The notes beneath the pieces were generated by a model that saw only the letters and a program-made list of their open reading frames with translations, was not told where the DNA came from and searched no databases. A stretch of DNA of 64,000 bases from Arthrobacter citreus (GTDB taxonomy: Bacteria; Actinomycetota; Actinomycetes; Actinomycetales; Micrococcaceae): assembly GCF_009192745.1 (NCBI RefSeq), contig NZ_VTFV01000002.1, positions 868,001 to 932,000 on the forward strand. The letters run 5' to 3'. Position 1 is the stretch's first letter, and each line of letters opens with the position of its first letter. The translations under genes were made by a program, and so were the position numbers. Shown one piece after another: positions 1 through 64,000 of the stretch.

Positions 1-2
1 CG

Positions 3-20
3 CAGCCTGAAACCCGCTAA
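3..20 (+). CDS. possible 3' tail of an upstream gene
   Basis: One plus-strand frame reads in from the left edge and ends at a TAA at 18-20 (last residues QPETR). A strong hairpin terminator follows 34 nt later, which fits a gene end here. The fragment is too short to identify, and a tail in this frame could be chance. Confidence 0.25.
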   Translation, partial: QPETR

Positions 21-53
21 ACAAACGGGGCTCCGGCCCCTGTGCAGTGAGCT

Positions 54-90
54 GATGCCCGCCCCGGGAAACCGGTGCGGGCATCTTTTT
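54..90 (+). terminator. intrinsic terminator of the gene left of the window
   Basis: A perfect 9-bp stem (GATGCCCGC at 54-62, GCGGGCATC at 77-85) is followed by five T residues at 86-90. It separates whatever lies left of the window from the tetR promoter. Confidence 0.8.
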
Positions 91-119
91 GCCTGGATTG
101 AACCCCTGTCGCGAAGAAT

Positions 120-149
120 TTGCCTCTCGTGCAAACTTGCACATAGTGT
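120..149 (+). promoter_or_regulatory. tetR promoter with embedded palindromic operator
   Basis: A -35-like TTGCCT (120-125) and a -10 TAGTGT (144-149) are 18 nt apart. Between them is a perfect inverted repeat, GTGCAA-AC-TTGCAC, at 129-142. The -10 box ends 6 nt before the GTG start of tetR, so the mRNA is probably leaderless. The palindrome in the promoter spacer is where an autoregulating TetR repressor would be expected to bind; the binding itself is inferred. Confidence 0.65.
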
Positions 150-155
150 AGCGAT

Positions 156-767
156 GTGACGGACCAGCAGCTTTCCCGCAGGGAGCAGAACAAAACGGCG
201 ACCCGCCGTGCGATCGCCGACGCCACGCTGGGGCTGGTCCGCAGCAAAGGCGCCGGCCAGTTCACTATTGACGACATTGCCGAAGCTGCGGGAATCTCCC
301 GCCGGACGTTCTTTAATTACTTCCCCAGCACCTCGGCAGCGCTCAACGTTGCCATGGAGGACTTCCTGGACGGGGTGCTGGGCCATTTTCAGGCACGTCC
401 GCAGAACGAGAACATCGTTGACTCGATGCTTCATGCGCTCTCCCAGCCTGCGGATCCGGCGAACCTGGCCGTCATGGCCGAGCTGCACGGCCTGGCCGAA
501 AAACATCCGGATATGGCGCGGGTCCACCTCGAAGCATGGGACCAGGCCGAACACCGGATCGTGGACTCCCTGCGCACGCGCCTGGGGCAGGAAACAGACC
601 CGTTCTACACCGGTACCCTCGTCGCCGCAGTGCTCGCGTGCGGGCGCAGCGCGTTTGCGCAGTGGCAGTACCGCACGCAGGGCGAGATCACGCCGCAGAC
701 CCTCAAGCTGCTCGAAGAACTCTTTACTGAAGCCATCGGTTTCCTCCGCGACGGCTTCAGCCGCTAA
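156..767 (+). CDS. TetR/AcrR family transcriptional regulator
   Basis: A 203-residue one-component repressor. Residues about 15-58 form the TetR helix-turn-helix, with the recognition-helix region AGISRRTFFNYF. The C-terminal part is alpha-helical and variable, as usual for a ligand-binding domain. The start is GTG at 156, chosen because it sits exactly where a leaderless transcript from the upstream -10 box would begin. The MMPL exporter gene follows after 36 nt on the same strand, so the likely job is to repress itself and that exporter until a substrate binds. The ligand cannot be read from sequence. Confidence 0.88.
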   Translation: MTDQQLSRREQNKTATRRAIADATLGLVRSKGAGQFTIDDIAEAAGISRRTFFNYFPSTSAALNVAMEDFLDGVLGHFQARPQNENIVDSMLHALSQPADPANLAVMAELHGLAEKHPDMARVHLEAWDQAEHRIVDSLRTRLGQETDPFYTGTLVAAVLACGRSAFAQWQYRTQGEITPQTLKLLEELFTEAIGFLRDGFSR

Positions 768-803
768 ACCACACAACCCGACCCGCTCAACGAAAGACAG
801 TTC

Positions 804-3425
804 ATGGCATCCCTGCTTTACCGGCTCGGTAAATTCAGCTTCCGGCACCGCTGGTGGTTCCTCAGTTCCTGGCTTGTGCTGCTCCTCGGCATCGGCGGGG
901 CGTTCGCAGCATTCAGTGCGCCTACGACGAACAACTTCACAATTCCCGGGTCCGAGAGCCAGCGCGTACTGGACGAGCTGCGTGAGCGGGTGCCTGATGT
1001 CTCCGGCGGGTCCGGCCGAATCGTTTTCGAAACCGAATCCGGCGAGGCCTTCACGGAGGCGGAGCCCCAGGCGGTCACGGACACGGTGGCGGAACTGAAC
1101 AAACTCGACTTCCTCAAGTCAGTCAGTGATCCCTTCGAAATGCAGGCCCAGCTTGACGGCAGCCCGGAGCAGCTCGCCGCCGGCCAGGCAGAGCTCGACG
1201 CCGCGCGGGCGCAGCTTGAGGCCGGCAAGCCCCAGCTGGAGGCCGCGGCCGCGCAGCTCACCGCCAGCCGGGACCAGCTCTCCCTGGCACAGATGCAGGC
1301 CGACCAGCTCGAGGCCGCCGGGCAGAGCCAGCAGGCAGATGCGGTCCGCGCACAGCTCAGTGCGCAGGAAGAGCAGCTGGCTGCCGGGGTAGCGCAGCTT
1401 GCCGAACAGCAGGCCGCCTATGACGACGGCGTTGCCCAGCTGGCCCAAGGTGAACAGGAACTGCTGGATGCACAGCGTATGGCCGACGCTTCGGACGGGC
1501 TGCGCTTTGTCTCCGAGGACGGCGTCACCGCTTTCTCGGAGGTCCAGTTCCAGGAGCAGTCCTACTCGGTTACCCCCGAGCAGCGCCAAGAGGTACAGGA
1601 CACCGCCAACCGGATCACCGATTCCGGTGTCCAGGTGTTCTTCAGCAAGGAAATCGTGGAGGACGTTTCCTCCCTGTTTGGGCCCTCTGAAGCGATCGGT
1701 GTGGCCGTCGCCGCCGTCGTGCTCATCCTGATGCTCGGCACCCTGGTGGCTGCCGGACTGCCCCTGCTCATGGCACTGGTGGGCGTGATCGCCGGTGTGG
1801 GGACCACCATGGCCCTCACCGGCGTCGTGGAGATGACCTCCATTTCCCCCATGCTGGCACTGATGCTGGGCCTCGCCGTGGGCATCGACTATTCCCTGTT
1901 CATCATCAACCGGCACCGCACGCAGCTGCTGCACGGTATGGCGCTGGAGGAATCAGCCGGTGTCGCCACCGGAACCAGCGGCAATGCCGTGCTGTTCGCC
2001 GGCCTGACCGTGGTGATCGCGCTGGCCGCGCTGGCCGTCCCCGGACTGCCGTTCCTCAGCGTGATGGGCCTGGCAGCAGCCGGCACCGTGGCCATGGCCA
2101 TCCTGGTTGCACTGACGGTGACCCCCGCCTTCCTGGGCTTCATCGGCAACCGCATCCTCTCGAAGAAGGCCTGGGCCAAGGCCGGAATCACGCCCCCGGC
2201 CCCGCACGCAGCCCTGACCCAGGAAGACCAGGCCGCGGCCGCTGAACACCAGGAAAACGGCAACCCGCGACGCTGGGGACGGCTGGTCACCAACCACCCG
2301 GTGATCACCGTCATCCTCAGCGTCCTGCTGCTGGGCACCATGGCCATCCCCGCCGGTTCACTGCGCGTGGGACTGCCTGACGGCGGGTCGGAACCGGTGG
2401 ACTCCACCGCCTACCAGGCCTACCAGCGGCTGGGGGACAGCTTCGGTGAGGGAATCAACGGTCCCGTGATTGTGGTTGGCTACCTGCCTGACGGGCTCAC
2501 GGACGACGAGGCTTCCGACCTCACCTATGAGGTCGCCGGAAAACTGCGCGAGCTCCAGAACGTCACCACCGTGGTCCCGGCTTCCACCAGCGATGACGGA
2601 ACGATGGTTGTTTTCCAAGTCATCCCCGAGGGCGGGCCCGCCGCGGAAGGCACCGAGGACCTGGTGCACACCATCCGCGACGATGCAGGCCAGATCAAGG
2701 ATGACACCGGCGTCGAAATCGCCATCACCGGCCAGACCGGCATCAACATCGATGTCTCGGACAAGCTGATGGATGCCATGCCGGTCTACCTGCTGATCGT
2801 CGTGGGCCTGTCCCTGGTCCTGCTCCTGCTGGTCTTCCGCTCCATCCTGGTGCCGCTGATCGCCACCGGAGGGTTCCTCCTTTCCCTGGCCGCCAGCTTC
2901 GGCGCTGTCGTCGCGATCTACCAGTGGGGCTGGCTGGGCAGCATCTTTGACGTACACAACCCCGGAGCGGTGCTGAGCTTTCTGCCGATCATCCTGATCG
3001 GGGTGCTTTTCGGCCTCGCCATGGATTACCAGATGTTCCTGGTATCCGGCATGCGCGAAGCCTACGTACATGGTGAAGATCCGCGCCAAGCCGTCCGCAC
3101 CGGATTCGACCACGCCTCCCGGGTTGTTACGGCGGCGGCGATCATCATGGTCTCCGTGTTTGCCGGATTCATCTTCGCCCACCTGACGATGGTCCGTCCG
3201 ATCGGTTTTGCCCTGGCCATCGGCGTCCTGCTGGACGCGTTCGTCATCCGCATGACCCTGATTCCGGCAGTGCTCCATCTGCTGGGTAAATCAGCCTGGT
3301 GGATTCCGAAGTGGCTGGACCGGATCCTTCCGGACGTCGACGTCGAAGGCGCCCGCCTGCTGAAGGCGTCCCAGGCCCCGGGCGGCGTGGAAACGGAGCA
3401 GGAACTCGCTTCGGCCGGACGGTGA
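804..3425 (+). CDS. MMPL/RND-superfamily membrane transporter
   Basis: An 873-residue polytopic exporter of the MMPL (YdfJ-like) family. It has one N-terminal membrane helix (about 14-36), a large extracytoplasmic region, a helix bundle at about 295-450, a helix at about 500-520, a second extracytoplasmic region and a second bundle at about 654-840. The paired RND signatures are GLAVGIDYSLFIINRHR (about 355) and GLAMDYQMFLVSG (about 736); their Asp residues belong to the proton relay in this family. Residues about 125-220 are an unusual Ala/Gln/Leu-rich coiled coil inserted in the first loop. It lies 36 nt behind tetR and probably shares its transcript. The substrate (lipid, drug or peptide) is unknown. 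Confidence 0.9.
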   Translation: MASLLYRLGKFSFRHRWWFLSSWLVLLLGIGGAFAAFSAPTTNNFTIPGSESQRVLDELRERVPDVSGGSGRIVFETESGEAFTEAEPQAVTDTVAELNKLDFLKSVSDPFEMQAQLDGSPEQLAAGQAELDAARAQLEAGKPQLEAAAAQLTASRDQLSLAQMQADQLEAAGQSQQADAVRAQLSAQEEQLAAGVAQLAEQQAAYDDGVAQLAQGEQELLDAQRMADASDGLRFVSEDGVTAFSEVQFQEQSYSVTPEQRQEVQDTANRITDSGVQVFFSKEIVEDVSSLFGPSEAIGVAVAAVVLILMLGTLVAAGLPLLMALVGVIAGVGTTMALTGVVEMTSISPMLALMLGLAVGIDYSLFIINRHRTQLLHGMALEESAGVATGTSGNAVLFAGLTVVIALAALAVPGLPFLSVMGLAAAGTVAMAILVALTVTPAFLGFIGNRILSKKAWAKAGITPPAPHAALTQEDQAAAAEHQENGNPRRWGRLVTNHPVITVILSVLLLGTMAIPAGSLRVGLPDGGSEPVDSTAYQAYQRLGDSFGEGINGPVIVVGYLPDGLTDDEASDLTYEVAGKLRELQNVTTVVPASTSDDGTMVVFQVIPEGGPAAEGTEDLVHTIRDDAGQIKDDTGVEIAITGQTGINIDVSDKLMDAMPVYLLIVVGLSLVLLLLVFRSILVPLIATGGFLLSLAASFGAVVAIYQWGWLGSIFDVHNPGAVLSFLPIILIGVLFGLAMDYQMFLVSGMREAYVHGEDPRQAVRTGFDHASRVVTAAAIIMVSVFAGFIFAHLTMVRPIGFALAIGVLLDAFVIRMTLIPAVLHLLGKSAWWIPKWLDRILPDVDVEGARLLKASQAPGGVETEQELASAGR

Positions 3426-3544
3426 GCCGAAATATGTCACACTTGTTGCGCTTCTGACCTGCACAGCAGACAGTACCGGTTACCATCGGGGTGCACCGCC
3501 CCGTCCCACAGCCCCCCACCAAGCATTGGAGAGTGAGCCTGAAT

Positions 3545-3844
3545 ATGGCTACTGATTACGACGCACCGCGCAAGGTCGAAGAGGATGCAGGAACCACTTC
3601 CATCGAAGAGCTTCAGGCCCGGCGGAGCGACAAGCAGTCAGCCGTAGTGGACGTGGACGAATCGGAGGCGGCGGAAGCCTTCGAGCTGCCGGGCGCGGAC
3701 CTTTCCAGCGAGGAACTGCTGGTTCGCGTCGTGCCGGCACAGGAAGACGAATTCACCTGCGGCTCGTGCTTCCTGGTCCGCCATCGCTCCCAGTTCGCCG
3801 TGGAGAAGAACGGCACCAAATACTGCAGGGACTGCGAGGGGTAG
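3545..3844 (+). CDS. DUF4193 zinc-ribbon protein
   Basis: A 99-residue acidic actinobacterial protein with a C-terminal zinc ribbon: CGSC at 72-75 and CRDC at 94-97, with the spacing expected for four-cysteine metal binding. The middle (residues 11-65) is acidic and probably disordered. The ATG at 3545 is preferred over an in-frame start 54 nt upstream because GGAGAG lies 11 nt before it. The family is widespread in Actinobacteria and has no assigned function; some DUF4193-sized ribbon proteins are suspected to touch the transcription machinery, which is speculation here. It is a single gene ended by a strong hairpin. Confidence 0.85.
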   Translation: MATDYDAPRKVEEDAGTTSIEELQARRSDKQSAVVDVDESEAAEAFELPGADLSSEELLVRVVPAQEDEFTCGSCFLVRHRSQFAVEKNGTKYCRDCEG

Positions 3845-3878
3845 ACACTCCCGCCGGCCCGGTCCCCGGGCCGGGCCC

Positions 3879-3910
3879 AACCGCCGCACCCGGATTCGGG
3901 TGCGGCGGTT
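3879..3910 (+). terminator. hairpin terminator after the DUF4193 gene
   Basis: A perfect 14-bp stem (AACCGCCGCACCCG at 3879-3892 with its complement at 3897-3910) closes a GATT tetraloop. It begins 35 nt after the stop codon. There is only a weak T tract, common for high-GC actinobacterial terminators. Confidence 0.75.
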
Positions 3911-3945
3911 GTGGTTAAGGCCGCTGGTGTGCTTTTGTTCCATGC

Positions 3946-4569
3946 ATGGTCAGTGCGGTTCTTCTGGCAGCGGGGGCAGGGATCCGGCTGGGCCGCGGTC
4001 CGAAAGCCCTGCTGCCCTTTCACGGACGCCCCCTGGTGGAACACCTTGCGGCGGAGCTGCGGTCCGGCGGCTGCGCACGCGTCGTCGTCATCCTCGGCGC
4101 CGGGTACGCGCGGGTGCACACGGAAGCCAACCTGGCCGGAATGCACGTTGTGATCAATCCGGACTGGGAGACCGGAATGGGATCAAGCTTCAGGGCAGGC
4201 ATCGCGGAGGCCATGGCGCTGGCCCCGCGGGATCCGGTGCTGGTGGCCCTGGCCGATCAGCCCGGAGTGAGTGCTTCAATGGTGGCTCGGCTGATTGCGC
4301 GTGCGGCTCCGGCCCGGGTCTCCTGCGCCGCCTACCGCCTCCCCGGCGGGAATCTGATGCGGGGCCATCCTGTCCTGTTCGCACCCCAGCTGGCCCGGGC
4401 GGCCGCCGCAGGGGCCATGGGTGATTCCGGTGCCCGCTCTTTCCTCGCCGCCCATCCAGGCCTGGTGGACCTGGTGGAATGCGGGCCCGAAGGTGACGGG
4501 CGGGACATCGATACCCCGGAAGATCTGGACCTGCTGCAGGGCAGGGCACCTAACGGACCCCAGGAGTAG
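3946..4569 (+). CDS. MobA-like NTP transferase (MocA/CoxC type)
   Basis: A 207-residue single-domain nucleotidyltransferase of the MobA-like family, whose members join CTP or GTP to the molybdenum cofactor (MocA, MobA) or build other nucleotide-activated cofactors. The nucleotide-binding loop is at 7-20 (LAAGAGIRLGRGPK), followed by a segment NPDWETGMGSS (71-81) and the metal-binding ADQP at about 103-106, both typical of MocA-like proteins. No other molybdenum-cofactor gene is nearby, so the substrate is not fixed by context. The ATG at 3946 has no clear ribosome-binding site. Confidence 0.75.
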   Translation: MVSAVLLAAGAGIRLGRGPKALLPFHGRPLVEHLAAELRSGGCARVVVILGAGYARVHTEANLAGMHVVINPDWETGMGSSFRAGIAEAMALAPRDPVLVALADQPGVSASMVARLIARAAPARVSCAAYRLPGGNLMRGHPVLFAPQLARAAAAGAMGDSGARSFLAAHPGLVDLVECGPEGDGRDIDTPEDLDLLQGRAPNGPQE

Positions 4570-4603
4570 GCCGTGTCCGTCGGAGCCCGCAGCGCGGATC
4601 AGG

Positions 4604-4745
4604 TAGAGTGGACGGTTCGTAGGGGAGTATCCACCCACGCTGAACCTCGTCAACACGTAGGGCACCGACGCCCGGCCGGGGCCAGCGGGCAGCCACAGGC
4701 TGCCGGAGAGACTTGCGGTCCCTTGGCGTACCCTACGAAAGCAGA
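4604..4745 (+). promoter_or_regulatory. yybP-ykoY (Mn2+) riboswitch and its promoter
   Basis: A -10 box TAGAGT at 4604-4609 places transcription start near 4616. The RNA that follows has yybP-ykoY landmarks: an outer stem CGTAGGG (4618-4624) pairing perfectly with CCCTACG (4731-4737), the 5' conserved AGGGGAGTA (4621-4629), and a 3' part with CCGGAGAGACTT (4703-4714) and CTACGAAAG. This class senses Mn2+ and usually sits before TerC, MntP or cation-pump genes, which matches the gene behind it. Class assignment rests on motif recognition and the closing stem; no covariance score was computed. Confidence 0.85.
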
Positions 4746-4751
4746 GACACC

Positions 4752-5939
4752 ATGACTGTTTCCCCCCTGATCTGGGGCGTGACGATCGTCGTCATCCTCG
4801 GCCTGCTGGCCTTCGACTACTTCTTCCACATCCGCAAGGCCCATATTCCAACGTTGAAGGAAGCGGCCGTCTGGTCCTCCATCTACGTGGGCCTGGCCAT
4901 CATCTTCGGTGTCCTGGTGCTGGTCTTTGGCGGAGTCACCATGGGCGGCGAGTACTTCGCCGGCTACATCACGGAGAAGGCCCTGTCGGTGGACAACCTG
5001 TTTGTCTTCCTGATCATCATGGCCTCCTTCCGGGTGCCGCGTGAGGACCAGCAGAAGGTCCTGCTCTTCGGCATTGTCTTCGCGCTGATTGCCCGTACCG
5101 GGTTCATCTTCCTTGGCGCGGCGCTGATCAACTCCTTCTCCTGGGTTTTCTACCTGTTCGGCCTGATCCTGCTGATCACTGCAGGCAACCTGCTCAAGCC
5201 CGAGGACAGCGAGAAGGATGAAGCGAACAACTTCATCATCCGGATCGCCAAGCGCGTGCTGCCCACCACGGACCACTACGACGGCGACAAGCTGATGACC
5301 GTCGAGAACGGCAAGAAGGTCCTCACCCCGATGCTGCTGGTCATGGTGGCAATCGGCGGAACTGACATCCTCTTCGCCCTGGACTCCATCCCGGCAATCT
5401 TCGGCCTGACGCAGAACACCTTCATTGTCTTCACTGCCACGGCGTTCTCGCTGATGGGCCTGCGCCAGCTCTACTTCCTGATCGACGGCCTGCTGGACCG
5501 CCTGATCTACCTCTCCTACGGACTGGCAGCCATCCTCGCCTTCATCGGCGTGAAGCTTGTGCTGCACGCCCTGCATGAGAACACGCTCCCGTTCATCAAC
5601 AACGGTGAGCATGTGGAAGTCATCGAGGTCAGCACCGGTCTGTCGCTGAGCGTGATCGTCGGCGTCCTGGTTGTCACCGTCATTGCCTCGCTTATCAGCC
5701 CGGCAGGCAAGGCCCAGACTGCCGTGAACAACGCCCGCCGCCACGCCAACGCCTACCTGGACCTCTCCTACACCTCGGATGACGCTGAGCGGGAGCGTAT
5801 CTACCGGGCGCTCTGCGACGAAGAGAAGCAGATCCTGCAGATGGACAAGAAGTACCGGGACAAGGTCAAGGACATCGAGGATATCCGGGCCGAAGTAGCC
5901 CGGGCCCACGAGGAACACTCGCGTTACTCCAGCAAGTAG
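4752..5939 (+). CDS. terC: TerC/Alx family membrane protein, probable Mn2+ exporter
   Basis: A 395-residue polytopic membrane protein of the TerC/Alx family. Signature segments are TEKALSVDNLFVF (about 74-86) and GGTDILFALDSIPAIFG (about 203-219), whose acidic residues lie in membrane helices and are thought to take part in metal transport. About nine hydrophobic helices are followed by a hydrophilic, charged C-terminal tail from about residue 325, longer than in E. coli Alx (about 320 residues). The ATG at 4752 is used; an earlier TTG would put coding sequence inside the riboswitch. Family knowledge plus the Mn2+-riboswitch leader suggest manganese export. Confidence 0.9.
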   Translation: MTVSPLIWGVTIVVILGLLAFDYFFHIRKAHIPTLKEAAVWSSIYVGLAIIFGVLVLVFGGVTMGGEYFAGYITEKALSVDNLFVFLIIMASFRVPREDQQKVLLFGIVFALIARTGFIFLGAALINSFSWVFYLFGLILLITAGNLLKPEDSEKDEANNFIIRIAKRVLPTTDHYDGDKLMTVENGKKVLTPMLLVMVAIGGTDILFALDSIPAIFGLTQNTFIVFTATAFSLMGLRQLYFLIDGLLDRLIYLSYGLAAILAFIGVKLVLHALHENTLPFINNGEHVEVIEVSTGLSLSVIVGVLVVTVIASLISPAGKAQTAVNNARRHANAYLDLSYTSDDAERERIYRALCDEEKQILQMDKKYRDKVKDIEDIRAEVARAHEEHSRYSSK

Positions 5940-5947
5940 CGGATCAC

Positions 5948-5985
5948 GGAAGGGCCCCTCAGCTGCAGTGCTGAGGGGCCCTTCC
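5948..5985. terminator. bidirectional terminator between terC and the YjdF-like gene
   Basis: A perfect 16-bp stem (5948-5963 with 5970-5985) closes a 6-nt loop. It lies 8 nt after the terC stop and 27 nt beyond the 3' end of the convergent minus-strand gene, so it can serve both. Confidence 0.8.
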
Positions 5986-6012
5986 TGCGTTAACGCGGGG
6001 CTTCTTCGGGGC

Positions 6013-6642
6013 TCAGCCCTGAAGACGGCGCTGGAGCGGAGCGGCGGCACTGCCTGCGGCTGCGGGCGGGTTCCGCCGGACCAGGCGCGCCAGCAGGATG
6101 CCGGAGAGCAGCGAGCCGAGTCCGCCTGCAGCGAGGTCTCCAATGGTGTCCCTGTAGCCGACGTTGATGGTGGCATCCACGTAGTTGTGCCCCCACCACT
6201 CGCCGAACTCCCACAGCACGCTCAGTGCCAGTCCCAGTGAGGTCACCACGGCGGGAACCGCTATACCGGGCACCGGACGGCCGGAACCCTGCCAGGCGGT
6301 CACCGCACCGTAGGCAGCCAGCAGGTACCAGGCCATGACGGCGATGGTGCCCGTGGCAGCGAAGTGAACTGCCAGGTCCCACCAGGAGATCCGCGCGTAC
6401 AGGTCCATCACGCTGCTCCAGGCGGCCAGCAGCAGGGTGAGGCCGTAGAGGGAAGAAAACAGCGGGGCTGCAGGCAGGCAGCGGGACACCAAAAGTCCCA
6501 GCAGCACCAGTGCAAACAAGGCTGCCTCAACCGGGCCGTGCCACAGCAGGGCCACGAGCAGGCTCACCGCACCCAGAAGGCGGATGCCGTCCGAAGCCAC
6601 CTCGGCAGCAGAGGCCGGACGGCGCAGGAGGGCATCGATCAT
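6013..6642 (-). CDS. polytopic membrane protein, DUF2238/YjdF-like
   Basis: A 209-residue protein with about five or six hydrophobic helices and a C-terminal polar tail. The segment LWEFGEWWGHNY followed by YRDTIGDLAAGGLGSLLSG resembles the conserved end of the DUF2238/YjdF family, and the length equals that of E. coli YjdF. Function is unknown. The gene is convergent with terC and divergent from the glycosyltransferase at 6727. The family call is by eye and moderately sure. Confidence 0.65.
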   Translation of the reverse strand: MIDALLRRPASAAEVASDGIRLLGAVSLLVALLWHGPVEAALFALVLLGLLVSRCLPAAPLFSSLYGLTLLLAAWSSVMDLYARISWWDLAVHFAATGTIAVMAWYLLAAYGAVTAWQGSGRPVPGIAVPAVVTSLGLALSVLWEFGEWWGHNYVDATINVGYRDTIGDLAAGGLGSLLSGILLARLVRRNPPAAAGSAAAPLQRRLQG

Positions 6643-6726
6643 GTACTCACGGTAGCGGAGCAGGGTCAGGGCCGCCCAGACGCCGTGACCGGCGGACGGC
6701 TCGGAATTGCACGTAGGATCACTGGC

Positions 6727-7500
6727 ATGCCAGCCCCTGCCCTTCCAACCGTCAGCGTCGTTATTCCGTGCCTGGATGACGCCGAAGCCCTGCGCGCATG
6801 CTTGGCCTCGCTCACCGCACAGAGCGTGCAGCCGGCTGAAATCGTGGTGGTGGACAACAACAGCACCGACAACAGCGCCGAGGTGGCCCGCCAGTTCGGT
6901 GCCCGGGTGGTCTTTGAAGCACGGCCGGGCATCCCGGCTGCCGCCGCGGCCGGCTACGACGCGGCGGAATCGGAAATCATTGCCAGATGCGATGCCGACT
7001 GCGTCCTGCCTCCGGACTGGATTAAGCAGTTAGCTGAACATTTCGCCGCAGATCCACAGCTCGCAGCGGTCAGCGGGCCGGGCCGGTTCTATGGTTTTGC
7101 TCCCTGGCCAGGGCGGATCCTCTCGGGGATCTACCTCGGTTCCTACTATCAGGCGATGACCCTGGCGCTGGCCCACCGCCCCCTCTTCGGGTCCAACATG
7201 GCGCTGCGCACAGCCACCTGGCGGGAGGTGGGACCGGCCGTCCACCGGGAGGACCCGGAACAGCACGACGACGTCTGCCTCAGCGCACACCTGGGCCTGG
7301 ACTACCGCTGCGCCTGGGACCGGACACTGGTGGTGGGCATGGCGCCGCGGGCGGTTATCGGCTGGCAGAACCTGGTCCGCCGGTTCCGCCGGGCCTTCCA
7401 CACCCTCGCGGTGCACTGGCGGGCCGAGCCGCCGTGGGAGAGATGGATCAGGCGTTTTCGGGGTAAAGCAGGGGAAGCTGCAGCACCAGCCAGGGGCTGA
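6727..7500 (+). CDS. family 2 glycosyltransferase
   Basis: A 257-residue GT-A fold, inverting family-2 glycosyltransferase. The nucleotide-sugar fold starts with VSVVIPCLDD (about 9-18) and DNNSTDNS; the metal-binding DxD is DAD in RCDADCVLPP (about 88-92). A candidate catalytic acidic region is HDDVCLSAHLG (about 180). There is no membrane helix, so it is cytosolic or peripheral. The ATG at 6727 is preceded by -10 TAGGAT at 6714-6719, a leaderless arrangement. Its last 53 bp overlap the 3' end of convergent idi. Its place beside the carotenoid genes makes carotenoid glucosylation possible but unproven. Confidence 0.85.
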   Translation: MPAPALPTVSVVIPCLDDAEALRACLASLTAQSVQPAEIVVVDNNSTDNSAEVARQFGARVVFEARPGIPAAAAAGYDAAESEIIARCDADCVLPPDWIKQLAEHFAADPQLAAVSGPGRFYGFAPWPGRILSGIYLGSYYQAMTLALAHRPLFGSNMALRTATWREVGPAVHREDPEQHDDVCLSAHLGLDYRCAWDRTLVVGMAPRAVIGWQNLVRRFRRAFHTLAVHWRAEPPWERWIRRFRGKAGEAAAPARG

Positions 7501-7978
7501 AAGCCCACGGTGTCAGGCGCACGGACTCAACCAGCGAAGCAGGATCCGCCCAGGTCCAGTCCATGACTTCATCCGCGGCCGGGACCGGGTCGGCTTCTGC
7601 CACTGCGCGGTACACGGGACAGATTTCGTTCTCCACGATGCCGGAGGCGTCCACCGCCCGGTAGCGGAAGTCCGGGAGGGCAGCTTCGATGCTGCGCAGC
7701 TTCAGTCCAAGCTCACGTTCAGCCCGGCGCACCACGGCAGCCTCGGTGGCCTCACCGGGGCCGGGGTGGCCACAGAAGGAGTTGGTCCAAACACCGGGCC
7801 AGGTCAGCTTGGAAAGGGCCCGGCGCGTCACGAGAATGCGTCCGTCCGGATGGTAGACGTGCGTGGAGAAAGCCAGATGCAGGGGCGTATCCCGGGTATG
7901 CACGGTCATCTTGTCCGCGGTACCTATCATTTGGCCCCCATTATCGACCAGAATGACTTCTTCCCGGCGTTGCGGCAT
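7448..7978 (-). CDS. idi: isopentenyl-diphosphate delta-isomerase, type I
   Basis: A 176-residue Nudix-fold enzyme that interconverts IPP and DMAPP, the allylic primer for prenyl chains. The catalytic cysteine is C69 in TNSFCGHP and the catalytic glutamate lies in VENEICP (E116 or E118); metal-ligand histidines are near residues 27-40. The length is normal for bacterial type I IDI. A purine-rich GGGGAAG precedes the ATG. It is divergent from crtE with only 35 nt between start codons, so the two promoters must overlap and supply of DMAPP is physically coupled to the carotenoid operon. Confidence 0.95.
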   Translation of the reverse strand: MPQRREEVILVDNGGQMIGTADKMTVHTRDTPLHLAFSTHVYHPDGRILVTRRALSKLTWPGVWTNSFCGHPGPGEATEAAVVRRAERELGLKLRSIEAALPDFRYRAVDASGIVENEICPVYRAVAEADPVPAADEVMDWTWADPASLVESVRLTPWAFSPWLVLQLPLLYPENA

Positions 7979-8013
7979 TTCTTCCCCTAACGTTCAGCGT
8001 GTTTACTTTATGC

Positions 8014-9081
8014 ATGGAGACAGAACACTTGCCTGACGAGAGAATTGGCCATCAGCAGGTGGACCGTGTCCTGGACGGGTTCTTCACCGCGGCCAAGGAG
8101 CGCGCCGAGCGGATCAGTCCCAGCTACCTTAGCCTCTGGGAGACGCTCGAAAAATCCACGGTCGGCGGCAAGCGGCTCCGTCCGCAGATCGTGATGACGG
8201 CCTACGCGCAGCTGGGTGGAACCGATCTTGAAGCCGCCGCCCGGGTAGGAGCAGCGTTCGAACTGCTGCACACGGCGCTGATTGTCCACGACGACGTGAT
8301 TGACCTGGACTTCGTCCGCCGCGGGCAGGACAACGTCTCCGGGGTCTACCGCAGGATGGCTGAAACGGCCGGTGAACCTGCCGACGTAGCCCGGCACCGC
8401 GGCTTGTCCGTCGGCATCATCGCCGGCGACCTCGCCCTGACCGGCGCTTTTCGGATGCTGGATTCAGTCTCAACAGATCCGCTGACCCGCGAAATCCTCG
8501 CCGGGATCCTCGACGAAGCTGTCTTCGCTTCCGCCGGAGGGGAACTGATCGACGTCGACTTTTCCTTCGCAGCCGGCTCGCCGCCGCTTGCCGAGATCCT
8601 GGACATGGAACGGCTGAAGACTGCCGTCTACTCCTTCGAAGCCCCGCTTCGCGCCGGAGCAGTTCTGGCCGGAGCCGGCACCGAGGTTGCCTCGGCGCTT
8701 GGCCGGTTTGGCCGGGACATCGGCATTGCCTACCAGCTGGTGGATGACCTGCTGGGTGTTTTCGGCAACGAAAGCGCCACCGGCAAGTCCAGTATGGGCG
8801 ACCTCCGCGAAGGCAAGCGCACCGTGCTGATCGCCTACGCAGCACAGACCCGCTGCTGGCCGGAACTCTCCGGCATCATCGGCCGCCCGGACATGGATCC
8901 GGCGGACGCCGACCGCGCCCGGCGCATCCTGGTGGACTGCGGCGCCCGGCAGTACGCCCAGGAGCTCGCTGCCGATTACGCCGCAAGTGCCCGAAGGCAC
9001 CTGGAATGCGCCGAGGTGCCCGCGGGACTCGCGGCGGTGCTGGACGACGTCGTATCTTCCTCCGTGAACCGGGGCCGGTAG
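8014..9081 (+). CDS. crtE: geranylgeranyl/polyprenyl diphosphate synthase
   Basis: A 355-residue trans-isoprenyl diphosphate synthase that extends allylic primers with IPP, here most likely to GGPP for carotenoids. The first aspartate-rich motif is DDVID at 93-97 and the second is DDLLGVFGN at about 244-252, lacking the third Asp, as in other actinobacterial IdsA/CrtE proteins. I use the ATG at 8014; an in-frame GTG at 7999 would add five residues (MFTLC) of doubtful value. First gene of a six-gene operon. Chain length cannot be fixed by eye. Confidence 0.92.
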   Translation: METEHLPDERIGHQQVDRVLDGFFTAAKERAERISPSYLSLWETLEKSTVGGKRLRPQIVMTAYAQLGGTDLEAAARVGAAFELLHTALIVHDDVIDLDFVRRGQDNVSGVYRRMAETAGEPADVARHRGLSVGIIAGDLALTGAFRMLDSVSTDPLTREILAGILDEAVFASAGGELIDVDFSFAAGSPPLAEILDMERLKTAVYSFEAPLRAGAVLAGAGTEVASALGRFGRDIGIAYQLVDDLLGVFGNESATGKSSMGDLREGKRTVLIAYAAQTRCWPELSGIIGRPDMDPADADRARRILVDCGARQYAQELAADYAASARRHLECAEVPAGLAAVLDDVVSSSVNRGR

Positions 9082-9083
9082 CC

Positions 9084-10004
9084 GTGGGACAGGTAACGGG
9101 GCTTCCGCTCTACAACCAGGCTGCCGTACAGACGGCGGCAGTCATGATCCGCGCCTACTCGACGTCCTTCGGCCTGGCTTCGCGGCTGCTGGCTCCGCGG
9201 ACCAGGCAGCAGATCGAAACCATCTATGCCCTGGTCCGGCTGGCGGACGAGATCGTGGACGGGGTGGCCGCGGCAGCGGAGATTCCCCCTGCCGAGATTC
9301 GGCGCATGCTTGACGAGCTGGAAGCCGAAACGGCGAACGCCCTGCGCACCGGCTACAGCGTGAACCTGGTGGTGCATGCCTTCGCGCTGACCGCCCGCCG
9401 CACCGGAATCGGCACGGACCTCACCGGTCCCTTCTTCCGTTCAATGCGTGCGGACCTGACCCGGGCCGAACACACCCAGGCCAGCTTCGAGGACTACGTC
9501 TACGGTTCCGCCGAAGTGATCGGCCTGATGTGCCTTCAGTGCTTCCTGGACGGGCGGACTGTTCCCGCAGACCAGGAAAAGCGGCTGCGCGAAGGAGCCC
9601 AGCGGCTGGGCTCCGCCTTCCAGAAAGTGAACTTCCTCCGCGACCTGGCGGAGGATTTCGAGGCCCTGGGCCGCAGCTACTTCCCGGGCATCACCGTGGA
9701 TGCCTTCACCGAGGCCGACAAGCACCGGCTGCTTGATGACATTGAAGCGGACCTCCTCGTCTCCGGCGCAGCCATCGCCGAGCTGCCCAGGAACTGCCGT
9801 CCCGCCGTCGCCCTGGCCCAGGAACTGTTCGCGGAGCTGGCCCGCAGGCTGCGCCGGACCCCGGCATCCCGGCTGCGCACCACGCGGATCCGGGTGCCGA
9901 ATCCCGTCAAGCTGCGGATCGCGGCCGACGCGCTCTACCGCCATCGGCTGCGCCGCGTGTCCGGGCCGGCCCTCTCCACCCCCGACGCCGAAAGGGCGCC
10001 ATGA
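9084..10004 (+). CDS. crtB: phytoene synthase
   Basis: A 306-residue squalene/phytoene synthase that condenses two GGPP head-to-head to phytoene. The two Asp-rich motifs that bind diphosphate-Mg2+ are DEIVD (55-59) and DLAED (about 187-191, in NFLRDLAEDF). The GTG at 9084, 2 nt after the crtE stop, is preferred over earlier in-frame starts inside crtE. The stop overlaps crtI by 4 nt (ATGA), indicating translational coupling. Confidence 0.94.
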   Translation: MGQVTGLPLYNQAAVQTAAVMIRAYSTSFGLASRLLAPRTRQQIETIYALVRLADEIVDGVAAAAEIPPAEIRRMLDELEAETANALRTGYSVNLVVHAFALTARRTGIGTDLTGPFFRSMRADLTRAEHTQASFEDYVYGSAEVIGLMCLQCFLDGRTVPADQEKRLREGAQRLGSAFQKVNFLRDLAEDFEALGRSYFPGITVDAFTEADKHRLLDDIEADLLVSGAAIAELPRNCRPAVALAQELFAELARRLRRTPASRLRTTRIRVPNPVKLRIAADALYRHRLRRVSGPALSTPDAERAP

Positions 10005-11611
10005 CCTCCGGAAATTCCAACCACAGTCCCCGTACCGCCGTCGTTATTGGCGGGGGAATCACCGGCCTCGCCACTGCAGCCCTGCTGGCCCGTGAGGGGC
10101 TGGAAGTCACGGTCCTGGAAAAGAACGGCACTCTCGGCGGGCGCACCGGCAACTGGGAAGCGGACGGCTTCCGCTTCGACACCGGGCCCTCCTGGTACCT
10201 GATGCCGGAGGTGTTCGACCACTTCTTCCGCATGCTTGGCACCAGCGCAGAGGAACAGCTGGAGCTGGTGCAGCTGGACCCCGGATACCGCGTGTACTTT
10301 GAGGACGAAGACGCCCCGGTGGATGTGCAGGCCACCCGGGCGAAGAACGTTGAATTGTTCGAGACCCTGGAACCCGGAGCCGGTGCCCGGCTGGAGAAAT
10401 ACCTGGATTCCGCGGCCGAGGTCTACGACATGGCCAAGAAGCGTTTCCTGTACAGCACCTTCGCTTCCTTCCTGCCGCTGCTGCGCCCGGATGTGCTCTC
10501 CCGCGGACCGCGGCTGGCGAAGCTGCTGCTGCAGCCGCTGAGCTCCTTCGTGGCGAAGCGGTTCACCGACCCGAGGATCCGGCAGATCCTGGGCTATCCG
10601 GCAGTGTTCCTGGGGTCATCACCGTTCACGACGCCGAGCATGTACCACCTGATGAGCCGGCTGGACCTGCAGGACGGGGTCCTCTATCCGCGCGGCGGCT
10701 TCCACCGGCTGATCACGGTGATCGCTTCGCTGGCCGAGTCCGAAGGCGTGAAGATCCAGCTGGAAGCCAACGTCACCGGGATTCGGACCGAACCTGCGGG
10801 TAAAGGCAAGGCCCGGGCCACCGGGGTTGAATACCGCGACGCCGCTGGCATGCCCGCAGCGCTCGACGCCGACCTGGTGGTTTCCGCGGCGGACCTGCAC
10901 CACACGGAAACCCGGCTGCTGCCCGCCCAGCTGCAGACCTACCCGCCGAAGTACTGGGAATCCCGGATCCCCGGCCCCGGCGGCATCCTCCTGCACCTGG
11001 GAGTTCGCGGCGAACTGCCGGAGCTGGCGCACCACACCCTGCTCTTCACGAAGGACTGGAAAGCGAACTTCGAGAAGATCTTCGGCAGGCACACTTCAGT
11101 TCCGGATCCGGCATCCCTGTATATCTGCAGGCCATCCGCCACGGATGACGATGCTGCCCCGGCAGGACACGAGAACCTTTTCGTGCTGGTTCCGGTCCCG
11201 TCGGACCCGGCGCTGGGGATCGGAGGGGTCGACGGCGCAGGCGATCCGCGGCTCGAAGCGATGGCGGACACCGTGATCGGGCAGATCGCAGCCTGGGCGG
11301 GCATCCCGGACCTGGCCGAGCGGATTACCGTGCGCCGCACGGTGGGCCCGGGGGACTTCAGCGCGGACTTCAACTCCTGGCGGGGAACGCTGCTGGGCCC
11401 GGCACATGTGCTGAAGCAAAGTGCCTTCCTGCGCGGAACCAATGCCAGCCGCAAGGTGGACGGCCTGCTCTACGCCGGTGGATCCACCCTGCCGGGCATC
11501 GGACTGCCGATGTGCCTTATCAGCGCGGAACTGGTGCTCAAGCGCCTGCGCGGAGACACCAGCACCGGAGCCCTGCCCGAACCGCCCCGGGCAGGGGAGA
11601 AGACCCGCTGA
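10001..11611 (+). CDS. crtI: phytoene desaturase (lycopene-forming)
   Basis: A 536-residue FAD-dependent CrtI-type desaturase that turns phytoene into lycopene. The N-terminal dinucleotide-binding site is VVIGGGITGLATAALLA (about 14-30), followed by EKNGTLGGRTG; the C-terminal FAD signature is YAGGSTLPGIGLPMCL (about 491-506). Start and stop overlap crtB and crtYe by 4 nt and 1 nt. Four-step lycopene formation is inferred from the need of the downstream elongase and cyclase for lycopene. Confidence 0.94.
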   Translation: MTSGNSNHSPRTAVVIGGGITGLATAALLAREGLEVTVLEKNGTLGGRTGNWEADGFRFDTGPSWYLMPEVFDHFFRMLGTSAEEQLELVQLDPGYRVYFEDEDAPVDVQATRAKNVELFETLEPGAGARLEKYLDSAAEVYDMAKKRFLYSTFASFLPLLRPDVLSRGPRLAKLLLQPLSSFVAKRFTDPRIRQILGYPAVFLGSSPFTTPSMYHLMSRLDLQDGVLYPRGGFHRLITVIASLAESEGVKIQLEANVTGIRTEPAGKGKARATGVEYRDAAGMPAALDADLVVSAADLHHTETRLLPAQLQTYPPKYWESRIPGPGGILLHLGVRGELPELAHHTLLFTKDWKANFEKIFGRHTSVPDPASLYICRPSATDDDAAPAGHENLFVLVPVPSDPALGIGGVDGAGDPRLEAMADTVIGQIAAWAGIPDLAERITVRRTVGPGDFSADFNSWRGTLLGPAHVLKQSAFLRGTNASRKVDGLLYAGGSTLPGIGLPMCLISAELVLKRLRGDTSTGALPEPPRAGEKTR

Positions 11612-11961
11612 TGGGTGCCTTGTACCTGCTGTTCCTGCTGGCATCCATCGGCTGCATGATGCTGCTGGACCACCGTTTCAAGCTGTTCTTTTTCTCCGGC
11701 GCACCGTGGCGTGCCGCGGCTGTCCTGGCTGCGGGGCTGGTGTTTTTCCTGGTCTGGGACCTCTTTGGCATTGGCCTGGACATCTTTTACCGGGGCGAAA
11801 CCGAGTTCATGCTCGGCGTTGAACTGGCGCCGCACCTGCCGCTGGAGGAAGCCTTCTTCCTGGCGTTCCTCTGCTACCTGACCATGGTGCTGTTCGGGCT
11901 GCTGAAAGTGGCCGCGGCCCACTTTGGTTCCGCCCGGTCCCGGACGGCGGTCAAGCGGTGA
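11611..11961 (+). CDS. crtYe: C50 carotenoid cyclase subunit (CrtYe/LbtA type)
   Basis: A 116-residue membrane protein with three predicted helices, one half of the heterodimeric lycopene-cyclase-domain enzymes found in Actinobacteria. The acidic motif PLEEAFF (about 75-81), preceded by RGETEFMLGVELAP, is typical of this half. Together with CrtYf it cyclises the C50 chain ends made by CrtEb. The ATG shares one base with the crtI stop. The ring type (epsilon in decaprenoxanthin, gamma in sarcinaxanthin) cannot be decided from sequence by eye. Confidence 0.9.
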   Translation: MGALYLLFLLASIGCMMLLDHRFKLFFFSGAPWRAAAVLAAGLVFFLVWDLFGIGLDIFYRGETEFMLGVELAPHLPLEEAFFLAFLCYLTMVLFGLLKVAAAHFGSARSRTAVKR

Positions 11962-12296
11962 CCTACTGGCTGCTTAACCTCTGTTTCCTTCTCCCCGCGG
12001 CCCTGGTGCTGGCCGCGGCACTGCTGCGCCGGCGTCGTTCAGGCATCCGCAACCGGCCCTTTGTCCTGCGGCTGGCCGGAACCGCAGCGGTGCTGCTGGC
12101 GCTCACCGCAGTCTTCGACAACCTGATGATCGCCGTGGACCTGTTCGGCTACAACCCCGACCGCATCTCCGGCGCGTTCCTTGGCCTGGCCCCGCTGGAG
12201 GACTTTGCCTATCCGCTGGCGGCCGTCCTTGCACTTCCAGCGCTCTGGGAACTGCTGTCCCCACGAGCGCCTGCCCTTTCCGAGGAGAACCAATGA
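11958..12296 (+). CDS. crtYf: C50 carotenoid cyclase subunit (CrtYf/LbtB type)
   Basis: A 112-residue protein with three predicted helices, the partner of CrtYe. It carries the cognate motif PLEDFAYPL and the segment FDNLMIAVDLFGYN common to lycopene-cyclase-domain proteins. The start is GTG, overlapping the crtYe stop by 4 nt; the stop overlaps crtEb by 4 nt. The unbroken overlaps imply a fixed stoichiometry of cyclase subunits and elongase. Confidence 0.9.
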   Translation: MTYWLLNLCFLLPAALVLAAALLRRRRSGIRNRPFVLRLAGTAAVLLALTAVFDNLMIAVDLFGYNPDRISGAFLGLAPLEDFAYPLAAVLALPALWELLSPRAPALSEENQ

Positions 12297-13180
12297 GCGC
12301 CCCCGCCACCCGTACGCCCGGCACCCTGCGGATGCTGCTGCTCTCCTCCCGGCCGCTTTCCTGGGTCAACACTGCATACCCCTTTGCCGCCGCGTACCTG
12401 CTGACCACCGGCGGCATCGACGCCGCATGGGTGATCGGCACGCTGTACTTCCTGATCCCGTACAACCTGGCGATGTACGGCATCAATGACGTCTTCGACT
12501 ACGAATCCGACCTGCGCAATCCCCGCAAGGGCGGCGTGGAGGGAGCCCTGCTGGACCGGCGGTTCCACCGGATCACCCTGTGGGCGGCGGTGGCCACCAA
12601 CGTGCCGTTCCTGGCCGTGCTTGCGCTGATGGGATCCCCGCTGTCCTGGCTGGTGCTGGCCGTCAGCGTCTTCGCGGTTATCGCTTACAGCGCCCCCGGC
12701 CTGCGCTTCAAGGAACGTCCCTTCCTCGACTCACTTACCTCCAGCACACACTTCGTGTCCCCCGCCGTGTACGGACTCGTGCTGGCAGGTGCCCAGTTCA
12801 CGCCCGGACTGTGGGCCGTGCTGGGCGCCTTCTTCCTGTGGGGGATGGCAAGCCAGGCCTTCGGAGCGGTGCAGGACATCATTCCGGACCGGGAAGGCGG
12901 GCTGTCTTCCATTGCCACAGTGCTGGGCGGCAAGGCTGTAGTGCGGCTGGCCTTCGGTGCCTACGCCGCGGCCGGGGCGCTGATGCTGTTCACCCCGTGG
13001 CCCGCGCTGCTGGGTTCATTGCTGGTAGTGCCGTATCTGCTGAACCTGGTGCCGTTCCTGGGGATCACGGACGAACGGTCGGAGGAAGCCAACGCCGGCT
13101 GGAAACGGTTCCTGAAGCTGAACTTCCTGACCGGTTTCCTCGTGACGATGCTGCTGATCTGGTATTGGCCCTCCCGCTAA
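12293..13180 (+). CDS. crtEb: lycopene elongase, UbiA-type prenyltransferase
   Basis: A 295-residue integral membrane prenyltransferase that adds C5 units to lycopene, giving C45/C50 carotenoids. The two UbiA-family Asp motifs are NDVFDYESD (65-73) and DIIPDREGG (about 195-203), with about eight or nine helices between and around them. It is the last gene of the crt operon; a 56-bp palindromic repeat and then a hairpin follow. With CrtYe and CrtYf it defines a C50 pathway of the decaprenoxanthin/sarcinaxanthin type. Confidence 0.92.
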   Translation: MSAPATRTPGTLRMLLLSSRPLSWVNTAYPFAAAYLLTTGGIDAAWVIGTLYFLIPYNLAMYGINDVFDYESDLRNPRKGGVEGALLDRRFHRITLWAAVATNVPFLAVLALMGSPLSWLVLAVSVFAVIAYSAPGLRFKERPFLDSLTSSTHFVSPAVYGLVLAGAQFTPGLWAVLGAFFLWGMASQAFGAVQDIIPDREGGLSSIATVLGGKAVVRLAFGAYAAAGALMLFTPWPALLGSLLVVPYLLNLVPFLGITDERSEEANAGWKRFLKLNFLTGFLVTMLLIWYWPSR

Positions 13181-13199
13181 TCCCCCGCCCCCCATCCAT

Positions 13200-13255
13200 C
13201 GAGATAGCAGAAACTGCCCGTTACAGCGCTGATACGGGCAGTTTCTGTCATCTCG
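13200..13255. repeat. 56-bp dispersed palindromic element, copy A
   Basis: An imperfect 28+28 bp palindrome centred at 13227/13228, starting CGAGAT and ending ATCTCG, with core arms CAGAAACTGCCCGT and ACGGGCAGTTTCTG. It begins 19 nt after the crtEb stop. Related copies of identical length lie at 49560-49615 and 56372-56427. It may act as a terminator of the crt operon. Confidence 0.9.
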
Positions 13256-13280
13256 ATGTGTGGAGCCGGAGTCGGGGAAG

Positions 13281-13320
13281 ACGAAAGCGGCCGGCCCCCG
13301 AAGGGACCGGCCGCTTTCGT
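13281..13320. terminator. hairpin terminator of katA (and possibly crt)
   Basis: A perfect 14-bp stem (ACGAAAGCGGCCGG at 13281-13294, complement at 13307-13320) closes a 12-nt loop. It lies 18 bp beyond the katA stop on the minus strand and after the crt operon on the plus strand. Confidence 0.8.
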
Positions 13321-13338
13321 TAGCGGAAGGGACGCTGA

Positions 13339-14829
13339 TTAGTCAGCAACGCCGACGAACTCAGCCTGCTCGTTGGCCGTGGTCTCGCCGGTGGCGAGGT
13401 TGGCACGCAGCTTGGCGCCGAGGTCGGCGTCAACGTTGGTCCAGTACTGGATTGCAGCTTCGCGGATGTGCGGGCGCTGCACACCGGAGACTGCACCGGT
13501 GATGGTCTCCAGGAAACGGGCCTTGGCGGCGTCGTCGAACACCTCGCGGTACAGCGTGCCGGCCTGGCCGAAGTCGCTGTCCTCGGAGTGCAGGGTCGCC
13601 GCGGAACGCACCAGGGCGCCGTCGTTCTCCCATGTGCCTTCGCCGGCGAGTGCCGGATCCGCCACAGGGCCGCCCAAGGTGTTCGGGGCGTAGACCGGGG
13701 TCTCCGGGGAGTTGAAGGCGAAACGGCCGTAGCCGTCCTGGGAGTAGTTGTTAACCGGAGCCTTCGGTGCGTTGACCGGGAGCTGGTTGTAGTTGGTGCC
13801 AACGCGGTAGCGCTGCGCATCCGGGTAGGAGAAGATGCGGGCCATCAGCATCTTGTCCGGGGAGGCTGCAATGCCCGGAACCAGGTTGGCGGGGGAGAGT
13901 GCCACCTGCTCGATCTGGGCGAAGAAGTTCTCCGGGTTGCGGTTCAGGGTGTGGGTACCCACCTTGATCAGCGGGTAGTCGGCGTGCGGCCAGACCTTGG
14001 TCAGGTCGAACGGGTTGAACCGGTAGTTCTTGGCGTCGTCGTACGGCATGACCTGGACGTGCAGGTCCCAGGACGGGAAGTTGCCGGCAGCGATGTTCTC
14101 GTAGAGGTCGCGGCGGTAGTAGTCGGCGTCCGCGCCGGCGATGCGCTCTGCTTCTGCACCGGTGATCTCGTGGTTGCCCTGGTTCGAGGTGAAGTGGTAC
14201 TTCACCCAGAAGCGCTCACCGGCAGCGTTGATCCACTGGTAGGTGTGCGAGCCGAAGCCGGGCATTTCACGCCAGGAGCGCGGGATGCCGCGGTCGCCCA
14301 TCAGGTACGTGACCTGGTGGGCGGACTCGGGGGACTGGGTCCAGAAGTCCCACTGCATGTCGGCGTCACGCAGGCCGGAACCCGGGAGGCGCTTCTGCGA
14401 GTGGATGAAGTCCGGGAACTTGATGCCGTCGCGGATGAAGAACACCGGGGTGTTGTTTCCGACGATGTCGTAGTTGCCTTCGGAGGTGTAGAAACGCAGT
14501 GCGAAACCGCGGACGTCGCGCCAGGTGTCGGGCGAGCCCATTTCACCGGCAACAGAGGAGAACCGCTGGATGGTTTCGGTGGTGGTGCCGGGCTGGAAAA
14601 CAGCGGCACGCGTGTACTTGGAAACGTCTTCGGTGACGGTGAATTCGCCGAACGCGCCGCCGCCCTTGGCGTGCACGATGCGCTCCGGGATGCGCTCCCG
14701 GTTGAACTGGGCCAGCTTCTCAACCAGGTAACGGTCGTGGAGGACAACCGCGCCGTCAGCTCCGTGGGACAGCGAGTGTGCGTCGCTGGCAACCGGAGTG
14801 CCGGTCTGGGTGGTGGTGAAGTTCGACAT
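13339..14829 (-). CDS. katA: monofunctional heme catalase, small-subunit clade
   Basis: A 496-residue catalase (2 H2O2 to 2 H2O + O2). The active-site signature [17 protein letters not shown] contains catalytic His53; the distal Asn is in VGNNTPVFF (N126); the heme-ligand tyrosine is in [12 protein letters not shown] (about residue 335). Its length fits clade 3 small-subunit catalases. The start at 14829 has AAGAGAG just upstream; an upstream extension of 39 residues would overlap the fur gene end and is rejected. It lies 43 nt behind fur on the same strand, so the pair is probably one peroxide-induced operon. Confidence 0.95.
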
Positions 14830-14872
14830 TCTCTCTCTTTCTTCTTTGGGGTGGAGTGGTAAGTCGATGGGG

Positions 14873-15340
14873 TCAGGAAGTCTTGCCGGCGGTGTCCGGC
14901 TTCGCTGCGCAGTCGGCGCAGAGGCCCTGGTAGAGCACATCCGCAATCTGGATGGTCATGCCGTGGGTGTTGCTGGGGGTCAGGCACGGCGCGTGTCCGA
15001 CGGCGCAGTCAACGTCCTCGATGCGGCCGCAGCCGGAACACATCGCGTGGTGGTGGTTGTCATCAACGCGCGTCTCATAAAGGGCAGGGGAGTGGGGCGG
15101 CTCGATCCGCCGCAGCATCCCCGTTTCCGTGAGGTCGTTGAGGACTACATAAACAGACTGGAGGCTGATGTCCGGAAGGGTGGTCCGCACAATAGCTGCG
15201 ACTTCATCCGCACCTGCGTGGGGTGAATGGTCGACGGCGTCCAGCACGGCCAGGCGCTGCTTGGTGACCCGGCGTCCGTGTGCACGCAGCTGCGCTGACC
15301 ACTTGTCAGTGGCTGCCGCGGAGGCTGCTGTGGAAGTCAT
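14873..15340 (-). CDS. Fur-family peroxide/metal regulator (PerR/FurA-like)
   Basis: A 155-residue Fur-family repressor. The N-terminal winged helix (about 15-85, with [18 protein letters not shown]) is followed by the dimerisation domain with a metal-binding HHHAM (96-100) and two CxxC zinc-site pairs, CSGC (101-104) and CADC (141-144). Co-transcription with katA points to PerR/FurA-type peroxide sensing rather than iron uptake control. The ATG at 15338-15340 is 6 nt from a -10 box TACTGT (minus strand, 15352-15347), so the message is probably leaderless. A 25-bp palindrome covers the promoter. Confidence 0.9.
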
Positions 15341-15355
15341 GGAACTACAGTAGCG

Positions 15356-15380
15356 CTTATTTTGAAGTATTCATAATAAG
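15356..15380. promoter_or_regulatory. Fur/PerR-type box over the fur-katA promoter
   Basis: An AT-rich inverted repeat in an otherwise GC-rich region: arms CTTATTTTGAA (15356-15366) and TTCATAATAAG (15370-15380) are complementary at 10 of 11 positions, with a 3-nt spacer. It overlaps the -35/spacer of the leaderless fur promoter (minus strand, -35-like TTATGA). The size and AT content match FurA/PerR boxes, so autoregulation of the fur-katA operon is likely. Confidence 0.75.
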
Positions 15381-15448
15381 GTCCGCCTAACTGTTGCGGC
15401 TTAGGGTGGTGGTGCGGCCGTGAGTGCAGCCGCGAACCAGGAGGCGAA

Positions 15449-16207
15449 GTGTCCGCAACAGCTGCCCGGCCCCAGATGCGCCGACTGCGCACGGGTGACG
15501 CAGAGGTAGGGCTGCGTTCATCCGGCACACCGGGTCCGGACGTGGTGCTGGTTCACGGAATCGGCGCTTCCTCGCGCTACTTCGAGCCCCTGGCGCACGA
15601 ACTCTCCCGGGACCACAACGTGCATCTGGTGGAGCTGCCCGGCCATGCCGGGATGGAGCGGCCGCAGACAGGCCTCACCATGGCCGGTTACGGAGCGGCC
15701 GTTACCGGAGCCCTGCGCCAGGCCGGTATTGAAGATGCCCTGCTGGCCGGCCACTCCATGGGATGCCAGGTGGTGGTGGAAGCCGCGCTCGCGGATCCCG
15801 GGCTGGTCGCTTCGATGCTGCTCCTTGCCCCTACCGTGAACCGGGCCGAGCGGAATGCTGCCGCCCAGGCATTCCGGCTAGCCCAGGACACCCTGCACGA
15901 AACCCTCGCCGTGAACCGGATCGTCTTCACCGACTATCTGCGCACGGGCCCGCGCTGGTACCTCGGCACCCTCCGCAGCATGCTGGACCACCGGATGGAA
16001 GCGCGGCTGGCGCTCACGCACTGCCCGGTGGCGGTGGTCAGCGGCAGCAGGGATCCGATCGTTCCCCGCTCCTGGCTGCTGCGGCTTGAAGAAGCCAGGG
16101 ACGGCGTCGGGCTCGGCGAGATACCCGCTGCTCCCCACGTGCTGATGTGGAACCGCCCGGAGCAGACCGCTGAGTGGGTGCGCAAACTCCAAAAGGCCGT
16201 GCATTGA
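15449..16207 (+). CDS. alpha/beta hydrolase
   Basis: A 252-residue alpha/beta-hydrolase-fold protein. The oxyanion motif is VLVHGIGASSRYF (about 33-45), the nucleophile is Ser103 in GHSMG, and the other triad members are probably Asp202 (SGSRDPIVP) and His230 (APHVLMW). No signal peptide is visible, so it is likely cytosolic. The GTG start has an excellent AGGAGG 4 nt upstream. Its stop overlaps the TTG start of a second hydrolase gene by 4 nt, so the two are translationally coupled. Substrate unknown. Confidence 0.88.
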   Translation: MSATAARPQMRRLRTGDAEVGLRSSGTPGPDVVLVHGIGASSRYFEPLAHELSRDHNVHLVELPGHAGMERPQTGLTMAGYGAAVTGALRQAGIEDALLAGHSMGCQVVVEAALADPGLVASMLLLAPTVNRAERNAAAQAFRLAQDTLHETLAVNRIVFTDYLRTGPRWYLGTLRSMLDHRMEARLALTHCPVAVVSGSRDPIVPRSWLLRLEEARDGVGLGEIPAAPHVLMWNRPEQTAEWVRKLQKAVH

Positions 16208-16935
16208 CCGGCTCGGCGTCCCGGCCGGACGCCGTTCGCGCAGTGAAGCACCGGCTTCGGCTTGCCGCCGCGTGGGCGGCAGACTATGCCTATGTGGCCC
16301 GCTGGCAGGTCCAGGGTCTGCTGTGCCGCGAAGATCCCTCCGGCTACCTGCACCCTGGCCCCGACGCCGGACATCGGGAGCCGGTGGTGCTGATTCCAGG
16401 GGTCTACGAGGACTGGCGGCTGCTCCGTCCGCTCGCCGAGGCGCTCGCTGCCCGGGGGCACCCGGTCCATACCGTGAAGACTCTGGGCTACAACCGGGGC
16501 AGGATCGATGAAATGGCGCGGCGGGTGGAGGAATACCTGGTTGCTGCGGACCTTCAGGGCGCGGTGATTGTTGCGCACAGCAAGGGAGGGCTGATCGGCA
16601 AGCGGGTCCTGCTGCAAGCCCAGGGCTACCGTATCCGCCGCATGATCGCCGTGAACACACCGTTCTCCGGCTCCCCGTACGCCCGCTACTTCCTGGTTCC
16701 GTCCATCCGCGCGTTCTCCCCGCGCAACGAGCTGCTGCGCGGACTGCAGGCCAGCCTGGAAGCAAACGCCCGGATCACCTCGATCTACGCGGCTTTCGAC
16801 CCGCACATACCCGGCGGCAGCAGGCTCGACGGCGCCCGCAACCTGCAGCTGGAATCAATGGGACATTTCCGCCCGCTGGGCGATCCGGAGCTGCACCGGC
16901 TGGTAGTACGTGAACTGGAGACCGAAGAAGGCTAG
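16204..16935 (+). CDS. lipase-like alpha/beta hydrolase
   Basis: A 243-residue alpha/beta-hydrolase-fold protein resembling triacylglycerol-lipase-type sequences. The oxyanion region is VVLIPGVYEDWRLL (about 61-74), the nucleophile is Ser126 in AHSKGG, and Asp199 and His221 (MGHFRPL) are triad candidates. The TTG start at 16204 overlaps the previous stop (TTGA) and follows AAAAGG at a good distance; a GTG 30 nt upstream is the alternative. The stop codon TAG is the first base triplet of a five-copy 29-bp repeat. Substrate unknown. Confidence 0.8.
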   Translation: MTGSASRPDAVRAVKHRLRLAAAWAADYAYVARWQVQGLLCREDPSGYLHPGPDAGHREPVVLIPGVYEDWRLLRPLAEALAARGHPVHTVKTLGYNRGRIDEMARRVEEYLVAADLQGAVIVAHSKGGLIGKRVLLQAQGYRIRRMIAVNTPFSGSPYARYFLVPSIRAFSPRNELLRGLQASLEANARITSIYAAFDPHIPGGSRLDGARNLQLESMGHFRPLGDPELHRLVVRELETEEG

Positions 16936-17077
16936 CCGGCTCCCTGCGCGAGCGCCTGGCCTAGCTGGCTCCCTGCGCGAGCGCCTGGCCTAGCTTGCTC
17001 CCTGCGCGAGCGCCTGGCCTAGCTTGCTCCCTGTGCGAGCGCCTGCGCTAGCTTGCTCCCTGTGCGAGCGCCTGCTC
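16933..17077. repeat. 29-bp tandem repeat, five copies
   Basis: Five head-to-tail copies start at 16933, 16962, 16991, 17020 and 17049, each beginning TAGC and containing GCTCCCTG and GCGAGCGCCTG, with one to four substitutions between copies. The array fills the whole gap between two convergent genes. Each unit carries CTAG, which reads TAG on both strands: the first gives the lipase stop (16933-16935), the last gives the stop of the minus-strand metallo-hydrolase (17048-17050). The fifth copy is that gene's last coding segment. Confidence 0.95.
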
Positions 17078-17791
17078 GACGGCTGACTGGATGCCGGAGG
17101 TCCACGGGTCCCCATGCCCGGTGAGCACCGTGGCTGCTCCGGTCTCCGCGAGTGCCTCCAGCGAGGACAATGCCGCGGCGCTGTCCGCCGTCGCTGCCCC
17201 GGAAACAATCTGCGGTCCCCGGCCTCCGGTATACGGATTCAGGGTCACAAGGGCGTCCCCGGCAATCAGCGCTCCGCGGTCCGGGAAATGCAGGGCAGTA
17301 TGGCCGGCAGTGTGTCCCGGGGTCGGTATCGTCACCGGTGCGCCGGGCAGTGCCGCGGCAGCTGCCGTATCCAGGTCCAGTACGTCAGCCACGCCTCTGA
17401 CCAGCAGTGCGCCGGCCATCGTCATGGCACCTAGCTGGCGCAGGGACGCCGGGAAACGCAGCGGGTACTGGAAGCGGGCCCGTTCATGGCCGTAGCGGTA
17501 GGGGTGTGCAGCAATGTAGTGGTCGGCCGGGTGGGCCAGGACCGGTGCGCGGAATTCCGTGCGCAGTTTCGCGGCGGTGCCCACATGGTCAAAGTGCCCG
17601 TGTGTCAGCACGATCGCGCTGACGGAGCCCGGCCCGTATCCGAGCGACCGGACAGCCGAGGAGATCGCATGCTGCGAGGCGGGGAGCCCGGTGTCCACGA
17701 TCAGCACCTCGCCGTCGCCCTCCACCAGGTAGGCATTGGTGTAGGCGTGCTCAATCAAGTGGATGCCGTCGGCAACGTTGCGGGTCAGCAT
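17048..17791 (-). CDS. metallo-beta-lactamase-fold hydrolase
   Basis: A 247-residue MBL-fold hydrolase. The metal site THGHFDH (63-69) gives H64, H66, D68 and H69; further ligands are the His in PTPGHTAGH, the Asp in IAGDALV and the His in LTGHGDP near the C-terminus. No signal peptide, so a cytosolic thioesterase or glyoxalase-like role is as likely as lactamase action. The start at 17791 has a strong GGAGG nearby. The last nine codons (ending EQALAQGAS) form the first unit of a tandem repeat that continues past the stop. Confidence 0.85.
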   Translation of the reverse strand: MLTRNVADGIHLIEHAYTNAYLVEGDGEVLIVDTGLPASQHAISSAVRSLGYGPGSVSAIVLTHGHFDHVGTAAKLRTEFRAPVLAHPADHYIAAHPYRYGHERARFQYPLRFPASLRQLGAMTMAGALLVRGVADVLDLDTAAAAALPGAPVTIPTPGHTAGHTALHFPDRGALIAGDALVTLNPYTGGRGPQIVSGAATADSAAALSSLEALAETGAATVLTGHGDPWTSGIQSAVEQALAQGAS

Positions 17792-17939
17792 GGATCCTCC
17801 TGGTGGACAGTGCGGACGTCCCGGGCGAAAGGCCCGGAGGAATATGGTAAGCATGCTTTGCCTCCGCAGGGGACGTTTTGCCCGGACGCACGGCGTAAGG
17901 CGCCGGGGTGCACCGACGGTGCTCGCCTAGACTGCTCTG

Positions 17940-19211
17940 GTGCCCAGACTGCTAGCTGACCTCGCCCCGCTGCGTGAAAGCCGGGATTTCCGCCGGCTCT
18001 GGACCGGAACCGCGCTCTCAGCCGTCGGCACGCAGCTGACACTTGTTGCCGTGAGCCTGGAGGTCTACGAGCTGACGCAGTCCAGCCTCTACGTGGGCAT
18101 GCTGGGTGTGGTGGGGCTGGTGCCGCTGGTCCTGGCCGGACTCTACGGCGGTTCGGTGGTGGACGCATATGACCGCCGGAAAGTAGCCCTGTTCTCCGCT
18201 GCCATTCTCTGGCTGACCACCATCGGCATTGCCGTTCAGGCCTGGCTGGGCCTTGAGAGCGTGTGGCTGCTGTTCGCCCTGGTGGCCGTCAACGCCGGAG
18301 CCGGCGGACTGAACCACCCGGCACGCAGCGCCATCATTCCCCGCCTGGTACGTCCTGAACTGCTCCCCGCCGCCAACGCACTGAGCATGATCACCTTCGG
18401 CATCGCGATGGCAGCGGGTCCGCTGCTGGCCGGGGTGCTGGTAGGGCAGGTGGGCTACGGCTGGACCTACACGATCGACGTCGTCACCTTCACCGCAGCC
18501 ATGTGGGCGCTCTACCGGCTGGACCCCATGCCGCCCATCGGAGAGGTCCAGAAGGCCGGCCTGAAATCCGTCCTGGAGGGATTCACTTTCCTGGGCACGC
18601 GGCCCAACATCCGTATGACGTTCATCGTTGACCTTGCCGCCATGGTGCTGGCCCAGCCGCGTGCGCTGCTGCCCGCCGTCGGGGCGCTGATGCTCGGCGG
18701 CGGAGCCGAAACGGTTGGCATACTGCTGGCGGCCACTGCCGCCGGTTCCTTCCTGGCCGGACTGTTCTCCGGCCCGCTGGGCCTGGTGCGCCGGCAGGGA
18801 CTGGCCGTGATGTGGTCGGTGGTCGCCTGGGGGCTTTCCGTCTCGGCCTTTGGAGTGGTGGTGGTGCTGGCAGGGGAGCACGACGGCGGCGGCGTCTCGC
18901 CGTGGCTCCTTCCGGCCGCGCTGGCCATGGGAGCAGCCGGCATCGCGGACTCGATCAGCGGCGTCTTCCGTTCCACGATCCTCCAGGCGGCGACGCCGGA
19001 CGCGATGCGCGGCAGGCTGCAGGGCGTGTTCGTGGTGGTGGTCGCCGGCGGTCCGCGGCTTGGTGACCTGGTGGCCGGCGTCGACGCGTCCTTCCTGGGC
19101 GAGGGCTGGGCCGCAGTGGCGGGCGGGCTGGCCTGCGCCGCCGCCGTCCTGGTCCTGTCCCGCCTCCAGCCCGGGTTCGCCCGTTACGACGCCCGCCATC
19201 CGACGCCCTAA
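17940..19211 (+). CDS. MFS transporter, EntS-like exporter family
   Basis: A 423-residue major facilitator protein with twelve predicted helices. The N-terminus (LRESRDFRRLWTGTALSAVG) and the loop GSVVDAYDRRKVAL match the MFS_3/EntS exporter group, which includes enterobactin and drug exporters. The GTG at 17940 is 6 nt from -10 TAGACT (17928-17933), a leaderless arrangement. The divergent neighbour is the metallo-hydrolase; a palindrome AAGCATGCTT lies between them at 17848-17857. The substrate cannot be inferred. Confidence 0.85.
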   Translation: MPRLLADLAPLRESRDFRRLWTGTALSAVGTQLTLVAVSLEVYELTQSSLYVGMLGVVGLVPLVLAGLYGGSVVDAYDRRKVALFSAAILWLTTIGIAVQAWLGLESVWLLFALVAVNAGAGGLNHPARSAIIPRLVRPELLPAANALSMITFGIAMAAGPLLAGVLVGQVGYGWTYTIDVVTFTAAMWALYRLDPMPPIGEVQKAGLKSVLEGFTFLGTRPNIRMTFIVDLAAMVLAQPRALLPAVGALMLGGGAETVGILLAATAAGSFLAGLFSGPLGLVRRQGLAVMWSVVAWGLSVSAFGVVVVLAGEHDGGGVSPWLLPAALAMGAAGIADSISGVFRSTILQAATPDAMRGRLQGVFVVVVAGGPRLGDLVAGVDASFLGEGWAAVAGGLACAAAVLVLSRLQPGFARYDARHPTP

Positions 19212-19352
19212 ACACCCAATCCGGCCCCGGCCGGCCATGGAACAGCACAGCGGGCAGATACGTTAACGCTTAGGAAAAGTACCGCGGAAGGTTTTGGACC
19301 TGCGCTCCTGATGGGAGGGCGGGGCCTTCCGCCCAGGAAGGATCGTGTACAC

Positions 19353-20222
19353 GTGCACCGACATTTCAACGGTTTGAAGACAGCAGCCCTGTTCGGGGTG
19401 CTCTTCGCTGTGCTGCTGGGTATCGGCGGCCTGCTGGCCAGCGGCACGGGCAGTTCCTCGTTCATCTGGATTTTCCTGTTTATCGGGCTCGCCACCACCG
19501 CCTACAGCTACTGGAACAGCGACAAGCTGGCCATTCGCGCCATGCACGCGGTCCCCGTCACGGAGGCGCAGGCCCCGGAAATGTACCGGATCGTCCGTGA
19601 ACTCTCGGCCAAGGCCAACCAGCCGATGCCCCGGCTCTACGTCTCGCCCACCATGGCGCCGAACGCGTTCGCCACGGGCCGCAACCCGCAGAACGCTGCG
19701 GTGTGCTGCACCCAGGGGATCCTGGCGCTGCTGAACGAACGTGAGCTGCGCGGGGTGCTGGGCCATGAACTGATGCATGTCTACAACCGGGACATCCTCA
19801 CCTCCTCGGTTGCCGCCGCGATTGCCGGCGTCATCACCTCGCTCGGCCAGTTCCTGCTGTTCTTCGGCGGCGACCGCCGCAACCAGAACCCGCTGGCCAT
19901 GATCGCCATGGCGGTCCTAGCCCCGCTGGCCGCTTCCCTGATCCAGATGGCCATTGGACGAACCCGGGAGTACGACGCCGATGAAGACGGCGCAACCCTG
20001 ACCGATGATCCGCTGGCGCTGGCTTCGGCCCTGCGGAAGCTGGAAACCGGAACCCAGCAGGCTCCGCTGCCCAACACGGACCAGAAACTGGTCAACACCT
20101 CCCACCTGATGATTGCCAACCCGTTCCGCAACGGCGTGCGCGGCCTGCTGGCCACCCACCCGCCAATGGCCGACCGGATCCGGCGCCTGGAAAACATGGC
20201 AGGCCGTCCGCTCGGTTCCTAA
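19353..20222 (+). CDS. htpX: HtpX-type membrane zinc metalloprotease
   Basis: A 289-residue M48 membrane protease for quality control of membrane proteins. The zinc site is HELMH (138-142); the third ligand Glu is in the YDADEDGA segment downstream. Two N-terminal helices (about 8-29 and 35-52) and hydrophobic segments at about 152-198 give the usual HtpX topology. The GTG at 19353 (start [10 protein letters not shown]) is preferred over an ATG 42 nt earlier because homologues begin there and AGGAAGG lies 11 nt before it. The histidine phosphatase gene follows after 33 nt. Confidence 0.92.
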
Positions 20223-20255
20223 GCGCAGCGGCACCAACACAGAGAGCGAGCACAC

Positions 20256-20939
20256 ATGCGGCTGATCCTCGTCCGCCACGGCCAGACGCCGTCGAACATT
20301 GAACGGCTGCTGGACACCGGAGCCCCCGGGCCCGGGCTGACCGAACTTGGGATTGCGCAGGCCGCAGCGCTGCCGCAGGCCCTGGGGCATGAACAGATCA
20401 GCGGCGTCTATGCCTCGAACCTGGTGCGCACGCAGCTCACCGCCACACCGCTTGCTGATGCGCTGGCCCAGCCGATCGAGGTCCGGGACGGCCTGCGGGA
20501 AATCTCCGCCGGCAACTTGGAGATGCGGGGGGACAGCGAATCCATCCAGGCTTACCTGCGCACCGTCTACGCGTGGGTTCAGGGCGACTTGTCCGTCACG
20601 ATGCCCGGGGGACCAGACGGCGCAGAGACATTGGGCCGCTTCGACGAGGTGGTGTCCGAACTCCAGCGCACCGGGCAGCAGACCCCGGTCATCTTCAGCC
20701 ATGGCGCGATCATCCGGGCCTGGGCCACCGCACGCGCCCGCAATGTGGGGCCGGACTTCATTGTCCACAACACGCTGAGCAATACGGGAATCGTGGTGCT
20801 TGAATCAAGGCCGCGTCCCGAAGCCCACGGCCATGCCTGGGAGCTGCTCACCTGGCAGGGAGAAGCCGTTGGCGGATCGGCCCTGGAGGATCCGGATACT
20901 GACGGACCTGCAGCGGAGGACGTCGAGCTGGCTCCCTGA
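20256..20939 (+). CDS. histidine phosphatase family protein
   Basis: A 227-residue phosphoglycerate-mutase-like phosphatase. The phospho-acceptor motif is LVRHGQTPSN (RHG at 7-9), and the second catalytic His is in VIFSHGAIIRAW (about 149). Length and motifs fit broad-specificity phosphatases (Gpm2/CobC/SixA superfamily) rather than glycolytic mutase. The C-terminal 25 residues are acidic and probably unstructured. It may be co-transcribed with htpX. Substrate unknown. Confidence 0.85.
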   Translation: MRLILVRHGQTPSNIERLLDTGAPGPGLTELGIAQAAALPQALGHEQISGVYASNLVRTQLTATPLADALAQPIEVRDGLREISAGNLEMRGDSESIQAYLRTVYAWVQGDLSVTMPGGPDGAETLGRFDEVVSELQRTGQQTPVIFSHGAIIRAWATARARNVGPDFIVHNTLSNTGIVVLESRPRPEAHGHAWELLTWQGEAVGGSALEDPDTDGPAAEDVELAP

Positions 20940-20955
20940 GCCAAGCGGAAACAAG

Positions 20956-21001
20956 ACAACGACGGCGGCGCTCCCGGATTGGGGTGCGCCGCCGTCGTTG
21001 T
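20956..21001. terminator. bidirectional terminator between phosphatase gene and yajQ
   Basis: A perfect 16-bp stem (20956-20971 with 20986-21001) closes a 14-nt loop. It is 16 nt after the phosphatase stop and 19 nt beyond the yajQ 3' end. Confidence 0.8.
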
Positions 21002-21020
21002 GTGCGGACGGATCGAAGGT

Positions 21021-21512
21021 TTAGCGGAAGTTGATGAACTGCAGGTCAACGTCCAGGTCTGCGCCCTTCAGCATGGCCATGGTGGCCTGCAGGTCATCGC
21101 GGGACTTGGAGCTGACGCGCAGCTCGTCGCCCTGGATCTGGGACTTCACGCCCTTGGGGCCTTCGTCGCGGATCATCTTGTTGATCTTCTTGGCCTGGTC
21201 CTGGGCGATGCCTTCCTTCATGGAGGCTTCGATCCGGTACTCCTTGCCGGAGGCATAGGGCTCGCCGTCATCGAGGGACTTCAGGGAGATTCCGCGCTTG
21301 ACCAGCTTGGACTGGAAGACATCCAGGACGGCCTTGACACGTTCCTCGGAGTTCGCCTTCATCAGGATCTTCTCGCCGCTGAAATCGACCTCTGCGCCGA
21401 CGCCCTTGAAATCGTAGCGCTGCGCAATTTCCTTCTGCGCCTGGTTCAGGGCGTTCGCGACTTCCTGCTTGTCGATCTTGCTGACGACGTCGAATGATGA
21501 CTCGCTGGCCAT
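21021..21512 (-). CDS. yajQ: YajQ family nucleotide-binding protein
   Basis: A 163-residue protein with the two-ferredoxin-like-domain architecture of YajQ. It begins [14 protein letters not shown], contains RYDFKG (typical of the family) and ends [12 protein letters not shown]; length equals that of E. coli YajQ. Family members bind RNA or cyclic di-GMP. The start at 21512 has AAGGAG upstream. Single gene, convergent with the phosphatase. Confidence 0.93.
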
Positions 21513-21660
21513 AGTGCGCTCCTTATGTACATGGATAGGTGGACTTCTCCTGTGCACCAGCCTAATAGGTGGGCGCAGCCCACGGGCAGCTCGGATGCTC
21601 ACAGGAAGTATCCAGCCGCGGTGGACAGTCCTCCCATCTGGCTGGGAAAGGGTGGGATTC

Positions 21661-22107
21661 ATGAGCACGCACCCCACCGAACCGAAGGAACCTCCGCGTA
21701 CAGCCGTGCCGGCTGCCGAGCAGGGACAGGCTCCCGTGCCGCCGGGAAAGCCGCTCCCTCCGGGGGCGGCAGCGCAGGTGTCCGCCGCGTCGCCGCGCCG
21801 CTCTGCCGGAATCCGGCTGCGGCAGGCTGCGGCATCCTCAGTGCTCGCGGCTGTCTCGGTGACCGGAGTGGGCACGGTATCGGCGCAGGCCCGCGAACCT
21901 CAGGAAGCGGCCGTCTTTGTTCCTGCCGGGGATGACGCCGCCGTGACGGTTCTTCCGGTCCAGGACGCTGAGGCCCGGGAGCGGACAGAACGCCTGGCGG
22001 GTGTCCGGCAGGACCTCGCCAACGCCGTTGCCTGGGGCAGCGTGACGGCGGCGCAGGCAGAGCATTTCTACGCCCAGATCAGCGCCCGGATTGCCCGCGG
22101 ACTGTAG
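21661..22107 (+). CDS. hypothetical protein with weak membrane/secretion segment
   Basis: A 148-residue protein not recognised. The first 45 residues are Pro/Ala-rich and polar, followed by basic residues and a weakly hydrophobic stretch ([20 protein letters not shown], about 60-79) ending in an AQA that could be a signal-peptidase site. The C-terminal 65 residues are acidic then helical with a possible short coiled coil. AAAGGGTGGG precedes the ATG. Codon third positions are GC-rich like neighbours, which supports coding. An exported protein with an unusually long N-terminal extension is one reading. Confidence 0.6.
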
Positions 22108-22198
22108 CCCGGAGGCCCGATTCGATTCTTGGCCGAATGTTCTGTAAAGTTGTCTTGCCCGCGGTTACCGCGGACAAAGTCTTCGCAAGAAGGCCTTC

Positions 22199-22280
22199 GG
22201 CAGATTACCCGAGCGGCCAAAGGGGGCTGACTGTAAATCAGCTGGCAATGCCTACGGGGGTTCGAATCCCTCATCTGCCA
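22199..22280 (+). tRNA. tRNA-Tyr (GTA)
   Basis: Acceptor stem GGCAGAT pairs with ATCTGCC at 22273-22279, with discriminator A at 22280. The anticodon loop CTGTAAA gives GTA. A long variable arm and total length 82 mark a class II tRNA, and the T arm GGGGGTTCGAATCCC is intact. CCA is not fully encoded. Confidence 0.97.
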
Positions 22281-22288
22281 CCGAAGAG

Positions 22289-22327
22289 AGAACATCCCCG
22301 GTCCCAGGACCGGGGATGTTCTTTTTT
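22289..22327 (+). terminator. intrinsic terminator of tRNA-Tyr
   Basis: A 16-bp stem (22289-22304 with 22307-22322) runs into six T residues (22322-22327), 8 nt after the tRNA. It is one of the few terminators here with a true T tract. Confidence 0.9.
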
Positions 22328-22419
22328 GTTTTCGCAGGTCCCGGGGGCACAGGAAGCAGTCCGCAGCAAAATCTCGGCACAAAAGCAGCCGTTATGGGCA
22401 CGCCCCCCAGAACTATGTG

Positions 22420-22436
22420 ACTAGGCCGTCTAGTGT
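22420..22436 (+). promoter_or_regulatory. promoter and candidate operator of the MarR gene
   Basis: An inverted repeat ACTAG (22420-22424) / CTAGT (22430-22434) with a 5-nt spacer overlaps the -10 box TAGTGT (22431-22436). The start codon follows 8 nt later. This is a plausible autoregulatory MarR site; the arms are short, so chance is possible. Confidence 0.5.
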
Positions 22437-22444
22437 TTCTAAGC

Positions 22445-22891
22445 ATGAAAGAGGACCTGGCTCTGGACCGCCTTGCCGAAGAATTCCGGGAAGCGCTGCG
22501 CGAAGCCGTCTTCCTCGTGCGCCACATGGACACGGAGTTCGGAATCACCTCCAACCAGCTCGGTACGCTGCGGATGGTCGCTGCTGAGGGCATGCGGGTC
22601 TCGGATATAGCCAGGAACCTGGGCGTCAAGGTTCCCAGCGCAACCGAGCAGATCATCCGCCTTGAGCATGCCGGCCTGGTGCGGCGCAGCCCGGACCCCG
22701 AGGATTCACGCGGCGTCCGGGTCAGCCTCACACCTGACGGGCGCCACAAACTGGCAGTGGAGACCCAGCGGCGGGAATCGCTGCTTTCGGACCTCCTGGG
22801 CCAGCTGGGCACCGGCGAGCGCGAAAAACTCCGTGAGGCGCTGCCCGTGATCGCCAAGGTGACGCACATGGGATTCTCCACCATCAGCTGA
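22445..22891 (+). CDS. MarR family transcriptional regulator
   Basis: A 148-residue winged-helix regulator. The HTH is at about 47-68 (RVSDIARNLGVKVPSATEQI) and the wing at about 78-95 (RRSPDPEDSRGVRVSL) has the Asp/Arg pattern typical of MarR proteins. The ATG at 22445 fits a near-leaderless message. Thioredoxin follows 66 nt downstream with its own -10 box, so its target may be itself or that gene; neither is proven. Confidence 0.88.
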   Translation: MKEDLALDRLAEEFREALREAVFLVRHMDTEFGITSNQLGTLRMVAAEGMRVSDIARNLGVKVPSATEQIIRLEHAGLVRRSPDPEDSRGVRVSLTPDGRHKLAVETQRRESLLSDLLGQLGTGEREKLREALPVIAKVTHMGFSTIS

Positions 22892-22957
22892 TCCGGTTCT
22901 TCACCGCAGAGCGAACAATTGCAGACATCGTCCAGCTGGGGGGATAGCGTGGCTGGT

Positions 22958-23356
22958 ATGGCAACTATTGACATCACCGAGGCAACGTTCCCCGAAACCA
23001 TTGAGGAAAACGACATTGTGTTCGTTGACTTCTGGGCGGACTGGTGCGGCCCGTGCAAGCAGTTCGCACCGGTTTACGACGCCGTCTCGCAGCAGCACGA
23101 GGACATCACCTTTGCAAAGGTGGACACCGAGGCAGAGCAGGGCCTGGCCGCTGCCGCCGGGATTACCTCCATTCCCACCCTGATGGCGTTCCGCGAGAAG
23201 GTGCTGGTGTTTTCCCAGCCCGGCGCGCTCAACGCCAACCAGTTCAGCGAACTGGTTGAAGCAGTTAAGGGACTGGACATGAAGGCTGTCCACGAGCAGA
23301 TTGCGGCCCAGGAACAGGGCCAGGCAGCAGCAGGCCAGGACGGGCAGGCCAGCTAG
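22958..23356 (+). CDS. thioredoxin
   Basis: A 132-residue thioredoxin-fold protein with the redox motif WCGPCK (about 29-34) and the cis-Pro segment SIPTLMAF (about 70-77). It has a C-terminal extension of about 25 Gln/Ala-rich residues not needed for the fold. The ATG at 22958 is preferred over an in-frame start 39 nt earlier because -10 TAGCGT ends 7 nt before it (leaderless type). It is one of the reductase substrates in a mycothiol-using cell. Confidence 0.92.
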   Translation: MATIDITEATFPETIEENDIVFVDFWADWCGPCKQFAPVYDAVSQQHEDITFAKVDTEAEQGLAAAAGITSIPTLMAFREKVLVFSQPGALNANQFSELVEAVKGLDMKAVHEQIAAQEQGQAAAGQDGQAS

Positions 23357-23376
23357 CCGCCCACAGCACAAGCTTC

Positions 23377-23412
23377 AGCAGGGAGCTCCTCCAAGCGGAG
23401 GAGCTCCCTGCT
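23377..23412 (+). terminator. terminator of the thioredoxin gene
   Basis: A perfect 16-bp stem (AGCAGGGAGCTCCTCC at 23377-23392, complement at 23397-23412) with an AAGC loop, 20 nt after the stop. Confidence 0.82.
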
Positions 23413-23589
23413 GTGCTTTAACGTCCCGAACCGTGCACGGATTGGGATTTCACGGGCACATATTCGCCCTAGCCGCCCGCACTTTTGGGTTGTAGTCTCG
23501 GACAACCCGGGGGGCTGTGCGGCCGCCGGCTGCCCGCCTGCCGGGGAACCCAGTCAACGTCGACCAAGGTTACAAGGCGAGGAATACCA

Positions 23590-24816
23590 ATGAGCGGTAA
23601 TCGAGCAGTTGCTTATATCGAACCCGGTGTTGTGGAAGTCCAGGACATCGACTATCCCACCTTCGAACTGAAAGACGGCCCGGGCGTCAACCCGGCCAAT
23701 GTGGGGCGGAAACTGCCCCATGCAGCCATCCTGAAAGTCCTGACCACCAACATCTGCGGCTCCGACCAGCACATGGTCCGAGGACGCACCACGGCCCCGC
23801 CCAACCTGATCCTGGGCCACGAAATCACCGGCGAGGTGGTGGAAACCGGCCCCGACGTCGAATTCATCAAGGTGGGCGACGTGGTTTCCGTCCCCTTCAA
23901 CATTTCCTGCGGCCGCTGCCGCAACTGCAAGGAACGCAAGACCGGGATCTGCCTGAACGTGAACCCGGACCGGCCCGGCAGCGCCTACGGTTACGTGGAC
24001 ATGGGCGGCTGGGTAGGCGGCCAGGCGGAGTACGCACTGGTTCCCTACGCAGACTGGAACCTGCTCAAGTTCCCGGATTCAGACCAGGCGATGGAGAAGA
24101 TCATGGACCTGACCATGCTCTCCGACATCTTCCCCACCGGATATCACGGAGCCGTCACCGCGGGCGTGCGCACAGGTTCCACGGTCTACATCGCCGGCGC
24201 CGGCCCGGTGGGTCTGGCAGCCGCTGCCGGCGCGCAGCTGCTCGGTGCCGCCGTCGTCATAGTCGGTGATCTCAACGAGGACCGGCTGGCACAGGCACGC
24301 AGCTTCGGCTGCGAAACCGTGGATGTCTCCAAGGGCGATCCCAGGGACCAGATTGAGCAGATCCTGGGAGTCCCGGAGGTTGACTGCGGTGTCGATGCGG
24401 TGGGCTTTGAAGCCCGCGGGCACGGACACGGAGCGGGACAGGAAGCCCCCGCAACGGTGCTCAATTCGCTGATGGATATCACTGCGGCCGGCGGGGCGCT
24501 GGGCATTCCCGGGCTCTACGTCACGGGCGACCCGGGCGGTGTGGACGAGGCTGCCAAGGTTGGCTCGCTGTCCCTCAGCCTGGGGACCGGCTGGGCGAAG
24601 TCGCTGTCCTTCACCACGGGCCAGTGTCCGGTGATGAAGTACAACCGCGATCTGATGATGGCCATCCTGAATGACCGGGTGCAGATCGCCAAGGCCGTGA
24701 ACGCCACCGCGATCCGCCTTGACGACGCACCGGAGGCCTACCGGGAGTTCGACTCCGGCGCCGCCAGGAAGTACGTCATCGATCCGCACGGGGTCACGGG
24801 CTCCAACGCCAACTAG
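23590..24816 (+). CDS. fdhA: formaldehyde dehydrogenase, glutathione-independent
   Basis: A 408-residue zinc-dependent medium-chain dehydrogenase of the Pseudomonas FdhA type, which oxidises formaldehyde with NAD+ without a thiol cofactor. Zinc ligands are C56 in NICGSDQH and H77-E78 in LGHEITG; the structural zinc site is the Cys cluster CGRCRNC plus a Cys in GICLNV; NAD binds at YIAGAGPVGLAAAAGA. Length matches the family (about 400). The ATG at 23590 follows GAGGAA. Single gene; it probably detoxifies formaldehyde or related aldehydes. Confidence 0.93.
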   Translation: MSGNRAVAYIEPGVVEVQDIDYPTFELKDGPGVNPANVGRKLPHAAILKVLTTNICGSDQHMVRGRTTAPPNLILGHEITGEVVETGPDVEFIKVGDVVSVPFNISCGRCRNCKERKTGICLNVNPDRPGSAYGYVDMGGWVGGQAEYALVPYADWNLLKFPDSDQAMEKIMDLTMLSDIFPTGYHGAVTAGVRTGSTVYIAGAGPVGLAAAAGAQLLGAAVVIVGDLNEDRLAQARSFGCETVDVSKGDPRDQIEQILGVPEVDCGVDAVGFEARGHGHGAGQEAPATVLNSLMDITAAGGALGIPGLYVTGDPGGVDEAAKVGSLSLSLGTGWAKSLSFTTGQCPVMKYNRDLMMAILNDRVQIAKAVNATAIRLDDAPEAYREFDSGAARKYVIDPHGVTGSNAN

Positions 24817-25006
24817 GCACGTTCCGCACAGGGCCGCCGGGACGGCACGAGCTCGAATTGCGTTCCCCGGCGGTCCTTTGCGCGCCCGCACCTTCCGCCC
24901 GCAGAACACGCGTCGCTAGACTCGATGGGCCGGAGACACCCCTCCAGCTTCATGGACCTCCGGCAGCACCACTCATGCGGGACACGAGTTGGAAGCGGGG
25001 ACACCA

Positions 25007-25110
25007 TGCGCGAACTCCTCACACGCCGGGATGCTGTGACAGCCCTGGACCGGGGCACGTCCCCGCCGCCCCCGGACAGAGATGCCCACGGGCCCGGAGC
25101 CGCGCAGTGA
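25007..25110 (+). CDS. possible 34-residue leader ORF coupled to amt
   Basis: A short reading frame, ATG at 25007 to TGA at 25108-25110, overlaps the GTG start of amt by 4 nt (GTGA). GCGGGGAC lies 4-11 nt before its ATG. The predicted peptide begins MRELLTRRDAVTAL and is then Pro/Asp-rich. A -10 box TAGACT at 24917-24922 would give a 5' leader of about 180 nt carrying it. The tight overlap is the main support; no homologue is known to me and it may be only a chance frame. Confidence 0.35.
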
Positions 25111-26693
25111 ACGGGGCGGATACCGCCTGGGTGCTGGTATGCGCCGGACTGGTGCTGTTCATGACGCCCGGCCTGGCACTGTTCTACGGCGGAATGGTTC
25201 CCGTGCGGAACGTCCTGACCATGATGATGCAGAACATCATTCCGCTCGGCGTCATCACTCTCACGTGGGTGCTGGTGGGCTACACGCTGGCCTTCAGCAA
25301 CCAGGGGAACTCAGTCCTGGGAGAGTTCGATGCCTTCGCACTGATCGATGTGGATACTCCCCAGTTCCACACCGTAACGGCGGGTGTGACTATCCCCGCC
25401 CTGGCGTTTGTGGCCTACCAGATGATGTTCGCCATTATCACCCCGGCCCTGCTTACGGGTGCCACTGCCGGAAGGCTGAAGTTTGCCGGCTGGACCATAT
25501 TCCTGGTGGTCTTCTCGATTGTGATTTATCCGCAGGTGGCGCGCTGGCTGTGGAATCCCAAGGGCTGGCTAACGCAGCTCGGTGCCCAGGACTGGGCCGG
25601 CGGCCTGGTGGTCCATGCTTCCGCGGGCGCCGCAGCGGTGGCGGTCCTGCTGGTGGTGGGACGCCGCCGGGGATGGCCCAACCTCAAGACCTCACCCAAT
25701 AACCTGCCGCTGATGCTGGTCGGTGCGGGCATCCTGTGGTTCGGCTGGTTCGGGTTCAACGCAGGAGACGGCCTGCAGGCAAATGACATCGCAGCGCAGG
25801 CGCTGGTAAACACCCACGTGGCTGGCGGCTCCGCCATGCTCACCTGGCTGATTGTGGAACGCCTGACCAGCGGCCACTCCACGCTGGTCGGCGCGGTGTC
25901 CGGGGCGGTCGCCGGCCTGGCCACCATCACCCCGTGTGCCGGCTACGTGAACACGGGGTCCGCGGTGCTCATCGGACTGATCGCAGGGTGCGTCTGCTGC
26001 TTCGCCGTCCGGCTCAAGCACCTGCTGCGCTACGACGACGCGCTGGACGTGATTGCCGTGCATTTCGTGGGTGGGTTGATCGGTTCGTTCATGCTGGGGT
26101 TCTTTGCCGACAGCAGGGTCAACCCGGTCAGCGCGGACGGTCTGTTCGCCGGGGGAGGCGGGATCCTGCTGTGGCACCAGACGGTGGCGATCGTCTGTGT
26201 GGTGGCCTTCTCATTTGTGCTCAGCTGGCTTGCGGCAGCGCTTATCAACCGGACGATCGGGCTGCGCGAACCGGGGCCGGAGCAGGATTCCCTGGACAAG
26301 GTGCAGCAGGGCCAGGCCGCTTATTCCCTCAGCGGGGTCACCACCCACCCGACCACCAGCGGCCGCGGTGCGGATGCGCCGGAAGCCAACGCGGTTCAGC
26401 CGGGCGAGCCCCGGCATGTAATCAGTGCGATCGTCAACACCGATCGGATCGACGGGCTGCGCGATGCACTGCTAATGGCCGGTGCACGGTCCATCGAACT
26501 GATGGAAACCACCGTTTACACCGGCCGGGTGCATACCGAAATATTCCGCGCCGACGTGCGGAAGCTGGATTTCGAGGACCGGATGCGCGTGTACGCGTCA
26601 GTGGATGACGAGCACGAAGAAGCAGTGGCTGCGGTCCTGCGGCGCTTCGGCGCTGAACCGGAGTCCGTCCACCGGCTTGAAATCAGCCCGTAG
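25107..26693 (+). CDS. amt: ammonium transporter with C-terminal PII-like domain
   Basis: A 528-residue fusion. Residues 1-410 are a full Amt channel (eleven helices expected), with the substrate-site Asp162 (QDWAGGLVVH) and the twin histidines H170 and H319 (HFVGGLIGS). After a Ser/Gly/Pro-rich linker, residues about 435-528 resemble a PII (GlnB/GlnK) subunit: HVISAIVNTDR, then HTEIFRADVRKLDFED where PII has its T-loop. The usual modified Tyr-51 is Arg485. The GTG start at 25107 fits family N-termini; longer starts add a non-homologous 83-residue stretch. The nitrogen regulator glnR lies in this window at 61426. Confidence 0.9.
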   Translation: MNGADTAWVLVCAGLVLFMTPGLALFYGGMVPVRNVLTMMMQNIIPLGVITLTWVLVGYTLAFSNQGNSVLGEFDAFALIDVDTPQFHTVTAGVTIPALAFVAYQMMFAIITPALLTGATAGRLKFAGWTIFLVVFSIVIYPQVARWLWNPKGWLTQLGAQDWAGGLVVHASAGAAAVAVLLVVGRRRGWPNLKTSPNNLPLMLVGAGILWFGWFGFNAGDGLQANDIAAQALVNTHVAGGSAMLTWLIVERLTSGHSTLVGAVSGAVAGLATITPCAGYVNTGSAVLIGLIAGCVCCFAVRLKHLLRYDDALDVIAVHFVGGLIGSFMLGFFADSRVNPVSADGLFAGGGGILLWHQTVAIVCVVAFSFVLSWLAAALINRTIGLREPGPEQDSLDKVQQGQAAYSLSGVTTHPTTSGRGADAPEANAVQPGEPRHVISAIVNTDRIDGLRDALLMAGARSIELMETTVYTGRVHTEIFRADVRKLDFEDRMRVYASVDDEHEEAVAAVLRRFGAEPESVHRLEISP

Positions 26694-26716
26694 CAGGCCC
26701 CGGCTTCCGCCGGAAA

Positions 26717-26750
26717 CAGTTCCCGGGCCGCCGCGGCGCCCCGGGAACTG
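26717..26750. terminator. terminator between amt and the ABM gene
   Basis: A perfect 11-bp stem (CAGTTCCCGGG at 26717-26727, CCCGGGAACTG at 26740-26750), 23 nt after the amt stop and 15 nt from the convergent gene end. Confidence 0.75.
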
Positions 26751-26765
26751 CTCCGTGTACCGGGC

Positions 26766-27044
26766 CTAGCCGCGGTGCAGTGCCACCGGTTCTGCCAGCA
26801 GGGCGCTGAGGGACTCATCCAGGTCCTGTTTGGCGGCCCCGCGGGAGTGCCGGGCGAGGTCATCTTCGGATGCCCACTGCTCGGTCAGGACGATCCGGTC
26901 TTCGGACTCCTCGGTGATCTCATAACGGAGGCAGCCGGGTTCGGCCTGGACCTGCTCGATCGCGATCTCCAGGGCCAGCTTGACCCGGAAGAACTCTCCG
27001 GGGTTGGGAATGAATACGGCTGTCAGGTCTACGGGTGCGCTCAT
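26766..27044 (-). CDS. ABM-domain (quinol monooxygenase-like) protein
   Basis: A 92-residue single-domain dimeric alpha+beta barrel protein of the antibiotic-biosynthesis-monooxygenase family (YgiN-like). The pattern AEPGCLRYEI followed by VLTEQWASEDDLARHSR is characteristic. Members act on quinols or have no known substrate. A -10 box TAAAGT ends 7 nt before the ATG on the minus strand (leaderless type). Confidence 0.82.
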   Translation of the reverse strand: MSAPVDLTAVFIPNPGEFFRVKLALEIAIEQVQAEPGCLRYEITEESEDRIVLTEQWASEDDLARHSRGAAKQDLDESLSALLAEPVALHRG

Positions 27045-27082
27045 TTACCCAACTTTAGGCGAACCGGTGGCCGGGGGAGCGG

Positions 27083-28039
27083 TCAGTGCCTGCGGTGGTC
27101 CTGCGGCGTGAGCCGGGGTCCGTAGGCCTGTTTGCGGAAACCGGTGAGGATGATCAGGCGCACCACCCGCTGGCGATGTCCGCGCCACGGCTCCAGCAGC
27201 GCCAGCATGCCGGCGTCGTCCGTCCGCTTGCCGGTGAGGGCCGCGCCCACGTACGCGGCGAGGTGGAAGTCGCCCACTGAAACGTGGTCCGGTGAACCAT
27301 GGGTGCGCTGCAGGATCTCCGCCGCAGACCAGGGGCCGATGCCGGGCAGGGACTGGAGCCTGGCACTCACCGCGTCCCCCAGCGGTTCGGCTGCCAGGCG
27401 CTCCAGGCCCGACGCCGATCCACAGGCGCGCAGGATGGTGCGGGAACGGTGTGAATCCACTCCGGCGCGGTGCCAGTCCCAGCTGGGGATGCGCCGCCAT
27501 CCGGCGGCATCGGGAGGGAGCATCAAACCGGGGGGAACCGGTCCGGGTGCGGGTTCGCCGAAGCGCCGTACCAGGTAGCGCCAGGCATGGACTGCCTCCA
27601 TCTGCGTCACCTTTTGGCCCAGCACCACCGGTATGAGGGTTTGCAGGATCCTTCCGGTGCTGGGCAGCCGAAGGCCGGGATGATGCCGTCGGGCATCCTG
27701 GATTCCGGCAGGCAGGGTCGCGAGGAAACCAGGATCGTCGAAGGAGGACCAGTCGTCCTGTTCACCGAGCAGCGCTGGGACGGAGGCGAGTGCTTCCTCG
27801 GCGCCCGGCCCCCAGGCCTGGGCGGAAACCCGGGCGGGGGAGCGCAGCGCCCCGGCGTGCTGCCGAAGGCAGAGCGCGGCGGGCCCGGCAGCGGTGCGGA
27901 ACGCCAGCCACGCCCCGGTTGGGGAAACCTGCACGGTGGGGTCGGAGGCACCGAAGGCCACGGTCCCCAGGGTTCGGCTCATATCCAGTGGGCGGGAGGA
28001 TTCAAACTCACCGCGCATGCAGGCCGAACCGGAAGACAT
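27083..28039 (-). CDS. AlkA-type DNA-3-methyladenine glycosylase
   Basis: A 318-residue helix-hairpin-helix DNA glycosylase for base-excision repair of alkylated purines. The HhH is LQSLPGIGPWSAAEIL and the catalytic Asp lies in SVGDFHL, about residue 256. The N-terminal half is a divergent AlkA_N-like region. The start at 28039 gives MSSGSACMRGEF; a start at MRGEFESS, seven residues later, is equally plausible. The cbs gene is divergent, with 123 nt between the starts. Confidence 0.82.
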   Translation of the reverse strand: MSSGSACMRGEFESSRPLDMSRTLGTVAFGASDPTVQVSPTGAWLAFRTAAGPAALCLRQHAGALRSPARVSAQAWGPGAEEALASVPALLGEQDDWSSFDDPGFLATLPAGIQDARRHHPGLRLPSTGRILQTLIPVVLGQKVTQMEAVHAWRYLVRRFGEPAPGPVPPGLMLPPDAAGWRRIPSWDWHRAGVDSHRSRTILRACGSASGLERLAAEPLGDAVSARLQSLPGIGPWSAAEILQRTHGSPDHVSVGDFHLAAYVGAALTGKRTDDAGMLALLEPWRGHRQRVVRLIILTGFRKQAYGPRLTPQDHRRH

Positions 28040-28162
28040 GCCACCATGCTCGCACGTCCGGTGTGAACTTCTGTCCCAAAACAACGCCGACAGTAAGCAA
28101 GTTTGCTACGCCGTGTTCAGCACGGCCTGTTCCTTCGCGGCCCAGCCAGTAACGTGGTGCCC

Positions 28163-29533
28163 ATGAAGTATGCCAACACTGTCCTGGACCTGATCGGCAA
28201 CACCCCGCTGGTGAAACTCCACCACGTCACCGAAGGCATTGAAGCCACGGTGCTGGTGAAGCTGGAGTACCTCAATCCCGGCGGATCCATCAAGGACCGC
28301 ATCGCCGTGAAGATGATCGAAGCGGCCGAGGCGGAAGGCAAACTCCGCCCGGGCGGGACGGTGGTTGAACCGACAAGCGGCAACACCGGCGTCGGGCTGG
28401 CACTGGTGGCCCAGCAGAAGGGCTACAACTGCATCTTCGTCACACCGGACAAGGTTGGTGTTGAAAAGCGCGACGTACTGCGTGCCTACGGTGCCGAGGT
28501 AGTGGTGACGCCCACCGCCGTCGCCCCCGAAAGCCCCGAGTCCTACTACGGAGTATCCGACCGCCTGGTGCGGGAAATCGACGGCGCCTACAAGCCGGAC
28601 CAGTTCTCCAACCCGGCTGCCCCCGCCAGCCACTACGAGTCCACCGGTCCCGAGATCTGGAACGACACCGAGGGAAAGCTCACCCACTTCGTCGCAGGTG
28701 CAGGCACCGGCGGAACCATCACCGGCACCGGCCGCTACCTGAAGGAAGTCTCCGCGGACCGCGCTTCCGGACCGGTTCGGATCATCGCCGCAGATCCGGA
28801 AGGATCTGTGTACTCCGGCGGCACCGGACGCCCGTACTTCGTCGAGGGTGTGGGCGAGGACATGTGGCCGGGCAACTACGACCCCTCGGTTCCTGACGAG
28901 GTCATCGCCGTCAACGACGCCGAGTCCTTTGCCATGACCCGCCGCCTGGCCCGTGAAGAAGGCCTGCTGGTGGGCGGATCCTCCGGCATGGCCGTTGTAG
29001 CCGCCCTGCGCGCCGCCAAGGACCTGGGCCCCGAGGACGTCATGGTGGTCCTGCTGCCGGACAGCGGCCGCGGCTACATCGGCAAGATCTTCAACGACGG
29101 CTGGATGAAGTCCCACGGTTTCCTGGCCGAGACGGAGCAGGACGCCACTGTTGCGGACGTGCTCGCTGTCCGCGGCGGCGGGGATGCCCCGTACGTCCCG
29201 AAGACCGCCACCGTCCTGGAAGCCGTGGAGCTGCTGTCCCGGCACGGCGGCAGCCTTCCGGTGCTGTCCCACGAGCCGCCGGCAGTCCTGGGCGAAGTGC
29301 ACGGCTCGGTGGACGAGCGCTCGCTGAGCGAAAAGCTCTTCCGCGGCGAAGCAAAGCCCGGGGACCCGGTCGGTGACCATCTCTCGGCCAAGCTGCCGCA
29401 GATCGGTGCCGGTGAATCCGTGTCAGCTGCCATGGAACGCCTGGCCGAAGCGGACACCCTGCTGGTCGCCTCCGGCGGCACCTGGCACGGCGTCCTTACC
29501 CGCCGCGACCTGCTCTCCTACCTCAGCGCCTAG
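28163..29533 (+). CDS. cbs: cystathionine beta-synthase
   Basis: A 456-residue PLP enzyme that condenses serine (or an activated serine) with homocysteine to cystathionine. The PLP lysine is K44 in GGSIKDRIA; the phosphate-binding loop is in TSGNTGVGLAL; a second Gly loop is GAGTGGTITGTG. Residues about 335-456 form a CBS-domain pair, giving the same architecture and length as mycobacterial Cbs. The ATG at 28163 is 7 nt from -10 TAACGT (leaderless type). With the next gene it forms a transsulfuration operon. Confidence 0.94.
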   Translation: MKYANTVLDLIGNTPLVKLHHVTEGIEATVLVKLEYLNPGGSIKDRIAVKMIEAAEAEGKLRPGGTVVEPTSGNTGVGLALVAQQKGYNCIFVTPDKVGVEKRDVLRAYGAEVVVTPTAVAPESPESYYGVSDRLVREIDGAYKPDQFSNPAAPASHYESTGPEIWNDTEGKLTHFVAGAGTGGTITGTGRYLKEVSADRASGPVRIIAADPEGSVYSGGTGRPYFVEGVGEDMWPGNYDPSVPDEVIAVNDAESFAMTRRLAREEGLLVGGSSGMAVVAALRAAKDLGPEDVMVVLLPDSGRGYIGKIFNDGWMKSHGFLAETEQDATVADVLAVRGGGDAPYVPKTATVLEAVELLSRHGGSLPVLSHEPPAVLGEVHGSVDERSLSEKLFRGEAKPGDPVGDHLSAKLPQIGAGESVSAAMERLAEADTLLVASGGTWHGVLTRRDLLSYLSA

Positions 29534-29578
29534 ACCCACAAGCCCCGACCGCCGCCGCGCCGGCACAGGAGGAAAACC

Positions 29579-30727
29579 ATGACTGAAGGCTTCAACACCC
29601 GCGCCATCCACGCCGGACAGACCCCGGACCCCACCACGGGTGCCGTGATTCCGCCGCTGTACCAGAGCACCACCTACGCCCAGGACGGGATTGGCGGACT
29701 GCGCAACGGCTATGAATACGGCCGCGGCACCAACCCCACCCGGGATTCGCTCCAGGAACAGCTCGCGGCCCTGGAAGGCGGACGCCATGCGTTCTCCTTC
29801 AGCTCCGGCCTGGCGGCCGAGGATGCCCTGATCCGCGCCCTGCTGGCGCCCGGGGACCACATTGTCCTGGGCAACGATGCATACGGCGGAACCTACCGGC
29901 TGATCAACCGGGTGCTTTCAGCGTGGGGCATCACCAACGCAGCCGTGGACATGTCCAATACCGCGGCCCTGCAGGAGGCTATCGCCGCGGGGAACACCAG
30001 GATCGTGTGGCTGGAAACGCCGTCGAACCCGATGATGAAGATCTCCGACATCGCCGCAGTTGCGCAGGCAGCACACGACGCCGGTGCCCTCCTGGTAGTG
30101 GACAACACCTTCGCTTCTCCGTACCTGCAGCAGCCGCTCTCCTTCGGAGCGGACATTGTGGTGCATTCGACCACCAAGTACATTGGCGGCCACTCAGACG
30201 CGGTTGGCGGGGCAGTGATCCTGAACGACGACGACGCCGCCGAGAAGATCGGGTTCATCCAGTACGCCGTGGGCGCCGTTTCGGCTCCGATGGAAGCCTG
30301 GTTGACCACCCGCGGGCTGAAGACCCTGGGGGTGCGCATGGACCGGCACTCTTCCAACGCCATGGCGGTGGCCCGGTGGCTGAAGGAACAGCCTGCTGTC
30401 GAGTCGGTGCTGTATCCGGGGCTGGAAGAGCATCCCGGGCATGACCTCGCGAAGGCCCAGATGAAGGACTTCGGCGGCATGGTCTCGGTTAGCTTTAAGG
30501 GCGGGGAAGCGGCAGCCCGCAAGGTTGCGGAGTCCACGAAGGTCTTCACCCTGGCTGAGTCGCTGGGCGGCGTCGAATCCCTGATGAATTACCCCTCGGA
30601 AATGACCCACGCGTCTGTAAAGGGTACTGAACTGGCCGTTCCGGAGAACCTGCTGCGGCTCTCCGTTGGCATTGAGGACATTGAGGACCTCATCGCGGAT
30701 TTGGACCAGGCGCTGAAGCAGCTCTGA
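29579..30727 (+). CDS. cystathionine gamma-lyase / gamma-synthase family enzyme
   Basis: A 382-residue PLP-dependent Cys/Met metabolism enzyme. The PLP lysine is K200 in VHSTTKYIGGHSD; the active-site tyrosines are in YEYGRGTNPT. AGGAGG precedes the ATG and only 45 nt separate it from cbs. Sequence alone does not separate gamma-lyase (cystathionine to cysteine) from gamma-synthase (MetB); the pairing with cbs favours reverse transsulfuration, methionine to cysteine, which would feed mycothiol synthesis. Confidence 0.9.
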   Translation: MTEGFNTRAIHAGQTPDPTTGAVIPPLYQSTTYAQDGIGGLRNGYEYGRGTNPTRDSLQEQLAALEGGRHAFSFSSGLAAEDALIRALLAPGDHIVLGNDAYGGTYRLINRVLSAWGITNAAVDMSNTAALQEAIAAGNTRIVWLETPSNPMMKISDIAAVAQAAHDAGALLVVDNTFASPYLQQPLSFGADIVVHSTTKYIGGHSDAVGGAVILNDDDAAEKIGFIQYAVGAVSAPMEAWLTTRGLKTLGVRMDRHSSNAMAVARWLKEQPAVESVLYPGLEEHPGHDLAKAQMKDFGGMVSVSFKGGEAAARKVAESTKVFTLAESLGGVESLMNYPSEMTHASVKGTELAVPENLLRLSVGIEDIEDLIADLDQALKQL

Positions 30728-30746
30728 TTCCGCCGGCGTGCTGCGC

Positions 30747-31163
30747 TCAGCGGCGCCCCGTCAGCCGGCGCCGCCGGACCCTGGGGTCCGTCGTGGCGTA
30801 GAAGCGGGTGCTCTGCGGCAGCCAGAGCAGCACGGCACAGGCCAGGAGCAGTGCGCCCAGCGCAATGAGCGAAGGGCCGCGGAACAGCAGGGGAACACCG
30901 GCTATGAGCCCCAGGGTGGTTAGGGTTTCCCGGCTGCTTCGCTTTCCCCGGCGGAGCCGCAGGGCATAGAAAGCGGTCAGGGCGCCGAGGGCGATCCCCA
31001 GGATTCCCAGGGTCAGCAGGCCCTGGGAATCCTGCCGCTGCGTCTGCGCAGTAAACAGGAAAGAGCCACCGGCCAGGATCAGGACGACGGCGGCAACCAG
31101 CCAGGCCGCCGTGGCCAGCCGCATGGTGGCGGGCATCGGGGTCAGTGGATGTGTCTTGCTCAC
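30747..31163 (-). CDS. hypothetical membrane protein
   Basis: A 138-residue protein with three or four hydrophobic helices (about 15-37, 49-68, 81-94 and 96-115) and a strongly basic C-terminus ending RVRRRRLTGRR. The GTG at 31163 is preceded by AAAGGAGAC, which decides the start. Not recognised. It is convergent with the transsulfuration pair and divergent from the GT87 gene. Confidence 0.7.
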   Translation of the reverse strand: MSKTHPLTPMPATMRLATAAWLVAAVVLILAGGSFLFTAQTQRQDSQGLLTLGILGIALGALTAFYALRLRRGKRSSRETLTTLGLIAGVPLLFRGPSLIALGALLLACAVLLWLPQSTRFYATTDPRVRRRRLTGRR

Positions 31164-31410
31164 GCTGGGTCTCCTTTGTGGGATCCGTCCGCCGCTGCAG
31201 GCTGCGCAGGCATCCCGTTCACTGACTACGGTAGCGGCAGTCGGGGCCGGACTGCCTGAACATGACCTGCGCCGCGGCAGGACCCCGCCCGGCTGTTTAC
31301 GGGACATCAGGGCCAAAATCCCCCTCTTCAGCCATCTGCGCCGGAGCAGGCAGGTAGAGTGTCCCTCGCTCGCCCGCTCGCCGAACGGCGGCAGCACAGG
31401 AGGGAAGCAG

Positions 31411-32697
31411 ATGGCGCAGGGACTGCGTTCTCAGGCCGCGGGGGCGGCGCTGGTGCTCGGTGCGGCTGCGGTCTGCGCCGGCCTCCTGGCCCTCGCCATG
31501 GTCCTTGCGCCGCGGGACGGCATCGACTTCCGGGTTTACGTGGCAGGTGGCCAGACGGTCCTGAAAGCCAGCGGCGAACTGTATTCCGTCGGAATCCCCA
31601 ACCCGCCCAATCCCTCCCTCATGTTCACGTACCCGCCTGCGGCTGCCCTGCTGTTTGCGGTTCTCGCACCCTTTGGCGACGTCATCGGCTTCAACATCTT
31701 CCTTGGTCTCTCCCTGGCGCTGACCGCCCTGACTGCGCTGTGGCTCGTGGCGCACTTCAGCGGTTCCGGAAGCATCAGGTCCGTGCTGAGGGGGTTCTGG
31801 CTCCGGCCGGCAGCCATCGTGGCGTTCGGCCTGATAGCTGCCCTCGGGCCGTGGCGGGACACCCTGGCCCTGGGACAGATCAACATCATCCTGTTTGCGA
31901 TGGTGATGGTCGACTTCCTGAACCGCAGCGAGCAGTGGCCGCGGGGCCTGCTCACCGGAGTGGCAGCCGGACTGAAGCTCACACCGCTGGCCTTCGCGTT
32001 CTACTATCTGGTGCGCGGTGACTGGCGCGGCCTGCGGAACATGGCCTTTGGTTTCCTTGCCACCTTCGGTCTGGGGTTCCTGATCCTGCCCCGGGAATCA
32101 AAGACCTACTGGGGGGAACTGCTCCCGGACACCTCCCGGGTGGGCGGAGGAGCGTATGTGGACAACCTCTCCTTCCGCGGAGCTCTGCTGCACTTCGCCG
32201 GTCCGGAGGCGGACGTTACCGTTCCGTGGCTGCTGCTGTGCCTGGCCGCTGCGGCGGCCGCCGCCGTCATCATCCGGCTGGCAACAATGGCCGGGATGGA
32301 TCTGCTGGCCCTCACCGCGGCGGCACTGCTGATGCTGCTGGCCTCGCCGGTCTCCTGGTCCCACCACTGGGTATGGGCGGCACTCTTCCTGCCCCTGGCT
32401 GGTGCAGCGGTTCGGGGACTGCCCCGGCAGCGGCGGGCCATGCGTCTCACGGGATGGGTTCTGCTCGTCGCCACGGCCGCGGCCTTCTACCTCACGCCCA
32501 AGGGAATCGGCAGGCTGCTTGGCGCAGAGAGCCTTGATTCCCAGATCCCGGAACCGTGGCTGATGGCCTCCAGCGCGGGGGTCTTCTGCGGTGCCGCCAT
32601 GCTCGCCTGGTTCCTTGCCCTGCTCTGGCCGGACCGGCCTCGCCGCTGGTGGCGCGCCGCACCGGTCTCCGGCGCAATCCAGGTACCGCGCACCTAG
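31411..32697 (+). CDS. GT87 family membrane glycosyltransferase
   Basis: A 428-residue polytopic (about ten helices) GT-C fold protein of family GT87/DUF2029, which includes mycobacterial polyprenyl-phosphate-mannose-dependent alpha-1,2-mannosyltransferases. The first extracytoplasmic loop contains the expected catalytic Asp in GIDFRVYVAGG (about 36-46), and FTYPPAAALLF and SWSHHWVW are further family segments. AGGAGGG lies before the ATG. It probably mannosylates a cell-envelope glycolipid or lipoglycan. Confidence 0.83.
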   Translation: MAQGLRSQAAGAALVLGAAAVCAGLLALAMVLAPRDGIDFRVYVAGGQTVLKASGELYSVGIPNPPNPSLMFTYPPAAALLFAVLAPFGDVIGFNIFLGLSLALTALTALWLVAHFSGSGSIRSVLRGFWLRPAAIVAFGLIAALGPWRDTLALGQINIILFAMVMVDFLNRSEQWPRGLLTGVAAGLKLTPLAFAFYYLVRGDWRGLRNMAFGFLATFGLGFLILPRESKTYWGELLPDTSRVGGGAYVDNLSFRGALLHFAGPEADVTVPWLLLCLAAAAAAAVIIRLATMAGMDLLALTAAALLMLLASPVSWSHHWVWAALFLPLAGAAVRGLPRQRRAMRLTGWVLLVATAAAFYLTPKGIGRLLGAESLDSQIPEPWLMASSAGVFCGAAMLAWFLALLWPDRPRRWWRAAPVSGAIQVPRT

Positions 32698-32707
32698 ACT
32701 ATTGCCC

Positions 32708-33361
32708 ATGACTACCGGATCCCTCCTGGCTATCTGCCGCGTGCACGCCCTGCGGCCCACCACCGACGCGGTCGGAGTTAGCGCCATCGACAAGCGGGCG
32801 GTTGAAGGACCCGTGAAGGTTTACGCACTGGGGCTGACCGGCGACGTGCAGGCCGACCGCAGGCACCACGGCGGTGAGTCCAAGGCCGTTTACGCCTACT
32901 CGCAGGAGGACGCGGATTACTGGGCAGCGGAACTGGGTGAGCCTGTGCCGGCGGGCCGCTTTGGCGAGAACCTCCGGGTGGCGGGGATTGATGCGTCCCG
33001 AGCAGTGGTGGGGGAGCAGTGGCGGATTGGCACGGACGTTGTGCTGGAAGTGACGTGCCCGCGCACCCCCTGCCGCAACTTTGCCCAGTACATGGGCCAG
33101 CCGAAGTGGGTGGCACGGTTCGCCGCGGCCGGACGGCTGGGAACCTACCTGCGCGTTGTTTCCCGGGGTTCAATCCACGCCGGAGATACAGTGGAAATCA
33201 TCTGCCGCCCGGAACACGGTGTCACCGTGGCAGACGTGTTCGAAGGGCTCTCCGCTGAGCAGCATTCCCGCTTGTCAGAGGCGCATTCGGAGGGCATGTA
33301 CCTGTCGCCCGAAATTCGCAAGGTACTGCGTCGGCAGCCCGCTGCCCAAGACGCATTTTAG
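32708..33361 (+). CDS. MOSC domain protein (YiiM-like)
   Basis: A 217-residue MOSC-domain protein. The domain spans about residues 45-165 with the conserved cysteine region TCPRTPCRNF (C117 and C122), thought to carry sulfur or bind molybdenum cofactor; the C-terminal part resembles the 3-alpha helical end of YiiM, which reduces N-hydroxylated bases using Moco. The ATG is 7 nt from -10 TAGACT (32695-32700). Function by homology only. Confidence 0.85.
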   Translation: MTTGSLLAICRVHALRPTTDAVGVSAIDKRAVEGPVKVYALGLTGDVQADRRHHGGESKAVYAYSQEDADYWAAELGEPVPAGRFGENLRVAGIDASRAVVGEQWRIGTDVVLEVTCPRTPCRNFAQYMGQPKWVARFAAAGRLGTYLRVVSRGSIHAGDTVEIICRPEHGVTVADVFEGLSAEQHSRLSEAHSEGMYLSPEIRKVLRRQPAAQDAF

Positions 33362-33694
33362 GCTGTGTGCCGGACCTCACTGCGCTATTCTGCGGGGGTA
33401 CCGGCCGCAATGCCGTACACTTGAGGAATCCCCCACTCCGGTATTCCCTGATTTTCCTGCGGACTAGAGTCCATTTGCAGGTACGTTGTGTTGGGGCCCG
33501 CATAAAACATGCGGGCAGATTCATCTCCTGGGAGCGCCGGCAAAGAAATCGTCACACCGAGCCGCGAATCGCAACCCAGTGATACAGGCCCACAGCTGTG
33601 ACGGAGAGTCCTGCCTGGGATTGCAACAGTGCCCGGACTTACGTACTCACAGCCGTCAAACCGGCTGTCCGGCCCCACTGATGAGGAATATCCC
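33362..33694 (+). promoter_or_regulatory. long structured 5' leader of the DEAD-box helicase gene
   Basis: No gene is seen in these 333 nt. A -10 box TAGAGT at 33465-33470 suggests a transcript starting near 33477, leaving a leader of about 218 nt. It contains two perfect hairpins: GCCCGCAT/ATGCGGGC at 33496-33516 with an AAAAC loop, and ACAGCCG/CGGCTGT at 33649-33668, the second ending 14 nt before the GAGGAA ribosome-binding site. Long leaders are common for cold-shock helicase genes; the mechanism here is unknown. Confidence 0.5.
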
Positions 33695-35602
33695 TTGCCT
33701 GAAAACACCCAAGAAATTGTCGAAGAAAACACTGCCGTTGAAGCTGAAGAAGCCCAGGTATTGTTCTCCGATTTCAACCTGGATGCACGCATCCTCGCCG
33801 CGCTGACCGACGTCGGCTACAAGACCCCCTCGCCCATCCAGGCAGCCACCATTCCCGTTCTGCTTGAAGGCCGCGACGTCGTGGGCCTGGCCCAGACCGG
33901 TACCGGCAAGACCGCAGCCTTCGCCGTTCCCGCACTCTCCCGCATGGCAGAGCTCGCCGAGGTCAACGGACCCACCAAGGACACCCAGATCCTGGTGCTG
34001 GCCCCCACCCGCGAACTCGCCCTGCAGGTAGCCGAGGCCTTCACCTCCTACGCCGTGCACATGGACGACTTCACCGTCCTGCCCGTCTACGGCGGCTCCC
34101 CCTACGGCCCCCAGCTGGCCGGCCTGCGCCGCGGTGCACAGGTTGTTGTGGGTACCCCGGGCCGCGTGATCGACCACATCTCCAAGGGTTCCCTGGACCT
34201 GTCCAACCTGCAGTACCTGGTCCTGGACGAAGCAGACGAAATGCTGCGCATGGGCTTCGCTGAAGACGTTGAGCAGATCCTCTCCACCACCCCGGATGAG
34301 AAACAGGTTGCCCTCTTCTCCGCCACGATGCCGGGCGCCATCCGCAAGATCGCCAAGAAGTACCTGAACGATCCGGCTGAAATCACCGTCAAGTCCAAGA
34401 CCACCACCGGCGTGAACACCCGCCAGCGGTACGTGCAGGTCATGGGCCCGCACAAGCTGGACGCCATGAGCCGCATCCTCGAGACCGAGGACTTCGACGG
34501 CGTCATCGCCTTCGTGCGCACCAAGATGGCTACCGAGGACCTGGCTGACAAGCTGAAGTCCCGCGGCTACAAGGCGGCCGCCATCAACGGCGACATCCCG
34601 CAGCAGCAGCGCGAGCGTACCGTCGAAGCACTGCGCGACGGCAAGATCGACATCCTGGTTGCCACCGACGTCGCCGCCCGCGGCCTGGACGTCGAGCGCA
34701 TCAGCCACGTCTTCAACTACGACATCCCGCACGACACCGAGTCCTACGTGCACCGCATTGGCCGTACCGGCCGTGCAGGCCGCAGCGGCGACGCCATCCT
34801 CTTCATGACCCCGCGTGAGAAGTACCTGCTGCGTGCCATCGAGAAGGCCACCCGCCAGCCCGTTGAGCACATGCAGCTGCCCGGTGTTGACGTTGTCAAC
34901 GCCAAGCGCCTGGCCAAGTTCTCCGAGCGGATCACCGAAACCCGGAACACCGAAGACCTCTCCGTCTTCCGTGACCTGGTCACCAAGTACATCGCCGAGA
35001 ACGACGTTCCCGCCGAGGAAATCGCCGCTGCACTGGCCGTTATGGCCCAGGGCGGACGCCCGCTGCTGATGGAAGAGATTCCGCAGGCACCGGCCCGCCA
35101 GCGCGAGCGTTCCGAAGGCCGCAACGACGGTTTCGGCTCCCGTGGCCCGACGCGCCCGCTGACCGAAGGCAATGCGACCTACCGCATCGCCGTCGGACGC
35201 CGCCAGCGCGTTATGCCCGGTTCGATTGTCGGCGCCATCGCGAACGAGGGCGGCCTGTCATCCTCGCAGATCGGCGGCATCGACATCCGCGCCGACCACA
35301 CGCTCGTGGAACTGCCGGCTGACCTTTCAAAGGACCAGCTGCGTGCCCTGTCCCGCACCCGGATCGGCGGCGAGCTGATCCACCTGGAACTGGACAAGGG
35401 ACGCCGTCCTTCCCGCGAAGGCGGCTCCTACGACCGCGCTGACCGCGGTTTCAAGAAGGACTTCAAGAAGCGCGACGGCGAGCGTTCCTTCGGTGACCGC
35501 GGCTCGGACCGCCCGTACAAGAAGAAGTTCGACGGCGACCGCAGCTTCAGCAAGCCGGCCGGCGCCGGCGCCGGTGCGCGCAAGCCGCGTTTCCGCGACT
35601 AA
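33695..35602 (+). CDS. deaD: DEAD-box RNA helicase (DeaD/CsdA type)
   Basis: A 635-residue ATP-dependent RNA helicase for RNA unwinding and ribosome assembly, typically cold-induced. Q motif TPSPIQ (44-49), Walker A AQTGTGKT (66-73), DEAD at 178-181, then the helicase C domain with HRIGRTGRAGR. Residues about 495-570 form a DbpA-type RNA-binding domain (YRIAVGRRQRVMPGSIVGAI), followed by a basic, Gly/Arg/Lys/Ser-rich tail. The TTG at 33695 is chosen because GAGGAA lies 6 nt before it; an in-frame upstream start adds 22 residues. Confidence 0.94.
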   Translation: MPENTQEIVEENTAVEAEEAQVLFSDFNLDARILAALTDVGYKTPSPIQAATIPVLLEGRDVVGLAQTGTGKTAAFAVPALSRMAELAEVNGPTKDTQILVLAPTRELALQVAEAFTSYAVHMDDFTVLPVYGGSPYGPQLAGLRRGAQVVVGTPGRVIDHISKGSLDLSNLQYLVLDEADEMLRMGFAEDVEQILSTTPDEKQVALFSATMPGAIRKIAKKYLNDPAEITVKSKTTTGVNTRQRYVQVMGPHKLDAMSRILETEDFDGVIAFVRTKMATEDLADKLKSRGYKAAAINGDIPQQQRERTVEALRDGKIDILVATDVAARGLDVERISHVFNYDIPHDTESYVHRIGRTGRAGRSGDAILFMTPREKYLLRAIEKATRQPVEHMQLPGVDVVNAKRLAKFSERITETRNTEDLSVFRDLVTKYIAENDVPAEEIAAALAVMAQGGRPLLMEEIPQAPARQRERSEGRNDGFGSRGPTRPLTEGNATYRIAVGRRQRVMPGSIVGAIANEGGLSSSQIGGIDIRADHTLVELPADLSKDQLRALSRTRIGGELIHLELDKGRRPSREGGSYDRADRGFKKDFKKRDGERSFGDRGSDRPYKKKFDGDRSFSKPAGAGAGARKPRFRD

Positions 35603-35611
35603 GAATCACTG

Positions 35612-35645
35612 GCAGGTTGGGCGTCCTTCGGGGCGCCCTTCCTGC
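35612..35645. terminator. terminator between deaD and the PLDc_N gene
   Basis: An interrupted stem, GCAGG then GGGCG pairing with CGCCC then CCTGC across TT/TT mismatches, closes a 10-nt loop. It begins 10 nt after the deaD stop and abuts the convergent gene's 3' end. Confidence 0.65.
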
Positions 35646-35647
35646 GT

Positions 35648-35908
35648 TTAAGCCCGGTTGATGCGCTCCGTTGCCGGTTGGGTCCGGGCTCGCCGGGAGC
35701 GGTAGCGATGGAAGAACCACGCGGCCGGTCCCAGGACGGGGAACGCGAGGATACCCAGCAGGCACAGGAGCTTCACTCCCGCGGCCAGGGTCTTGTCCCG
35801 GGCCAGTGAGATGACGGCGGCGACGGTGAGCGCCAGGATGGCAGCTCCGATGGCCATGGTCAGGAACTCCCACGTTGCCGGGATAACCGGGTTGCTGTCT
35901 TGTTCCAC
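35648..35908 (-). CDS. small PLDc_N-domain membrane protein
   Basis: An 86-residue protein with two hydrophobic helices (about 14-36 and 43-65) and the PLDc_N signature LGILAFPVLGPAAWFF. The C-terminus is basic. Such short PLDc_N proteins are common in Actinobacteria and have no catalytic HKD motif; function is unknown. It follows the kinase gene on the same strand by 43 nt. Confidence 0.75.
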   Translation of the reverse strand: MEQDSNPVIPATWEFLTMAIGAAILALTVAAVISLARDKTLAAGVKLLCLLGILAFPVLGPAAWFFHRYRSRRARTQPATERINRA

Positions 35909-35951
35909 GCTGCCCCTTTTCGCTCGTTGCCGTTGCCGGCGCGGTTTCGGG

Positions 35952-37346
35952 TCAGTCTGCCACAGTCAGCTCGCCGGACAGGGGTGCTTCGCTGTTGCGG
36001 ACGTTCCTGACCGTCCGGCGCAGCTGCAGCACGTCCGCCGCCAGGGCGGCGAGGTCCCGCAGAGTTGCTTCCTGTTCGCCGGTGAGGCTGCGGGCCTTGC
36101 GGTCCATGATGCACAGGGTGCCGATGGCAAGGCCCTCGGTGGTGCGCAGCGGTACTCCGGCATAGAAGCCAAACCCGGGGGAGGTGACCACAAGCGGGTC
36201 GCCCGCGGTACGCGGATCCTGCTGTACGTCATCGACAATGAACGGGGTGTTCTCACGCACGGTCACAGGGCAGAGGGATGCGCCCGCCGGGGCAGAACCG
36301 CGGCTCGTGCCGCTGCCGGACATGGTCCACACCCGGTCCTTGCCCACGATTGAAACTGCAGCCACCGGTACACCCAGCAGCCGGGCAGCGAGTGCGGTGA
36401 TCCGGTCCAGCACCGGATCTGCTTCCGCCTCCGAGGCAGCACCGTGCTCCTCCGCCGCACGGATCCGGTCGGGATCCTCACCTGCGGCGGTGCTGCGGCG
36501 TCCGCGGCCTGCGGTGGCCAGATCCTGCATCGCCTCTGACACCTCATGGGCCGAGGGCCGCTCAGCGGGGTCTATGGAGGTCATGGGGCGGAGGATCCCA
36601 GTCCACTGCGGTCCCAGGGACTCAGGGATCTGAGGGCCGCGGAACAGGCGCGCCAGGGCGCTTTCAACCGCCATGCCCGGGAAAGCACGTTCTCCGGTCA
36701 GGCAGCGCAGCAGCACAAGGCCCAGCGAGTAGACGTCGCTGGGCGGGCCGGCCGGTTCGGAGCGGACCTGTTCAGGGCTCATGAACCCTGCGGTCCCGGT
36801 GAACTCGTCGCCCTGCGGGTTGGGGTCCCCGGCCATCTGGGCTACGCCGAAGTCCGTCAGTTTGGCGCGCAGCCGGGTTTCGTCTTCGCGGTAGTCAAAC
36901 AGCAGGATGTTCGCGGGCTTGATGTCCCGGTGCACAATGCCGCCGCGGTGCATGTAGTCCAGCCCGATTGCCAGGTCGTACGCCAGGTGTGCCACCTGGC
37001 GGGAGGGCAGCTTGCCCTTGGCCAGCCGGCGGCTCAGATCCGAGCCCTGCACCAGTTCCATGGCCAGCCACACGATCGAGGTGCCGGACGGCGAGACCTC
37101 CGTGCCGGCGTCGAACAGAGTGATCAGGCTGTGGTGGTTGAGCTGGGCCAGGACTTTCGCCTCGGCTTCGTTCCGTCGGCGTTCTTCCTCCGTACGGGCA
37201 AGGGAAGCAATGAGTTTTACGGCGACGTCGCGGCCAAGCAGTTCATCTACCGCACGGTGCACCGATCCCATGGAACCGGAACCGATCCGCTCCTGCAGGC
37301 GGTATCTGCCGCCCACTACCGTCCCGGGACCCATTTGCCTTGGCAT
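35952..37346 (-). CDS. soluble Ser/Thr protein kinase with C-terminal GAF domain
   Basis: A 464-residue fusion. Residues about 14-275 are an STPK: Gly loop IGSGSMGSV (21-29), Lys44 in VAVKLI, HRD at 139-141, DFG at 165-167, and GTAGFMSPEQ as activation-segment end. Residues about 318-445 are a GAF domain (from VLDRITALAARLLG to LGALCIMD-like LAIGTLCIMD). No membrane helix or PASTA repeats are present, so input is presumably cytosolic and read by the GAF domain (redox, light or small molecule). No phosphatase is adjacent. The start may be 12 nt later at MGPGTV. Confidence 0.9.
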   Translation of the reverse strand: MPRQMGPGTVVGGRYRLQERIGSGSMGSVHRAVDELLGRDVAVKLIASLARTEEERRRNEAEAKVLAQLNHHSLITLFDAGTEVSPSGTSIVWLAMELVQGSDLSRRLAKGKLPSRQVAHLAYDLAIGLDYMHRGGIVHRDIKPANILLFDYREDETRLRAKLTDFGVAQMAGDPNPQGDEFTGTAGFMSPEQVRSEPAGPPSDVYSLGLVLLRCLTGERAFPGMAVESALARLFRGPQIPESLGPQWTGILRPMTSIDPAERPSAHEVSEAMQDLATAGRGRRSTAAGEDPDRIRAAEEHGAASEAEADPVLDRITALAARLLGVPVAAVSIVGKDRVWTMSGSGTSRGSAPAGASLCPVTVRENTPFIVDDVQQDPRTAGDPLVVTSPGFGFYAGVPLRTTEGLAIGTLCIMDRKARSLTGEQEATLRDLAALAADVLQLRRTVRNVRNSEAPLSGELTVAD

Positions 37347-37580
37347 CCGCGCACTCCTGTATGAATCTGGTACTGCCGGCGGGGAAACGGCGGTGTGGAA
37401 ACCCTGTTGTTTCCTGTCCTTAAGTCTATGTCCGCAGTAGCTTCCATGGGCCGTAAGACAGGCCGCTGACCTGCGAAGAGAGTGTCTTCAATCACAGATG
37501 CCGGGTTTGGTCCGAATCGATTTCGTGATGCGGAGAAAGTACTGGTAGAGTCTTATGTCGTTGCCCCGGTGAGGGGCGAT

Positions 37581-37652
37581 GCCCCGATAGCTCAGTGGTA
37601 GAGCGCCATCTTGGTAAGATGGAGGTCCCGGGATCGATTCCCGGTCGGGGCT
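37581..37652 (+). tRNA. tRNA-Thr (GGT)
   Basis: Acceptor GCCCCGA pairs with TCGGGGC (37645-37651), discriminator T. Anticodon stem CCATC/GATGG with loop TTGGTAA gives GGT. All arms are intact. A -10-like TAGAGT lies at 37546-37551, 29 nt upstream. Confidence 0.97.
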
Positions 37653-37725
37653 CTCAATGGGAGGGTCCGCGTTTGTAAGCCTGTTGTTCAACACTAGGCG
37701 AAGCACGCGGGCTTGACTCATTTAT

Positions 37726-37799
37726 GGCGGTGTAGCTCAGTTGGTTAGAGCGCACGACTCATAATCGTGAGGTCGGGAGATCGAGCCTCCCCACCGCTA
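37726..37799 (+). tRNA. tRNA-Met (CAT), elongator type
   Basis: Acceptor GGCGGTG pairs with CACCGCT (one G-U at the end), discriminator A at 37799. Anticodon stem CACGA/TCGTG with loop CTCATAA gives CAT. A fully paired acceptor start argues against the initiator tRNA. It lies 73 nt after tRNA-Thr, probably on one transcript. Confidence 0.95.
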
Positions 37800-37805
37800 C
37801 AGAGC

Positions 37806-37841
37806 AAAACCCCCGGGATCTTCGAGATTCCCGGGGGTTTT
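37806..37841 (+). terminator. terminator of the tRNA-Thr/tRNA-Met unit
   Basis: A perfect 13-bp stem (AAAACCCCCGGGA at 37806-37818, TCCCGGGGGTTTT at 37829-37841) whose right arm ends in T residues, 6 nt after tRNA-Met. Confidence 0.88.
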
Positions 37842-38030
37842 CTGGTTTCCAGGGTGCTTCAGGGTGCCCGGTCCCGGGAAGCCGCACGCCGGCCCGCCGA
37901 ACGAGGCCGCCGGAAAGTGGCGGTGACACGCAGTGCCCCGCCCGGCGCGAAGGGGGCCGGCTTGTAGGATCACTGGAAGAACGCCGTCCTAAGTCAATCG
38001 CCCGAGCACGGAACGAAAGATGCAGACCCG

Positions 38031-39857
38031 ATGACAGAGAACAACCCCGCCGCTGACGAGCAGGCGCTGCCGACCCGGCGAGCCCGGCGCGCAGCGCAAA
38101 ACCGTGCCGTGCCCGGCACTGCGGGCGGCGCCGAGCGGCGCGCTTCGCAGGGCAGGGAGGCCCGGGATTCGGACAGCGCCGGCCAGGGGGCAGGGGCGCA
38201 GGACGAAACGCTTCCGTCCAGGCGCCGCGCCCGGGCGGAACTGCGTTCCTGGGGAATCGGCCCGGCAGCGGAGCCGGCCGGAGCGCAGGACGGCGGGGAC
38301 GTCCATACTTCTGCCGCCTCTCCGGGCGTGCTGCTCGAGGACTCCTATCCAGACGGCAGGAATGGCGGTTCAGGCGGCGGGAATGAAGGCCGGGAGCCGG
38401 ACGCTGTGTCCGCGGCGGATGAAGCAGCAGTGACGCCCGAAGCCGAGCCGGTAACGGAGGCTGGGCCCGTAATCGGCTATGAGCCGCTGGTTGAGGCTGA
38501 ACCGCTTTATCAGGCCGAGCCGGTTCCCGCGCCGGAGCCCGTACATGAGGCCGGGGCGGCATTTGAGGACGTACCCGAGCCTGAGCCCGCAGCGGATCCG
38601 GATCCGGATCCTGAAGCGGAGGTTGGAGCCCAGCCGGCGCCCGAGTCCCCGGGAATCTTCCGGGCCGAGCCCGCGCCGGAGCAGGCCTTCCCGCCGGAGC
38701 CTGAGCCGGAACCCGCTTATGAGCCCGGCATAGGCACCGGCGGCCAGCCGCTCGCCGTCGTACTTCCCGAACTTCCGGTAGCACCGCCTGCCGGCGCACA
38801 GCAGGAGATTGAGATCCAGGACAGCGAATCGACTGAAGCCGCTGCCGGGCATCCAGCAGGCCTGCCGCTGGAGCCCGCCCAGATGCCGGGCGACCTCCGC
38901 GAACGTACCCGTGCCGCGGTGCGCGGGGAACCCAACGACGTGCGCCGTGCAACCTTCCTTGACACCCAGACTGCCCGGATTCCGGCCGCCCGTGGATTCC
39001 GCGGTTTCCTGGCATCCCTGGGCATCCGGATAGCGCCGTCTGCACGGGAACTGGAGGAGCGCCGGGATACCCGCATCGTCAGCCAGCACTGGCCGGGTCC
39101 GCGGACCATCTCCGTGGTCAACGGCAAGGGCGGTGCGAACAAGACGCCCACAACGGTGATGCTCGCCGCCATCTTCGCCCGCAACGGGGGCGGCCCGGTC
39201 CTGGCCTGGGACAACAATGAGACCCGTGGCACCCTGGGCTGGCGTACTGAACAGGCCCAGCACGATGCCACCGTCATGGACCTGCTGCCGGAGACCGGGC
39301 TGCTGCTCTCCCCGGCAGCCCAGTCGGCAATGCTCGCCAAGTTTGTCCATCACCAGACGGATGACAAGTACGACGTCCTGCGCTCCAATCCGAACGTCCT
39401 GGCCTCGGAACAGAAAGTCACCAGGGCTGACTTCGATGCGCTGCATTCCGTTGCGTCCAAGTATTTCCGCCTGAACGTGGTGGACTCCGGCAACGACGAA
39501 AGTGCGGAGCGATGGCTGCGCATGATCGATCACACCGACCAGCTGGTCATCGCCACCACCACGGTCGAGGAACATGCCGAGGCGGGGGCCCTGCTGCTTG
39601 AAGCACTGCAGGAACGAGGCGGGAAGTACGCGGAGCTGGCACGCGGCGCCGTCGTTATTGTTTCCCAGGCCGACCGCAACGGCACCGAAGCGCAGGCGCG
39701 GAGGGTCGCCGAGGCGTTCAAGGTGCTTGCGCGGGCCGCGGTGACCATTCCCTATGACCCTGCGCTGGTGAAGGGGCAGATCCGGTATGCCTCGCTCCGT
39801 CCCGCCACCCAGCGCGCCTGGCTAAGGGCTGCGGCAGCAGTAGCCGGAGGACTGTAG
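38031..39857 (+). CDS. orphan ParA/MinD-like ATPase with long acidic N-terminus
   Basis: A 608-residue protein. The first about 340 residues are low-complexity: two basic repeats of the form LPxRRxRR (near 13 and 61), then long Pro/Glu/Ala-rich acidic tracts. Residues about 355-608 are a ParA/MinD-fold ATPase with a variant deviant Walker A, KGGANKTPTT (about 365-374), Asn replacing the usual Gly before the catalytic Lys. A Walker-B-like VVDSGND follows. No parB, parS cluster or plasmid gene is adjacent, so it may position a cell structure rather than DNA. Function unknown. Confidence 0.8.
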   Translation: MTENNPAADEQALPTRRARRAAQNRAVPGTAGGAERRASQGREARDSDSAGQGAGAQDETLPSRRRARAELRSWGIGPAAEPAGAQDGGDVHTSAASPGVLLEDSYPDGRNGGSGGGNEGREPDAVSAADEAAVTPEAEPVTEAGPVIGYEPLVEAEPLYQAEPVPAPEPVHEAGAAFEDVPEPEPAADPDPDPEAEVGAQPAPESPGIFRAEPAPEQAFPPEPEPEPAYEPGIGTGGQPLAVVLPELPVAPPAGAQQEIEIQDSESTEAAAGHPAGLPLEPAQMPGDLRERTRAAVRGEPNDVRRATFLDTQTARIPAARGFRGFLASLGIRIAPSARELEERRDTRIVSQHWPGPRTISVVNGKGGANKTPTTVMLAAIFARNGGGPVLAWDNNETRGTLGWRTEQAQHDATVMDLLPETGLLLSPAAQSAMLAKFVHHQTDDKYDVLRSNPNVLASEQKVTRADFDALHSVASKYFRLNVVDSGNDESAERWLRMIDHTDQLVIATTTVEEHAEAGALLLEALQERGGKYAELARGAVVIVSQADRNGTEAQARRVAEAFKVLARAAVTIPYDPALVKGQIRYASLRPATQRAWLRAAAAVAGGL

Positions 39858-39948
39858 AAAGATCAGCTTGCTTATCTTTGCCTCTTTTTCCTAGGGTAGA
39901 GGGCAGAGGCGGTTCAGACCGGACCGCCTGACCACGAACGGAGGCAAA

Positions 39949-40515
39949 ATGTCAGCACATGATATTTCCGGCAAGAAGGTCGCTTTCCTGCTCACGGACG
40001 GCGTGGAGCAGATCGAACTCACCAGCCCGTGGGAGGCAGTGAAGGAGGCCGGGGGATCGCCCGTCCTGGTTTCGCCCTCCAGCGGCAGCATTCAGGGTTT
40101 CAACGGAGTGGATAAGGGTGACACTTTCTCCGTGGATCTGGACGTGGCGGATGCCAATGCCTCGGACTTCGACGCGCTGGTCCTGCCCGGCGGCGTCGTC
40201 AACGCCGACTACCTGCGCGTGAACAAGGACGCCCAGCGCTTTGCCCGGGACTTCTTCGAAGCAGGCAAGCCCGTTGCAGCGATCTGCCACGGACCGTGGC
40301 TGCTGATCGACGCCGAGGTAGTCAAGGGCCGCGACCTGACGTCCTTCCACACCCTCGCCACCGACCTGCGCAATGCGGGTGCCAACTGGAGTGACGAAGA
40401 GGTTGTGGTGGACCAGGGCCTGGTTACCAGCCGCACCCCCGACGACCTTGAGGCGTTCAACGCCAAGGTGGTCGAAGAAATCTCCGAAGGGCAGCACGCC
40501 GGTCAGCACGCCTGA
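39949..40515 (+). CDS. PfpI/DJ-1 family protein
   Basis: A 188-residue class-I-glutamine-amidotransferase-like protein of the PfpI/YhbO type. The nucleophile is C113 in AAICHGPW, the preceding elbow fits the family, and E20 in DGVEQIEL matches the conserved Glu near the active site. Members act as deglycases/chaperones or stress proteases. GGAGG precedes the ATG. A short hairpin terminator follows. Confidence 0.88.
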   Translation: MSAHDISGKKVAFLLTDGVEQIELTSPWEAVKEAGGSPVLVSPSSGSIQGFNGVDKGDTFSVDLDVADANASDFDALVLPGGVVNADYLRVNKDAQRFARDFFEAGKPVAAICHGPWLLIDAEVVKGRDLTSFHTLATDLRNAGANWSDEEVVVDQGLVTSRTPDDLEAFNAKVVEEISEGQHAGQHA

Positions 40516-40530
40516 CGTCCCCCTCCCGCA

Positions 40531-40562
40531 CCGCCCCGGAAGCCGGCAGGCTCCCGGGGCGG
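40531..40562 (+). terminator. terminator after the PfpI gene
   Basis: A 9-bp stem (CCGCCCCGG at 40531-40539, CCGGGGCGG at 40554-40562) 16 nt after the stop, with a 14-nt loop. Confidence 0.65.
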
Positions 40563-40703
40563 AGTGCTGTCTGCCGGCGGATGCGTTCTGTGCGTGTTGA
40601 CCCTGTGGTTTGGATGAGATGACCAGGTTCTCCCGGCCCAGAGTACTTAGGGTGGGGGAAACCGTGGAGTCTGAAGCAATCTGAATCAAAGGGGAATCCA
40701 TCC

Positions 40704-41918
40704 GTGACCAGCAGCGACGCGACGCCGAAGGTCCAGCGGCCGCTGGAGGGAATCCTGGTGGCTGACTTCTCCCGGGTCCTTGCCGGTCCACTGTGCACCA
40801 TGACCCTGGCGGACCTTGGAGCGCGCGTCATCAAGGTTGAACGTCCGGGAACCGGTGATGACACACGCAGCTGGGGCCCGCCCTTCTCCGGCACCGGTGC
40901 CACGTACTTCGAAGCAGTGAACCGCAACAAGGAATCGGTCTGCCTTGACCTGGCGGACGAGCGCGGGATCCGGCTTGCCCGGGAACTGGCGCTGCGGGCC
41001 GATGTTCTGGTGGAGAACTTCAAGCCCGGCGGACTCGACAAACTGGGGCTGGGGTACGCGGAGCTGAGCGAGGCCAATCCCGGCCTCGTCTACGCGTCGA
41101 TCTCCGGTTTTGGCGACGAGGGCGGCCGTGACCTGCCTGGCTACGACTTTGTGGTCCAGGCCCTCGGCGGGCTGATGAGCATCACCGGTGAGCCCGGGGG
41201 AACGCCGATGAAAGCCGGGGTAGCCCTGGTGGACGTGCTCACCGCAAAGGACGCCGTGACTGCGGTGCTGGCGGCATTGCTTTCCCGCCGGGCGACCGGC
41301 CGGGGAACCCACGTCCGGCTCAACCTGCTCTCCAGCCTGCAGGGGGCCCTGGCCAACCAGGCGCAGGCTTTCCTTGGCGCCGGCGTGGTTCCGGGCCGCA
41401 TGGGCAACGCCCATCCCTCCATAGTTCCGTACCAGCTGCTGGCCTGCGAGGACGTCCCGCTGGCGGTGGCGTGCGGCAACGACTCGCAGTTCGCCCGGCT
41501 GGCCCGCGAACTGGGTGCTCCCGAGCTGGCCCTGGATGGACGGTTCGCCACCAACAGTGCCCGGGTGCAGCACCGGGAGGAACTGATTCCGCTGTTGGAG
41601 ACATACCTCGCCGCCGCGCCGGCCGCGCACTGGCAGGAACGCCTGAGCCGGGCAGGAGTGCCCGCGGGCAAAGTTGCCGGCATCGATGAGGGGATCGCCT
41701 ACGCCGAGTCGCTCGGCCTGGACCCGGTACTTGAGCTGACGGATTCCGACGGCGCTCCGGCCGGGCGGCAGATCCGTCACCCTGCCCAGTGGGAGCCTGC
41801 CCTGGCTCCGCGGACGGACGCTCCGCCCAGGCTTGGACAGCACACGGAAGACGTCCTGAAATGGCTGCAGGAGCCGGCTGCCGGAAGTGCGGACGCCGGA
41901 GGCTACCTCTCCCGCTGA
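40704..41918 (+). CDS. family III (CaiB/BaiF) CoA-transferase
   Basis: A 404-residue CoA-transferase that moves CoA between carboxylic acids. It starts PLEGILVADFSRVLAGP, typical of the family; the catalytic Asp is probably D177 in GVALVDVLTA. AAAGGGG precedes the GTG start. The next plus-strand genes are an acyl-CoA dehydrogenase of glutaryl-CoA type and an aldehyde dehydrogenase, so the acid may be a dicarboxylate such as glutarate; this is inference. Its last 16 bp overlap the convergent regulator gene. Confidence 0.87.
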   Translation: MTSSDATPKVQRPLEGILVADFSRVLAGPLCTMTLADLGARVIKVERPGTGDDTRSWGPPFSGTGATYFEAVNRNKESVCLDLADERGIRLARELALRADVLVENFKPGGLDKLGLGYAELSEANPGLVYASISGFGDEGGRDLPGYDFVVQALGGLMSITGEPGGTPMKAGVALVDVLTAKDAVTAVLAALLSRRATGRGTHVRLNLLSSLQGALANQAQAFLGAGVVPGRMGNAHPSIVPYQLLACEDVPLAVACGNDSQFARLARELGAPELALDGRFATNSARVQHREELIPLLETYLAAAPAAHWQERLSRAGVPAGKVAGIDEGIAYAESLGLDPVLELTDSDGAPAGRQIRHPAQWEPALAPRTDAPPRLGQHTEDVLKWLQEPAAGSADAGGYLSR

Positions 41919-43393
41919 CGCAGCTCCAGCCACAGCGGGGCGAAGACATCCGGGTCGTCCAGGTCAACGCCGAGCAGGGACGATGCGAGGGCCATCCGGT
42001 GCCGCAGGGAGTTGCGGTGGATGCCCAGGGCGCGCGACGCGTTTTCCCAGTGGCCCCGGTGCCGCAGGTATTCGGTGACGGTGCCCACCAGATCCGCGCG
42101 GGGATATGCCGCCAGTGACTGTACCCAGACCTGTGCCGCGGCGTTGGCGGGCGCGGCCAGGCCCGCGAGGGTTCCGGAAGGGGCTTGGCTCAGTGCCCGC
42201 CGGAGCCCGGCCAGGACGCCCGGTACTTCCGCCAGGCTAACTGGATCGCTGACGGCGCCGGAGAGCCCCGGGACCGTTTCCGCGTACGGGGCCTCCTTCG
42301 GGTTGTCCGCTCTCCCGTCTTCGGGCAGGAGCACGTACAGCACGCCGTCCCGCTCGTGGCGAAGCGTGCAGCCTGTGACTCCGTTGGGGACCGGCTGCAC
42401 CCCGGGCGCCGGAGCAAGGGCCGGGGCAGCGGCTGCCAGCTGTTCCGGGGCCGCGGAATCTCCGGCGCTAAGTGCCAGGACCCGCACGCGGCGCGGCAGC
42501 TCGGGATGCCCTGCATCCTCAGCCAGGATGCGCGCTGCCTCTGTGTGTCCGTGGAGCACCAGCTTGGCGACGGCGGTTTCCAGTACGGAAGCGGCACTGG
42601 ACGCTGCCTCCCGCTGACGGGCCTTCAGCGCCAGGAGGGTGCAGACGGTCATGATGACCTGGCGGTCCGGTGCAGCGAGCTTCCGGCCGGGCCCCACGGC
42701 CAGGAAGCCGTGGATCCGGCTGCCGGCGGCGATGGGGTACTCCACCACCGGTTGGCCGTGCAGTTCGAAGGTCGCCGCCGAATGGGTGCCGGCCCGGTTC
42801 AGCCGGATGGTCTCCTCCCGCAGCAGGGGGAGCAGTGCGCCGGTGCTCTCCGGCCAGTACCTCTCCGGTTCCGTGTCCGAGGGCAGGAAGGCTGCCCATC
42901 CGCCCAGGGCCTGGGCGAGGCCGCGGATGACGGCGGCTGCACCGCCGGGGCGCATGGCCGCCTGTGCAAGGGAGGTCTGGGTTCCCAGGCTGCCCAGCAG
43001 CTCTGCCTCGCCGCTGCGGGCCGAGAGCCGCCAGAAGGAGCGGGACACATTCTGGAAGGGCACGCCGTCGGGCACCGCCAGCAAATGGATCTGCGCCTCG
43101 TCGCAGGCTTCGGACAGGTAGCGGGGCACATTGGTGAGCCAGGGGCCCAGTCCGATGCCCAGGGCGTGGACTCCCTTGGTGCGCAGCCGGTCCACGTAGC
43201 GGGCCGTGGCTGCCGGACTCCCGCCCAGCGGCATGCCCGTGGTGAGCAGCAGCTCTCCGCCGTCCAGATAGGGGGTGGGGTCCTCAAGCTCCGAAACGTG
43301 GACGCCGGTCAGTTCCCGGGCCGGTAGGGAACGGCCATTGACGGGTACCAAATGCGCTCCGAGGACGGCACAAAGCTCAGAAAGGGAAACCAT
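41903..43393 (-). CDS. PucR-family transcriptional regulator
   Basis: A 496-residue regulator with an N-terminal PucR-type sensing domain (about 1-120, with LTGVHVSELEDPTPYLDGGE) and a C-terminal HTH_30 domain (YLRHRGHWENASRALGIHRN), as in PucR/CdaR regulators of purine and organic-acid catabolism. The start MVSLSELCAV at 43393 is chosen because it matches family N-termini; ATGs at 43405 and 43432 are alternatives. Divergent from the acyl-CoA dehydrogenase gene, hence a likely activator of the catabolic genes on both sides. A palindrome TTGGGCCAA lies at 43424-43432. Confidence 0.85.
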   Translation of the reverse strand: MVSLSELCAVLGAHLVPVNGRSLPARELTGVHVSELEDPTPYLDGGELLLTTGMPLGGSPAATARYVDRLRTKGVHALGIGLGPWLTNVPRYLSEACDEAQIHLLAVPDGVPFQNVSRSFWRLSARSGEAELLGSLGTQTSLAQAAMRPGGAAAVIRGLAQALGGWAAFLPSDTEPERYWPESTGALLPLLREETIRLNRAGTHSAATFELHGQPVVEYPIAAGSRIHGFLAVGPGRKLAAPDRQVIMTVCTLLALKARQREAASSAASVLETAVAKLVLHGHTEAARILAEDAGHPELPRRVRVLALSAGDSAAPEQLAAAAPALAPAPGVQPVPNGVTGCTLRHERDGVLYVLLPEDGRADNPKEAPYAETVPGLSGAVSDPVSLAEVPGVLAGLRRALSQAPSGTLAGLAAPANAAAQVWVQSLAAYPRADLVGTVTEYLRHRGHWENASRALGIHRNSLRHRMALASSLLGVDLDDPDVFAPLWLELRQRER

Positions 43394-43545
43394 GGGATAA
43401 ATCATCCGGTATTCACGCGACAATTGGGCCAAATGTTCAATGACGCATGTCGCAGGCCTCCGTAGCGTGTGCTCATGACCCTGGAACCTGCCCTGGCCCG
43501 GCGCAGGCAGGCTCCACAGCCGTCAACCCGAAAGAGAAGATCGCC

Positions 43546-44736
43546 ATGAGCACCACCGCAGTCCCGTCCACGGAAACCCTGGAACCGGCAGACCTGATCA
43601 GCTTCGATTCGCTGCTCAGCAGCGACGAGCTTGCGCTGCGGGCCAAGGTCCGCTCCTTCGTGGACGAGGCGATCCGCCCCAATATCGCCGGCTGGTACGA
43701 AGCCGCCCATTTCCCGCTGGAGATCGTGCCGGAAATGGGAAAGCTCGGGCTGCTGGGAATGCACCTGCACGGTTATGGCTGCGCGGGGCGTTCCGCCGTT
43801 GAATACGGGCTCGCCGGAGCCGAGCTTGAGGCCGGTGACTCCGGACTGCGGACCTTCGTCTCCGTGCAGGGCTCGCTGGCCATGAGCGCCATCTCCAAGT
43901 GGGGGTCCGAGGAGCAGAAGTCACGCTGGCTGCCGGGGATGGCCAAGGGCGAGGAAATCGGCTGCTTCGGACTCACCGAACCAACGGCCGGGTCCGATCC
44001 GTCTGCCATGAAGACCTTCGCCCGGCGCGACGGCGAGGATTGGGTCCTCAATGGCACCAAGCGCTGGATCGGGCTGGCCAACGTCGCCTCGGTGGCCGTG
44101 ATCTGGGCGCAGACCGACGACGGCATCCGCGGCTTCGTAGTGCCCACCGAGACGGCCGGCTTCACGGCTACCCCCATAGAGCCGAAGCTCTCCATGCGTG
44201 CCAGCATCCAGTGCGAGATTGAACTCAGCGGCGTGCGGCTGCCTGCTGACGCTGTGCTTCCCGGCGCCCGCGGCCTGCGCGGGCCCTTCTCCTGCCTCAA
44301 CGAAGCGCGCTACGGAATCATCTGGGGGTCCATGGGCGCCGCCCGGGATTCGTTCGAAGCCGCTCTGGCCTACTCCAAGGAACGGCTGCAGTTCGACAAG
44401 CCGCTAGCGGGCTACCAGCTGACCCAGCAGAAGCTCGTGGACATGGCCCTTGAGATCAACAAGGGATTCCTGCTCGCTCTGCACCTGGGCAGGCTCAAGG
44501 ATGCCGGGACACTGCAGAACCACCAGATCTCGGTGGGCAAGCTGAACAACGTCCGGGAAGCGATCGCCATTGCCCGGGAAGCCAGGACCATCCTCGGCGG
44601 CAACGGCATCACCCTGGACTACTCGCCGCTGCGCCACGCGAACAACCTCGAATCCGTGCGGACGTACGAGGGCACCGATGAGGTGCACACCCTCATCCTG
44701 GGCCAGCACCTCACCGGCGTTCCCGCCTTCCGCTAA
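43546..44736 (+). CDS. acyl-CoA dehydrogenase, glutaryl-CoA dehydrogenase-like
   Basis: A 396-residue FAD-dependent acyl-CoA dehydrogenase. The FAD/substrate motif is CFGLTEPTAGSDPSAM; the catalytic base is the Glu of RTYEGTDEVHTLILG (about residue 375), the position used by glutaryl-CoA dehydrogenases; the N-terminal FDSLLSSDEL is also GcdH-like. Such enzymes oxidise and decarboxylate glutaryl-CoA to crotonyl-CoA. AAAGAGAAG precedes the ATG. The aldehyde dehydrogenase follows after 35 nt. Substrate assignment is from motifs and context only. Confidence 0.85.
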   Translation: MSTTAVPSTETLEPADLISFDSLLSSDELALRAKVRSFVDEAIRPNIAGWYEAAHFPLEIVPEMGKLGLLGMHLHGYGCAGRSAVEYGLAGAELEAGDSGLRTFVSVQGSLAMSAISKWGSEEQKSRWLPGMAKGEEIGCFGLTEPTAGSDPSAMKTFARRDGEDWVLNGTKRWIGLANVASVAVIWAQTDDGIRGFVVPTETAGFTATPIEPKLSMRASIQCEIELSGVRLPADAVLPGARGLRGPFSCLNEARYGIIWGSMGAARDSFEAALAYSKERLQFDKPLAGYQLTQQKLVDMALEINKGFLLALHLGRLKDAGTLQNHQISVGKLNNVREAIAIAREARTILGGNGITLDYSPLRHANNLESVRTYEGTDEVHTLILGQHLTGVPAFR

Positions 44737-44771
44737 CCGGCACACCACTCCACCGAACACAGGAGAAGTCC

Positions 44772-46250
44772 TTGGCCCCCAACATCCCCGCCGCGGCCCT
44801 GCGGCAGTTCATCGCAGGCAAATGGGAAGACGGCGACGGCGCTGAGCTAACCTCCGGTAATCCCGCACGGCCGGAAGAAACCGTGGCTGCCGGGCGGCAG
44901 GCCACTGCGGAGCAGCTGGAGCGTTCTGTTTCCGCAGCGTCCGAAGCGGCAGCGGCATGGGCGGCGGTACCTATGCACGAACGCGGGGCCGTCCTGCTCC
45001 GCGCTGCCGCACTGCTTGAGGGTTCCGCCGGTGACCTCGGGCTGGAACTCGCACGGGAGGAGGGCAAGACCCTGGCCGAGGGCAGGGGAGAGGTTGCCCG
45101 CGCTGCGCAGATCCTGCGCTACTACGGGAATGAGGGGGACCGTTCCGCCGGTGAGGTCTTTTCCTCCCCGAGACGCGGAGAACAGATCCTGGTGGTGCGC
45201 AAACCCCTGGGAGTTGTGGGCGTCGTGACGCCCTTCAATTTCCCCATCGCGATTCCGGCCTGGAAGATCGCCCCCGCCCTGGTGTACGGCAACACTGTCG
45301 TCTGGAAACCGGCCAGTACGGTTCCCCTCCTGGCACAGCGCCTGGCGGAGGCACTGGATGAAGCCGGCCTGCCCAAAGGTGTGCTGAACCTGGTGATTGG
45401 GCCCGGTGCGCTCGGCACGGCACTGGTGGAGCACCCGCTGCTGGACGGACTGACATTCACCGGGTCCACCGGAGTCGGCCGGCGTCTCGCCGCCGCCGGC
45501 GCCGGACGCGGGGTGCCGGTGCAGGCTGAAATGGGTGGCAAGAATGCCGCCATCGTCCTGGCGGGCGCGGACCTGGACCTGGCCGCCGAGCAGGTGCTGT
45601 TCGGCGCGTTCCGGTCAACGGGACAGAAATGCACCGCCACCTCCCGGCTGATCCTTGAGGAGCCGGTGGCCGATGACTTCCTGTCCCGCCTCGCCAGGCG
45701 GCTGCAGCAGTGGAACACCGGTGATCCGGCTGATCCGTCCGTCCACATGGGCCCGCTGGTCTCATCCGCGGCCGCGGATGACGTCCGCCGGGGAATCGAC
45801 GCAGCACTTTCAGCGGGGGCTGCACTCGTGTTCCAGGGCGAGCTGCCCGAAGGCGCCGGATCAGCGTTCGTGCCGCCCACCATCCTTGAATTACCGGCAG
45901 ACGCGGCGGAGGCGGAGGCGAACCCGGCGTGGACCGAGGAGTTCTTTGGGCCGGTCCTCGCCGTTCGAAGGGCCCGCAGCGCCGCCCAGGCCTTCGAATG
46001 GGCAGGGCAGGGCGAGTATGGGCTCTCCGCCGCCGTCTTCACCCAGGACATCACCCGGGTGCTCGACGCCGTGGAGGGCATCGACGTCGGAATCCTGCAT
46101 GTGAACTCCGAATCCGCCGGAGCTGATCCCCATGTTCCGTTCGGCGGCGCGAAGAAGTCCGGGTACGGCCCCAAGGAACAGGGCCAGTCGGCCAAGGAGT
46201 TCTTCACCCACACCACCACCGTCTACCTGCGCGGAGGCGCCCCCGCGTAG
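44772..46250 (+). CDS. NAD(P)-dependent aldehyde dehydrogenase
   Basis: A 492-residue ALDH-superfamily enzyme. Catalytic residues are C287 in STGQKCTATSR and E253 in QAEMGGKNAA; the cofactor segment is TPFNFPIAIPAWKIAPAL. The C-terminal PFGGAKKSGYGPKEQG and overall pattern resemble semialdehyde dehydrogenases of the 2,5-dioxovalerate/alpha-ketoglutarate-semialdehyde type. The start is TTG with AGGAGA upstream. In the present context glutarate semialdehyde is one possible substrate. Confidence 0.88.
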   Translation: MAPNIPAAALRQFIAGKWEDGDGAELTSGNPARPEETVAAGRQATAEQLERSVSAASEAAAAWAAVPMHERGAVLLRAAALLEGSAGDLGLELAREEGKTLAEGRGEVARAAQILRYYGNEGDRSAGEVFSSPRRGEQILVVRKPLGVVGVVTPFNFPIAIPAWKIAPALVYGNTVVWKPASTVPLLAQRLAEALDEAGLPKGVLNLVIGPGALGTALVEHPLLDGLTFTGSTGVGRRLAAAGAGRGVPVQAEMGGKNAAIVLAGADLDLAAEQVLFGAFRSTGQKCTATSRLILEEPVADDFLSRLARRLQQWNTGDPADPSVHMGPLVSSAAADDVRRGIDAALSAGAALVFQGELPEGAGSAFVPPTILELPADAAEAEANPAWTEEFFGPVLAVRRARSAAQAFEWAGQGEYGLSAAVFTQDITRVLDAVEGIDVGILHVNSESAGADPHVPFGGAKKSGYGPKEQGQSAKEFFTHTTTVYLRGGAPA

Positions 46251-46386
46251 GCAGTACCTGCCCGGCACCCGGCACCCGGCACCCGCCTTCCCGCCGGATG
46301 CCGGTTCGGTCTCCGGCACAGGAAATCCCCTCATCTGCGGGTGCGGTACCGTGAAATGGACCCCTAGCTCCCGGAGGCTGCGCTGA

Positions 46387-47295
46387 ATGACTAACGCCAT
46401 GTACCTTTGCGGCGGCACGGCGTGGGACGACGACGGCGCGTTCCTGCGCCTGTCCCAGCCCGGCGGAAGGTCAACGCTGAGGCTCGGCCCCGGAACTGAG
46501 CTGCGCTTCCGGATCCGCTCCGAGGCTCCGCGCTACTGCCTGGGTTACGAGCTGCTTGGGGAAGAAGGACGAGCCGCTCAGCCCTGCCCGGGCAACGCCC
46601 CGGCCGAGCGGGGTTACCAGTGCAGGCGGTGCTTCTTCCAGGACGAGGGACGGCTGGTACACAACAGCCACCGCGGCGGCGAACTGCCGGCCGGGCTGAA
46701 GAACTACCTCGCCCGGCCGCAGTGGCTTTATATAGCCACCTTCGCGGACGGAACCACCAAGGTGGGCACTGCAGCCGACCAGCGGAAGATGCTGCGCCTC
46801 ACCGAGCAGGGTGCGATGGCCGCCCAGTACGTGGCCCGCGCCGCCAACGGGCAGGCAGTCCGGGTCCTGGAGGACGTGGTATCCGGTGCCCTTGGCCTGC
46901 CGCAGGCCGTGCGCGCCGGACACAAGTGCGCAGCCCTGGCCTCCCCGCTGCCTGACGAGGAGCTGAAGACCATCAACGCACACCATGCCGACGCGGCCCG
47001 GGCAGTCCTGTTCGACCGGGACCCGGAAGGATTCGAGGTCGTAAAGGACACCTGGCAGCGTCCGGCGGCCTTCGGGAACGTGCTGCTGCCTCCGGCCCCC
47101 GCCCTCTACCCGGTTGCACTGTCCGCCGGGGAACACGGGCTGGTGATCCGCGGCATGCTGGGCAGCACCGCGCTCGCAGTCACCGACGAGCCCGGCCTGC
47201 TCTTTCTGGCGGACCTCACCGCCCTGAAGGGCCAGCGGGTCGAATTCGGTGACTTCCGCACCCACCTGCCCGCTCTCCAGCAGCCGCTCTTCTGA
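46387..47295 (+). CDS. DUF2797-like protein
   Basis: A 302-residue protein. Residues about 50-80 carry cysteines (YCLGYE, CPGN, CRRCF) that could bind zinc; about 110-150 is GIY-YIG-like (WLYIATFADGTTKVGTA), the pattern I associate with DUF2797. The C-terminal part has no recognised motif. No function is known. The GGAGG-containing upstream sequence (46374-46378) supports the ATG at 46387. The 136-nt gap before it contains three short CGGCACC direct repeats near 46263. Confidence 0.65.
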   Translation: MTNAMYLCGGTAWDDDGAFLRLSQPGGRSTLRLGPGTELRFRIRSEAPRYCLGYELLGEEGRAAQPCPGNAPAERGYQCRRCFFQDEGRLVHNSHRGGELPAGLKNYLARPQWLYIATFADGTTKVGTAADQRKMLRLTEQGAMAAQYVARAANGQAVRVLEDVVSGALGLPQAVRAGHKCAALASPLPDEELKTINAHHADAARAVLFDRDPEGFEVVKDTWQRPAAFGNVLLPPAPALYPVALSAGEHGLVIRGMLGSTALAVTDEPGLLFLADLTALKGQRVEFGDFRTHLPALQQPLF

Positions 47296-47354
47296 CCGGG
47301 CCGCAGGCCACCCCCGTTTCGGCGCCCACGGTGCCGCGACTGTATTCTGAAGCC

Positions 47355-47585
47355 ATGCTTAACACCCCCTGGGAAACCGGTTCTCCGCTTTACCGCCGCC
47401 TCGTCGTCGTCGCCCTCTCTGTCACCGGCGCCGGCATCCTGATGGTCATTCTGGGTGCGGTGACCAACCAGCAAATCATCATGTACCTGGGCCTGCCGGT
47501 AATTGTGGTGGGCATGAGCGCGCACCTGAGCGGTATGGTGGTGCGAGCCCGCGACGCCCGCCGCCGGATGAAGGGAAACAAATGA
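47355..47585 (+). CDS. small two-helix membrane protein
   Basis: A 76-residue protein with two hydrophobic helices (about 17-37 and 42-60) and a basic C-terminal tail (RARDARRRMKGNK). The ATG at 47355 lies 6 nt after -10 TATTCT (47343-47348), a leaderless arrangement; it overlaps the hadA start by 4 nt (ATGA), so it heads the hadA-hadB-murB operon. Not recognised. Confidence 0.75.
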   Translation: MLNTPWETGSPLYRRLVVVALSVTGAGILMVILGAVTNQQIIMYLGLPVIVVGMSAHLSGMVVRARDARRRMKGNK

Positions 47586-48031
47586 GCATCAACCCAGAAC
47601 TGGCCGGCCGGAGGTACCCGGCCGGTGAGTCCTACCAGGTTGGCCGGGAGAAGATCCGGGATTTCGCCCGGGCCGTGAAGGCAACCAATCCCGCCCACTT
47701 CGAGATCGCTGCGGCGCAGAAGCTGGGTTACGCAGACCTGGTTGCCCCGCCCACCTTCGCGATCATCGTGGCCCAGCAGGCCGACGCCCAGCTCATCAGG
47801 GACCCGGAAGCGGGCATCGACTTTTCCCGGGTAGTCCATGCGGACCAGCGCTTCACGCACCACCGTCCGATCGTGGCGGGGGACGAGCTGCTCGCTGAAC
47901 TCCATGTGGACAACGTGCGGGCAATGGGCGACGGCGCCCTCATCACCACCCGTGCGGAAATATCCACGGTGGAAGGCGAGAAGGTCGCCACCACACTCTC
48001 ATCGATCCTCGTCCGGGGAGAGGGCCAGTAG
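47582..48031 (+). CDS. hadA: FAS1-like/MaoC dehydratase, HadA-type subunit
   Basis: A 149-residue hot-dog-fold protein of the UPF0336/HadA group, the substrate-binding partner of HadB in (3R)-hydroxyacyl-ACP dehydratase. The segment AVKATNPAHFE replaces the catalytic hydratase-2 motif, and YADLVAPPTFAIIV is typical. The next gene starts 2 nt after the stop. In mycobacteria the pair serves FAS-II; here, in an organism without mycolates, it may serve ordinary fatty acid synthesis. Confidence 0.85.
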   Translation: MSINPELAGRRYPAGESYQVGREKIRDFARAVKATNPAHFEIAAAQKLGYADLVAPPTFAIIVAQQADAQLIRDPEAGIDFSRVVHADQRFTHHRPIVAGDELLAELHVDNVRAMGDGALITTRAEISTVEGEKVATTLSSILVRGEGQ

Positions 48032-48033
48032 CC

Positions 48034-48465
48034 ATGTCCATTGCACTCAGCGAACTGCAGGCCGGACAGGAAATCGGCCGGACCACCCTGGAAATCAGCC
48101 GTGCGGACCTGGTCCGTTACGCCGGTGCCTCGGGGGATTTCAATCCGATCCACTGGAACGAACGTTTTGCGCGCTCCGTGGACCTGCCCGGCGTCATCGC
48201 GCACGGCATGTTCACCATGGGTGCGGCCGTGCAGCTGGTCACCGACTGGATCGGAGATCCGGGAGCTGTCCTGGATTACCAGACGCGTTTCACCCGCCCC
48301 GTCACCGTAGAAGACGTCGAGGGCGTCCCGGGCGCCGTCGTCGAAGTCACCGGCACGGTCGGTGCCGTCGACGCTGACAACTCCACGGCCCGCATTGACC
48401 TGGCAGTGACTTTCAACGGCCAGAAAGTGCTGGTCAAGGCACAGGCGGTTGTGCGGGTCTGGTGA
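48034..48465 (+). CDS. hadB: MaoC-type dehydratase, HadB-type catalytic subunit
   Basis: A 143-residue hot-dog-fold dehydratase with the hydratase-2 motif SGDFNPIHWNE, supplying the catalytic Asp and His, and GVIAHGMFTMG. It dehydrates beta-hydroxyacyl thioesters as a heterodimer with the preceding HadA-like protein. The stop overlaps the GTG of murB by 4 nt. Confidence 0.88.
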   Translation: MSIALSELQAGQEIGRTTLEISRADLVRYAGASGDFNPIHWNERFARSVDLPGVIAHGMFTMGAAVQLVTDWIGDPGAVLDYQTRFTRPVTVEDVEGVPGAVVEVTGTVGAVDADNSTARIDLAVTFNGQKVLVKAQAVVRVW

Positions 48466-49544
48466 GCGCTCTGACCTCGATGCAGCTTGCGTCCCTGACG
48501 ACATCCCGCGTGGGCGGACCGGCATACCGCTACCTGAACGCCGAAACCCCCGATGAACTGATCTCGATGGTCCGCGCGGCAGACGAGGCGTCGGAGCCCC
48601 TGCTGATCGTGGGCGGCGGTTCGAACCTGCTCATTTCCGACGACGGCTTCGACGGCGCGGTGGTGCACGTTGGCCACCGCGGCATCGAGTTCCGCGAAGG
48701 CGACGGCGGCACCGCCGTCGTAGACGTGCAGGCAGGCCACCCGTGGGATGACCTGGTGGCAACAACCGTGGCCGAAGGCTATTCGGGCCTTGAGGCGCTC
48801 TCCGGTATTCCCGGGCTGGCAGGTGCGACGCCGGTACAGAACGTGGGTGCCTACGGTGCGGACGTCTCGCACAGCATCGTCTCGGTACTCACCTGGGACC
48901 GTCAGGAACGCACCCGGCGCCGCTTCGGCGCCGCAGAGCTGGAGTTCGGCTACCGGGATTCGCTGCTCAAGCGCACCACGGTGAACGGCTCGCCGCGCTA
49001 CGTTGTCCTGAGCGTTGAATTCGCCGTGGCCAAGGGAACCGCCAGCGCTCCGGTGCGTTACGCCGAGCTCGCCCGCGCGCTGAACGTTGAAGTGGGCGGG
49101 AGCGCGGACATCGCCGATGTGCGGCGGGAAGTCCTGCGGCTGCGTGCAGGCAAGGGCATGGTCCTGGACGCGTCGGATCCGGACACCTACAGCACCGGGT
49201 CCTTCTTCACGAACCCCATCCTGCCCGCACCGGAGGCTGACCGGCTGCCCGCGGACGCACCGCGGTACCCGGTGGCCGAGCCCGGCATGGTCAAACTCAG
49301 CGCCGCCTGGCTGATCGAACACGCAGGGTTCGGCAAGGGTTTCGGCTTGCCGGGTACCGCCGGGGCGGATCTCGCCGGAGGCCGGGCATCACTCTCCGCC
49401 AAACACACCCTGGCGGTAACCAACCGCGGCAGTGCCACCGCCGAAGACCTGCTGTCCATTGCCCGCGCAGTGGCCGACGGCGTCGAACAGCGCTTCGGCA
49501 TCCGGCTGCATCCGGAACCGCTGCTGATCAACTGCGCGCTGTAG
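48462..49544 (+). CDS. murB: UDP-N-acetylenolpyruvoylglucosamine reductase
   Basis: A 360-residue FAD/NADPH enzyme that makes UDP-MurNAc for peptidoglycan. FAD-binding segments are SRVGGPA, VGGGSNLLI and LSGIPGLAGATPVQNVGAYG; the proton-donor Ser is in STGSFFTNP and the C-terminal Glu in RLHPEPLLI. The start is GTG, overlapping hadB. Last gene of the operon; a copy of the 56-bp palindrome begins 16 nt after the stop. Confidence 0.95.
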   Translation: MSALTSMQLASLTTSRVGGPAYRYLNAETPDELISMVRAADEASEPLLIVGGGSNLLISDDGFDGAVVHVGHRGIEFREGDGGTAVVDVQAGHPWDDLVATTVAEGYSGLEALSGIPGLAGATPVQNVGAYGADVSHSIVSVLTWDRQERTRRRFGAAELEFGYRDSLLKRTTVNGSPRYVVLSVEFAVAKGTASAPVRYAELARALNVEVGGSADIADVRREVLRLRAGKGMVLDASDPDTYSTGSFFTNPILPAPEADRLPADAPRYPVAEPGMVKLSAAWLIEHAGFGKGFGLPGTAGADLAGGRASLSAKHTLAVTNRGSATAEDLLSIARAVADGVEQRFGIRLHPEPLLINCAL

Positions 49545-49559
49545 CACCCGCCCAACTTT

Positions 49560-49615
49560 CGAGATTGCAGAAACTGCCCGTTTGGAGCTCCAAACGGGCA
49601 GTTTCTGTCATGTCG
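49560..49615. repeat. 56-bp dispersed palindromic element, copy B
   Basis: 28+28 bp palindrome centred at 49587/49588 with core arms CAGAAACTGCCCGT and ACGGGCAGTTTCTG and the perfectly self-complementary tip TTGGAG/CTCCAA. Same length, ends and core as the copies at 13200 and 56372, but a different tip sequence. Confidence 0.9.
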
Positions 49616-49642
49616 GGGTGCACAGCCAGGATTGTGCTTAGG

Positions 49643-49661
49643 GATTCTAATACTTAGAATC
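49643..49661 (+). promoter_or_regulatory. palindromic operator over the marR promoter
   Basis: A perfect 8-bp inverted repeat GATTCTAA (49643-49650) and TTAGAATC (49654-49661) with a 3-nt spacer covers the -10 box TAGAAT (49655-49660). The ATG follows 8 nt later. AT-rich and symmetrical, it is a strong candidate for the MarR autoregulatory site. Confidence 0.75.
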
Positions 49662-49668
49662 TTTAACT

Positions 49669-50151
49669 ATGAGTTTTGATGAGTCCCTCCAGCTGTCGCA
49701 GGAACTGCGCCCCATGCTGCCCCGGCTCTACCACCTGAGCCGCCGCCGTATCCCGGGATGGGACCTGACGGCTTCCCAATCCTCGGTCATGAGCACCCTG
49801 GTGGACCGCGGCCCGCTCCGAATGGGTGAACTTGCCGCCCTGGAAGGCGTCCAGCTGCCCTCCGCCACTTCCGTGGTCAACGGACTGGTCAAACTCGGCC
49901 TGGTGGAACGCCGGGCAGACCCAGCCGACCGGCGCGCCGTCGTTATCGACCTCACCGCCAAGGGCCGCAGCCAGGTGGACGAGCTCGTGGACCGCCGAAA
50001 CCACTCCTTCGCCCTGCTGCTCGAGCGGCTTCCGGAACAGGACCGCAGGCTCCTGCAGGACGCCATCCCTGCAGTAGTTCGGCTTCTGTCCCTGGGACCG
50101 GACACGCCGGAAGCGGACCAGCCCGGCAACCGTCCCTCAGCGGACGACTAA
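49669..50151 (+). CDS. MarR family transcriptional regulator
   Basis: A 160-residue winged-helix regulator: HTH at about 48-70 (MGELAALEGVQLPSATSVVN) and wing with RRADPADRRAVVIDLT (about 83-98), matching the MarR Asp-Arg pattern. An MFS exporter gene follows after 29 nt, the usual MarR-efflux arrangement, so ligand-responsive control of that exporter through the upstream palindrome is likely. Confidence 0.9.
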   Translation: MSFDESLQLSQELRPMLPRLYHLSRRRIPGWDLTASQSSVMSTLVDRGPLRMGELAALEGVQLPSATSVVNGLVKLGLVERRADPADRRAVVIDLTAKGRSQVDELVDRRNHSFALLLERLPEQDRRLLQDAIPAVVRLLSLGPDTPEADQPGNRPSADD

Positions 50152-50180
50152 AGACTTCTTACCCGAAAGGCACCACAGAC

Positions 50181-51422
50181 ATGAGCAGAGCTGCAGCCGT
50201 GCGGGAGGCTCCCGCACATCCACGGCTCGCGGACGCACTGCGCGGACAGCCGAAAACAGTGTGGGTCACGGCCTTTGCCGCTGTGATCGCGTTTATGGGT
50301 ATTGGCCTGGTGGACCCGATCCTCAACACCATCACCGAGGAACTCGGCGCTTCCCCCACGGAAACCACCCTGCTGTTCGGTTCCTACCTGGGCGTCCAGG
50401 TCCTTGCCATGCTGCTGACCGGAGTGATGTCCTACCGCTTCGGTGCCAAGCGCACCCTGGTGACGGGGCTGGTGCTCATTGTGCTCGCCGCGGGGGCGTG
50501 CGCGCTGGCGAACAGCATTGAGACGCTCGTGTGGCTGAGGGCCGTCTGGGGACTGGGCAACGCCTTCTTCATCGCCACGGCACTCTCGGTCATCGTTGGT
50601 GCCGCAGCCGGCGGGCAGGCCGGAGCCATCCTGCTGTATGAGGCCGCACTGGGCGTGGGCCTCGCCGTCGGGCCGCTCCTGGGCGCCGCGCTGGGCACCA
50701 TCTCCTGGCGGGGGCCGTTCGCCGGCACCGCTGTGCTCATGGCTGTTGGGGTGATCCTGTGCCTGGCCATGCTGGCCAAGGACAAAGACAAATCCGCGCG
50801 GCAGAAGATCCGGCTCGTGGATCCCCTCCTGGCACTGCGGAACCGGAACCTGCTGATGACATCCCTCGGTTCGGCGTTCTACACCGCTGCGTTCTTCTCG
50901 ATCATTGCCTGGTCGCCGTTTGTGCTGGAAGAAGGAGCCTTCTTCGTTGGCTTTGTCTTCTTCGGCTGGGGCCTGTGCGTGGCGGTTTCATCAGTGGTGC
51001 TGGCACCGAAGGTGGCCGGCTGGTTCGGTGAGCGCGGGGGAGCGGTGCTCACGGTGCTCATCTACGCGCTGGTGCTGCTGGGCATGGCTGCCGGAAACAA
51101 GACCGTGGTGGTGATCGGGATCGTTGTCTCAGGCATCTTCTCCGGCATCCTGAACACCCTCTTCACCGGCACCGCGATGAGCTCGGGTACGGGACCACGG
51201 GCGGTGAACAGCGCCGGCTACAACTTCCTGCGCTGGTTCGGCGGAGCTGTCTCGGCCATCCTTGTGGGCCACATCGCGCAGTGGCTGGGCATGCGCGCAC
51301 CGTTCTGGGTCGGCGCCATCTGCTGCGCCGTAGCTGCGGGACTGCTGCTCCTGCGCAGCGGTGCCGGCGATCCGGATCCGCACGACGTGCCGGACGCCGC
51401 AGCCGCCGTCGGCGCCGACTAG
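50181..51422 (+). CDS. MFS efflux transporter
   Basis: A 413-residue transporter with twelve predicted helices, DHA1-like. The N-terminal half has FMGIGLVDPILNTI in helix 1 and SYRFGAKRTLVTG as the loop-2/3 signature. GAAAGG precedes the ATG. It is paired with the MarR gene in what is probably a two-gene operon. Similar proteins export drugs or siderophores; substrate unknown. Confidence 0.87.
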   Translation: MSRAAAVREAPAHPRLADALRGQPKTVWVTAFAAVIAFMGIGLVDPILNTITEELGASPTETTLLFGSYLGVQVLAMLLTGVMSYRFGAKRTLVTGLVLIVLAAGACALANSIETLVWLRAVWGLGNAFFIATALSVIVGAAAGGQAGAILLYEAALGVGLAVGPLLGAALGTISWRGPFAGTAVLMAVGVILCLAMLAKDKDKSARQKIRLVDPLLALRNRNLLMTSLGSAFYTAAFFSIIAWSPFVLEEGAFFVGFVFFGWGLCVAVSSVVLAPKVAGWFGERGGAVLTVLIYALVLLGMAAGNKTVVVIGIVVSGIFSGILNTLFTGTAMSSGTGPRAVNSAGYNFLRWFGGAVSAILVGHIAQWLGMRAPFWVGAICCAVAAGLLLLRSGAGDPDPHDVPDAAAAVGAD

Positions 51423-51457
51423 CGCGCCGCCGTCGGGCGTCCCTTCCCCTAAACCGA

Positions 51458-51513
51458 CGAGAGGCCACTTACGGCTCTTTCCAGGCGTGAAAAGAGCCGT
51501 AAGTGGCCTCTCG
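51458..51513. repeat. 56-bp palindromic element, copy D (divergent sequence)
   Basis: Perfect 23-bp arms (51458-51480 and 51491-51513) around a 10-nt loop, total 56 bp, starting CGAGA and ending TCTCG like copies A-C but with an unrelated interior (GGCCACTTACGGCTC). It lies 35 nt after the MFS stop and 17 nt beyond the 3' end of convergent asd, and probably terminates both. Confidence 0.85.
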
Positions 51514-51530
51514 AAGCTGGCGGTGAATTT

Positions 51531-52673
51531 CTAGAGGTTGCCGGTCGCGATGCGCAGCATCCGGCGCAGCGGCTCGGCGGCACCCCAGAGCAGCTGGTCG
51601 CCGATGGTGAACGCGCTGATGTACTCCGGGCCCATTTCAAGCTTGCGGATACGGCCCACCGGAATGTCCAGCGTTCCGGTCACAGCCACCGGGGTGAGCT
51701 GTTCCATGGTGGCTTCCTTGGTGTTCGGAACCACCTTGGCCCACTGGTTGTCCGCGTCGATGATCCGTTCAATCTCGGCGACGGAAAGGTCTTCGGTGAG
51801 CTTGAGGGTCAGGGCCTGGGAGTGTGAGCGCATGGCGCCGATGCGGACGCAGAGTCCGTCGAAGGGAATCCTGCCGGAATCGGAGCCGAGGCCGAGGATC
51901 TTGTTGGTCTCCGCGCCGCCCTTCCACTCTTCCTTGGACTGCCCGTTGCCCAGGTCGGCGTCGATCCACGGGATCACGGAACCGGCCAGCGGAACGCCGA
52001 ACTGGGAAGAATCCATGGACGGATCCTTCTGCTGGGCCAGCACTGCGCGGTCGATTTCAAGGATGGCCGACGCCGGATCGGCGAGGTTCGCTGCCACGGC
52101 GGAGTTCAGGGCACCGAACTGGTTGAGCAGCTCACGCATGTGCCGGGCACCGCCGCCGGACGCTGCCTGGTAGGTCATGGAAGTGCCCCACTCCACGAGG
52201 CCGTTGCGGAACAGTCCGCCCAGGCCCATGAGCATGCAGGAGACGGTGCAGTTGCCGCCCACGAAGTTCTTCACGCCGCGGGCCAGCCCGGCATCGATGA
52301 CGTCCCGGTTGACCGGATCCAGCACGATGATGGCGCTGTCATCCATGCGCAGGGTGGAGGCGGCATCGATCCACAGGCCGTCCCAGCCGGCGTCGCGCAG
52401 CTTCGGGTAAACCTCGGAGGTGTAGTCACCGCCCTGGGTCGTAACAATAATCGGCAGCTTGGCCAGCGTCTGGACGTCGTAGGCATCCTGCAGGGGGCCC
52501 GCACCTTCAGCGAAGGACGGCGCTGCGCCGCCCGCGTTGGAGGTGGAGAAGAAGACGGGGTTGATCAGGTCGAAATCGCCTTCCTCCTGCATGCGCTGCA
52601 TAAGGACGGAACCGACCATGCCCCGCCAGCCGACGAAGCCCGCGGTAGGGACAGAAGAAGCTGCTGAAGTCAT
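51531..52673 (-). CDS. asd: aspartate-semialdehyde dehydrogenase, enterobacterial type
   Basis: A 380-residue NADP-dependent enzyme of the aspartate pathway (lysine, threonine, methionine, DAP). The start [19 protein letters not shown] is that of the E. coli-like Asd class, unlike the shorter Asd of many actinobacteria; the catalytic Cys is C142 in GGNCTVSCM. On the minus strand -10 TAGACT (52685-52680) ends 6 nt before the ATG, inside the 24-nt gap after folA, giving the gene its own leaderless promoter. Confidence 0.94.
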
Positions 52674-52697
52674 GCCTTCAGTCTAGGGCAGGGGTTC

Positions 52698-53360
52698 TCA
52701 GCCGTCCTGCTCGGTTACGTTCCGGTTCCGGGTCCACAGCGCGAACCTGTACTGCAGTCCGTTCGCGGACGTGTACCAGTCCTGTGCCGGGCTGACGCCG
52801 CTGAACGTCCAGTCTGCCCCCAGATGAGGGGCATAGCTGTCGCCCTCAGTCTCGGTGTTGATCACCGTGACCACCGCAACATCCGCCAGGGGCTCGGCCT
52901 CGGCATATACCTGGGATCCGCCTACGATCCAGATTCGGCTGCTGCCTTCACTTCCTTCAGCGGCTTCCAGCGCAGCTTCCAGGGACGGCACGACGACGGC
53001 GCCCGTCGGTTCCAGCTCGGCGGCCAGTCCCTCACGGGAGGAAATCACAATGTTCTTCCGCCCCGGCAGCGGCCGGAACGCTTCCGGGAAGGACTCCCAG
53101 GTGCGCCGGCCCATGATGACGGGGTGTCCCAGTGTGCTGGCCTTGAAATGCGCGAGGTCTTCAGGCAGGTGCCAGGGCATGCCGCCGTCCTTGCCGATGA
53201 CGCCGTCGGTGGTCTGCGCCCAGATCATGCCAACGAGCGGCACGCCGGTGTTCCCGTAGCCCCGGGCTGCCAGGGCGTCGTTGAGTTCCAGCCCCTCTTC
53301 GCCGGCGCGGCCGACGGGGTAGTAGCGGGTTGAATCTGCGAACCTGTTCGATTCAGTCAA
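52698..53360 (-). CDS. folA: dihydrofolate reductase with N-terminal extension
   Basis: A 220-residue protein. From about residue 50 it is a normal DHFR: MIWAQTTDGVIGKDGGMPWHLPED-like start region with the substrate Asp/Glu in HLPEDLAHF, GRRTWESF and IVGGSQVY. The first about 48 residues (MTESNRFADSTRYYPVGRAG...) are an extension. The TTG at 53360 is preceded by AAAGGG and lies 13 nt after the thyA stop; a start at the internal VGMIWAQ would give a standard-length DHFR. It regenerates the folate that ThyA oxidises. Confidence 0.85.
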   Translation of the reverse strand: MTESNRFADSTRYYPVGRAGEEGLELNDALAARGYGNTGVPLVGMIWAQTTDGVIGKDGGMPWHLPEDLAHFKASTLGHPVIMGRRTWESFPEAFRPLPGRKNIVISSREGLAAELEPTGAVVVPSLEAALEAAEGSEGSSRIWIVGGSQVYAEAEPLADVAVVTVINTETEGDSYAPHLGADWTFSGVSPAQDWYTSANGLQYRFALWTRNRNVTEQDG

Positions 53361-53373
53361 GACGGGTGCCCTT

Positions 53374-54180
53374 TCACACGGCGATAGGTGCCTTGATGCC
53401 GGGGTGGTGCTGGTAATCCAGGACCTCGAAGTCATCAAGCTCATAGTCGAAGATGCTGGCAGGCTTCCGCCTCAGCCGCAGTTTAGGATACGGGAACGGT
53501 GAGCGGGACAGCTGTTCCGTTACCTGGTCCAGATGGTTGTCGTAGATGTGCACGTCGCCGCCGGTCCAGACGAACTCGCCCGGCTCCAGGCCCACCTGCT
53601 GCGCCACCATCAGGGTGAGCAGCGCGTAGGAGGCAATGTTGAACGGCACGCCCAGGAAGGTGTCCGCAGAACGCTGGTAGAGCTGGCAGGAGAGCTTGCC
53701 GTCCGCCACGTAGAACTGGAACATGGCGTGGCACGGAGGCAGCGCCATGTTCTCCACTTCTGCCGGGTTCCAGGCAGTGACTATGTGCCGCCGTGAATCC
53801 GGGTTGTTCTTCAGGCCGTCGACCAGCTTCGCGATCTGGTCGATCTGCCCGCCGTCCGGCGTGGGCCAGGAGCGCCACTGGACGCCGTAGACCGGCCCCA
53901 GCTCGCCGTCGTCGTCCGCCCATTCATCCCAGATGGTGACGCCGCGTTCCTGCAGCCAGCGGACATTCGAGTCTCCGCGCAGGAACCACAGCAGTTCCAG
54001 CGCCACGGACTTGAAGTGCACGCGCTTGGTGGTGATCAGCGGGAAGGACTCGCTGAGGTCGAAGCGCATCTGGCGGCCAAAGACACTGCGCGTACCGGTG
54101 CCGGTGCGGTCGGACTTCGGGGTGCCGTGCGCCAGGATGTCGCGCAGCAGGTCTTCGTACGGAGTGGGAATCGTGGTCAC
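53374..54180 (-). CDS. thyA: thymidylate synthase
   Basis: A 268-residue enzyme that methylates dUMP to dTMP with methylene-THF. Catalytic C150 is in [23 protein letters not shown] and [17 protein letters not shown] bind dUMP phosphate and base. The GTG start overlaps the gntR stop by 4 nt, yet -10 TAGACT (minus, 54192-54187) ends 6 nt before it, so it also has a probable leaderless promoter inside gntR. thyA-folA pairing is common. Confidence 0.96.
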
Positions 54181-54587
54181 GGCTCCAGTCTAGTGTCGAA
54201 GCGTCTCCGGGACAGCGAATCCGCCAGGAGCGAGAGCACAAGGGCGTCGGGAAGCCCGTGCCGGTGCGCAGTGGAGACAAGGTGGCCGACGGCGGCGCCC
54301 ACCTCGGCTGGGACACTGCCCGGGCCACTCGTAGGCGTGGCAGCACGCTGCGCTATGGCCGTGCCCCGGCGGCGCAGCGCGGTGACGGTTCCCTCGGCTT
54401 CGAGTTCCTTGTAGGCCCGGGCGACCGTACCCGGGGCCACGCCAAGGTCAGCGGCCAGCATGCGGATGGTGGGCAGCCTCTCACCCGGTGACAGGACTCC
54501 TGCTGTTGCCAGGGCGCTCACCTGTGAGCGGATCTGTTCGTACGGAGGAACAGGGGAGGCCAGATCCACCCGGATCTGTGCGCTCAT
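54177..54587 (-). CDS. GntR-family regulator, YtrA-like
   Basis: A 136-residue GntR regulator: the winged HTH (about 10-75) has [20 protein letters not shown] and [20 protein letters not shown]; the C-terminus is a short helical arm rather than a FadR or UbiC effector domain, the mark of YtrA-type proteins. Its start overlaps the membrane-protein stop by 4 nt and its stop overlaps thyA. YtrA regulators usually control an adjacent transporter, here presumably the membrane protein. Confidence 0.87.
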
Positions 54588-56302
54588 GCCCGCTGCGCCG
54601 GGGGAAGCTCTGCCTGCTCGGCGTAGCGCGGATCATCCGGGAAGTGGGACGGACCAAACTGGCGCCAGGCAACCACGACTGCGGCGAGCAGCAGAAGGGT
54701 GCTCGCCGCGCTGGCCTGCTGGACCAGCGGCGCCAGCCAGTCCAGGGGAGGTTCGAGAGGGATGTCGGGGTTATAGGTGCTGGCCCAGCGGCTCTGGCGG
54801 GAGACATCGGTGAGCACCAGCCCGGCAGCGGCCAGGCACGTGGCGGTGCTCGTCCGGGCCAGACGGAACAGCGCCACCCTTCGAAGCCTGAGGTCAGTGT
54901 CCCGGTCACCGGACAATGCAGGCCTGGCAAGGACCTTACGGGATACCAGGTCGGTCGCCAGCGGCAGGAGCAGGACCAAAAGGGCAGAGCTGAGGGCAAA
55001 CCGCCAATCGAAAAAGGGCTCGGGGATTATTGCACCGCCCGCCGAAGGGGCATCCTGGTGGCTGCGGATGCTGGCTTCAGCCTCGGCGTAGCCTAGGGCC
55101 GCGCGGTCAATTGACGGGCCGAGCAGTGCTGCACCCAGAAGGACGCCGAGGGTCAGCGCTGCCCCTGCCGTCCCGGTCCACATCAGCCAGCGGGGCGTTC
55201 GGAGGAACTCTGCGGAGTCCGCGTCCATCGGCTCCGCGGCGGCCAGAGTCCTGCGGATGCGACGGGTATGGTTGTACTCCGCCGCGGCGCACAGTGCCGT
55301 GAAGGTTACCGCCGCCGCAGCCAGGGCGAGGACCGCGGCAACACGGTGCTGCATCGCCAGGGCGAAGACGATGATTCCGACGAAGCCTGCAGCTGCCGGT
55401 CCGGCAATGGTCAGGCGCAGGCTGGCGGCCATGGACTTCACCCCGAGCGGGGACAGTGCGGGGGCGTCCGGGCTGCCGGAACCGGACGGTTCCGGCAGGG
55501 GGACCCGGGGCGCCCGCGCCAGGAGGGTCAGGATGCCGCCGAAGACGATCCAGAGGGATACATACCGCAGTGCTTCACCGCCCGCGCTGAGTCCGGGTGG
55601 ATCCGGGTAGTTCGAGAGGAAGACGCCCCCGGACGAGGCCAGCATGATCATGACGCCGGCCGCGGTGCGCATGACCCGGTGGGCTGAGGCGAGGCGGAGC
55701 ACGGCGTCGGCTTCCGGTGCCGTACCCGGAACGACGGGCCGCACGGAGATGAGCTTGAGGACCCCGGCGACCGCGGCCACGGTGAGCAGCAGCCAGGGAG
55801 CCCATCCCGTCAGGAGGTGCTGAGTGGAAGCGGAGCCGGGGTCGCGGGCCAGGGTGGTCCCCAGGATGAGCAGGTTATAGGCCAGGAAAAAACAGGCCAC
55901 CCAGGTCATGTAGCGGGGGATCAGCCCGCGGACTCCACGGTGCTGCAGCCGGGCAGTGCGGACGGTTCCCCGCGGGCGGGGCCAGGTCAGTTCACCAACG
56001 GCCAGCACAGCCAGGGAGAAGACTGTGGGAGCCCCCAGCTGTACCAGGGCGGAGGAAACGGCATAGTGTCCGTCCCACCAGAGTTCGCCGCCCGTTTCCC
56101 GGAGCACGGGCTGGAGCACTCCCGGGAGCCACAGAGCCGTGCCCAGGGCCACTATACCGATGCGGCGGGCGTACTTTTGGGCAGCTTCCGTCACGGTCCG
56201 CGTTTCACTTCCCGGCCTGGGCCGGACGGTAAGCACCACAAAAGCGACGACGGCGGCGCAGAAAAGGATGGTGCCAAGAGCCGATATTGCGGCCGCAGCC
56301 AT
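54584..56302 (-). CDS. unknown polytopic membrane protein
   Basis: A 572-residue protein with about twelve or thirteen hydrophobic helices spread over its length and no recognised domain or enzymatic motif. Polar loops of note are a Pro/Ser/Gly-rich one at about 270-285 and one at about 415-435 (before PEPFFDWRFAL). It is the first gene of a tight minus-strand series with gntR, thyA, folA and asd. It could be a transporter or a sensor; no function is assigned. Confidence 0.75.
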   Translation of the reverse strand: MAAAAISALGTILFCAAVVAFVVLTVRPRPGSETRTVTEAAQKYARRIGIVALGTALWLPGVLQPVLRETGGELWWDGHYAVSSALVQLGAPTVFSLAVLAVGELTWPRPRGTVRTARLQHRGVRGLIPRYMTWVACFFLAYNLLILGTTLARDPGSASTQHLLTGWAPWLLLTVAAVAGVLKLISVRPVVPGTAPEADAVLRLASAHRVMRTAAGVMIMLASSGGVFLSNYPDPPGLSAGGEALRYVSLWIVFGGILTLLARAPRVPLPEPSGSGSPDAPALSPLGVKSMAASLRLTIAGPAAAGFVGIIVFALAMQHRVAAVLALAAAAVTFTALCAAAEYNHTRRIRRTLAAAEPMDADSAEFLRTPRWLMWTGTAGAALTLGVLLGAALLGPSIDRAALGYAEAEASIRSHQDAPSAGGAIIPEPFFDWRFALSSALLVLLLPLATDLVSRKVLARPALSGDRDTDLRLRRVALFRLARTSTATCLAAAGLVLTDVSRQSRWASTYNPDIPLEPPLDWLAPLVQQASAASTLLLLAAVVVAWRQFGPSHFPDDPRYAEQAELPPAQRA

Positions 56303-56371
56303 AGGATCCCCCGGGACTCTGGATGTCAGATTGTGCCAAGTCTCTGGTACATAACTCCGTCCGTCAATCCC

Positions 56372-56427
56372 CGAGATGACAGAAACTGCCCGTATGAGCG
56401 CTCATACGGGCAGTTTCTGTGATCTCG
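56372..56427. repeat. 56-bp dispersed palindromic element, copy C
   Basis: 28+28 bp palindrome centred at 56399/56400, tip ATGAGC/GCTCAT, core arms as in copies A and B. It starts 5 nt beyond the ferritin gene's 3' end (minus strand) and lies upstream of the membrane-protein gene. Confidence 0.9.
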
Positions 56428-56432
56428 AGGGG

Positions 56433-56957
56433 TTAGAGGGCGCCGCCGGCCGCCTCGGGTGCACCGGCGTCGTCCCCGCCGTCTCCCACGCGTTCGCGGG
56501 CCATGAAGTTCTCCAGGTCGAACAAGTTGTCCGCCCGGCGGGCCACGGTCAGCAGCGTGCTCATCGAGGCGACCTCCTCCACCTGTTCCTTAAGGAACCA
56601 GAGCATGAACTGTTCGCCCAGCGCATCGCCTTCCGCGCGTGCTGCTGCGAACAGGGCTTCGATCTGGGCGGTGACCTGCTTCTCCTGGGCCAAAGCCAGG
56701 GCGATCGGCTCGACGACGTCACTGAAGTCGTTCTTCACGGGATCGACGCCGGGAATCCGGACGGGCAGGTCGCGGTCCAGCATGTACTGGACCAGCATCA
56801 TGGCGTGGTTCCGCTCTTCGACAGACTGGGCGTAGAAGTGGCGGGCCAGCTGCGGAAGGTCTTCGCCGTCGAAGTACACGGCCATGGCCACATACTGCTG
56901 CGACGCGTTGAACTCGTTGCCAATCTGGGCTTCAAGGAGATCAGTGAATTTGCTCAT
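56433..56957 (-). CDS. ftn: ferritin (non-heme)
   Basis: A 174-residue bacterial ferritin that stores iron as a 24-mer shell. The ferroxidase site is built from a Glu in QIGNEFNAS (about 17), Glu and His in VEERNHAM, and a Glu in LAQEKQV. The last about 15 residues are an acidic Asp/Gly/Ala-rich tail. -10 TATTGT (minus, 56969-56964) ends 6 nt before the ATG (leaderless type). Single gene. Confidence 0.93.
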   Translation of the reverse strand: MSKFTDLLEAQIGNEFNASQQYVAMAVYFDGEDLPQLARHFYAQSVEERNHAMMLVQYMLDRDLPVRIPGVDPVKNDFSDVVEPIALALAQEKQVTAQIEALFAAARAEGDALGEQFMLWFLKEQVEEVASMSTLLTVARRADNLFDLENFMARERVGDGGDDAGAPEAAGGAL

Positions 56958-57050
56958 GGGGACACAATATGCCCGCTGACCTGCGGAGAAAAGGACGGAT
57001 AGGCTTAGCTCGCCAAGGTTTGGCTTCCCTCAGCACCGTGCCCGGAGAAG

Positions 57051-58097
57051 CTAGTCGTCGAACGGCCGGTACCGCTCCAGCGAGATGATCCGCCGGGGAT
57101 TCCGCCGGCTCACCTGGCAGACCACCACCTCGCCCGGGGCAAGGTAGGGATCCTTGTCCGGCAGGAGCGCCGCCATCCAGTCCTCCATCTGCTCGGCGAG
57201 AACACCGAAGACCAGCGGCAGCACCGGGCGATGCGTGCATAATGCCACCGGGCGGGCCTTCTCGAACAGATTGTCCACCGCCAGCCGTGCCTTGCCAGGC
57301 TTGCGCTTGGCATTGTGCTCGGTGAGGGCATCCACGGTCTTGAACTTGGGTTTGCGCGTATTCACATACGGACCCATGGTCTGCACGCAGCGAAGCCACG
57401 GGCTGGATACCACCCGGTCCGGATGCCAGGCCTGCAGCAGCCGCGACACGGCCTTGGCCTGTCGCTGGCCGGTGGCAGCCAGCGGACGGTCGCCTTCGGC
57501 ACGTGCCCAGGACGAACGCGGTTTTGCTTTGGCATGGCGGACAATGATGAGCGGCCAGGTGTCCAGGTCGCCGTCCTGATGGGCGGTGACGAGTGCCTCG
57601 AGGGGAAGCCGGTCCGTGGGATTGGTCAAGAGGGCCGCGGCTTCCTCCGGGGGGCACCACCGAACGCCGTCCACTTCTTTTCCGTCGGGACGGGGTTTGG
57701 CGTTGGTTCCGTTGGCGGCCCAGTAATGCACGGCCTTGATTCCGGAAGAGACCGGATATCGGGTTTCCGGCAGCGCGATGCCAAGCCGGATGTCCAGCCC
57801 GATTTCCTCTTTCACTTCCCGGACCGCACATTCCGGAATGGTCTCGCCGGAGTCCAGTTTTCCTTTCGGCCAGGACCAGTCGTCATACCGCGGCCGGTGG
57901 ATCAGCAGTACTTCAAGCTGGTCGCCGCGCACGCGCCAGCACAGGGCCCCGGCAGCGACAACCTTGGGGTCGCCGGCCAGGTCGAGTGCTGTCGCTTTGC
58001 CGTTCAGCAGCAGGGCGGCAGTGTCTTCCGGCGTATCCCGTCCATCGCCGGGAGTGTCCAGCGGCAGGCGTTCCGCAGCGGGCTCCTCGGTGTGCAT
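57051..58097 (-). CDS. mutT1: Nudix hydrolase fused to histidine phosphatase (MutT1-like)
   Basis: A 348-residue fusion. The N-terminal Nudix domain carries a complete 23-residue box at 79-101 (starting GKLDSGE, ending REVKEEIG). From about residue 180 a histidine-phosphatase domain begins with IIVRHAKAK and has a second His in CTHRPVLPL. This is the architecture of mycobacterial MutT1, which hydrolyses 8-oxo-dGTP and diadenosine polyphosphates. Its ATG overlaps the ppk stop by one base, as expected for the conserved ppk-mutT1 pair. Confidence 0.92.
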   Translation of the reverse strand: MHTEEPAAERLPLDTPGDGRDTPEDTAALLLNGKATALDLAGDPKVVAAGALCWRVRGDQLEVLLIHRPRYDDWSWPKGKLDSGETIPECAVREVKEEIGLDIRLGIALPETRYPVSSGIKAVHYWAANGTNAKPRPDGKEVDGVRWCPPEEAAALLTNPTDRLPLEALVTAHQDGDLDTWPLIIVRHAKAKPRSSWARAEGDRPLAATGQRQAKAVSRLLQAWHPDRVVSSPWLRCVQTMGPYVNTRKPKFKTVDALTEHNAKRKPGKARLAVDNLFEKARPVALCTHRPVLPLVFGVLAEQMEDWMAALLPDKDPYLAPGEVVVCQVSRRNPRRIISLERYRPFDD

Positions 58098-60322
58098 CAG
58101 CGGCGGGCCAGTGCGCGCTGGCGCGAGCGGGAGGCGAGCAGCCAGGACTGCACATCCTCAAGCGGGTTGCCTTCACCATCCTTGTGGTGCCGGGTCCAGA
58201 TGCCGTCGGCGTCCAGGTGCCAGCTCGCCGTGCCTGGATCGAGGTAACGGTCCATGAGCTCAATCAGGTCTGCGATGTCCTCGGTGGATCCCAGCTGGAC
58301 CAGGGCTTCCACCCTGCGGTCCAGGTTGCGGTGCATCATGTCTGCCGAACCGATGTAGACCACGGGGTTGCCGCCGTCGGCGAAGGCGAAGACCCGTGAG
58401 TGCTCCAGGAAACGCCCGAGGATGGACCGGACGGTGATGTTCTCGCTGAGGCCGGGCACCCCGGGCCGCACCGAGCAGATGCCGCGCACAATCACGTCTA
58501 CGCGGACTCCGGCCTGCGATGCCCGGTACAGGGAATCGATGATGGCCTCGTCCACCATTGAATTCACCTTGATGATCACCCGGGCGTCCAGTCCGGCTTT
58601 CTTGTTGGCGATCTCGCGTTCAATGCGGTCGATCAGGCCTGAACGCACGGAGCGGGGTGCCACCAGCAGCCGTTTGAAGGTGGACTTGGGGGCGTAGCCG
58701 GAGAGCTGGTTGAACAGCTTGGTGAGGTCTTCTCCCACCTTTTCGTTGGCGGTCAGCAGGCCCAGGTCCTCGTAATAGCGGGCCGTGCGCGGATGGTAGT
58801 TACCGGTGCCGATGTGGCAGTAGCGCCGCAGCCCGTCGACTTCCTGCCGCACCACCAGGGAAAGCTTGCAGTGGGTCTTCAGGCCCACGATTCCGTACAC
58901 CACGTGGACGCCGGCCTGCTCCAGCTTCCGCGCCCAGGAGATGTTGGCCTGTTCATCGAAGCGCGCCTTGATCTCGACCAGGGCGAGGACCTGCTTGCCC
59001 GATTCCGCGGCGTCGATCAGTGCATCCACAATGGGGGAGTCACCCGACGTCCGGTACAGGGTCTGCTTGATGGCCTGCACCCGGGGATCGGCCGCAGCCT
59101 GTTCAAGGAATGCCTGGACGGAAGTGGAGAAGGAATCGTAGGGGTGGTGCAGCAGGATGTCCCGGCGGCGCATGGCGGCAAAGACGTCGGCCGGCTTGGA
59201 CGTCTCGGATTCCTTCAGGTGCAGGGAGGTGTGCGGAACCTGCTTGGGGTAGTGCAGGTCCGGCCGGTCAATCTGGCTGATGGGGCTGAGCCCGCGCAGG
59301 TCCAGCGGGCCGGGAAGGGTGTAGACCTCGTCGGCCTCCACCCCCAGCTCGCGGATGAGCAGCTGGCGGATGCTGGGATTGATGTCCGGGGTTACTTCAA
59401 GCCGGACGGGCGGGCCGAACCGGCGGCGCAGAAGTTCCTTTTCGAGTGCCTGCAGCAGGTTCTCGGCGTCGTCTTCTTCGACCTCAAGGTCCTCGTTGCG
59501 GGTGACCCGGAAAGTGTAGTGCTCCATTACGTCCATGCCGGGGAAGAGCTGGTCCAGGTGCTCGGCAATGACGTCTTCGAGCGGGATGAACCGGGCCGTG
59601 CGTCCCGCAACGTTTCCGGCGCGCGGTCCGTCCACGGAGATGAGGCGCGGGAGCTGGTCCGGGACCTTCACCCGGGCAAAGAATTCCTTGCCGCTGACCG
59701 GATTACGGACCACGACGGCGAGGTTCAGGGAGAGTCCGGAGATGTAGGGGAATGGGTGGGCCGGGTCTACGGCCAGCGGGGTGAGGATAGGGAAGACCTT
59801 GGCCGCGAACTGCCGGTGCAGCTGGGCCTTGGAAGCGTCGTCGAGGTCCCGCCAGCCCACCAGATGGATGTTCTCCTTCTCGAGGGCGGGGCGGATCTGC
59901 CGGGCGAAAACCTCGGCATGTCGCTGCTGCAGCCGGTAGCCGGCCTCAGTGATTTGTTCCAGCTGTTCCACCGGGCTCAGGCCCGCAGCGGACGGCACTG
60001 CCAGCCCGGTGGCGATGCGCCGCTTCAGCCCTGCCACCCGGACCATAAAGAACTCGTCCAGGTTGGAGGCGAAGATGGAGAGGAAATTGACCCGTTCCAG
60101 CAGGTAGAGGTCCGGATCCTCGGCCAGTTCCAGCACCCTTGCGTTGAAATGCAGCCAGCTGATCTCCCGGTCAAGGAAACGATCGGGGGTTATGTCGCCG
60201 CTGGGCAGCAGGGCGGGCCCGAAATCCGGAATATCGATGCGGTCCTGTGTGGCCCGCGGGGCAGGCATCGCCTCGGACGACCCAAAGGGCGACCGTGCGC
60301 CGGCTGCGGTATCGGAATCCAT
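58097..60322 (-). CDS. ppk: polyphosphate kinase 1
   Basis: A 741-residue PPK1 that reversibly makes polyphosphate from ATP. The phospho-accepting histidine is H484 in [10 protein letters not shown] and the second active-site histidine is H641 in [13 protein letters not shown]; their spacing of 157 equals that of E. coli H435/H592. The N-terminus has about 35 extra residues before [15 protein letters not shown]. It follows mshD by 90 nt that contain a 25-bp palindrome. Confidence 0.95.
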
Positions 60323-60353
60323 AATGTTTCTCCCTGGCAGTTCTGGCAGGCCC

Positions 60354-60378
60354 GGTGCCCCTGCAATGCAGGGGCACC
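60354..60378. promoter_or_regulatory. 25-bp palindrome between mshD and ppk
   Basis: Perfect 12-nt arms GGTGCCCCTGCA (60354-60365) and TGCAGGGGCACC (60367-60378) around one base. It sits 35 nt after the mshD stop and 32 nt before the ppk start on the minus strand. It can fold as an mshD terminator or be an operator for ppk; the near absence of a loop leaves both open. Confidence 0.6.
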
Positions 60379-60412
60379 GCGCCCTCTCCTCAACCCTACA
60401 AGCAGCCGGCGG

Positions 60413-61384
60413 CTATTCGGCCGCGTACATCACGTCCACGTCCCAGCGCACAAAACCGAGCTTGCGGTAGAGGGCCACCGCTGCCGTGTTGTCTGCGTCC
60501 ACGTAGAGCATGACGGCGTCCAGGCCGGATTCGTGCAGGTAACTGATTCCGGCAAGTGTCAGCGCTTTCCCAAGGCCTGTTCCCTGGGCCTGCGGCGTCA
60601 CGCCAACCACGTAGACCTCGCCGATGGCCGGGTGGCTCCCGCTGCGGGGATGGACCTTGGTCCAGTGGAAGCCCAGCAGCTCGCCGTCGGATTCGCGGAC
60701 GGCGAGCAGGAAGCCGTTGGGATCGAACCAGTCTTCGGCCATTCGCGCTTCCAGGTCGGCCCGGGTCATCGATCCCTGCTCCGGATGGTGGGCGAAGGCC
60801 GCAGCATTCGCTGCCAGCCACGCGTCCTCATCCTGGCCGGGCACGAACGTACGCACCAGCACGCCGTCGGGCACCTCGGCGGTTGGGAGCCCCTGGGACA
60901 GTGCGTCGTGGGAGAGCCGCATGCGCCAGAGTTCGCGCACCGGGTGGAATCCGAACCGGGCGGCGAGTTTCACCGCAGCTTCATGGTTCCCGTGTGACCA
61001 CGCCTTGAAGTCCTGGCCGGCGTCCTGCCTCGCGGCCTGGGCTAGGGCGGTGCCAACTCCCTTATTGCGGTAATTGGGGTGCACCACAAGTTCCAGCACG
61101 CCTGTCTCATCCTCCGCGGAAACGGTGAGCACGGCTGCCCCGGCGAGCTCCTGCGCCGTGGCGGGGTCCGAATGCTCATCGTGGGTCAGCGCCAGGAAGA
61201 CACGCACCCGGTCGGGGTCCGCGGTGGTTGAGCGCAGGTCAACGAGGGTCTGCTCGGAGAAGGGGGGATTGCCGTCGGCCTCGGCAGCAGCAGCGGCCAG
61301 TTCCAGAATGCCGCGAAGGGCGGCTTCTTCCGGGGTGCCGCGCGTAGTGAGGACAGGCCATGTGGTCAGGGGGTTCTCGCTCAT
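60413..61384 (-). CDS. mshD: mycothiol synthase
   Basis: A 323-residue tandem GNAT protein that acetylates Cys-GlcN-Ins to mycothiol, the main low-molecular-weight thiol of Actinobacteria. The N-terminal GNAT has [18 protein letters not shown]; the active C-terminal GNAT has [17 protein letters not shown] and ends [15 protein letters not shown], as in mycobacterial MshD. -10 TAGTCT (minus, 61396-61391) ends 6 nt before the ATG. glnR precedes it, as in Mycobacterium (Rv0818-Rv0819). Confidence 0.93.
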
Positions 61385-61425
61385 TGAAGAAGACTAACCA
61401 CTCAGGCCGCCGGACGGGAGACGGC

Positions 61426-62136
61426 TTACGCTTCGTGCCCCGCCACCGCTGCCTGCTCCTCGAGTGTGCGTGCCTTCGCGAAGCGGTAACCGACGTTGCG
61501 GACGGTGCCGATCAGGTTCTCATGATCCGGTCCCAGCTTCGCCCTCAGCCGCCGCACGTGGACGTCCACCGTGCGGGTGCCGCCGTAGTAGTCGTAGCCC
61601 CACACCTCATGCAGGAGCTGGTCACGGGTGAAGACGCGGCCGGGGTGCTGCGCCAGGTACTTGAGCAGCTCGAACTCCTTGTACGTCAGGTTCAGTGCCG
61701 TACCGCTGACGCGTGCGGTGTAGCTCGCTTCGTCGATAACGACGCCGGAGGCATGGATCTCGGTGCTGGATTCCTCCGCAGCCGCCTGGGTCCGGGAGAC
61801 GGCCAGGCGGAGCCGGGCTTCCAGCTCAGCCGGACCTGCAGTGTCAAGGACGACGTCGTCGGCCAGCCAGTTGGCGGCGACGGCGGCCATGCCGCCTTCG
61901 GTGAGCACCAGTACCAGGGGGGTGTCCAGGCCGGTGGCCTTGAGGAGCTGGGTCAGCGACCGCGCTCCCACCAGGTCCTTGCGTGCATCAACCAGCACGA
62001 CGTCGCAGGGGTCGCTGTCCAGGAGAGCAGTGGGCTCCGCGGGGAGGATGTGGACTTTGTGGTTGAGCAGCTCCAGGGCAGGGAGGACCTCAACAGATGA
62101 CCCCGGACTGTTGGTCAGGAGCAGAATGTGCGACAT
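61426..62136 (-). CDS. glnR: GlnR-type orphan response regulator of nitrogen metabolism
   Basis: A 236-residue OmpR/PhoB-family regulator. The receiver-like domain (1-115) has D50 in [10 protein letters not shown] but lacks a full acidic phosphorylation pocket; the winged-helix domain starts at about 130 and contains [20 protein letters not shown] and [20 protein letters not shown], nearly as in mycobacterial GlnR. No histidine kinase is adjacent. GGAGGATCC before the ATG at 62136 fixes the start. The gene order with mshD supports the call. Likely targets include the amt fusion in this window. Confidence 0.9.
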
Positions 62137-62273
62137 GGATCCTCCGAAAGTTGGGCGCACATCATTGGGCACGTTATCCCGTCCGGTCCCCAGCGGCCGA
62201 AGAGTGGTTGAAAGTATACCCAGCGGCGGCCCGGCAGCCCGTAGCTTTTATCCACGCTGCGTAATAAGGCAGT

Positions 62274-63026
62274 ATGGCTAGGGTGAAACCTTGGAGCATA
62301 GCGGTGCCGGCGGCAACTGTACTGGTCGGAATCGTGGCGGCATCCTTTGTTTCCCCGGAAGCCGTGGCGCTGTTCACCGGAGCTGCAGCCGCGGCAGCCG
62401 GCTTCGGCTGGCCGTACCTTCTGGGTGTTCCAGCCCGCAAGAGCCAGGGCCTGGTGCTTGCGCTCGTGGGCGCCGGCGGAGTTGCGGCCGCCTACTTCGC
62501 TCCTGCCACCGCCATGCTCACCTGGATGCCCGGCATTGTTGCCGTTGGAGTAGGGGCCGTGTTCCTCATCCAGCTGCTGCGCGGCACCGGGCAGCCGCAC
62601 CGCCTTGAATCCACCATCGGCGTGATCGGCGGATCCCTCGTTGCCGGGATGGCCGCCGGCTGGGTCGCAGCCGACCGCCTGCCGGGAGGGGAAGGGTCCG
62701 CTGGACTCATCTCGGCCGGAGCCGCAGCCATCGCTGTGGCCATCCTCATCTCCCTCATACCGCTGGCGGACCGTATCACCGCACCGTTCGGCGTCGTTGC
62801 CGGCGCCCTTGCCGGTGCCGGCGCAGCCGCCCTGGTTCCCGGCCTGCCCATCCCGGCGGGTGCCTTTGTGGGCGCGCTCTGCGCAGCGGTGATTGTTGCC
62901 GTGCGCCGGCTGTCGCTTAGCCGGGATGGTTCTCCCGGCGTTTTGGGGATCGTTGCGGCCGGTGCGTCCCCGGTCCTCGCGCTGGGTACCGCCGTGTACT
63001 TTGCCGGCCGGCTCCTTCTCCCCTAG
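62274..63026 (+). CDS. polytopic membrane protein of unknown function
   Basis: A 250-residue, Ala/Gly/Val-rich protein with about eight hydrophobic helices (first about 8-28, last about 228-247) and short loops. No motif is recognised beyond a permease-like composition. Divergent from glnR; a 37-residue membrane peptide gene follows after 60 nt. Confidence 0.75.
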   Translation: MARVKPWSIAVPAATVLVGIVAASFVSPEAVALFTGAAAAAAGFGWPYLLGVPARKSQGLVLALVGAGGVAAAYFAPATAMLTWMPGIVAVGVGAVFLIQLLRGTGQPHRLESTIGVIGGSLVAGMAAGWVAADRLPGGEGSAGLISAGAAAIAVAILISLIPLADRITAPFGVVAGALAGAGAAALVPGLPIPAGAFVGALCAAVIVAVRRLSLSRDGSPGVLGIVAAGASPVLALGTAVYFAGRLLLP

Positions 63027-63086
63027 GCCCCGCGGCGGGGGAGTCACAAGAGACAAAGCACCCGCAGACCGGGTTAGGATGGAGGC

Positions 63087-63200
63087 ATGTCGCTTCTTGC
63101 TCTTGAAATCTTCTTCATTGTCCTTCTGGGTGTCACTGGCCTGGCCATGGCAGGTTTCGCAGCCCTTGTTGTTTCCCGCCTGTACAAAGGCCAGAAGTAA
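63087..63200 (+). CDS. 37-residue single-helix membrane peptide
   Basis: A 37-residue open frame, MSLLALEIFFIVLLGVTGLA then a continuing hydrophobic stretch to about residue 31, ending RLYKGQK. GGAGG lies 2-6 nt before the ATG, and -10 TAGGAT (63075-63080) ends 6 nt before it, so it may be read from its own leaderless promoter. One membrane helix with a basic cytosolic tail. Not recognised; a real small protein is supported by the expression signals, its composition and its neat fit between two genes. Confidence 0.6.
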   Translation: MSLLALEIFFIVLLGVTGLAMAGFAALVVSRLYKGQK

Positions 63201-63246
63201 CTCGAAACCTTAAAACCGCCCGAACTGACCAGGGAAGGGTCCGGCC

Positions 63247-63846
63247 ATGCCAATGGAGATCCCCACAGACCTCACGCCCGAACTCGTTCCTCTCTCCTGG
63301 CTCCTGGGAGTCTGGGAAGGAACCGGCCGCCTTGGTGAAGGCGACGCGGAGTCCGAGCATTTCTCCCAGCGTGTTACGTTCCGGCAGAACGGTCTGCCCT
63401 ACCTGCAGTACACGGCGGAGAGCTGGCTGACGGACGAGGCAGGCACAGTGCTGCGCCCGCTCGCCGTGGAGACCGGCTTCTGGGCGCTGGACCGCCCGCT
63501 GAACGACGCCGACGGCGGTCCGGGCCTCATTCCCGCGGACATCGTCCCGGCCCTGCGGAGCGCCGACGAGGTTGAAGAACTGCGCAACGATTCCGGTGGC
63601 TTCGACATTACCGCCACCATCGTGCACCCGGGCGGCATCGCGGAACTCTACTACGGCCAGATCAAGGGCCCGCAGATCCAGCTCACCACGGACCTTGTGA
63701 TGCGCGGCGTGAATTCGAAGGAATACACCGCGGCAACCCGGATCTACGGGCTGGTCAACGGTGACCTTTACTGGCGCTGGGACGTCGCGGCCGAAGGCAA
63801 GGCACTCGAAGCGCATGCCTCCGCGATCCTCAAAAAACAGGACTGA
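63247..63846 (+). CDS. FABP-like/nitrobindin-fold beta-barrel protein
   Basis: A 199-residue protein of the actinobacterial FABP-like (Rv0813c/nitrobindin) group. The signature LLGVWEGTGRL (about 20-30) and VTFRQNGLPYLQY are in the first strands; the barrel continues to WRWDVAAEGK. Relatives bind heme or lipids. AGGGAAGGG precedes the ATG. Its location near glnR-mshD is shared with mycobacteria, which fits the Rv0813c assignment. Ligand not determined here. Confidence 0.8.
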   Translation: MPMEIPTDLTPELVPLSWLLGVWEGTGRLGEGDAESEHFSQRVTFRQNGLPYLQYTAESWLTDEAGTVLRPLAVETGFWALDRPLNDADGGPGLIPADIVPALRSADEVEELRNDSGGFDITATIVHPGGIAELYYGQIKGPQIQLTTDLVMRGVNSKEYTAATRIYGLVNGDLYWRWDVAAEGKALEAHASAILKKQD

Positions 63847-63900
63847 TCCCCGCAGCCCGGGGACCGGAATACCCTTACCTGGCAGGACGTTGCACCTGAC

Positions 63901-64000
63901 ATGAGCATCAAAAGCCCCCTCCTTAACCGCCCTGGAGCCGTCGAAGCTGCCGGCGCCGATGCCGGTACGGCAGCCCACTACGGCGACCCCCTGCGTGAGC
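63901..64000 (+). CDS. YgfZ/GcvT-like folate-binding protein (5' part only)
   Basis: The window ends 33 codons into this gene. The N-terminus MSIKSPLLNRPGAVEAAG followed by AAHYGDPLRE matches the start of actinobacterial YgfZ/GcvT-domain proteins that bind folate and help Fe-S cluster assembly. The start is not preceded by an obvious ribosome-binding site. The rest lies right of the window. Confidence 0.7.
   Translation, partial: MSIKSPLLNRPGAVEAAGADAGTAAHYGDPLRE

Follow-up and report, generated by a model that had tools for sequence, protein, structure and literature searches.

Four palindromes in the window

The window, a 64,000-nt stretch of the Arthrobacter citreus genome, contains three palindromes of 56 nt that were reported in a first-pass annotation. 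All three were confirmed in position and length, and a fourth of the same length, which had not been listed, was found at 51458–51513:

13200–13255, no strand assigned: palindrome of subtype A (CAGAAACTGCCCGT), 56 bp, 19 nt after a UbiA-type prenyltransferase gene (12293–13180, plus strand) that is convergent with a catalase gene; predicted RNA fold −42.1 kcal/mol, z-score −9.1
49560–49615, no strand assigned: palindrome of subtype A, 56 bp, 15 nt after murB (48462–49544, plus strand) and ahead of a MarR-family gene; predicted fold −42.5 kcal/mol, z-score −8.9
51458–51513, no strand assigned: palindrome of subtype C (GGCCACTTACGGCTC), 56 bp, in the convergent gap between an MFS gene (50181–51422, plus strand) and a semialdehyde-dehydrogenase gene (51531–52673, minus strand); predicted fold −47.2 kcal/mol
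56372–56427, no strand assigned: palindrome of subtype A, 56 bp, 5 nt after the ferritin gene to its right (56433–56957, minus strand); predicted fold −50.3 kcal/mol, z-score −12.0

The three reported copies indeed start 5–19 nt past gene ends and share a core, but the fourth, with CGAGA/TCTCG ends, has a different one. The ends had been described as identical, which does not hold for the 49560 copy, whose end reads ATGTCG, and the tips as self-complementary, which does not hold for the 13200 copy, where 2 of 6 tip pairs are unpaired (4 of 28 over the whole copy). Pfam gives a UbiA-type prenyltransferase, MurB and ferritin for the neighbouring genes; the label crtEb for the first comes from the annotation alone. 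The conserved palindrome extends outward more loosely as CAT...ATG, into a C-rich left and a G-rich right flank. An Rfam scan of the window at gathering scores returned only three tRNAs, and no curated family matched the palindromes.

Copy number, length and placement

The annotation proposed that the family has spread in this genome. A search of the whole genome (3.55 Mb) located palindromes at no fewer than 72 places and none with a reversed-pattern control, so the three reported copies are not the only ones. Together with the half word, which occurs six times in the window (0.06 expected), always within the three pairs, this excludes chance. For closer reading we used 63 copies (66 matches minus 3 unrelated palindromes), a set that overlaps the at least 72 places without being identical to it. 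Copies had to have ends within 3 mismatches and at least 70% of positions paired; the filter was applied to stretches around roughly 70 places, of which several failed. The length is exactly 56 nt in 57 of the 63 copies, and in 31 of 33 copies from contiguous stretches of three relatives.

Neighbouring genes, called with a custom codon-usage script rather than a published caller, are convergent around 35 of the 63 copies, tandem around 22 and divergent around 6, and no copy lies inside a called gene. One of the six divergent copies reaches into an MFS gene at its end; 5 of 63 stay divergent. Among 64 copies from named relatives, 5 are divergent and 1 lies inside a called gene. In a further set of stretches the gene contexts derive from an Arthrobacter codon model and are unreliable, those of G329 most of all. 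The excess after stop codons that the annotation led us to expect is present: in the contiguous stretches of three relatives a stop codon lies at most 40 nt away from 30 of 33 copies, compared with 10.1% of possible placements (p = 6e-27), and in A. citreus itself most copies are convergent or tandem. In the stretch examined, no second perfect 10-bp hairpin was seen in any of the 22 tandem gaps or in 34 of the 35 convergent ones. Thus, the palindromes are dispersed, extragenic and high in copy number, as REP-type elements are.

Pairing and hairpin features

Pairing is retained while the letters vary: the covariation score is 0.345 compared with 0.112 for shuffled sequences, and 0 of 500 shuffles reach it. 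Consistent with this, 41 comparisons of same-subtype orthologs contain 16 double changes that preserve a pair. The earlier suggestion that the hairpin rather than the sequence is kept is borne out in this respect, but conservation as RNA was not demonstrated. Sense-strand mismatches in 52 tandem copies are G-U in 39 cases and A-C in 28 (p = 0.22; 28 and 26 in pairs 1–26), orthologous copies with differing letters being counted more than once in this tally as in those of ortholog changes and of 133 distinct copies below. Selection on the RNA only was dropped because this test showed no bias. The test and the contexts in relatives are based on 64 copies, with 9 non-Arthrobacter loci, copies near locus ends and duplicates left out.

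Mismatches without strand bias are also compatible with a DNA-level site, such as a cruciform or a site bound by a chromosome or nucleoid protein, which would be kept out of genes and accepted chiefly between their ends. The conserved end box points the same way, as does its repetition at ∼19-bp steps in another genus (among the matches listed). However, such close hugging of stop codons is not expected of a pure DNA site, and only 1 of 33 elements lies in a divergent gap, although 131 of the 432 gaps of at least 56 nt are divergent. We therefore regard a DNA-level site as very improbable.

Predicted folds have a mean free energy of about −40 kcal/mol for every subtype (range −23.7 to −50.3), a stable hairpin just past a gene, as in intrinsic terminators. 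In subtypes A and B, the arm that comes after the inner GC stem is rich in pyrimidines and contains U (TTTCTG...), and the opposite strand mirrors it. In the 3′ arm, T accounts for 5.9 of 10 letters in A and B and 3.3 of 10 in C, and the U-containing arm is found only within the stem. No U-tail was seen in the 12 nt past 30 tandem copies, where T makes up 52 of 360 letters (14%). The proposed REP/terminator family is supported as to hairpins behind genes, at sites where some relatives have ordinary terminators; a standard U-tailed terminator is not supported.

Bidirectional intrinsic terminators resemble these elements in having a hairpin between convergent genes, an A-rich arm mirrored by a T-rich one (here in A and B) and compensatory changes (PMC1852404, PMC5381666). 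Here, however, the stem continues beyond the U-containing arm to CGAGA with no U-tail after it, and the elements form a high-copy family of fixed length with same-site subtype differences and no preference for G-U, whereas GU is described as the main intermediate in Bacillus cereus terminators (PMC5381666). For hosts of high GC content, the elements are candidates for a compact terminator that works in both directions.

The tips of many imperfect copies are known from other copies. As tips follow a narrow grammar, we conclude nothing from their sharing, and an inference of tip chimeras was dropped.

Subtypes at orthologous sites

In a MurB comparison of 29 genomes of the genus, A. koreensis was nearest and A. 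gandavensis next. Among the matches listed, five species carry 51–81 copies each, while three near relatives, G154, G155 and G100, have 1, 1 and 0. Should replacement in place be confirmed, this contrast would be well suited to a search for the putative factor behind it. The difference may reflect loss in G154, G155 and G100 or gain in the others. The MurB tree groups G149 with these three (support 91/84); a longer DNA tree leaves its placement open.

The site at 13200 is occupied by subtype A in G032 and G058 and by subtype C in G157 and G149, and that at 56372 by A in G058 and G149 and by C in G157 (the G032 site is unmapped). At the murB site, G157 has an element and G058, G154, G155 and G100 have ordinary terminators; neither an element nor a terminator was recognised there in G032. 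The 51458 site holds an element in G157 and ordinary hairpins in G032, G058 and G154. In G154, no hairpin was recognised at 7 of 13 mapped sites (4 have strict hairpins and 2 imperfect ones, judged by eye), so not every site requires a terminator. At 7 of the 14 sites common to at least two species, A or B is found in one species and C in another. None of the 133 distinct copies is half A and half C; eight have an intermediate arm. One of the seven sites, C3:746045, has an in-between arm (CAGATACGGC) with just 9 differences from its ortholog, which makes gradual change possible there.

With ∼70 copies, mostly just behind genes, and a different version at the same spot in relatives, the palindromes resemble a repeat family serving as gene-end signals. 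We therefore favor, with a probability of roughly 0.57, two-way gene-end hairpins that form a dispersed, REP-like family and are renewed in place; the interpretation in the first-pass annotation is thus partly supported. The near-perfect palindrome, usually 56 bp and mostly 5–30 nt past a stop codon, would by its position cause transcripts of both the preceding and the convergent gene to end in a ∼25-bp hairpin. RNA polymerase may stop there, or the 3′ end may be trimmed back and protected, from either side. The family would expand and be renewed in place, each site staying filled as species diverge while the resident subtype differs. The simplest route for replacement would be gene conversion, in which a site recombines with another copy, or else repeated insertion at places of this kind. 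Hairpins at gene ends are generally regarded as independent of one another and slow to change; here dozens in one genome are members of a single sequence family whose length is fixed. Confirmation of replacement in place would mean that 3′ ends in bacteria can evolve concertedly, as a repeat family does.

Alternatively, these could be plain intrinsic terminators, alike through re-use of a good hairpin by the genus and shaped by vertical descent and compensatory point mutation, without mobility or conversion. Tips are common to many orthologous copies in three or four species, and in some cases mismatches are too, the relatives' ordinary terminators at these sites have a similar core (GAAACCGCCCG...CGGGCGGTTTC), and the in-between arm at C3:746045 fits as well. 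So do the 16 pair-preserving double changes among same-subtype orthologs: 10 are transition-type and 6 transversion-type, not clearly unlike the 79% transition share given for B. cereus (p = 0.12; PMC5381666). From an initial 48 comparisons, the six that exceeded 14 differences had been set aside (five subtype differences and one diverged copy), and later one more. An excess of transversion-type changes (9 of 20 at first) was dropped, as 4 of the 20, three of them transversion-type, came from one different-subtype pair. Plain terminators do not, however, account well for a fixed 56 nt and a conserved CGAGA box in more than 50 copies per genome next to the near-zero counts in G154, G155 and G100, nor for subtype differences at half of the common sites with no half-and-half copies, nor for the missing G-U preference. 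We consider this alternative decidedly unlikely.

End sequences and mobility

The lineage-specific amplification could also reflect MITE-like or REP-like inserts, moved in trans by a putative transposase or recombinase with CGAGA-N3-CA as its recognition box and a preference for gene ends, termination being a by-product. In line with this, the end box has invariant letters beside a hypervariable 2-nt spacer, the same box occurs on other palindromes of the order, and some sites in G157 are element-free. Between filled and empty sites, however, the differences go beyond the element itself, and clean insertion boundaries were not obtained, since the flanks also differ. Nor is there a clear target duplication: 19 of 63 copies have AT at each end, but AT is its own complement. 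A PF01797 transposase was found in 0 of 29 genomes of the genus (a control search was positive in 5 of 14), and RAYT-driven REPs, for which the annotation had suggested looking, are rejected as tested. Insertion of this type is possible but in our view somewhat unlikely.

A REPIN consists of two REPs in opposite orientation. As with REPINs and their RAYT, related palindromes populate one genome (PMC3116915), but here there is no RAYT and each element is a single symmetric palindrome.

Relation to other known repeats

GTAG/CGTC REPs are short, dispersed extragenic palindromes, mostly downstream of genes, the flanking ORFs being convergent or co-directional; certain families are species-specific, and the CGTC kind is reported without a dedicated transposase (Di Nocera et al., 2013, PMC3733652). 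Our elements share the dispersed, extragenic, gene-downstream placement, but measure 56 bp rather than 20–40, carry a CGAGA box paired at both ends and lack both the tag and PF01797. Neither word serves as an unpaired tag: within 10 nt of the ends of the 63 copies, GTAG is seen at no left end and 1 right end, CGTC at 3 left ends and 1 right end, and the complements once each. The word stem "Actinobacteri" is absent from the main text of that paper (PMC3733652).

The uptake-signal terminators of Neisseria and Pasteurellaceae are likewise built from a short word that recurs as inverted pairs behind genes (PMC1852404), but here the half word is not abundant by itself. Allowing up to 2 mismatches, it has at least 84 and at least 72 matches in the genome (control, at least 18 and at least 20), and all six in the window lie inside pairs; DNA uptake words were rejected on these grounds.

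Word and string searches of the literature gave no paper on this element among the matches listed, and a search for Term-seq work gave nothing on Arthrobacter terminators. In the RepRanger text (PMC12306157), Arthrobacter livingstonensis appears only as a row of counts.

Wider occurrence in the order

The outer box CGAGA-N3-CA is found on palindromes elsewhere in the order, with lineage-specific interiors: four or more matches occur in at least 20 of 297 genomes, while control patterns reach at most 4 among the matches listed. We tentatively suggest, although we think it unlikely, that the elements are one branch of order-wide gene-end palindromes of Actinobacteria with a paired CGAGA-N3-CA box and a length and interior particular to each lineage, and that a trans-acting factor reading the box is responsible for copying or converting entire elements in situ. 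If so, gene-end signals would evolve in concert genome-wide and could switch sequence while position, length and hairpin stay. The palindromes elsewhere are about 57, 60 and 67–69 bp long, compared with 56 bp here, and some look like nested 19–20-nt units each starting with CGAG.

Copies in the window and in the genome

The three palindromes described in the first-pass annotation are present, and each is 56 nt long. The claim of common CGAGAT ends stands in general but not for the 49560 copy, and the claim of self-complementary tips fails for the 13200 copy, whose tip is incompletely self-complementary. A fourth palindrome was found at 51458. The copies, named by their start in the window, are as follows.

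13200: palindrome, 56 nt
49560: palindrome, 56 nt, end ATGTCG
51458-51513: fourth palindrome, same length and CGAGA/TCTCG ends, different core
56372: palindrome, 56 nt

Shuffling weakens the fold of all four greatly (z −8.9 to −12.0). According to Pfam, the flanking genes encode a UbiA-type prenyltransferase, catalase, MurB, MarR, an MFS protein, semialdehyde dehydrogenase and ferritin; the eighth protein tested (54587-56302) is without a Pfam match. A GC hairpin followed by TTTCGTT (13283-13321; GAAAGCGGCCGG...CCGGCCGCTTTCGTT) separates the 13200 element from the convergent catalase gene, which thus seems to have its own terminator. The window also holds a tandem array of about five copies of a 29-bp unit (16932-17076; CTAGCTTGCTCCCTGCGCGAGCGCCTGGC-like), which starts at the stop of the plus strand ORF 16174-16935 and extends into the end of the minus strand ORF 17048-17854.

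The proposal that the family has spread in this genome was borne out. A pattern with 20 fixed letters in 56 and at most 3 mismatches matched 72 places in the 3.55 Mb (13 contigs), and the reversed pattern none. From stretches fetched around about 70 places we kept 63 copies, with lengths of 56 nt (57 copies), 57 nt (5) and 55 nt (1). By arm sequence, 40 of the 63 belong to subtype A (CAGAAACTGC), 15 to C (CAGTTACGGC) and 5 to B (CAGAAAGTGC); two are mixed AB and one is C/intermediate. A and B prevail here and C in G149, another genome of the genus (among the copies listed). A looser palindrome, CAT...ATG (58–82% per letter), continues outward into C-rich and G-rich flanks.

Position relative to genes

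The 63 copies lie in 35 convergent, 22 tandem and 6 divergent gaps, and none is inside a called gene. The “divergent” copy at genome position C3:261218 in fact lies at the end of an MFS gene, which it overlaps and which the gene caller missed. For 21 of the 22 tandem copies the element begins no more than 32 nt from the stop codon, with an overlap of 8 nt in one case; the remaining copy lies at 78 nt. In 25 of the 35 convergent gaps, at most 60 nt are left over beside the element. A second perfect 10-bp hairpin was not found in 34/35 convergent and 22/22 tandem gaps, so within these tests the element is the sole strong hairpin at these gene ends.

Of the 64 copies from loci of named relatives, 28 lie in convergent, 30 in tandem and 5 in divergent gaps; one falls within a called gene. 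For an unbiased count we used 280 contiguous kb from each of three relatives. These contain 33 elements, 31 of them 56 nt long, in 16 convergent, 16 tandem and 1 divergent gaps, where the available gaps of at least 56 nt number 79, 222 and 131, respectively. A stop codon is no more than 40 nt away from 30 of the 33, versus 11139 of 109799 possible placements, which supports an excess after stop codons.

Conservation of pairing

Pairing holds in 91.8% of cells over 56 distinct copies. The covariation score is 0.345; shuffling the partners lowers it to 0.112 (0/500), and sliding the structure to 0.085 or less. Pairs 1, 3, 9, 10 and 17 are invariant; variation is greatest at positions 7-8 and the tip. 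In the 41 comparisons of same-subtype orthologs, which have species in common and are not independent, a double change replaced one Watson-Crick pair by another 16 times; single changes broke a pair in 34 cases and restored one in 29 (20, 35 and 29 when one mixed-subtype pair is included).

Selection on a transcript hairpin predicts that the sense strand tolerates G-U better than A-C. The 52 copies from tandem gaps (22 from this genome, 30 from relatives) showed no such preference (39 vs. 28, p = 0.22; 28 vs. 26 without the two central pairs). This weakens the case for RNA-level selection only in part, since a hairpin acting on both strands would likewise give no bias. For Bacillus cereus terminators, one report gives AU-GC switches as 79% of all, and 89.5% of switches with an inferable path as passing via GU (PMC5381666). 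Our transition-type double changes (10/16) show no clear difference from that 79% (p = 0.12).

Orthologous sites

The murB site carries the element in A. citreus and in Arthrobacter sp. Edens01 (G157). At this site A. gandavensis SR10 (G058) has GAAACCGCCCG...CGGGCGGTTTCGTT, each of the near relatives G154, G155 and G100 has a GC hairpin with a run of T behind it, and A. koreensis DSM 16760 (G032) has nothing recognisable. G149 has a C element, but in a different gap, in which murB faces the semialdehyde dehydrogenase gene.

The elements of a 280-kb region, mapped over six genomes, fall at 17 sites, of which 14 are occupied in two or more species. At 7 of the 14 the subtype differs between species (A or B vs. 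C), for example:

13200: A in A. citreus, G032 and G058; C in G157 and G149
56372: A in A. citreus, G058 and G149; C in G157
C3:813527 (A. citreus): A in four species; C in G149

At another of these seven sites, C3:746045, an A copy corresponds to a C-like copy with an in-between arm. The other seven sites keep a single subtype, some with identical mismatches, a pattern that shows vertical descent. Judging by 133 distinct copies, exchange of subtypes looks mostly wholesale: an A arm is never combined with a C arm, A/B combinations (one letter apart) number 6, and an intermediate arm occurs in 8. Recombination that includes the flanks probably also occurs. The 700 bp to the left of the 51458 element (50758-51457) are 93% identical to G157 and 86% to G032, whereas the window overall is closer to G032 (88.4%) than to G157 (84.3%), which makes a local event likely. 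In G154, the 13 mapped sites have no element; 4 of them have a perfect hairpin of 9 bp or more, and 2 others an imperfect one, judged by eye.

Relation to REPs and terminators

Filled and empty sites did not yield clean insertion ends, and GTAG/CGTC tags are not a feature of the A. citreus copies. The suspected REP-associated transposase (RAYT) did not turn up: PF01797 matched in 0 of 29 genus genomes and the control in 5 of 14. The assignment to a REP/terminator family holds for spread and gene-end position, but the element has neither the tag and transposase typical of REPs nor the U-tail typical of an intrinsic terminator. Because these features are missing, we file it as neither, a new variant near both. 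Its function would be most like that of a two-way gene-end hairpin, and its behavior is like that of a REP family. No published description was found in the literature searched; subscription literature, mostly outside the search, may hold one.

Distribution among relatives

The 29 genus genomes were searched with a pattern that leaves the core free and requires CGAGA-N3-CA at each end of a 56-nt stretch, allowing at most 1 mismatch. It gave 63 matches in A. citreus, 81 in G032, 66 in G058, 54 in G157, 51 in G149, 19 in G160 and 11 in G131; the remaining 22 had 0–5 (0 in 13), with at most 1 for the control. G154, G155 and G100, near relatives in the MurB tree, had 1, 1 and 0. A narrower pattern matched in 23 of 149 sampled genomes of the family, with at most 2 per genome outside the genus (among the matches listed).

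Variable-length palindromes of the CGAGA-N3-CA box, overlapping matches being counted separately, matched in 84 of 297 genomes of the order, with at least 4 (up to 64) in 20 genomes from 7 families; the reversed control gave at most 2 per genome. A scrambled-order motif of the same letters matched at least once in 132 of the 297, but never more than 4 times, as did its reversed control; single box matches are therefore meaningless and only high counts count. Palindromes of other lineages differ in length and interior. Among the matches listed, the lengths (nt) are:

G373: 57-58
G059: 57 (by elimination)
G438: about 60
G325, G360, G370 (a genus in another family): 67, with 19–29 matches per genome
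G254, G424, G329: 68-69

The 67-69-nt palindromes look like nested 19-20-nt units, each starting with CGAG. At loci L294, L295 and L296 (G254, G424) the palindromes are nested and CGAGATCGCAC recurs every 19 bp. The 16 loci from four genomes of these other lineages comprise 7 tandem (two being one element), 4 convergent and 1 divergent, 3 undecided at the locus edge and 1 poorly paired match within a gene; 8 of the 16 have a called stop no more than 60 nt away.

Single matches in two Cryobacterium genomes, Subtercola and Microbacterium are 24–27/28 paired, and those in Pseudonocardia, Luteimicrobium and a MAG 19–23/28. In Cryobacterium sp. PH31-L1 (locus L187, 7168-7223), a CGAGA palindrome of 56 bp with mirrored A5 and T5 runs (GCAAAAAGTGCCCC) lies 13 nt after a long ORF, which we take to be clpC.
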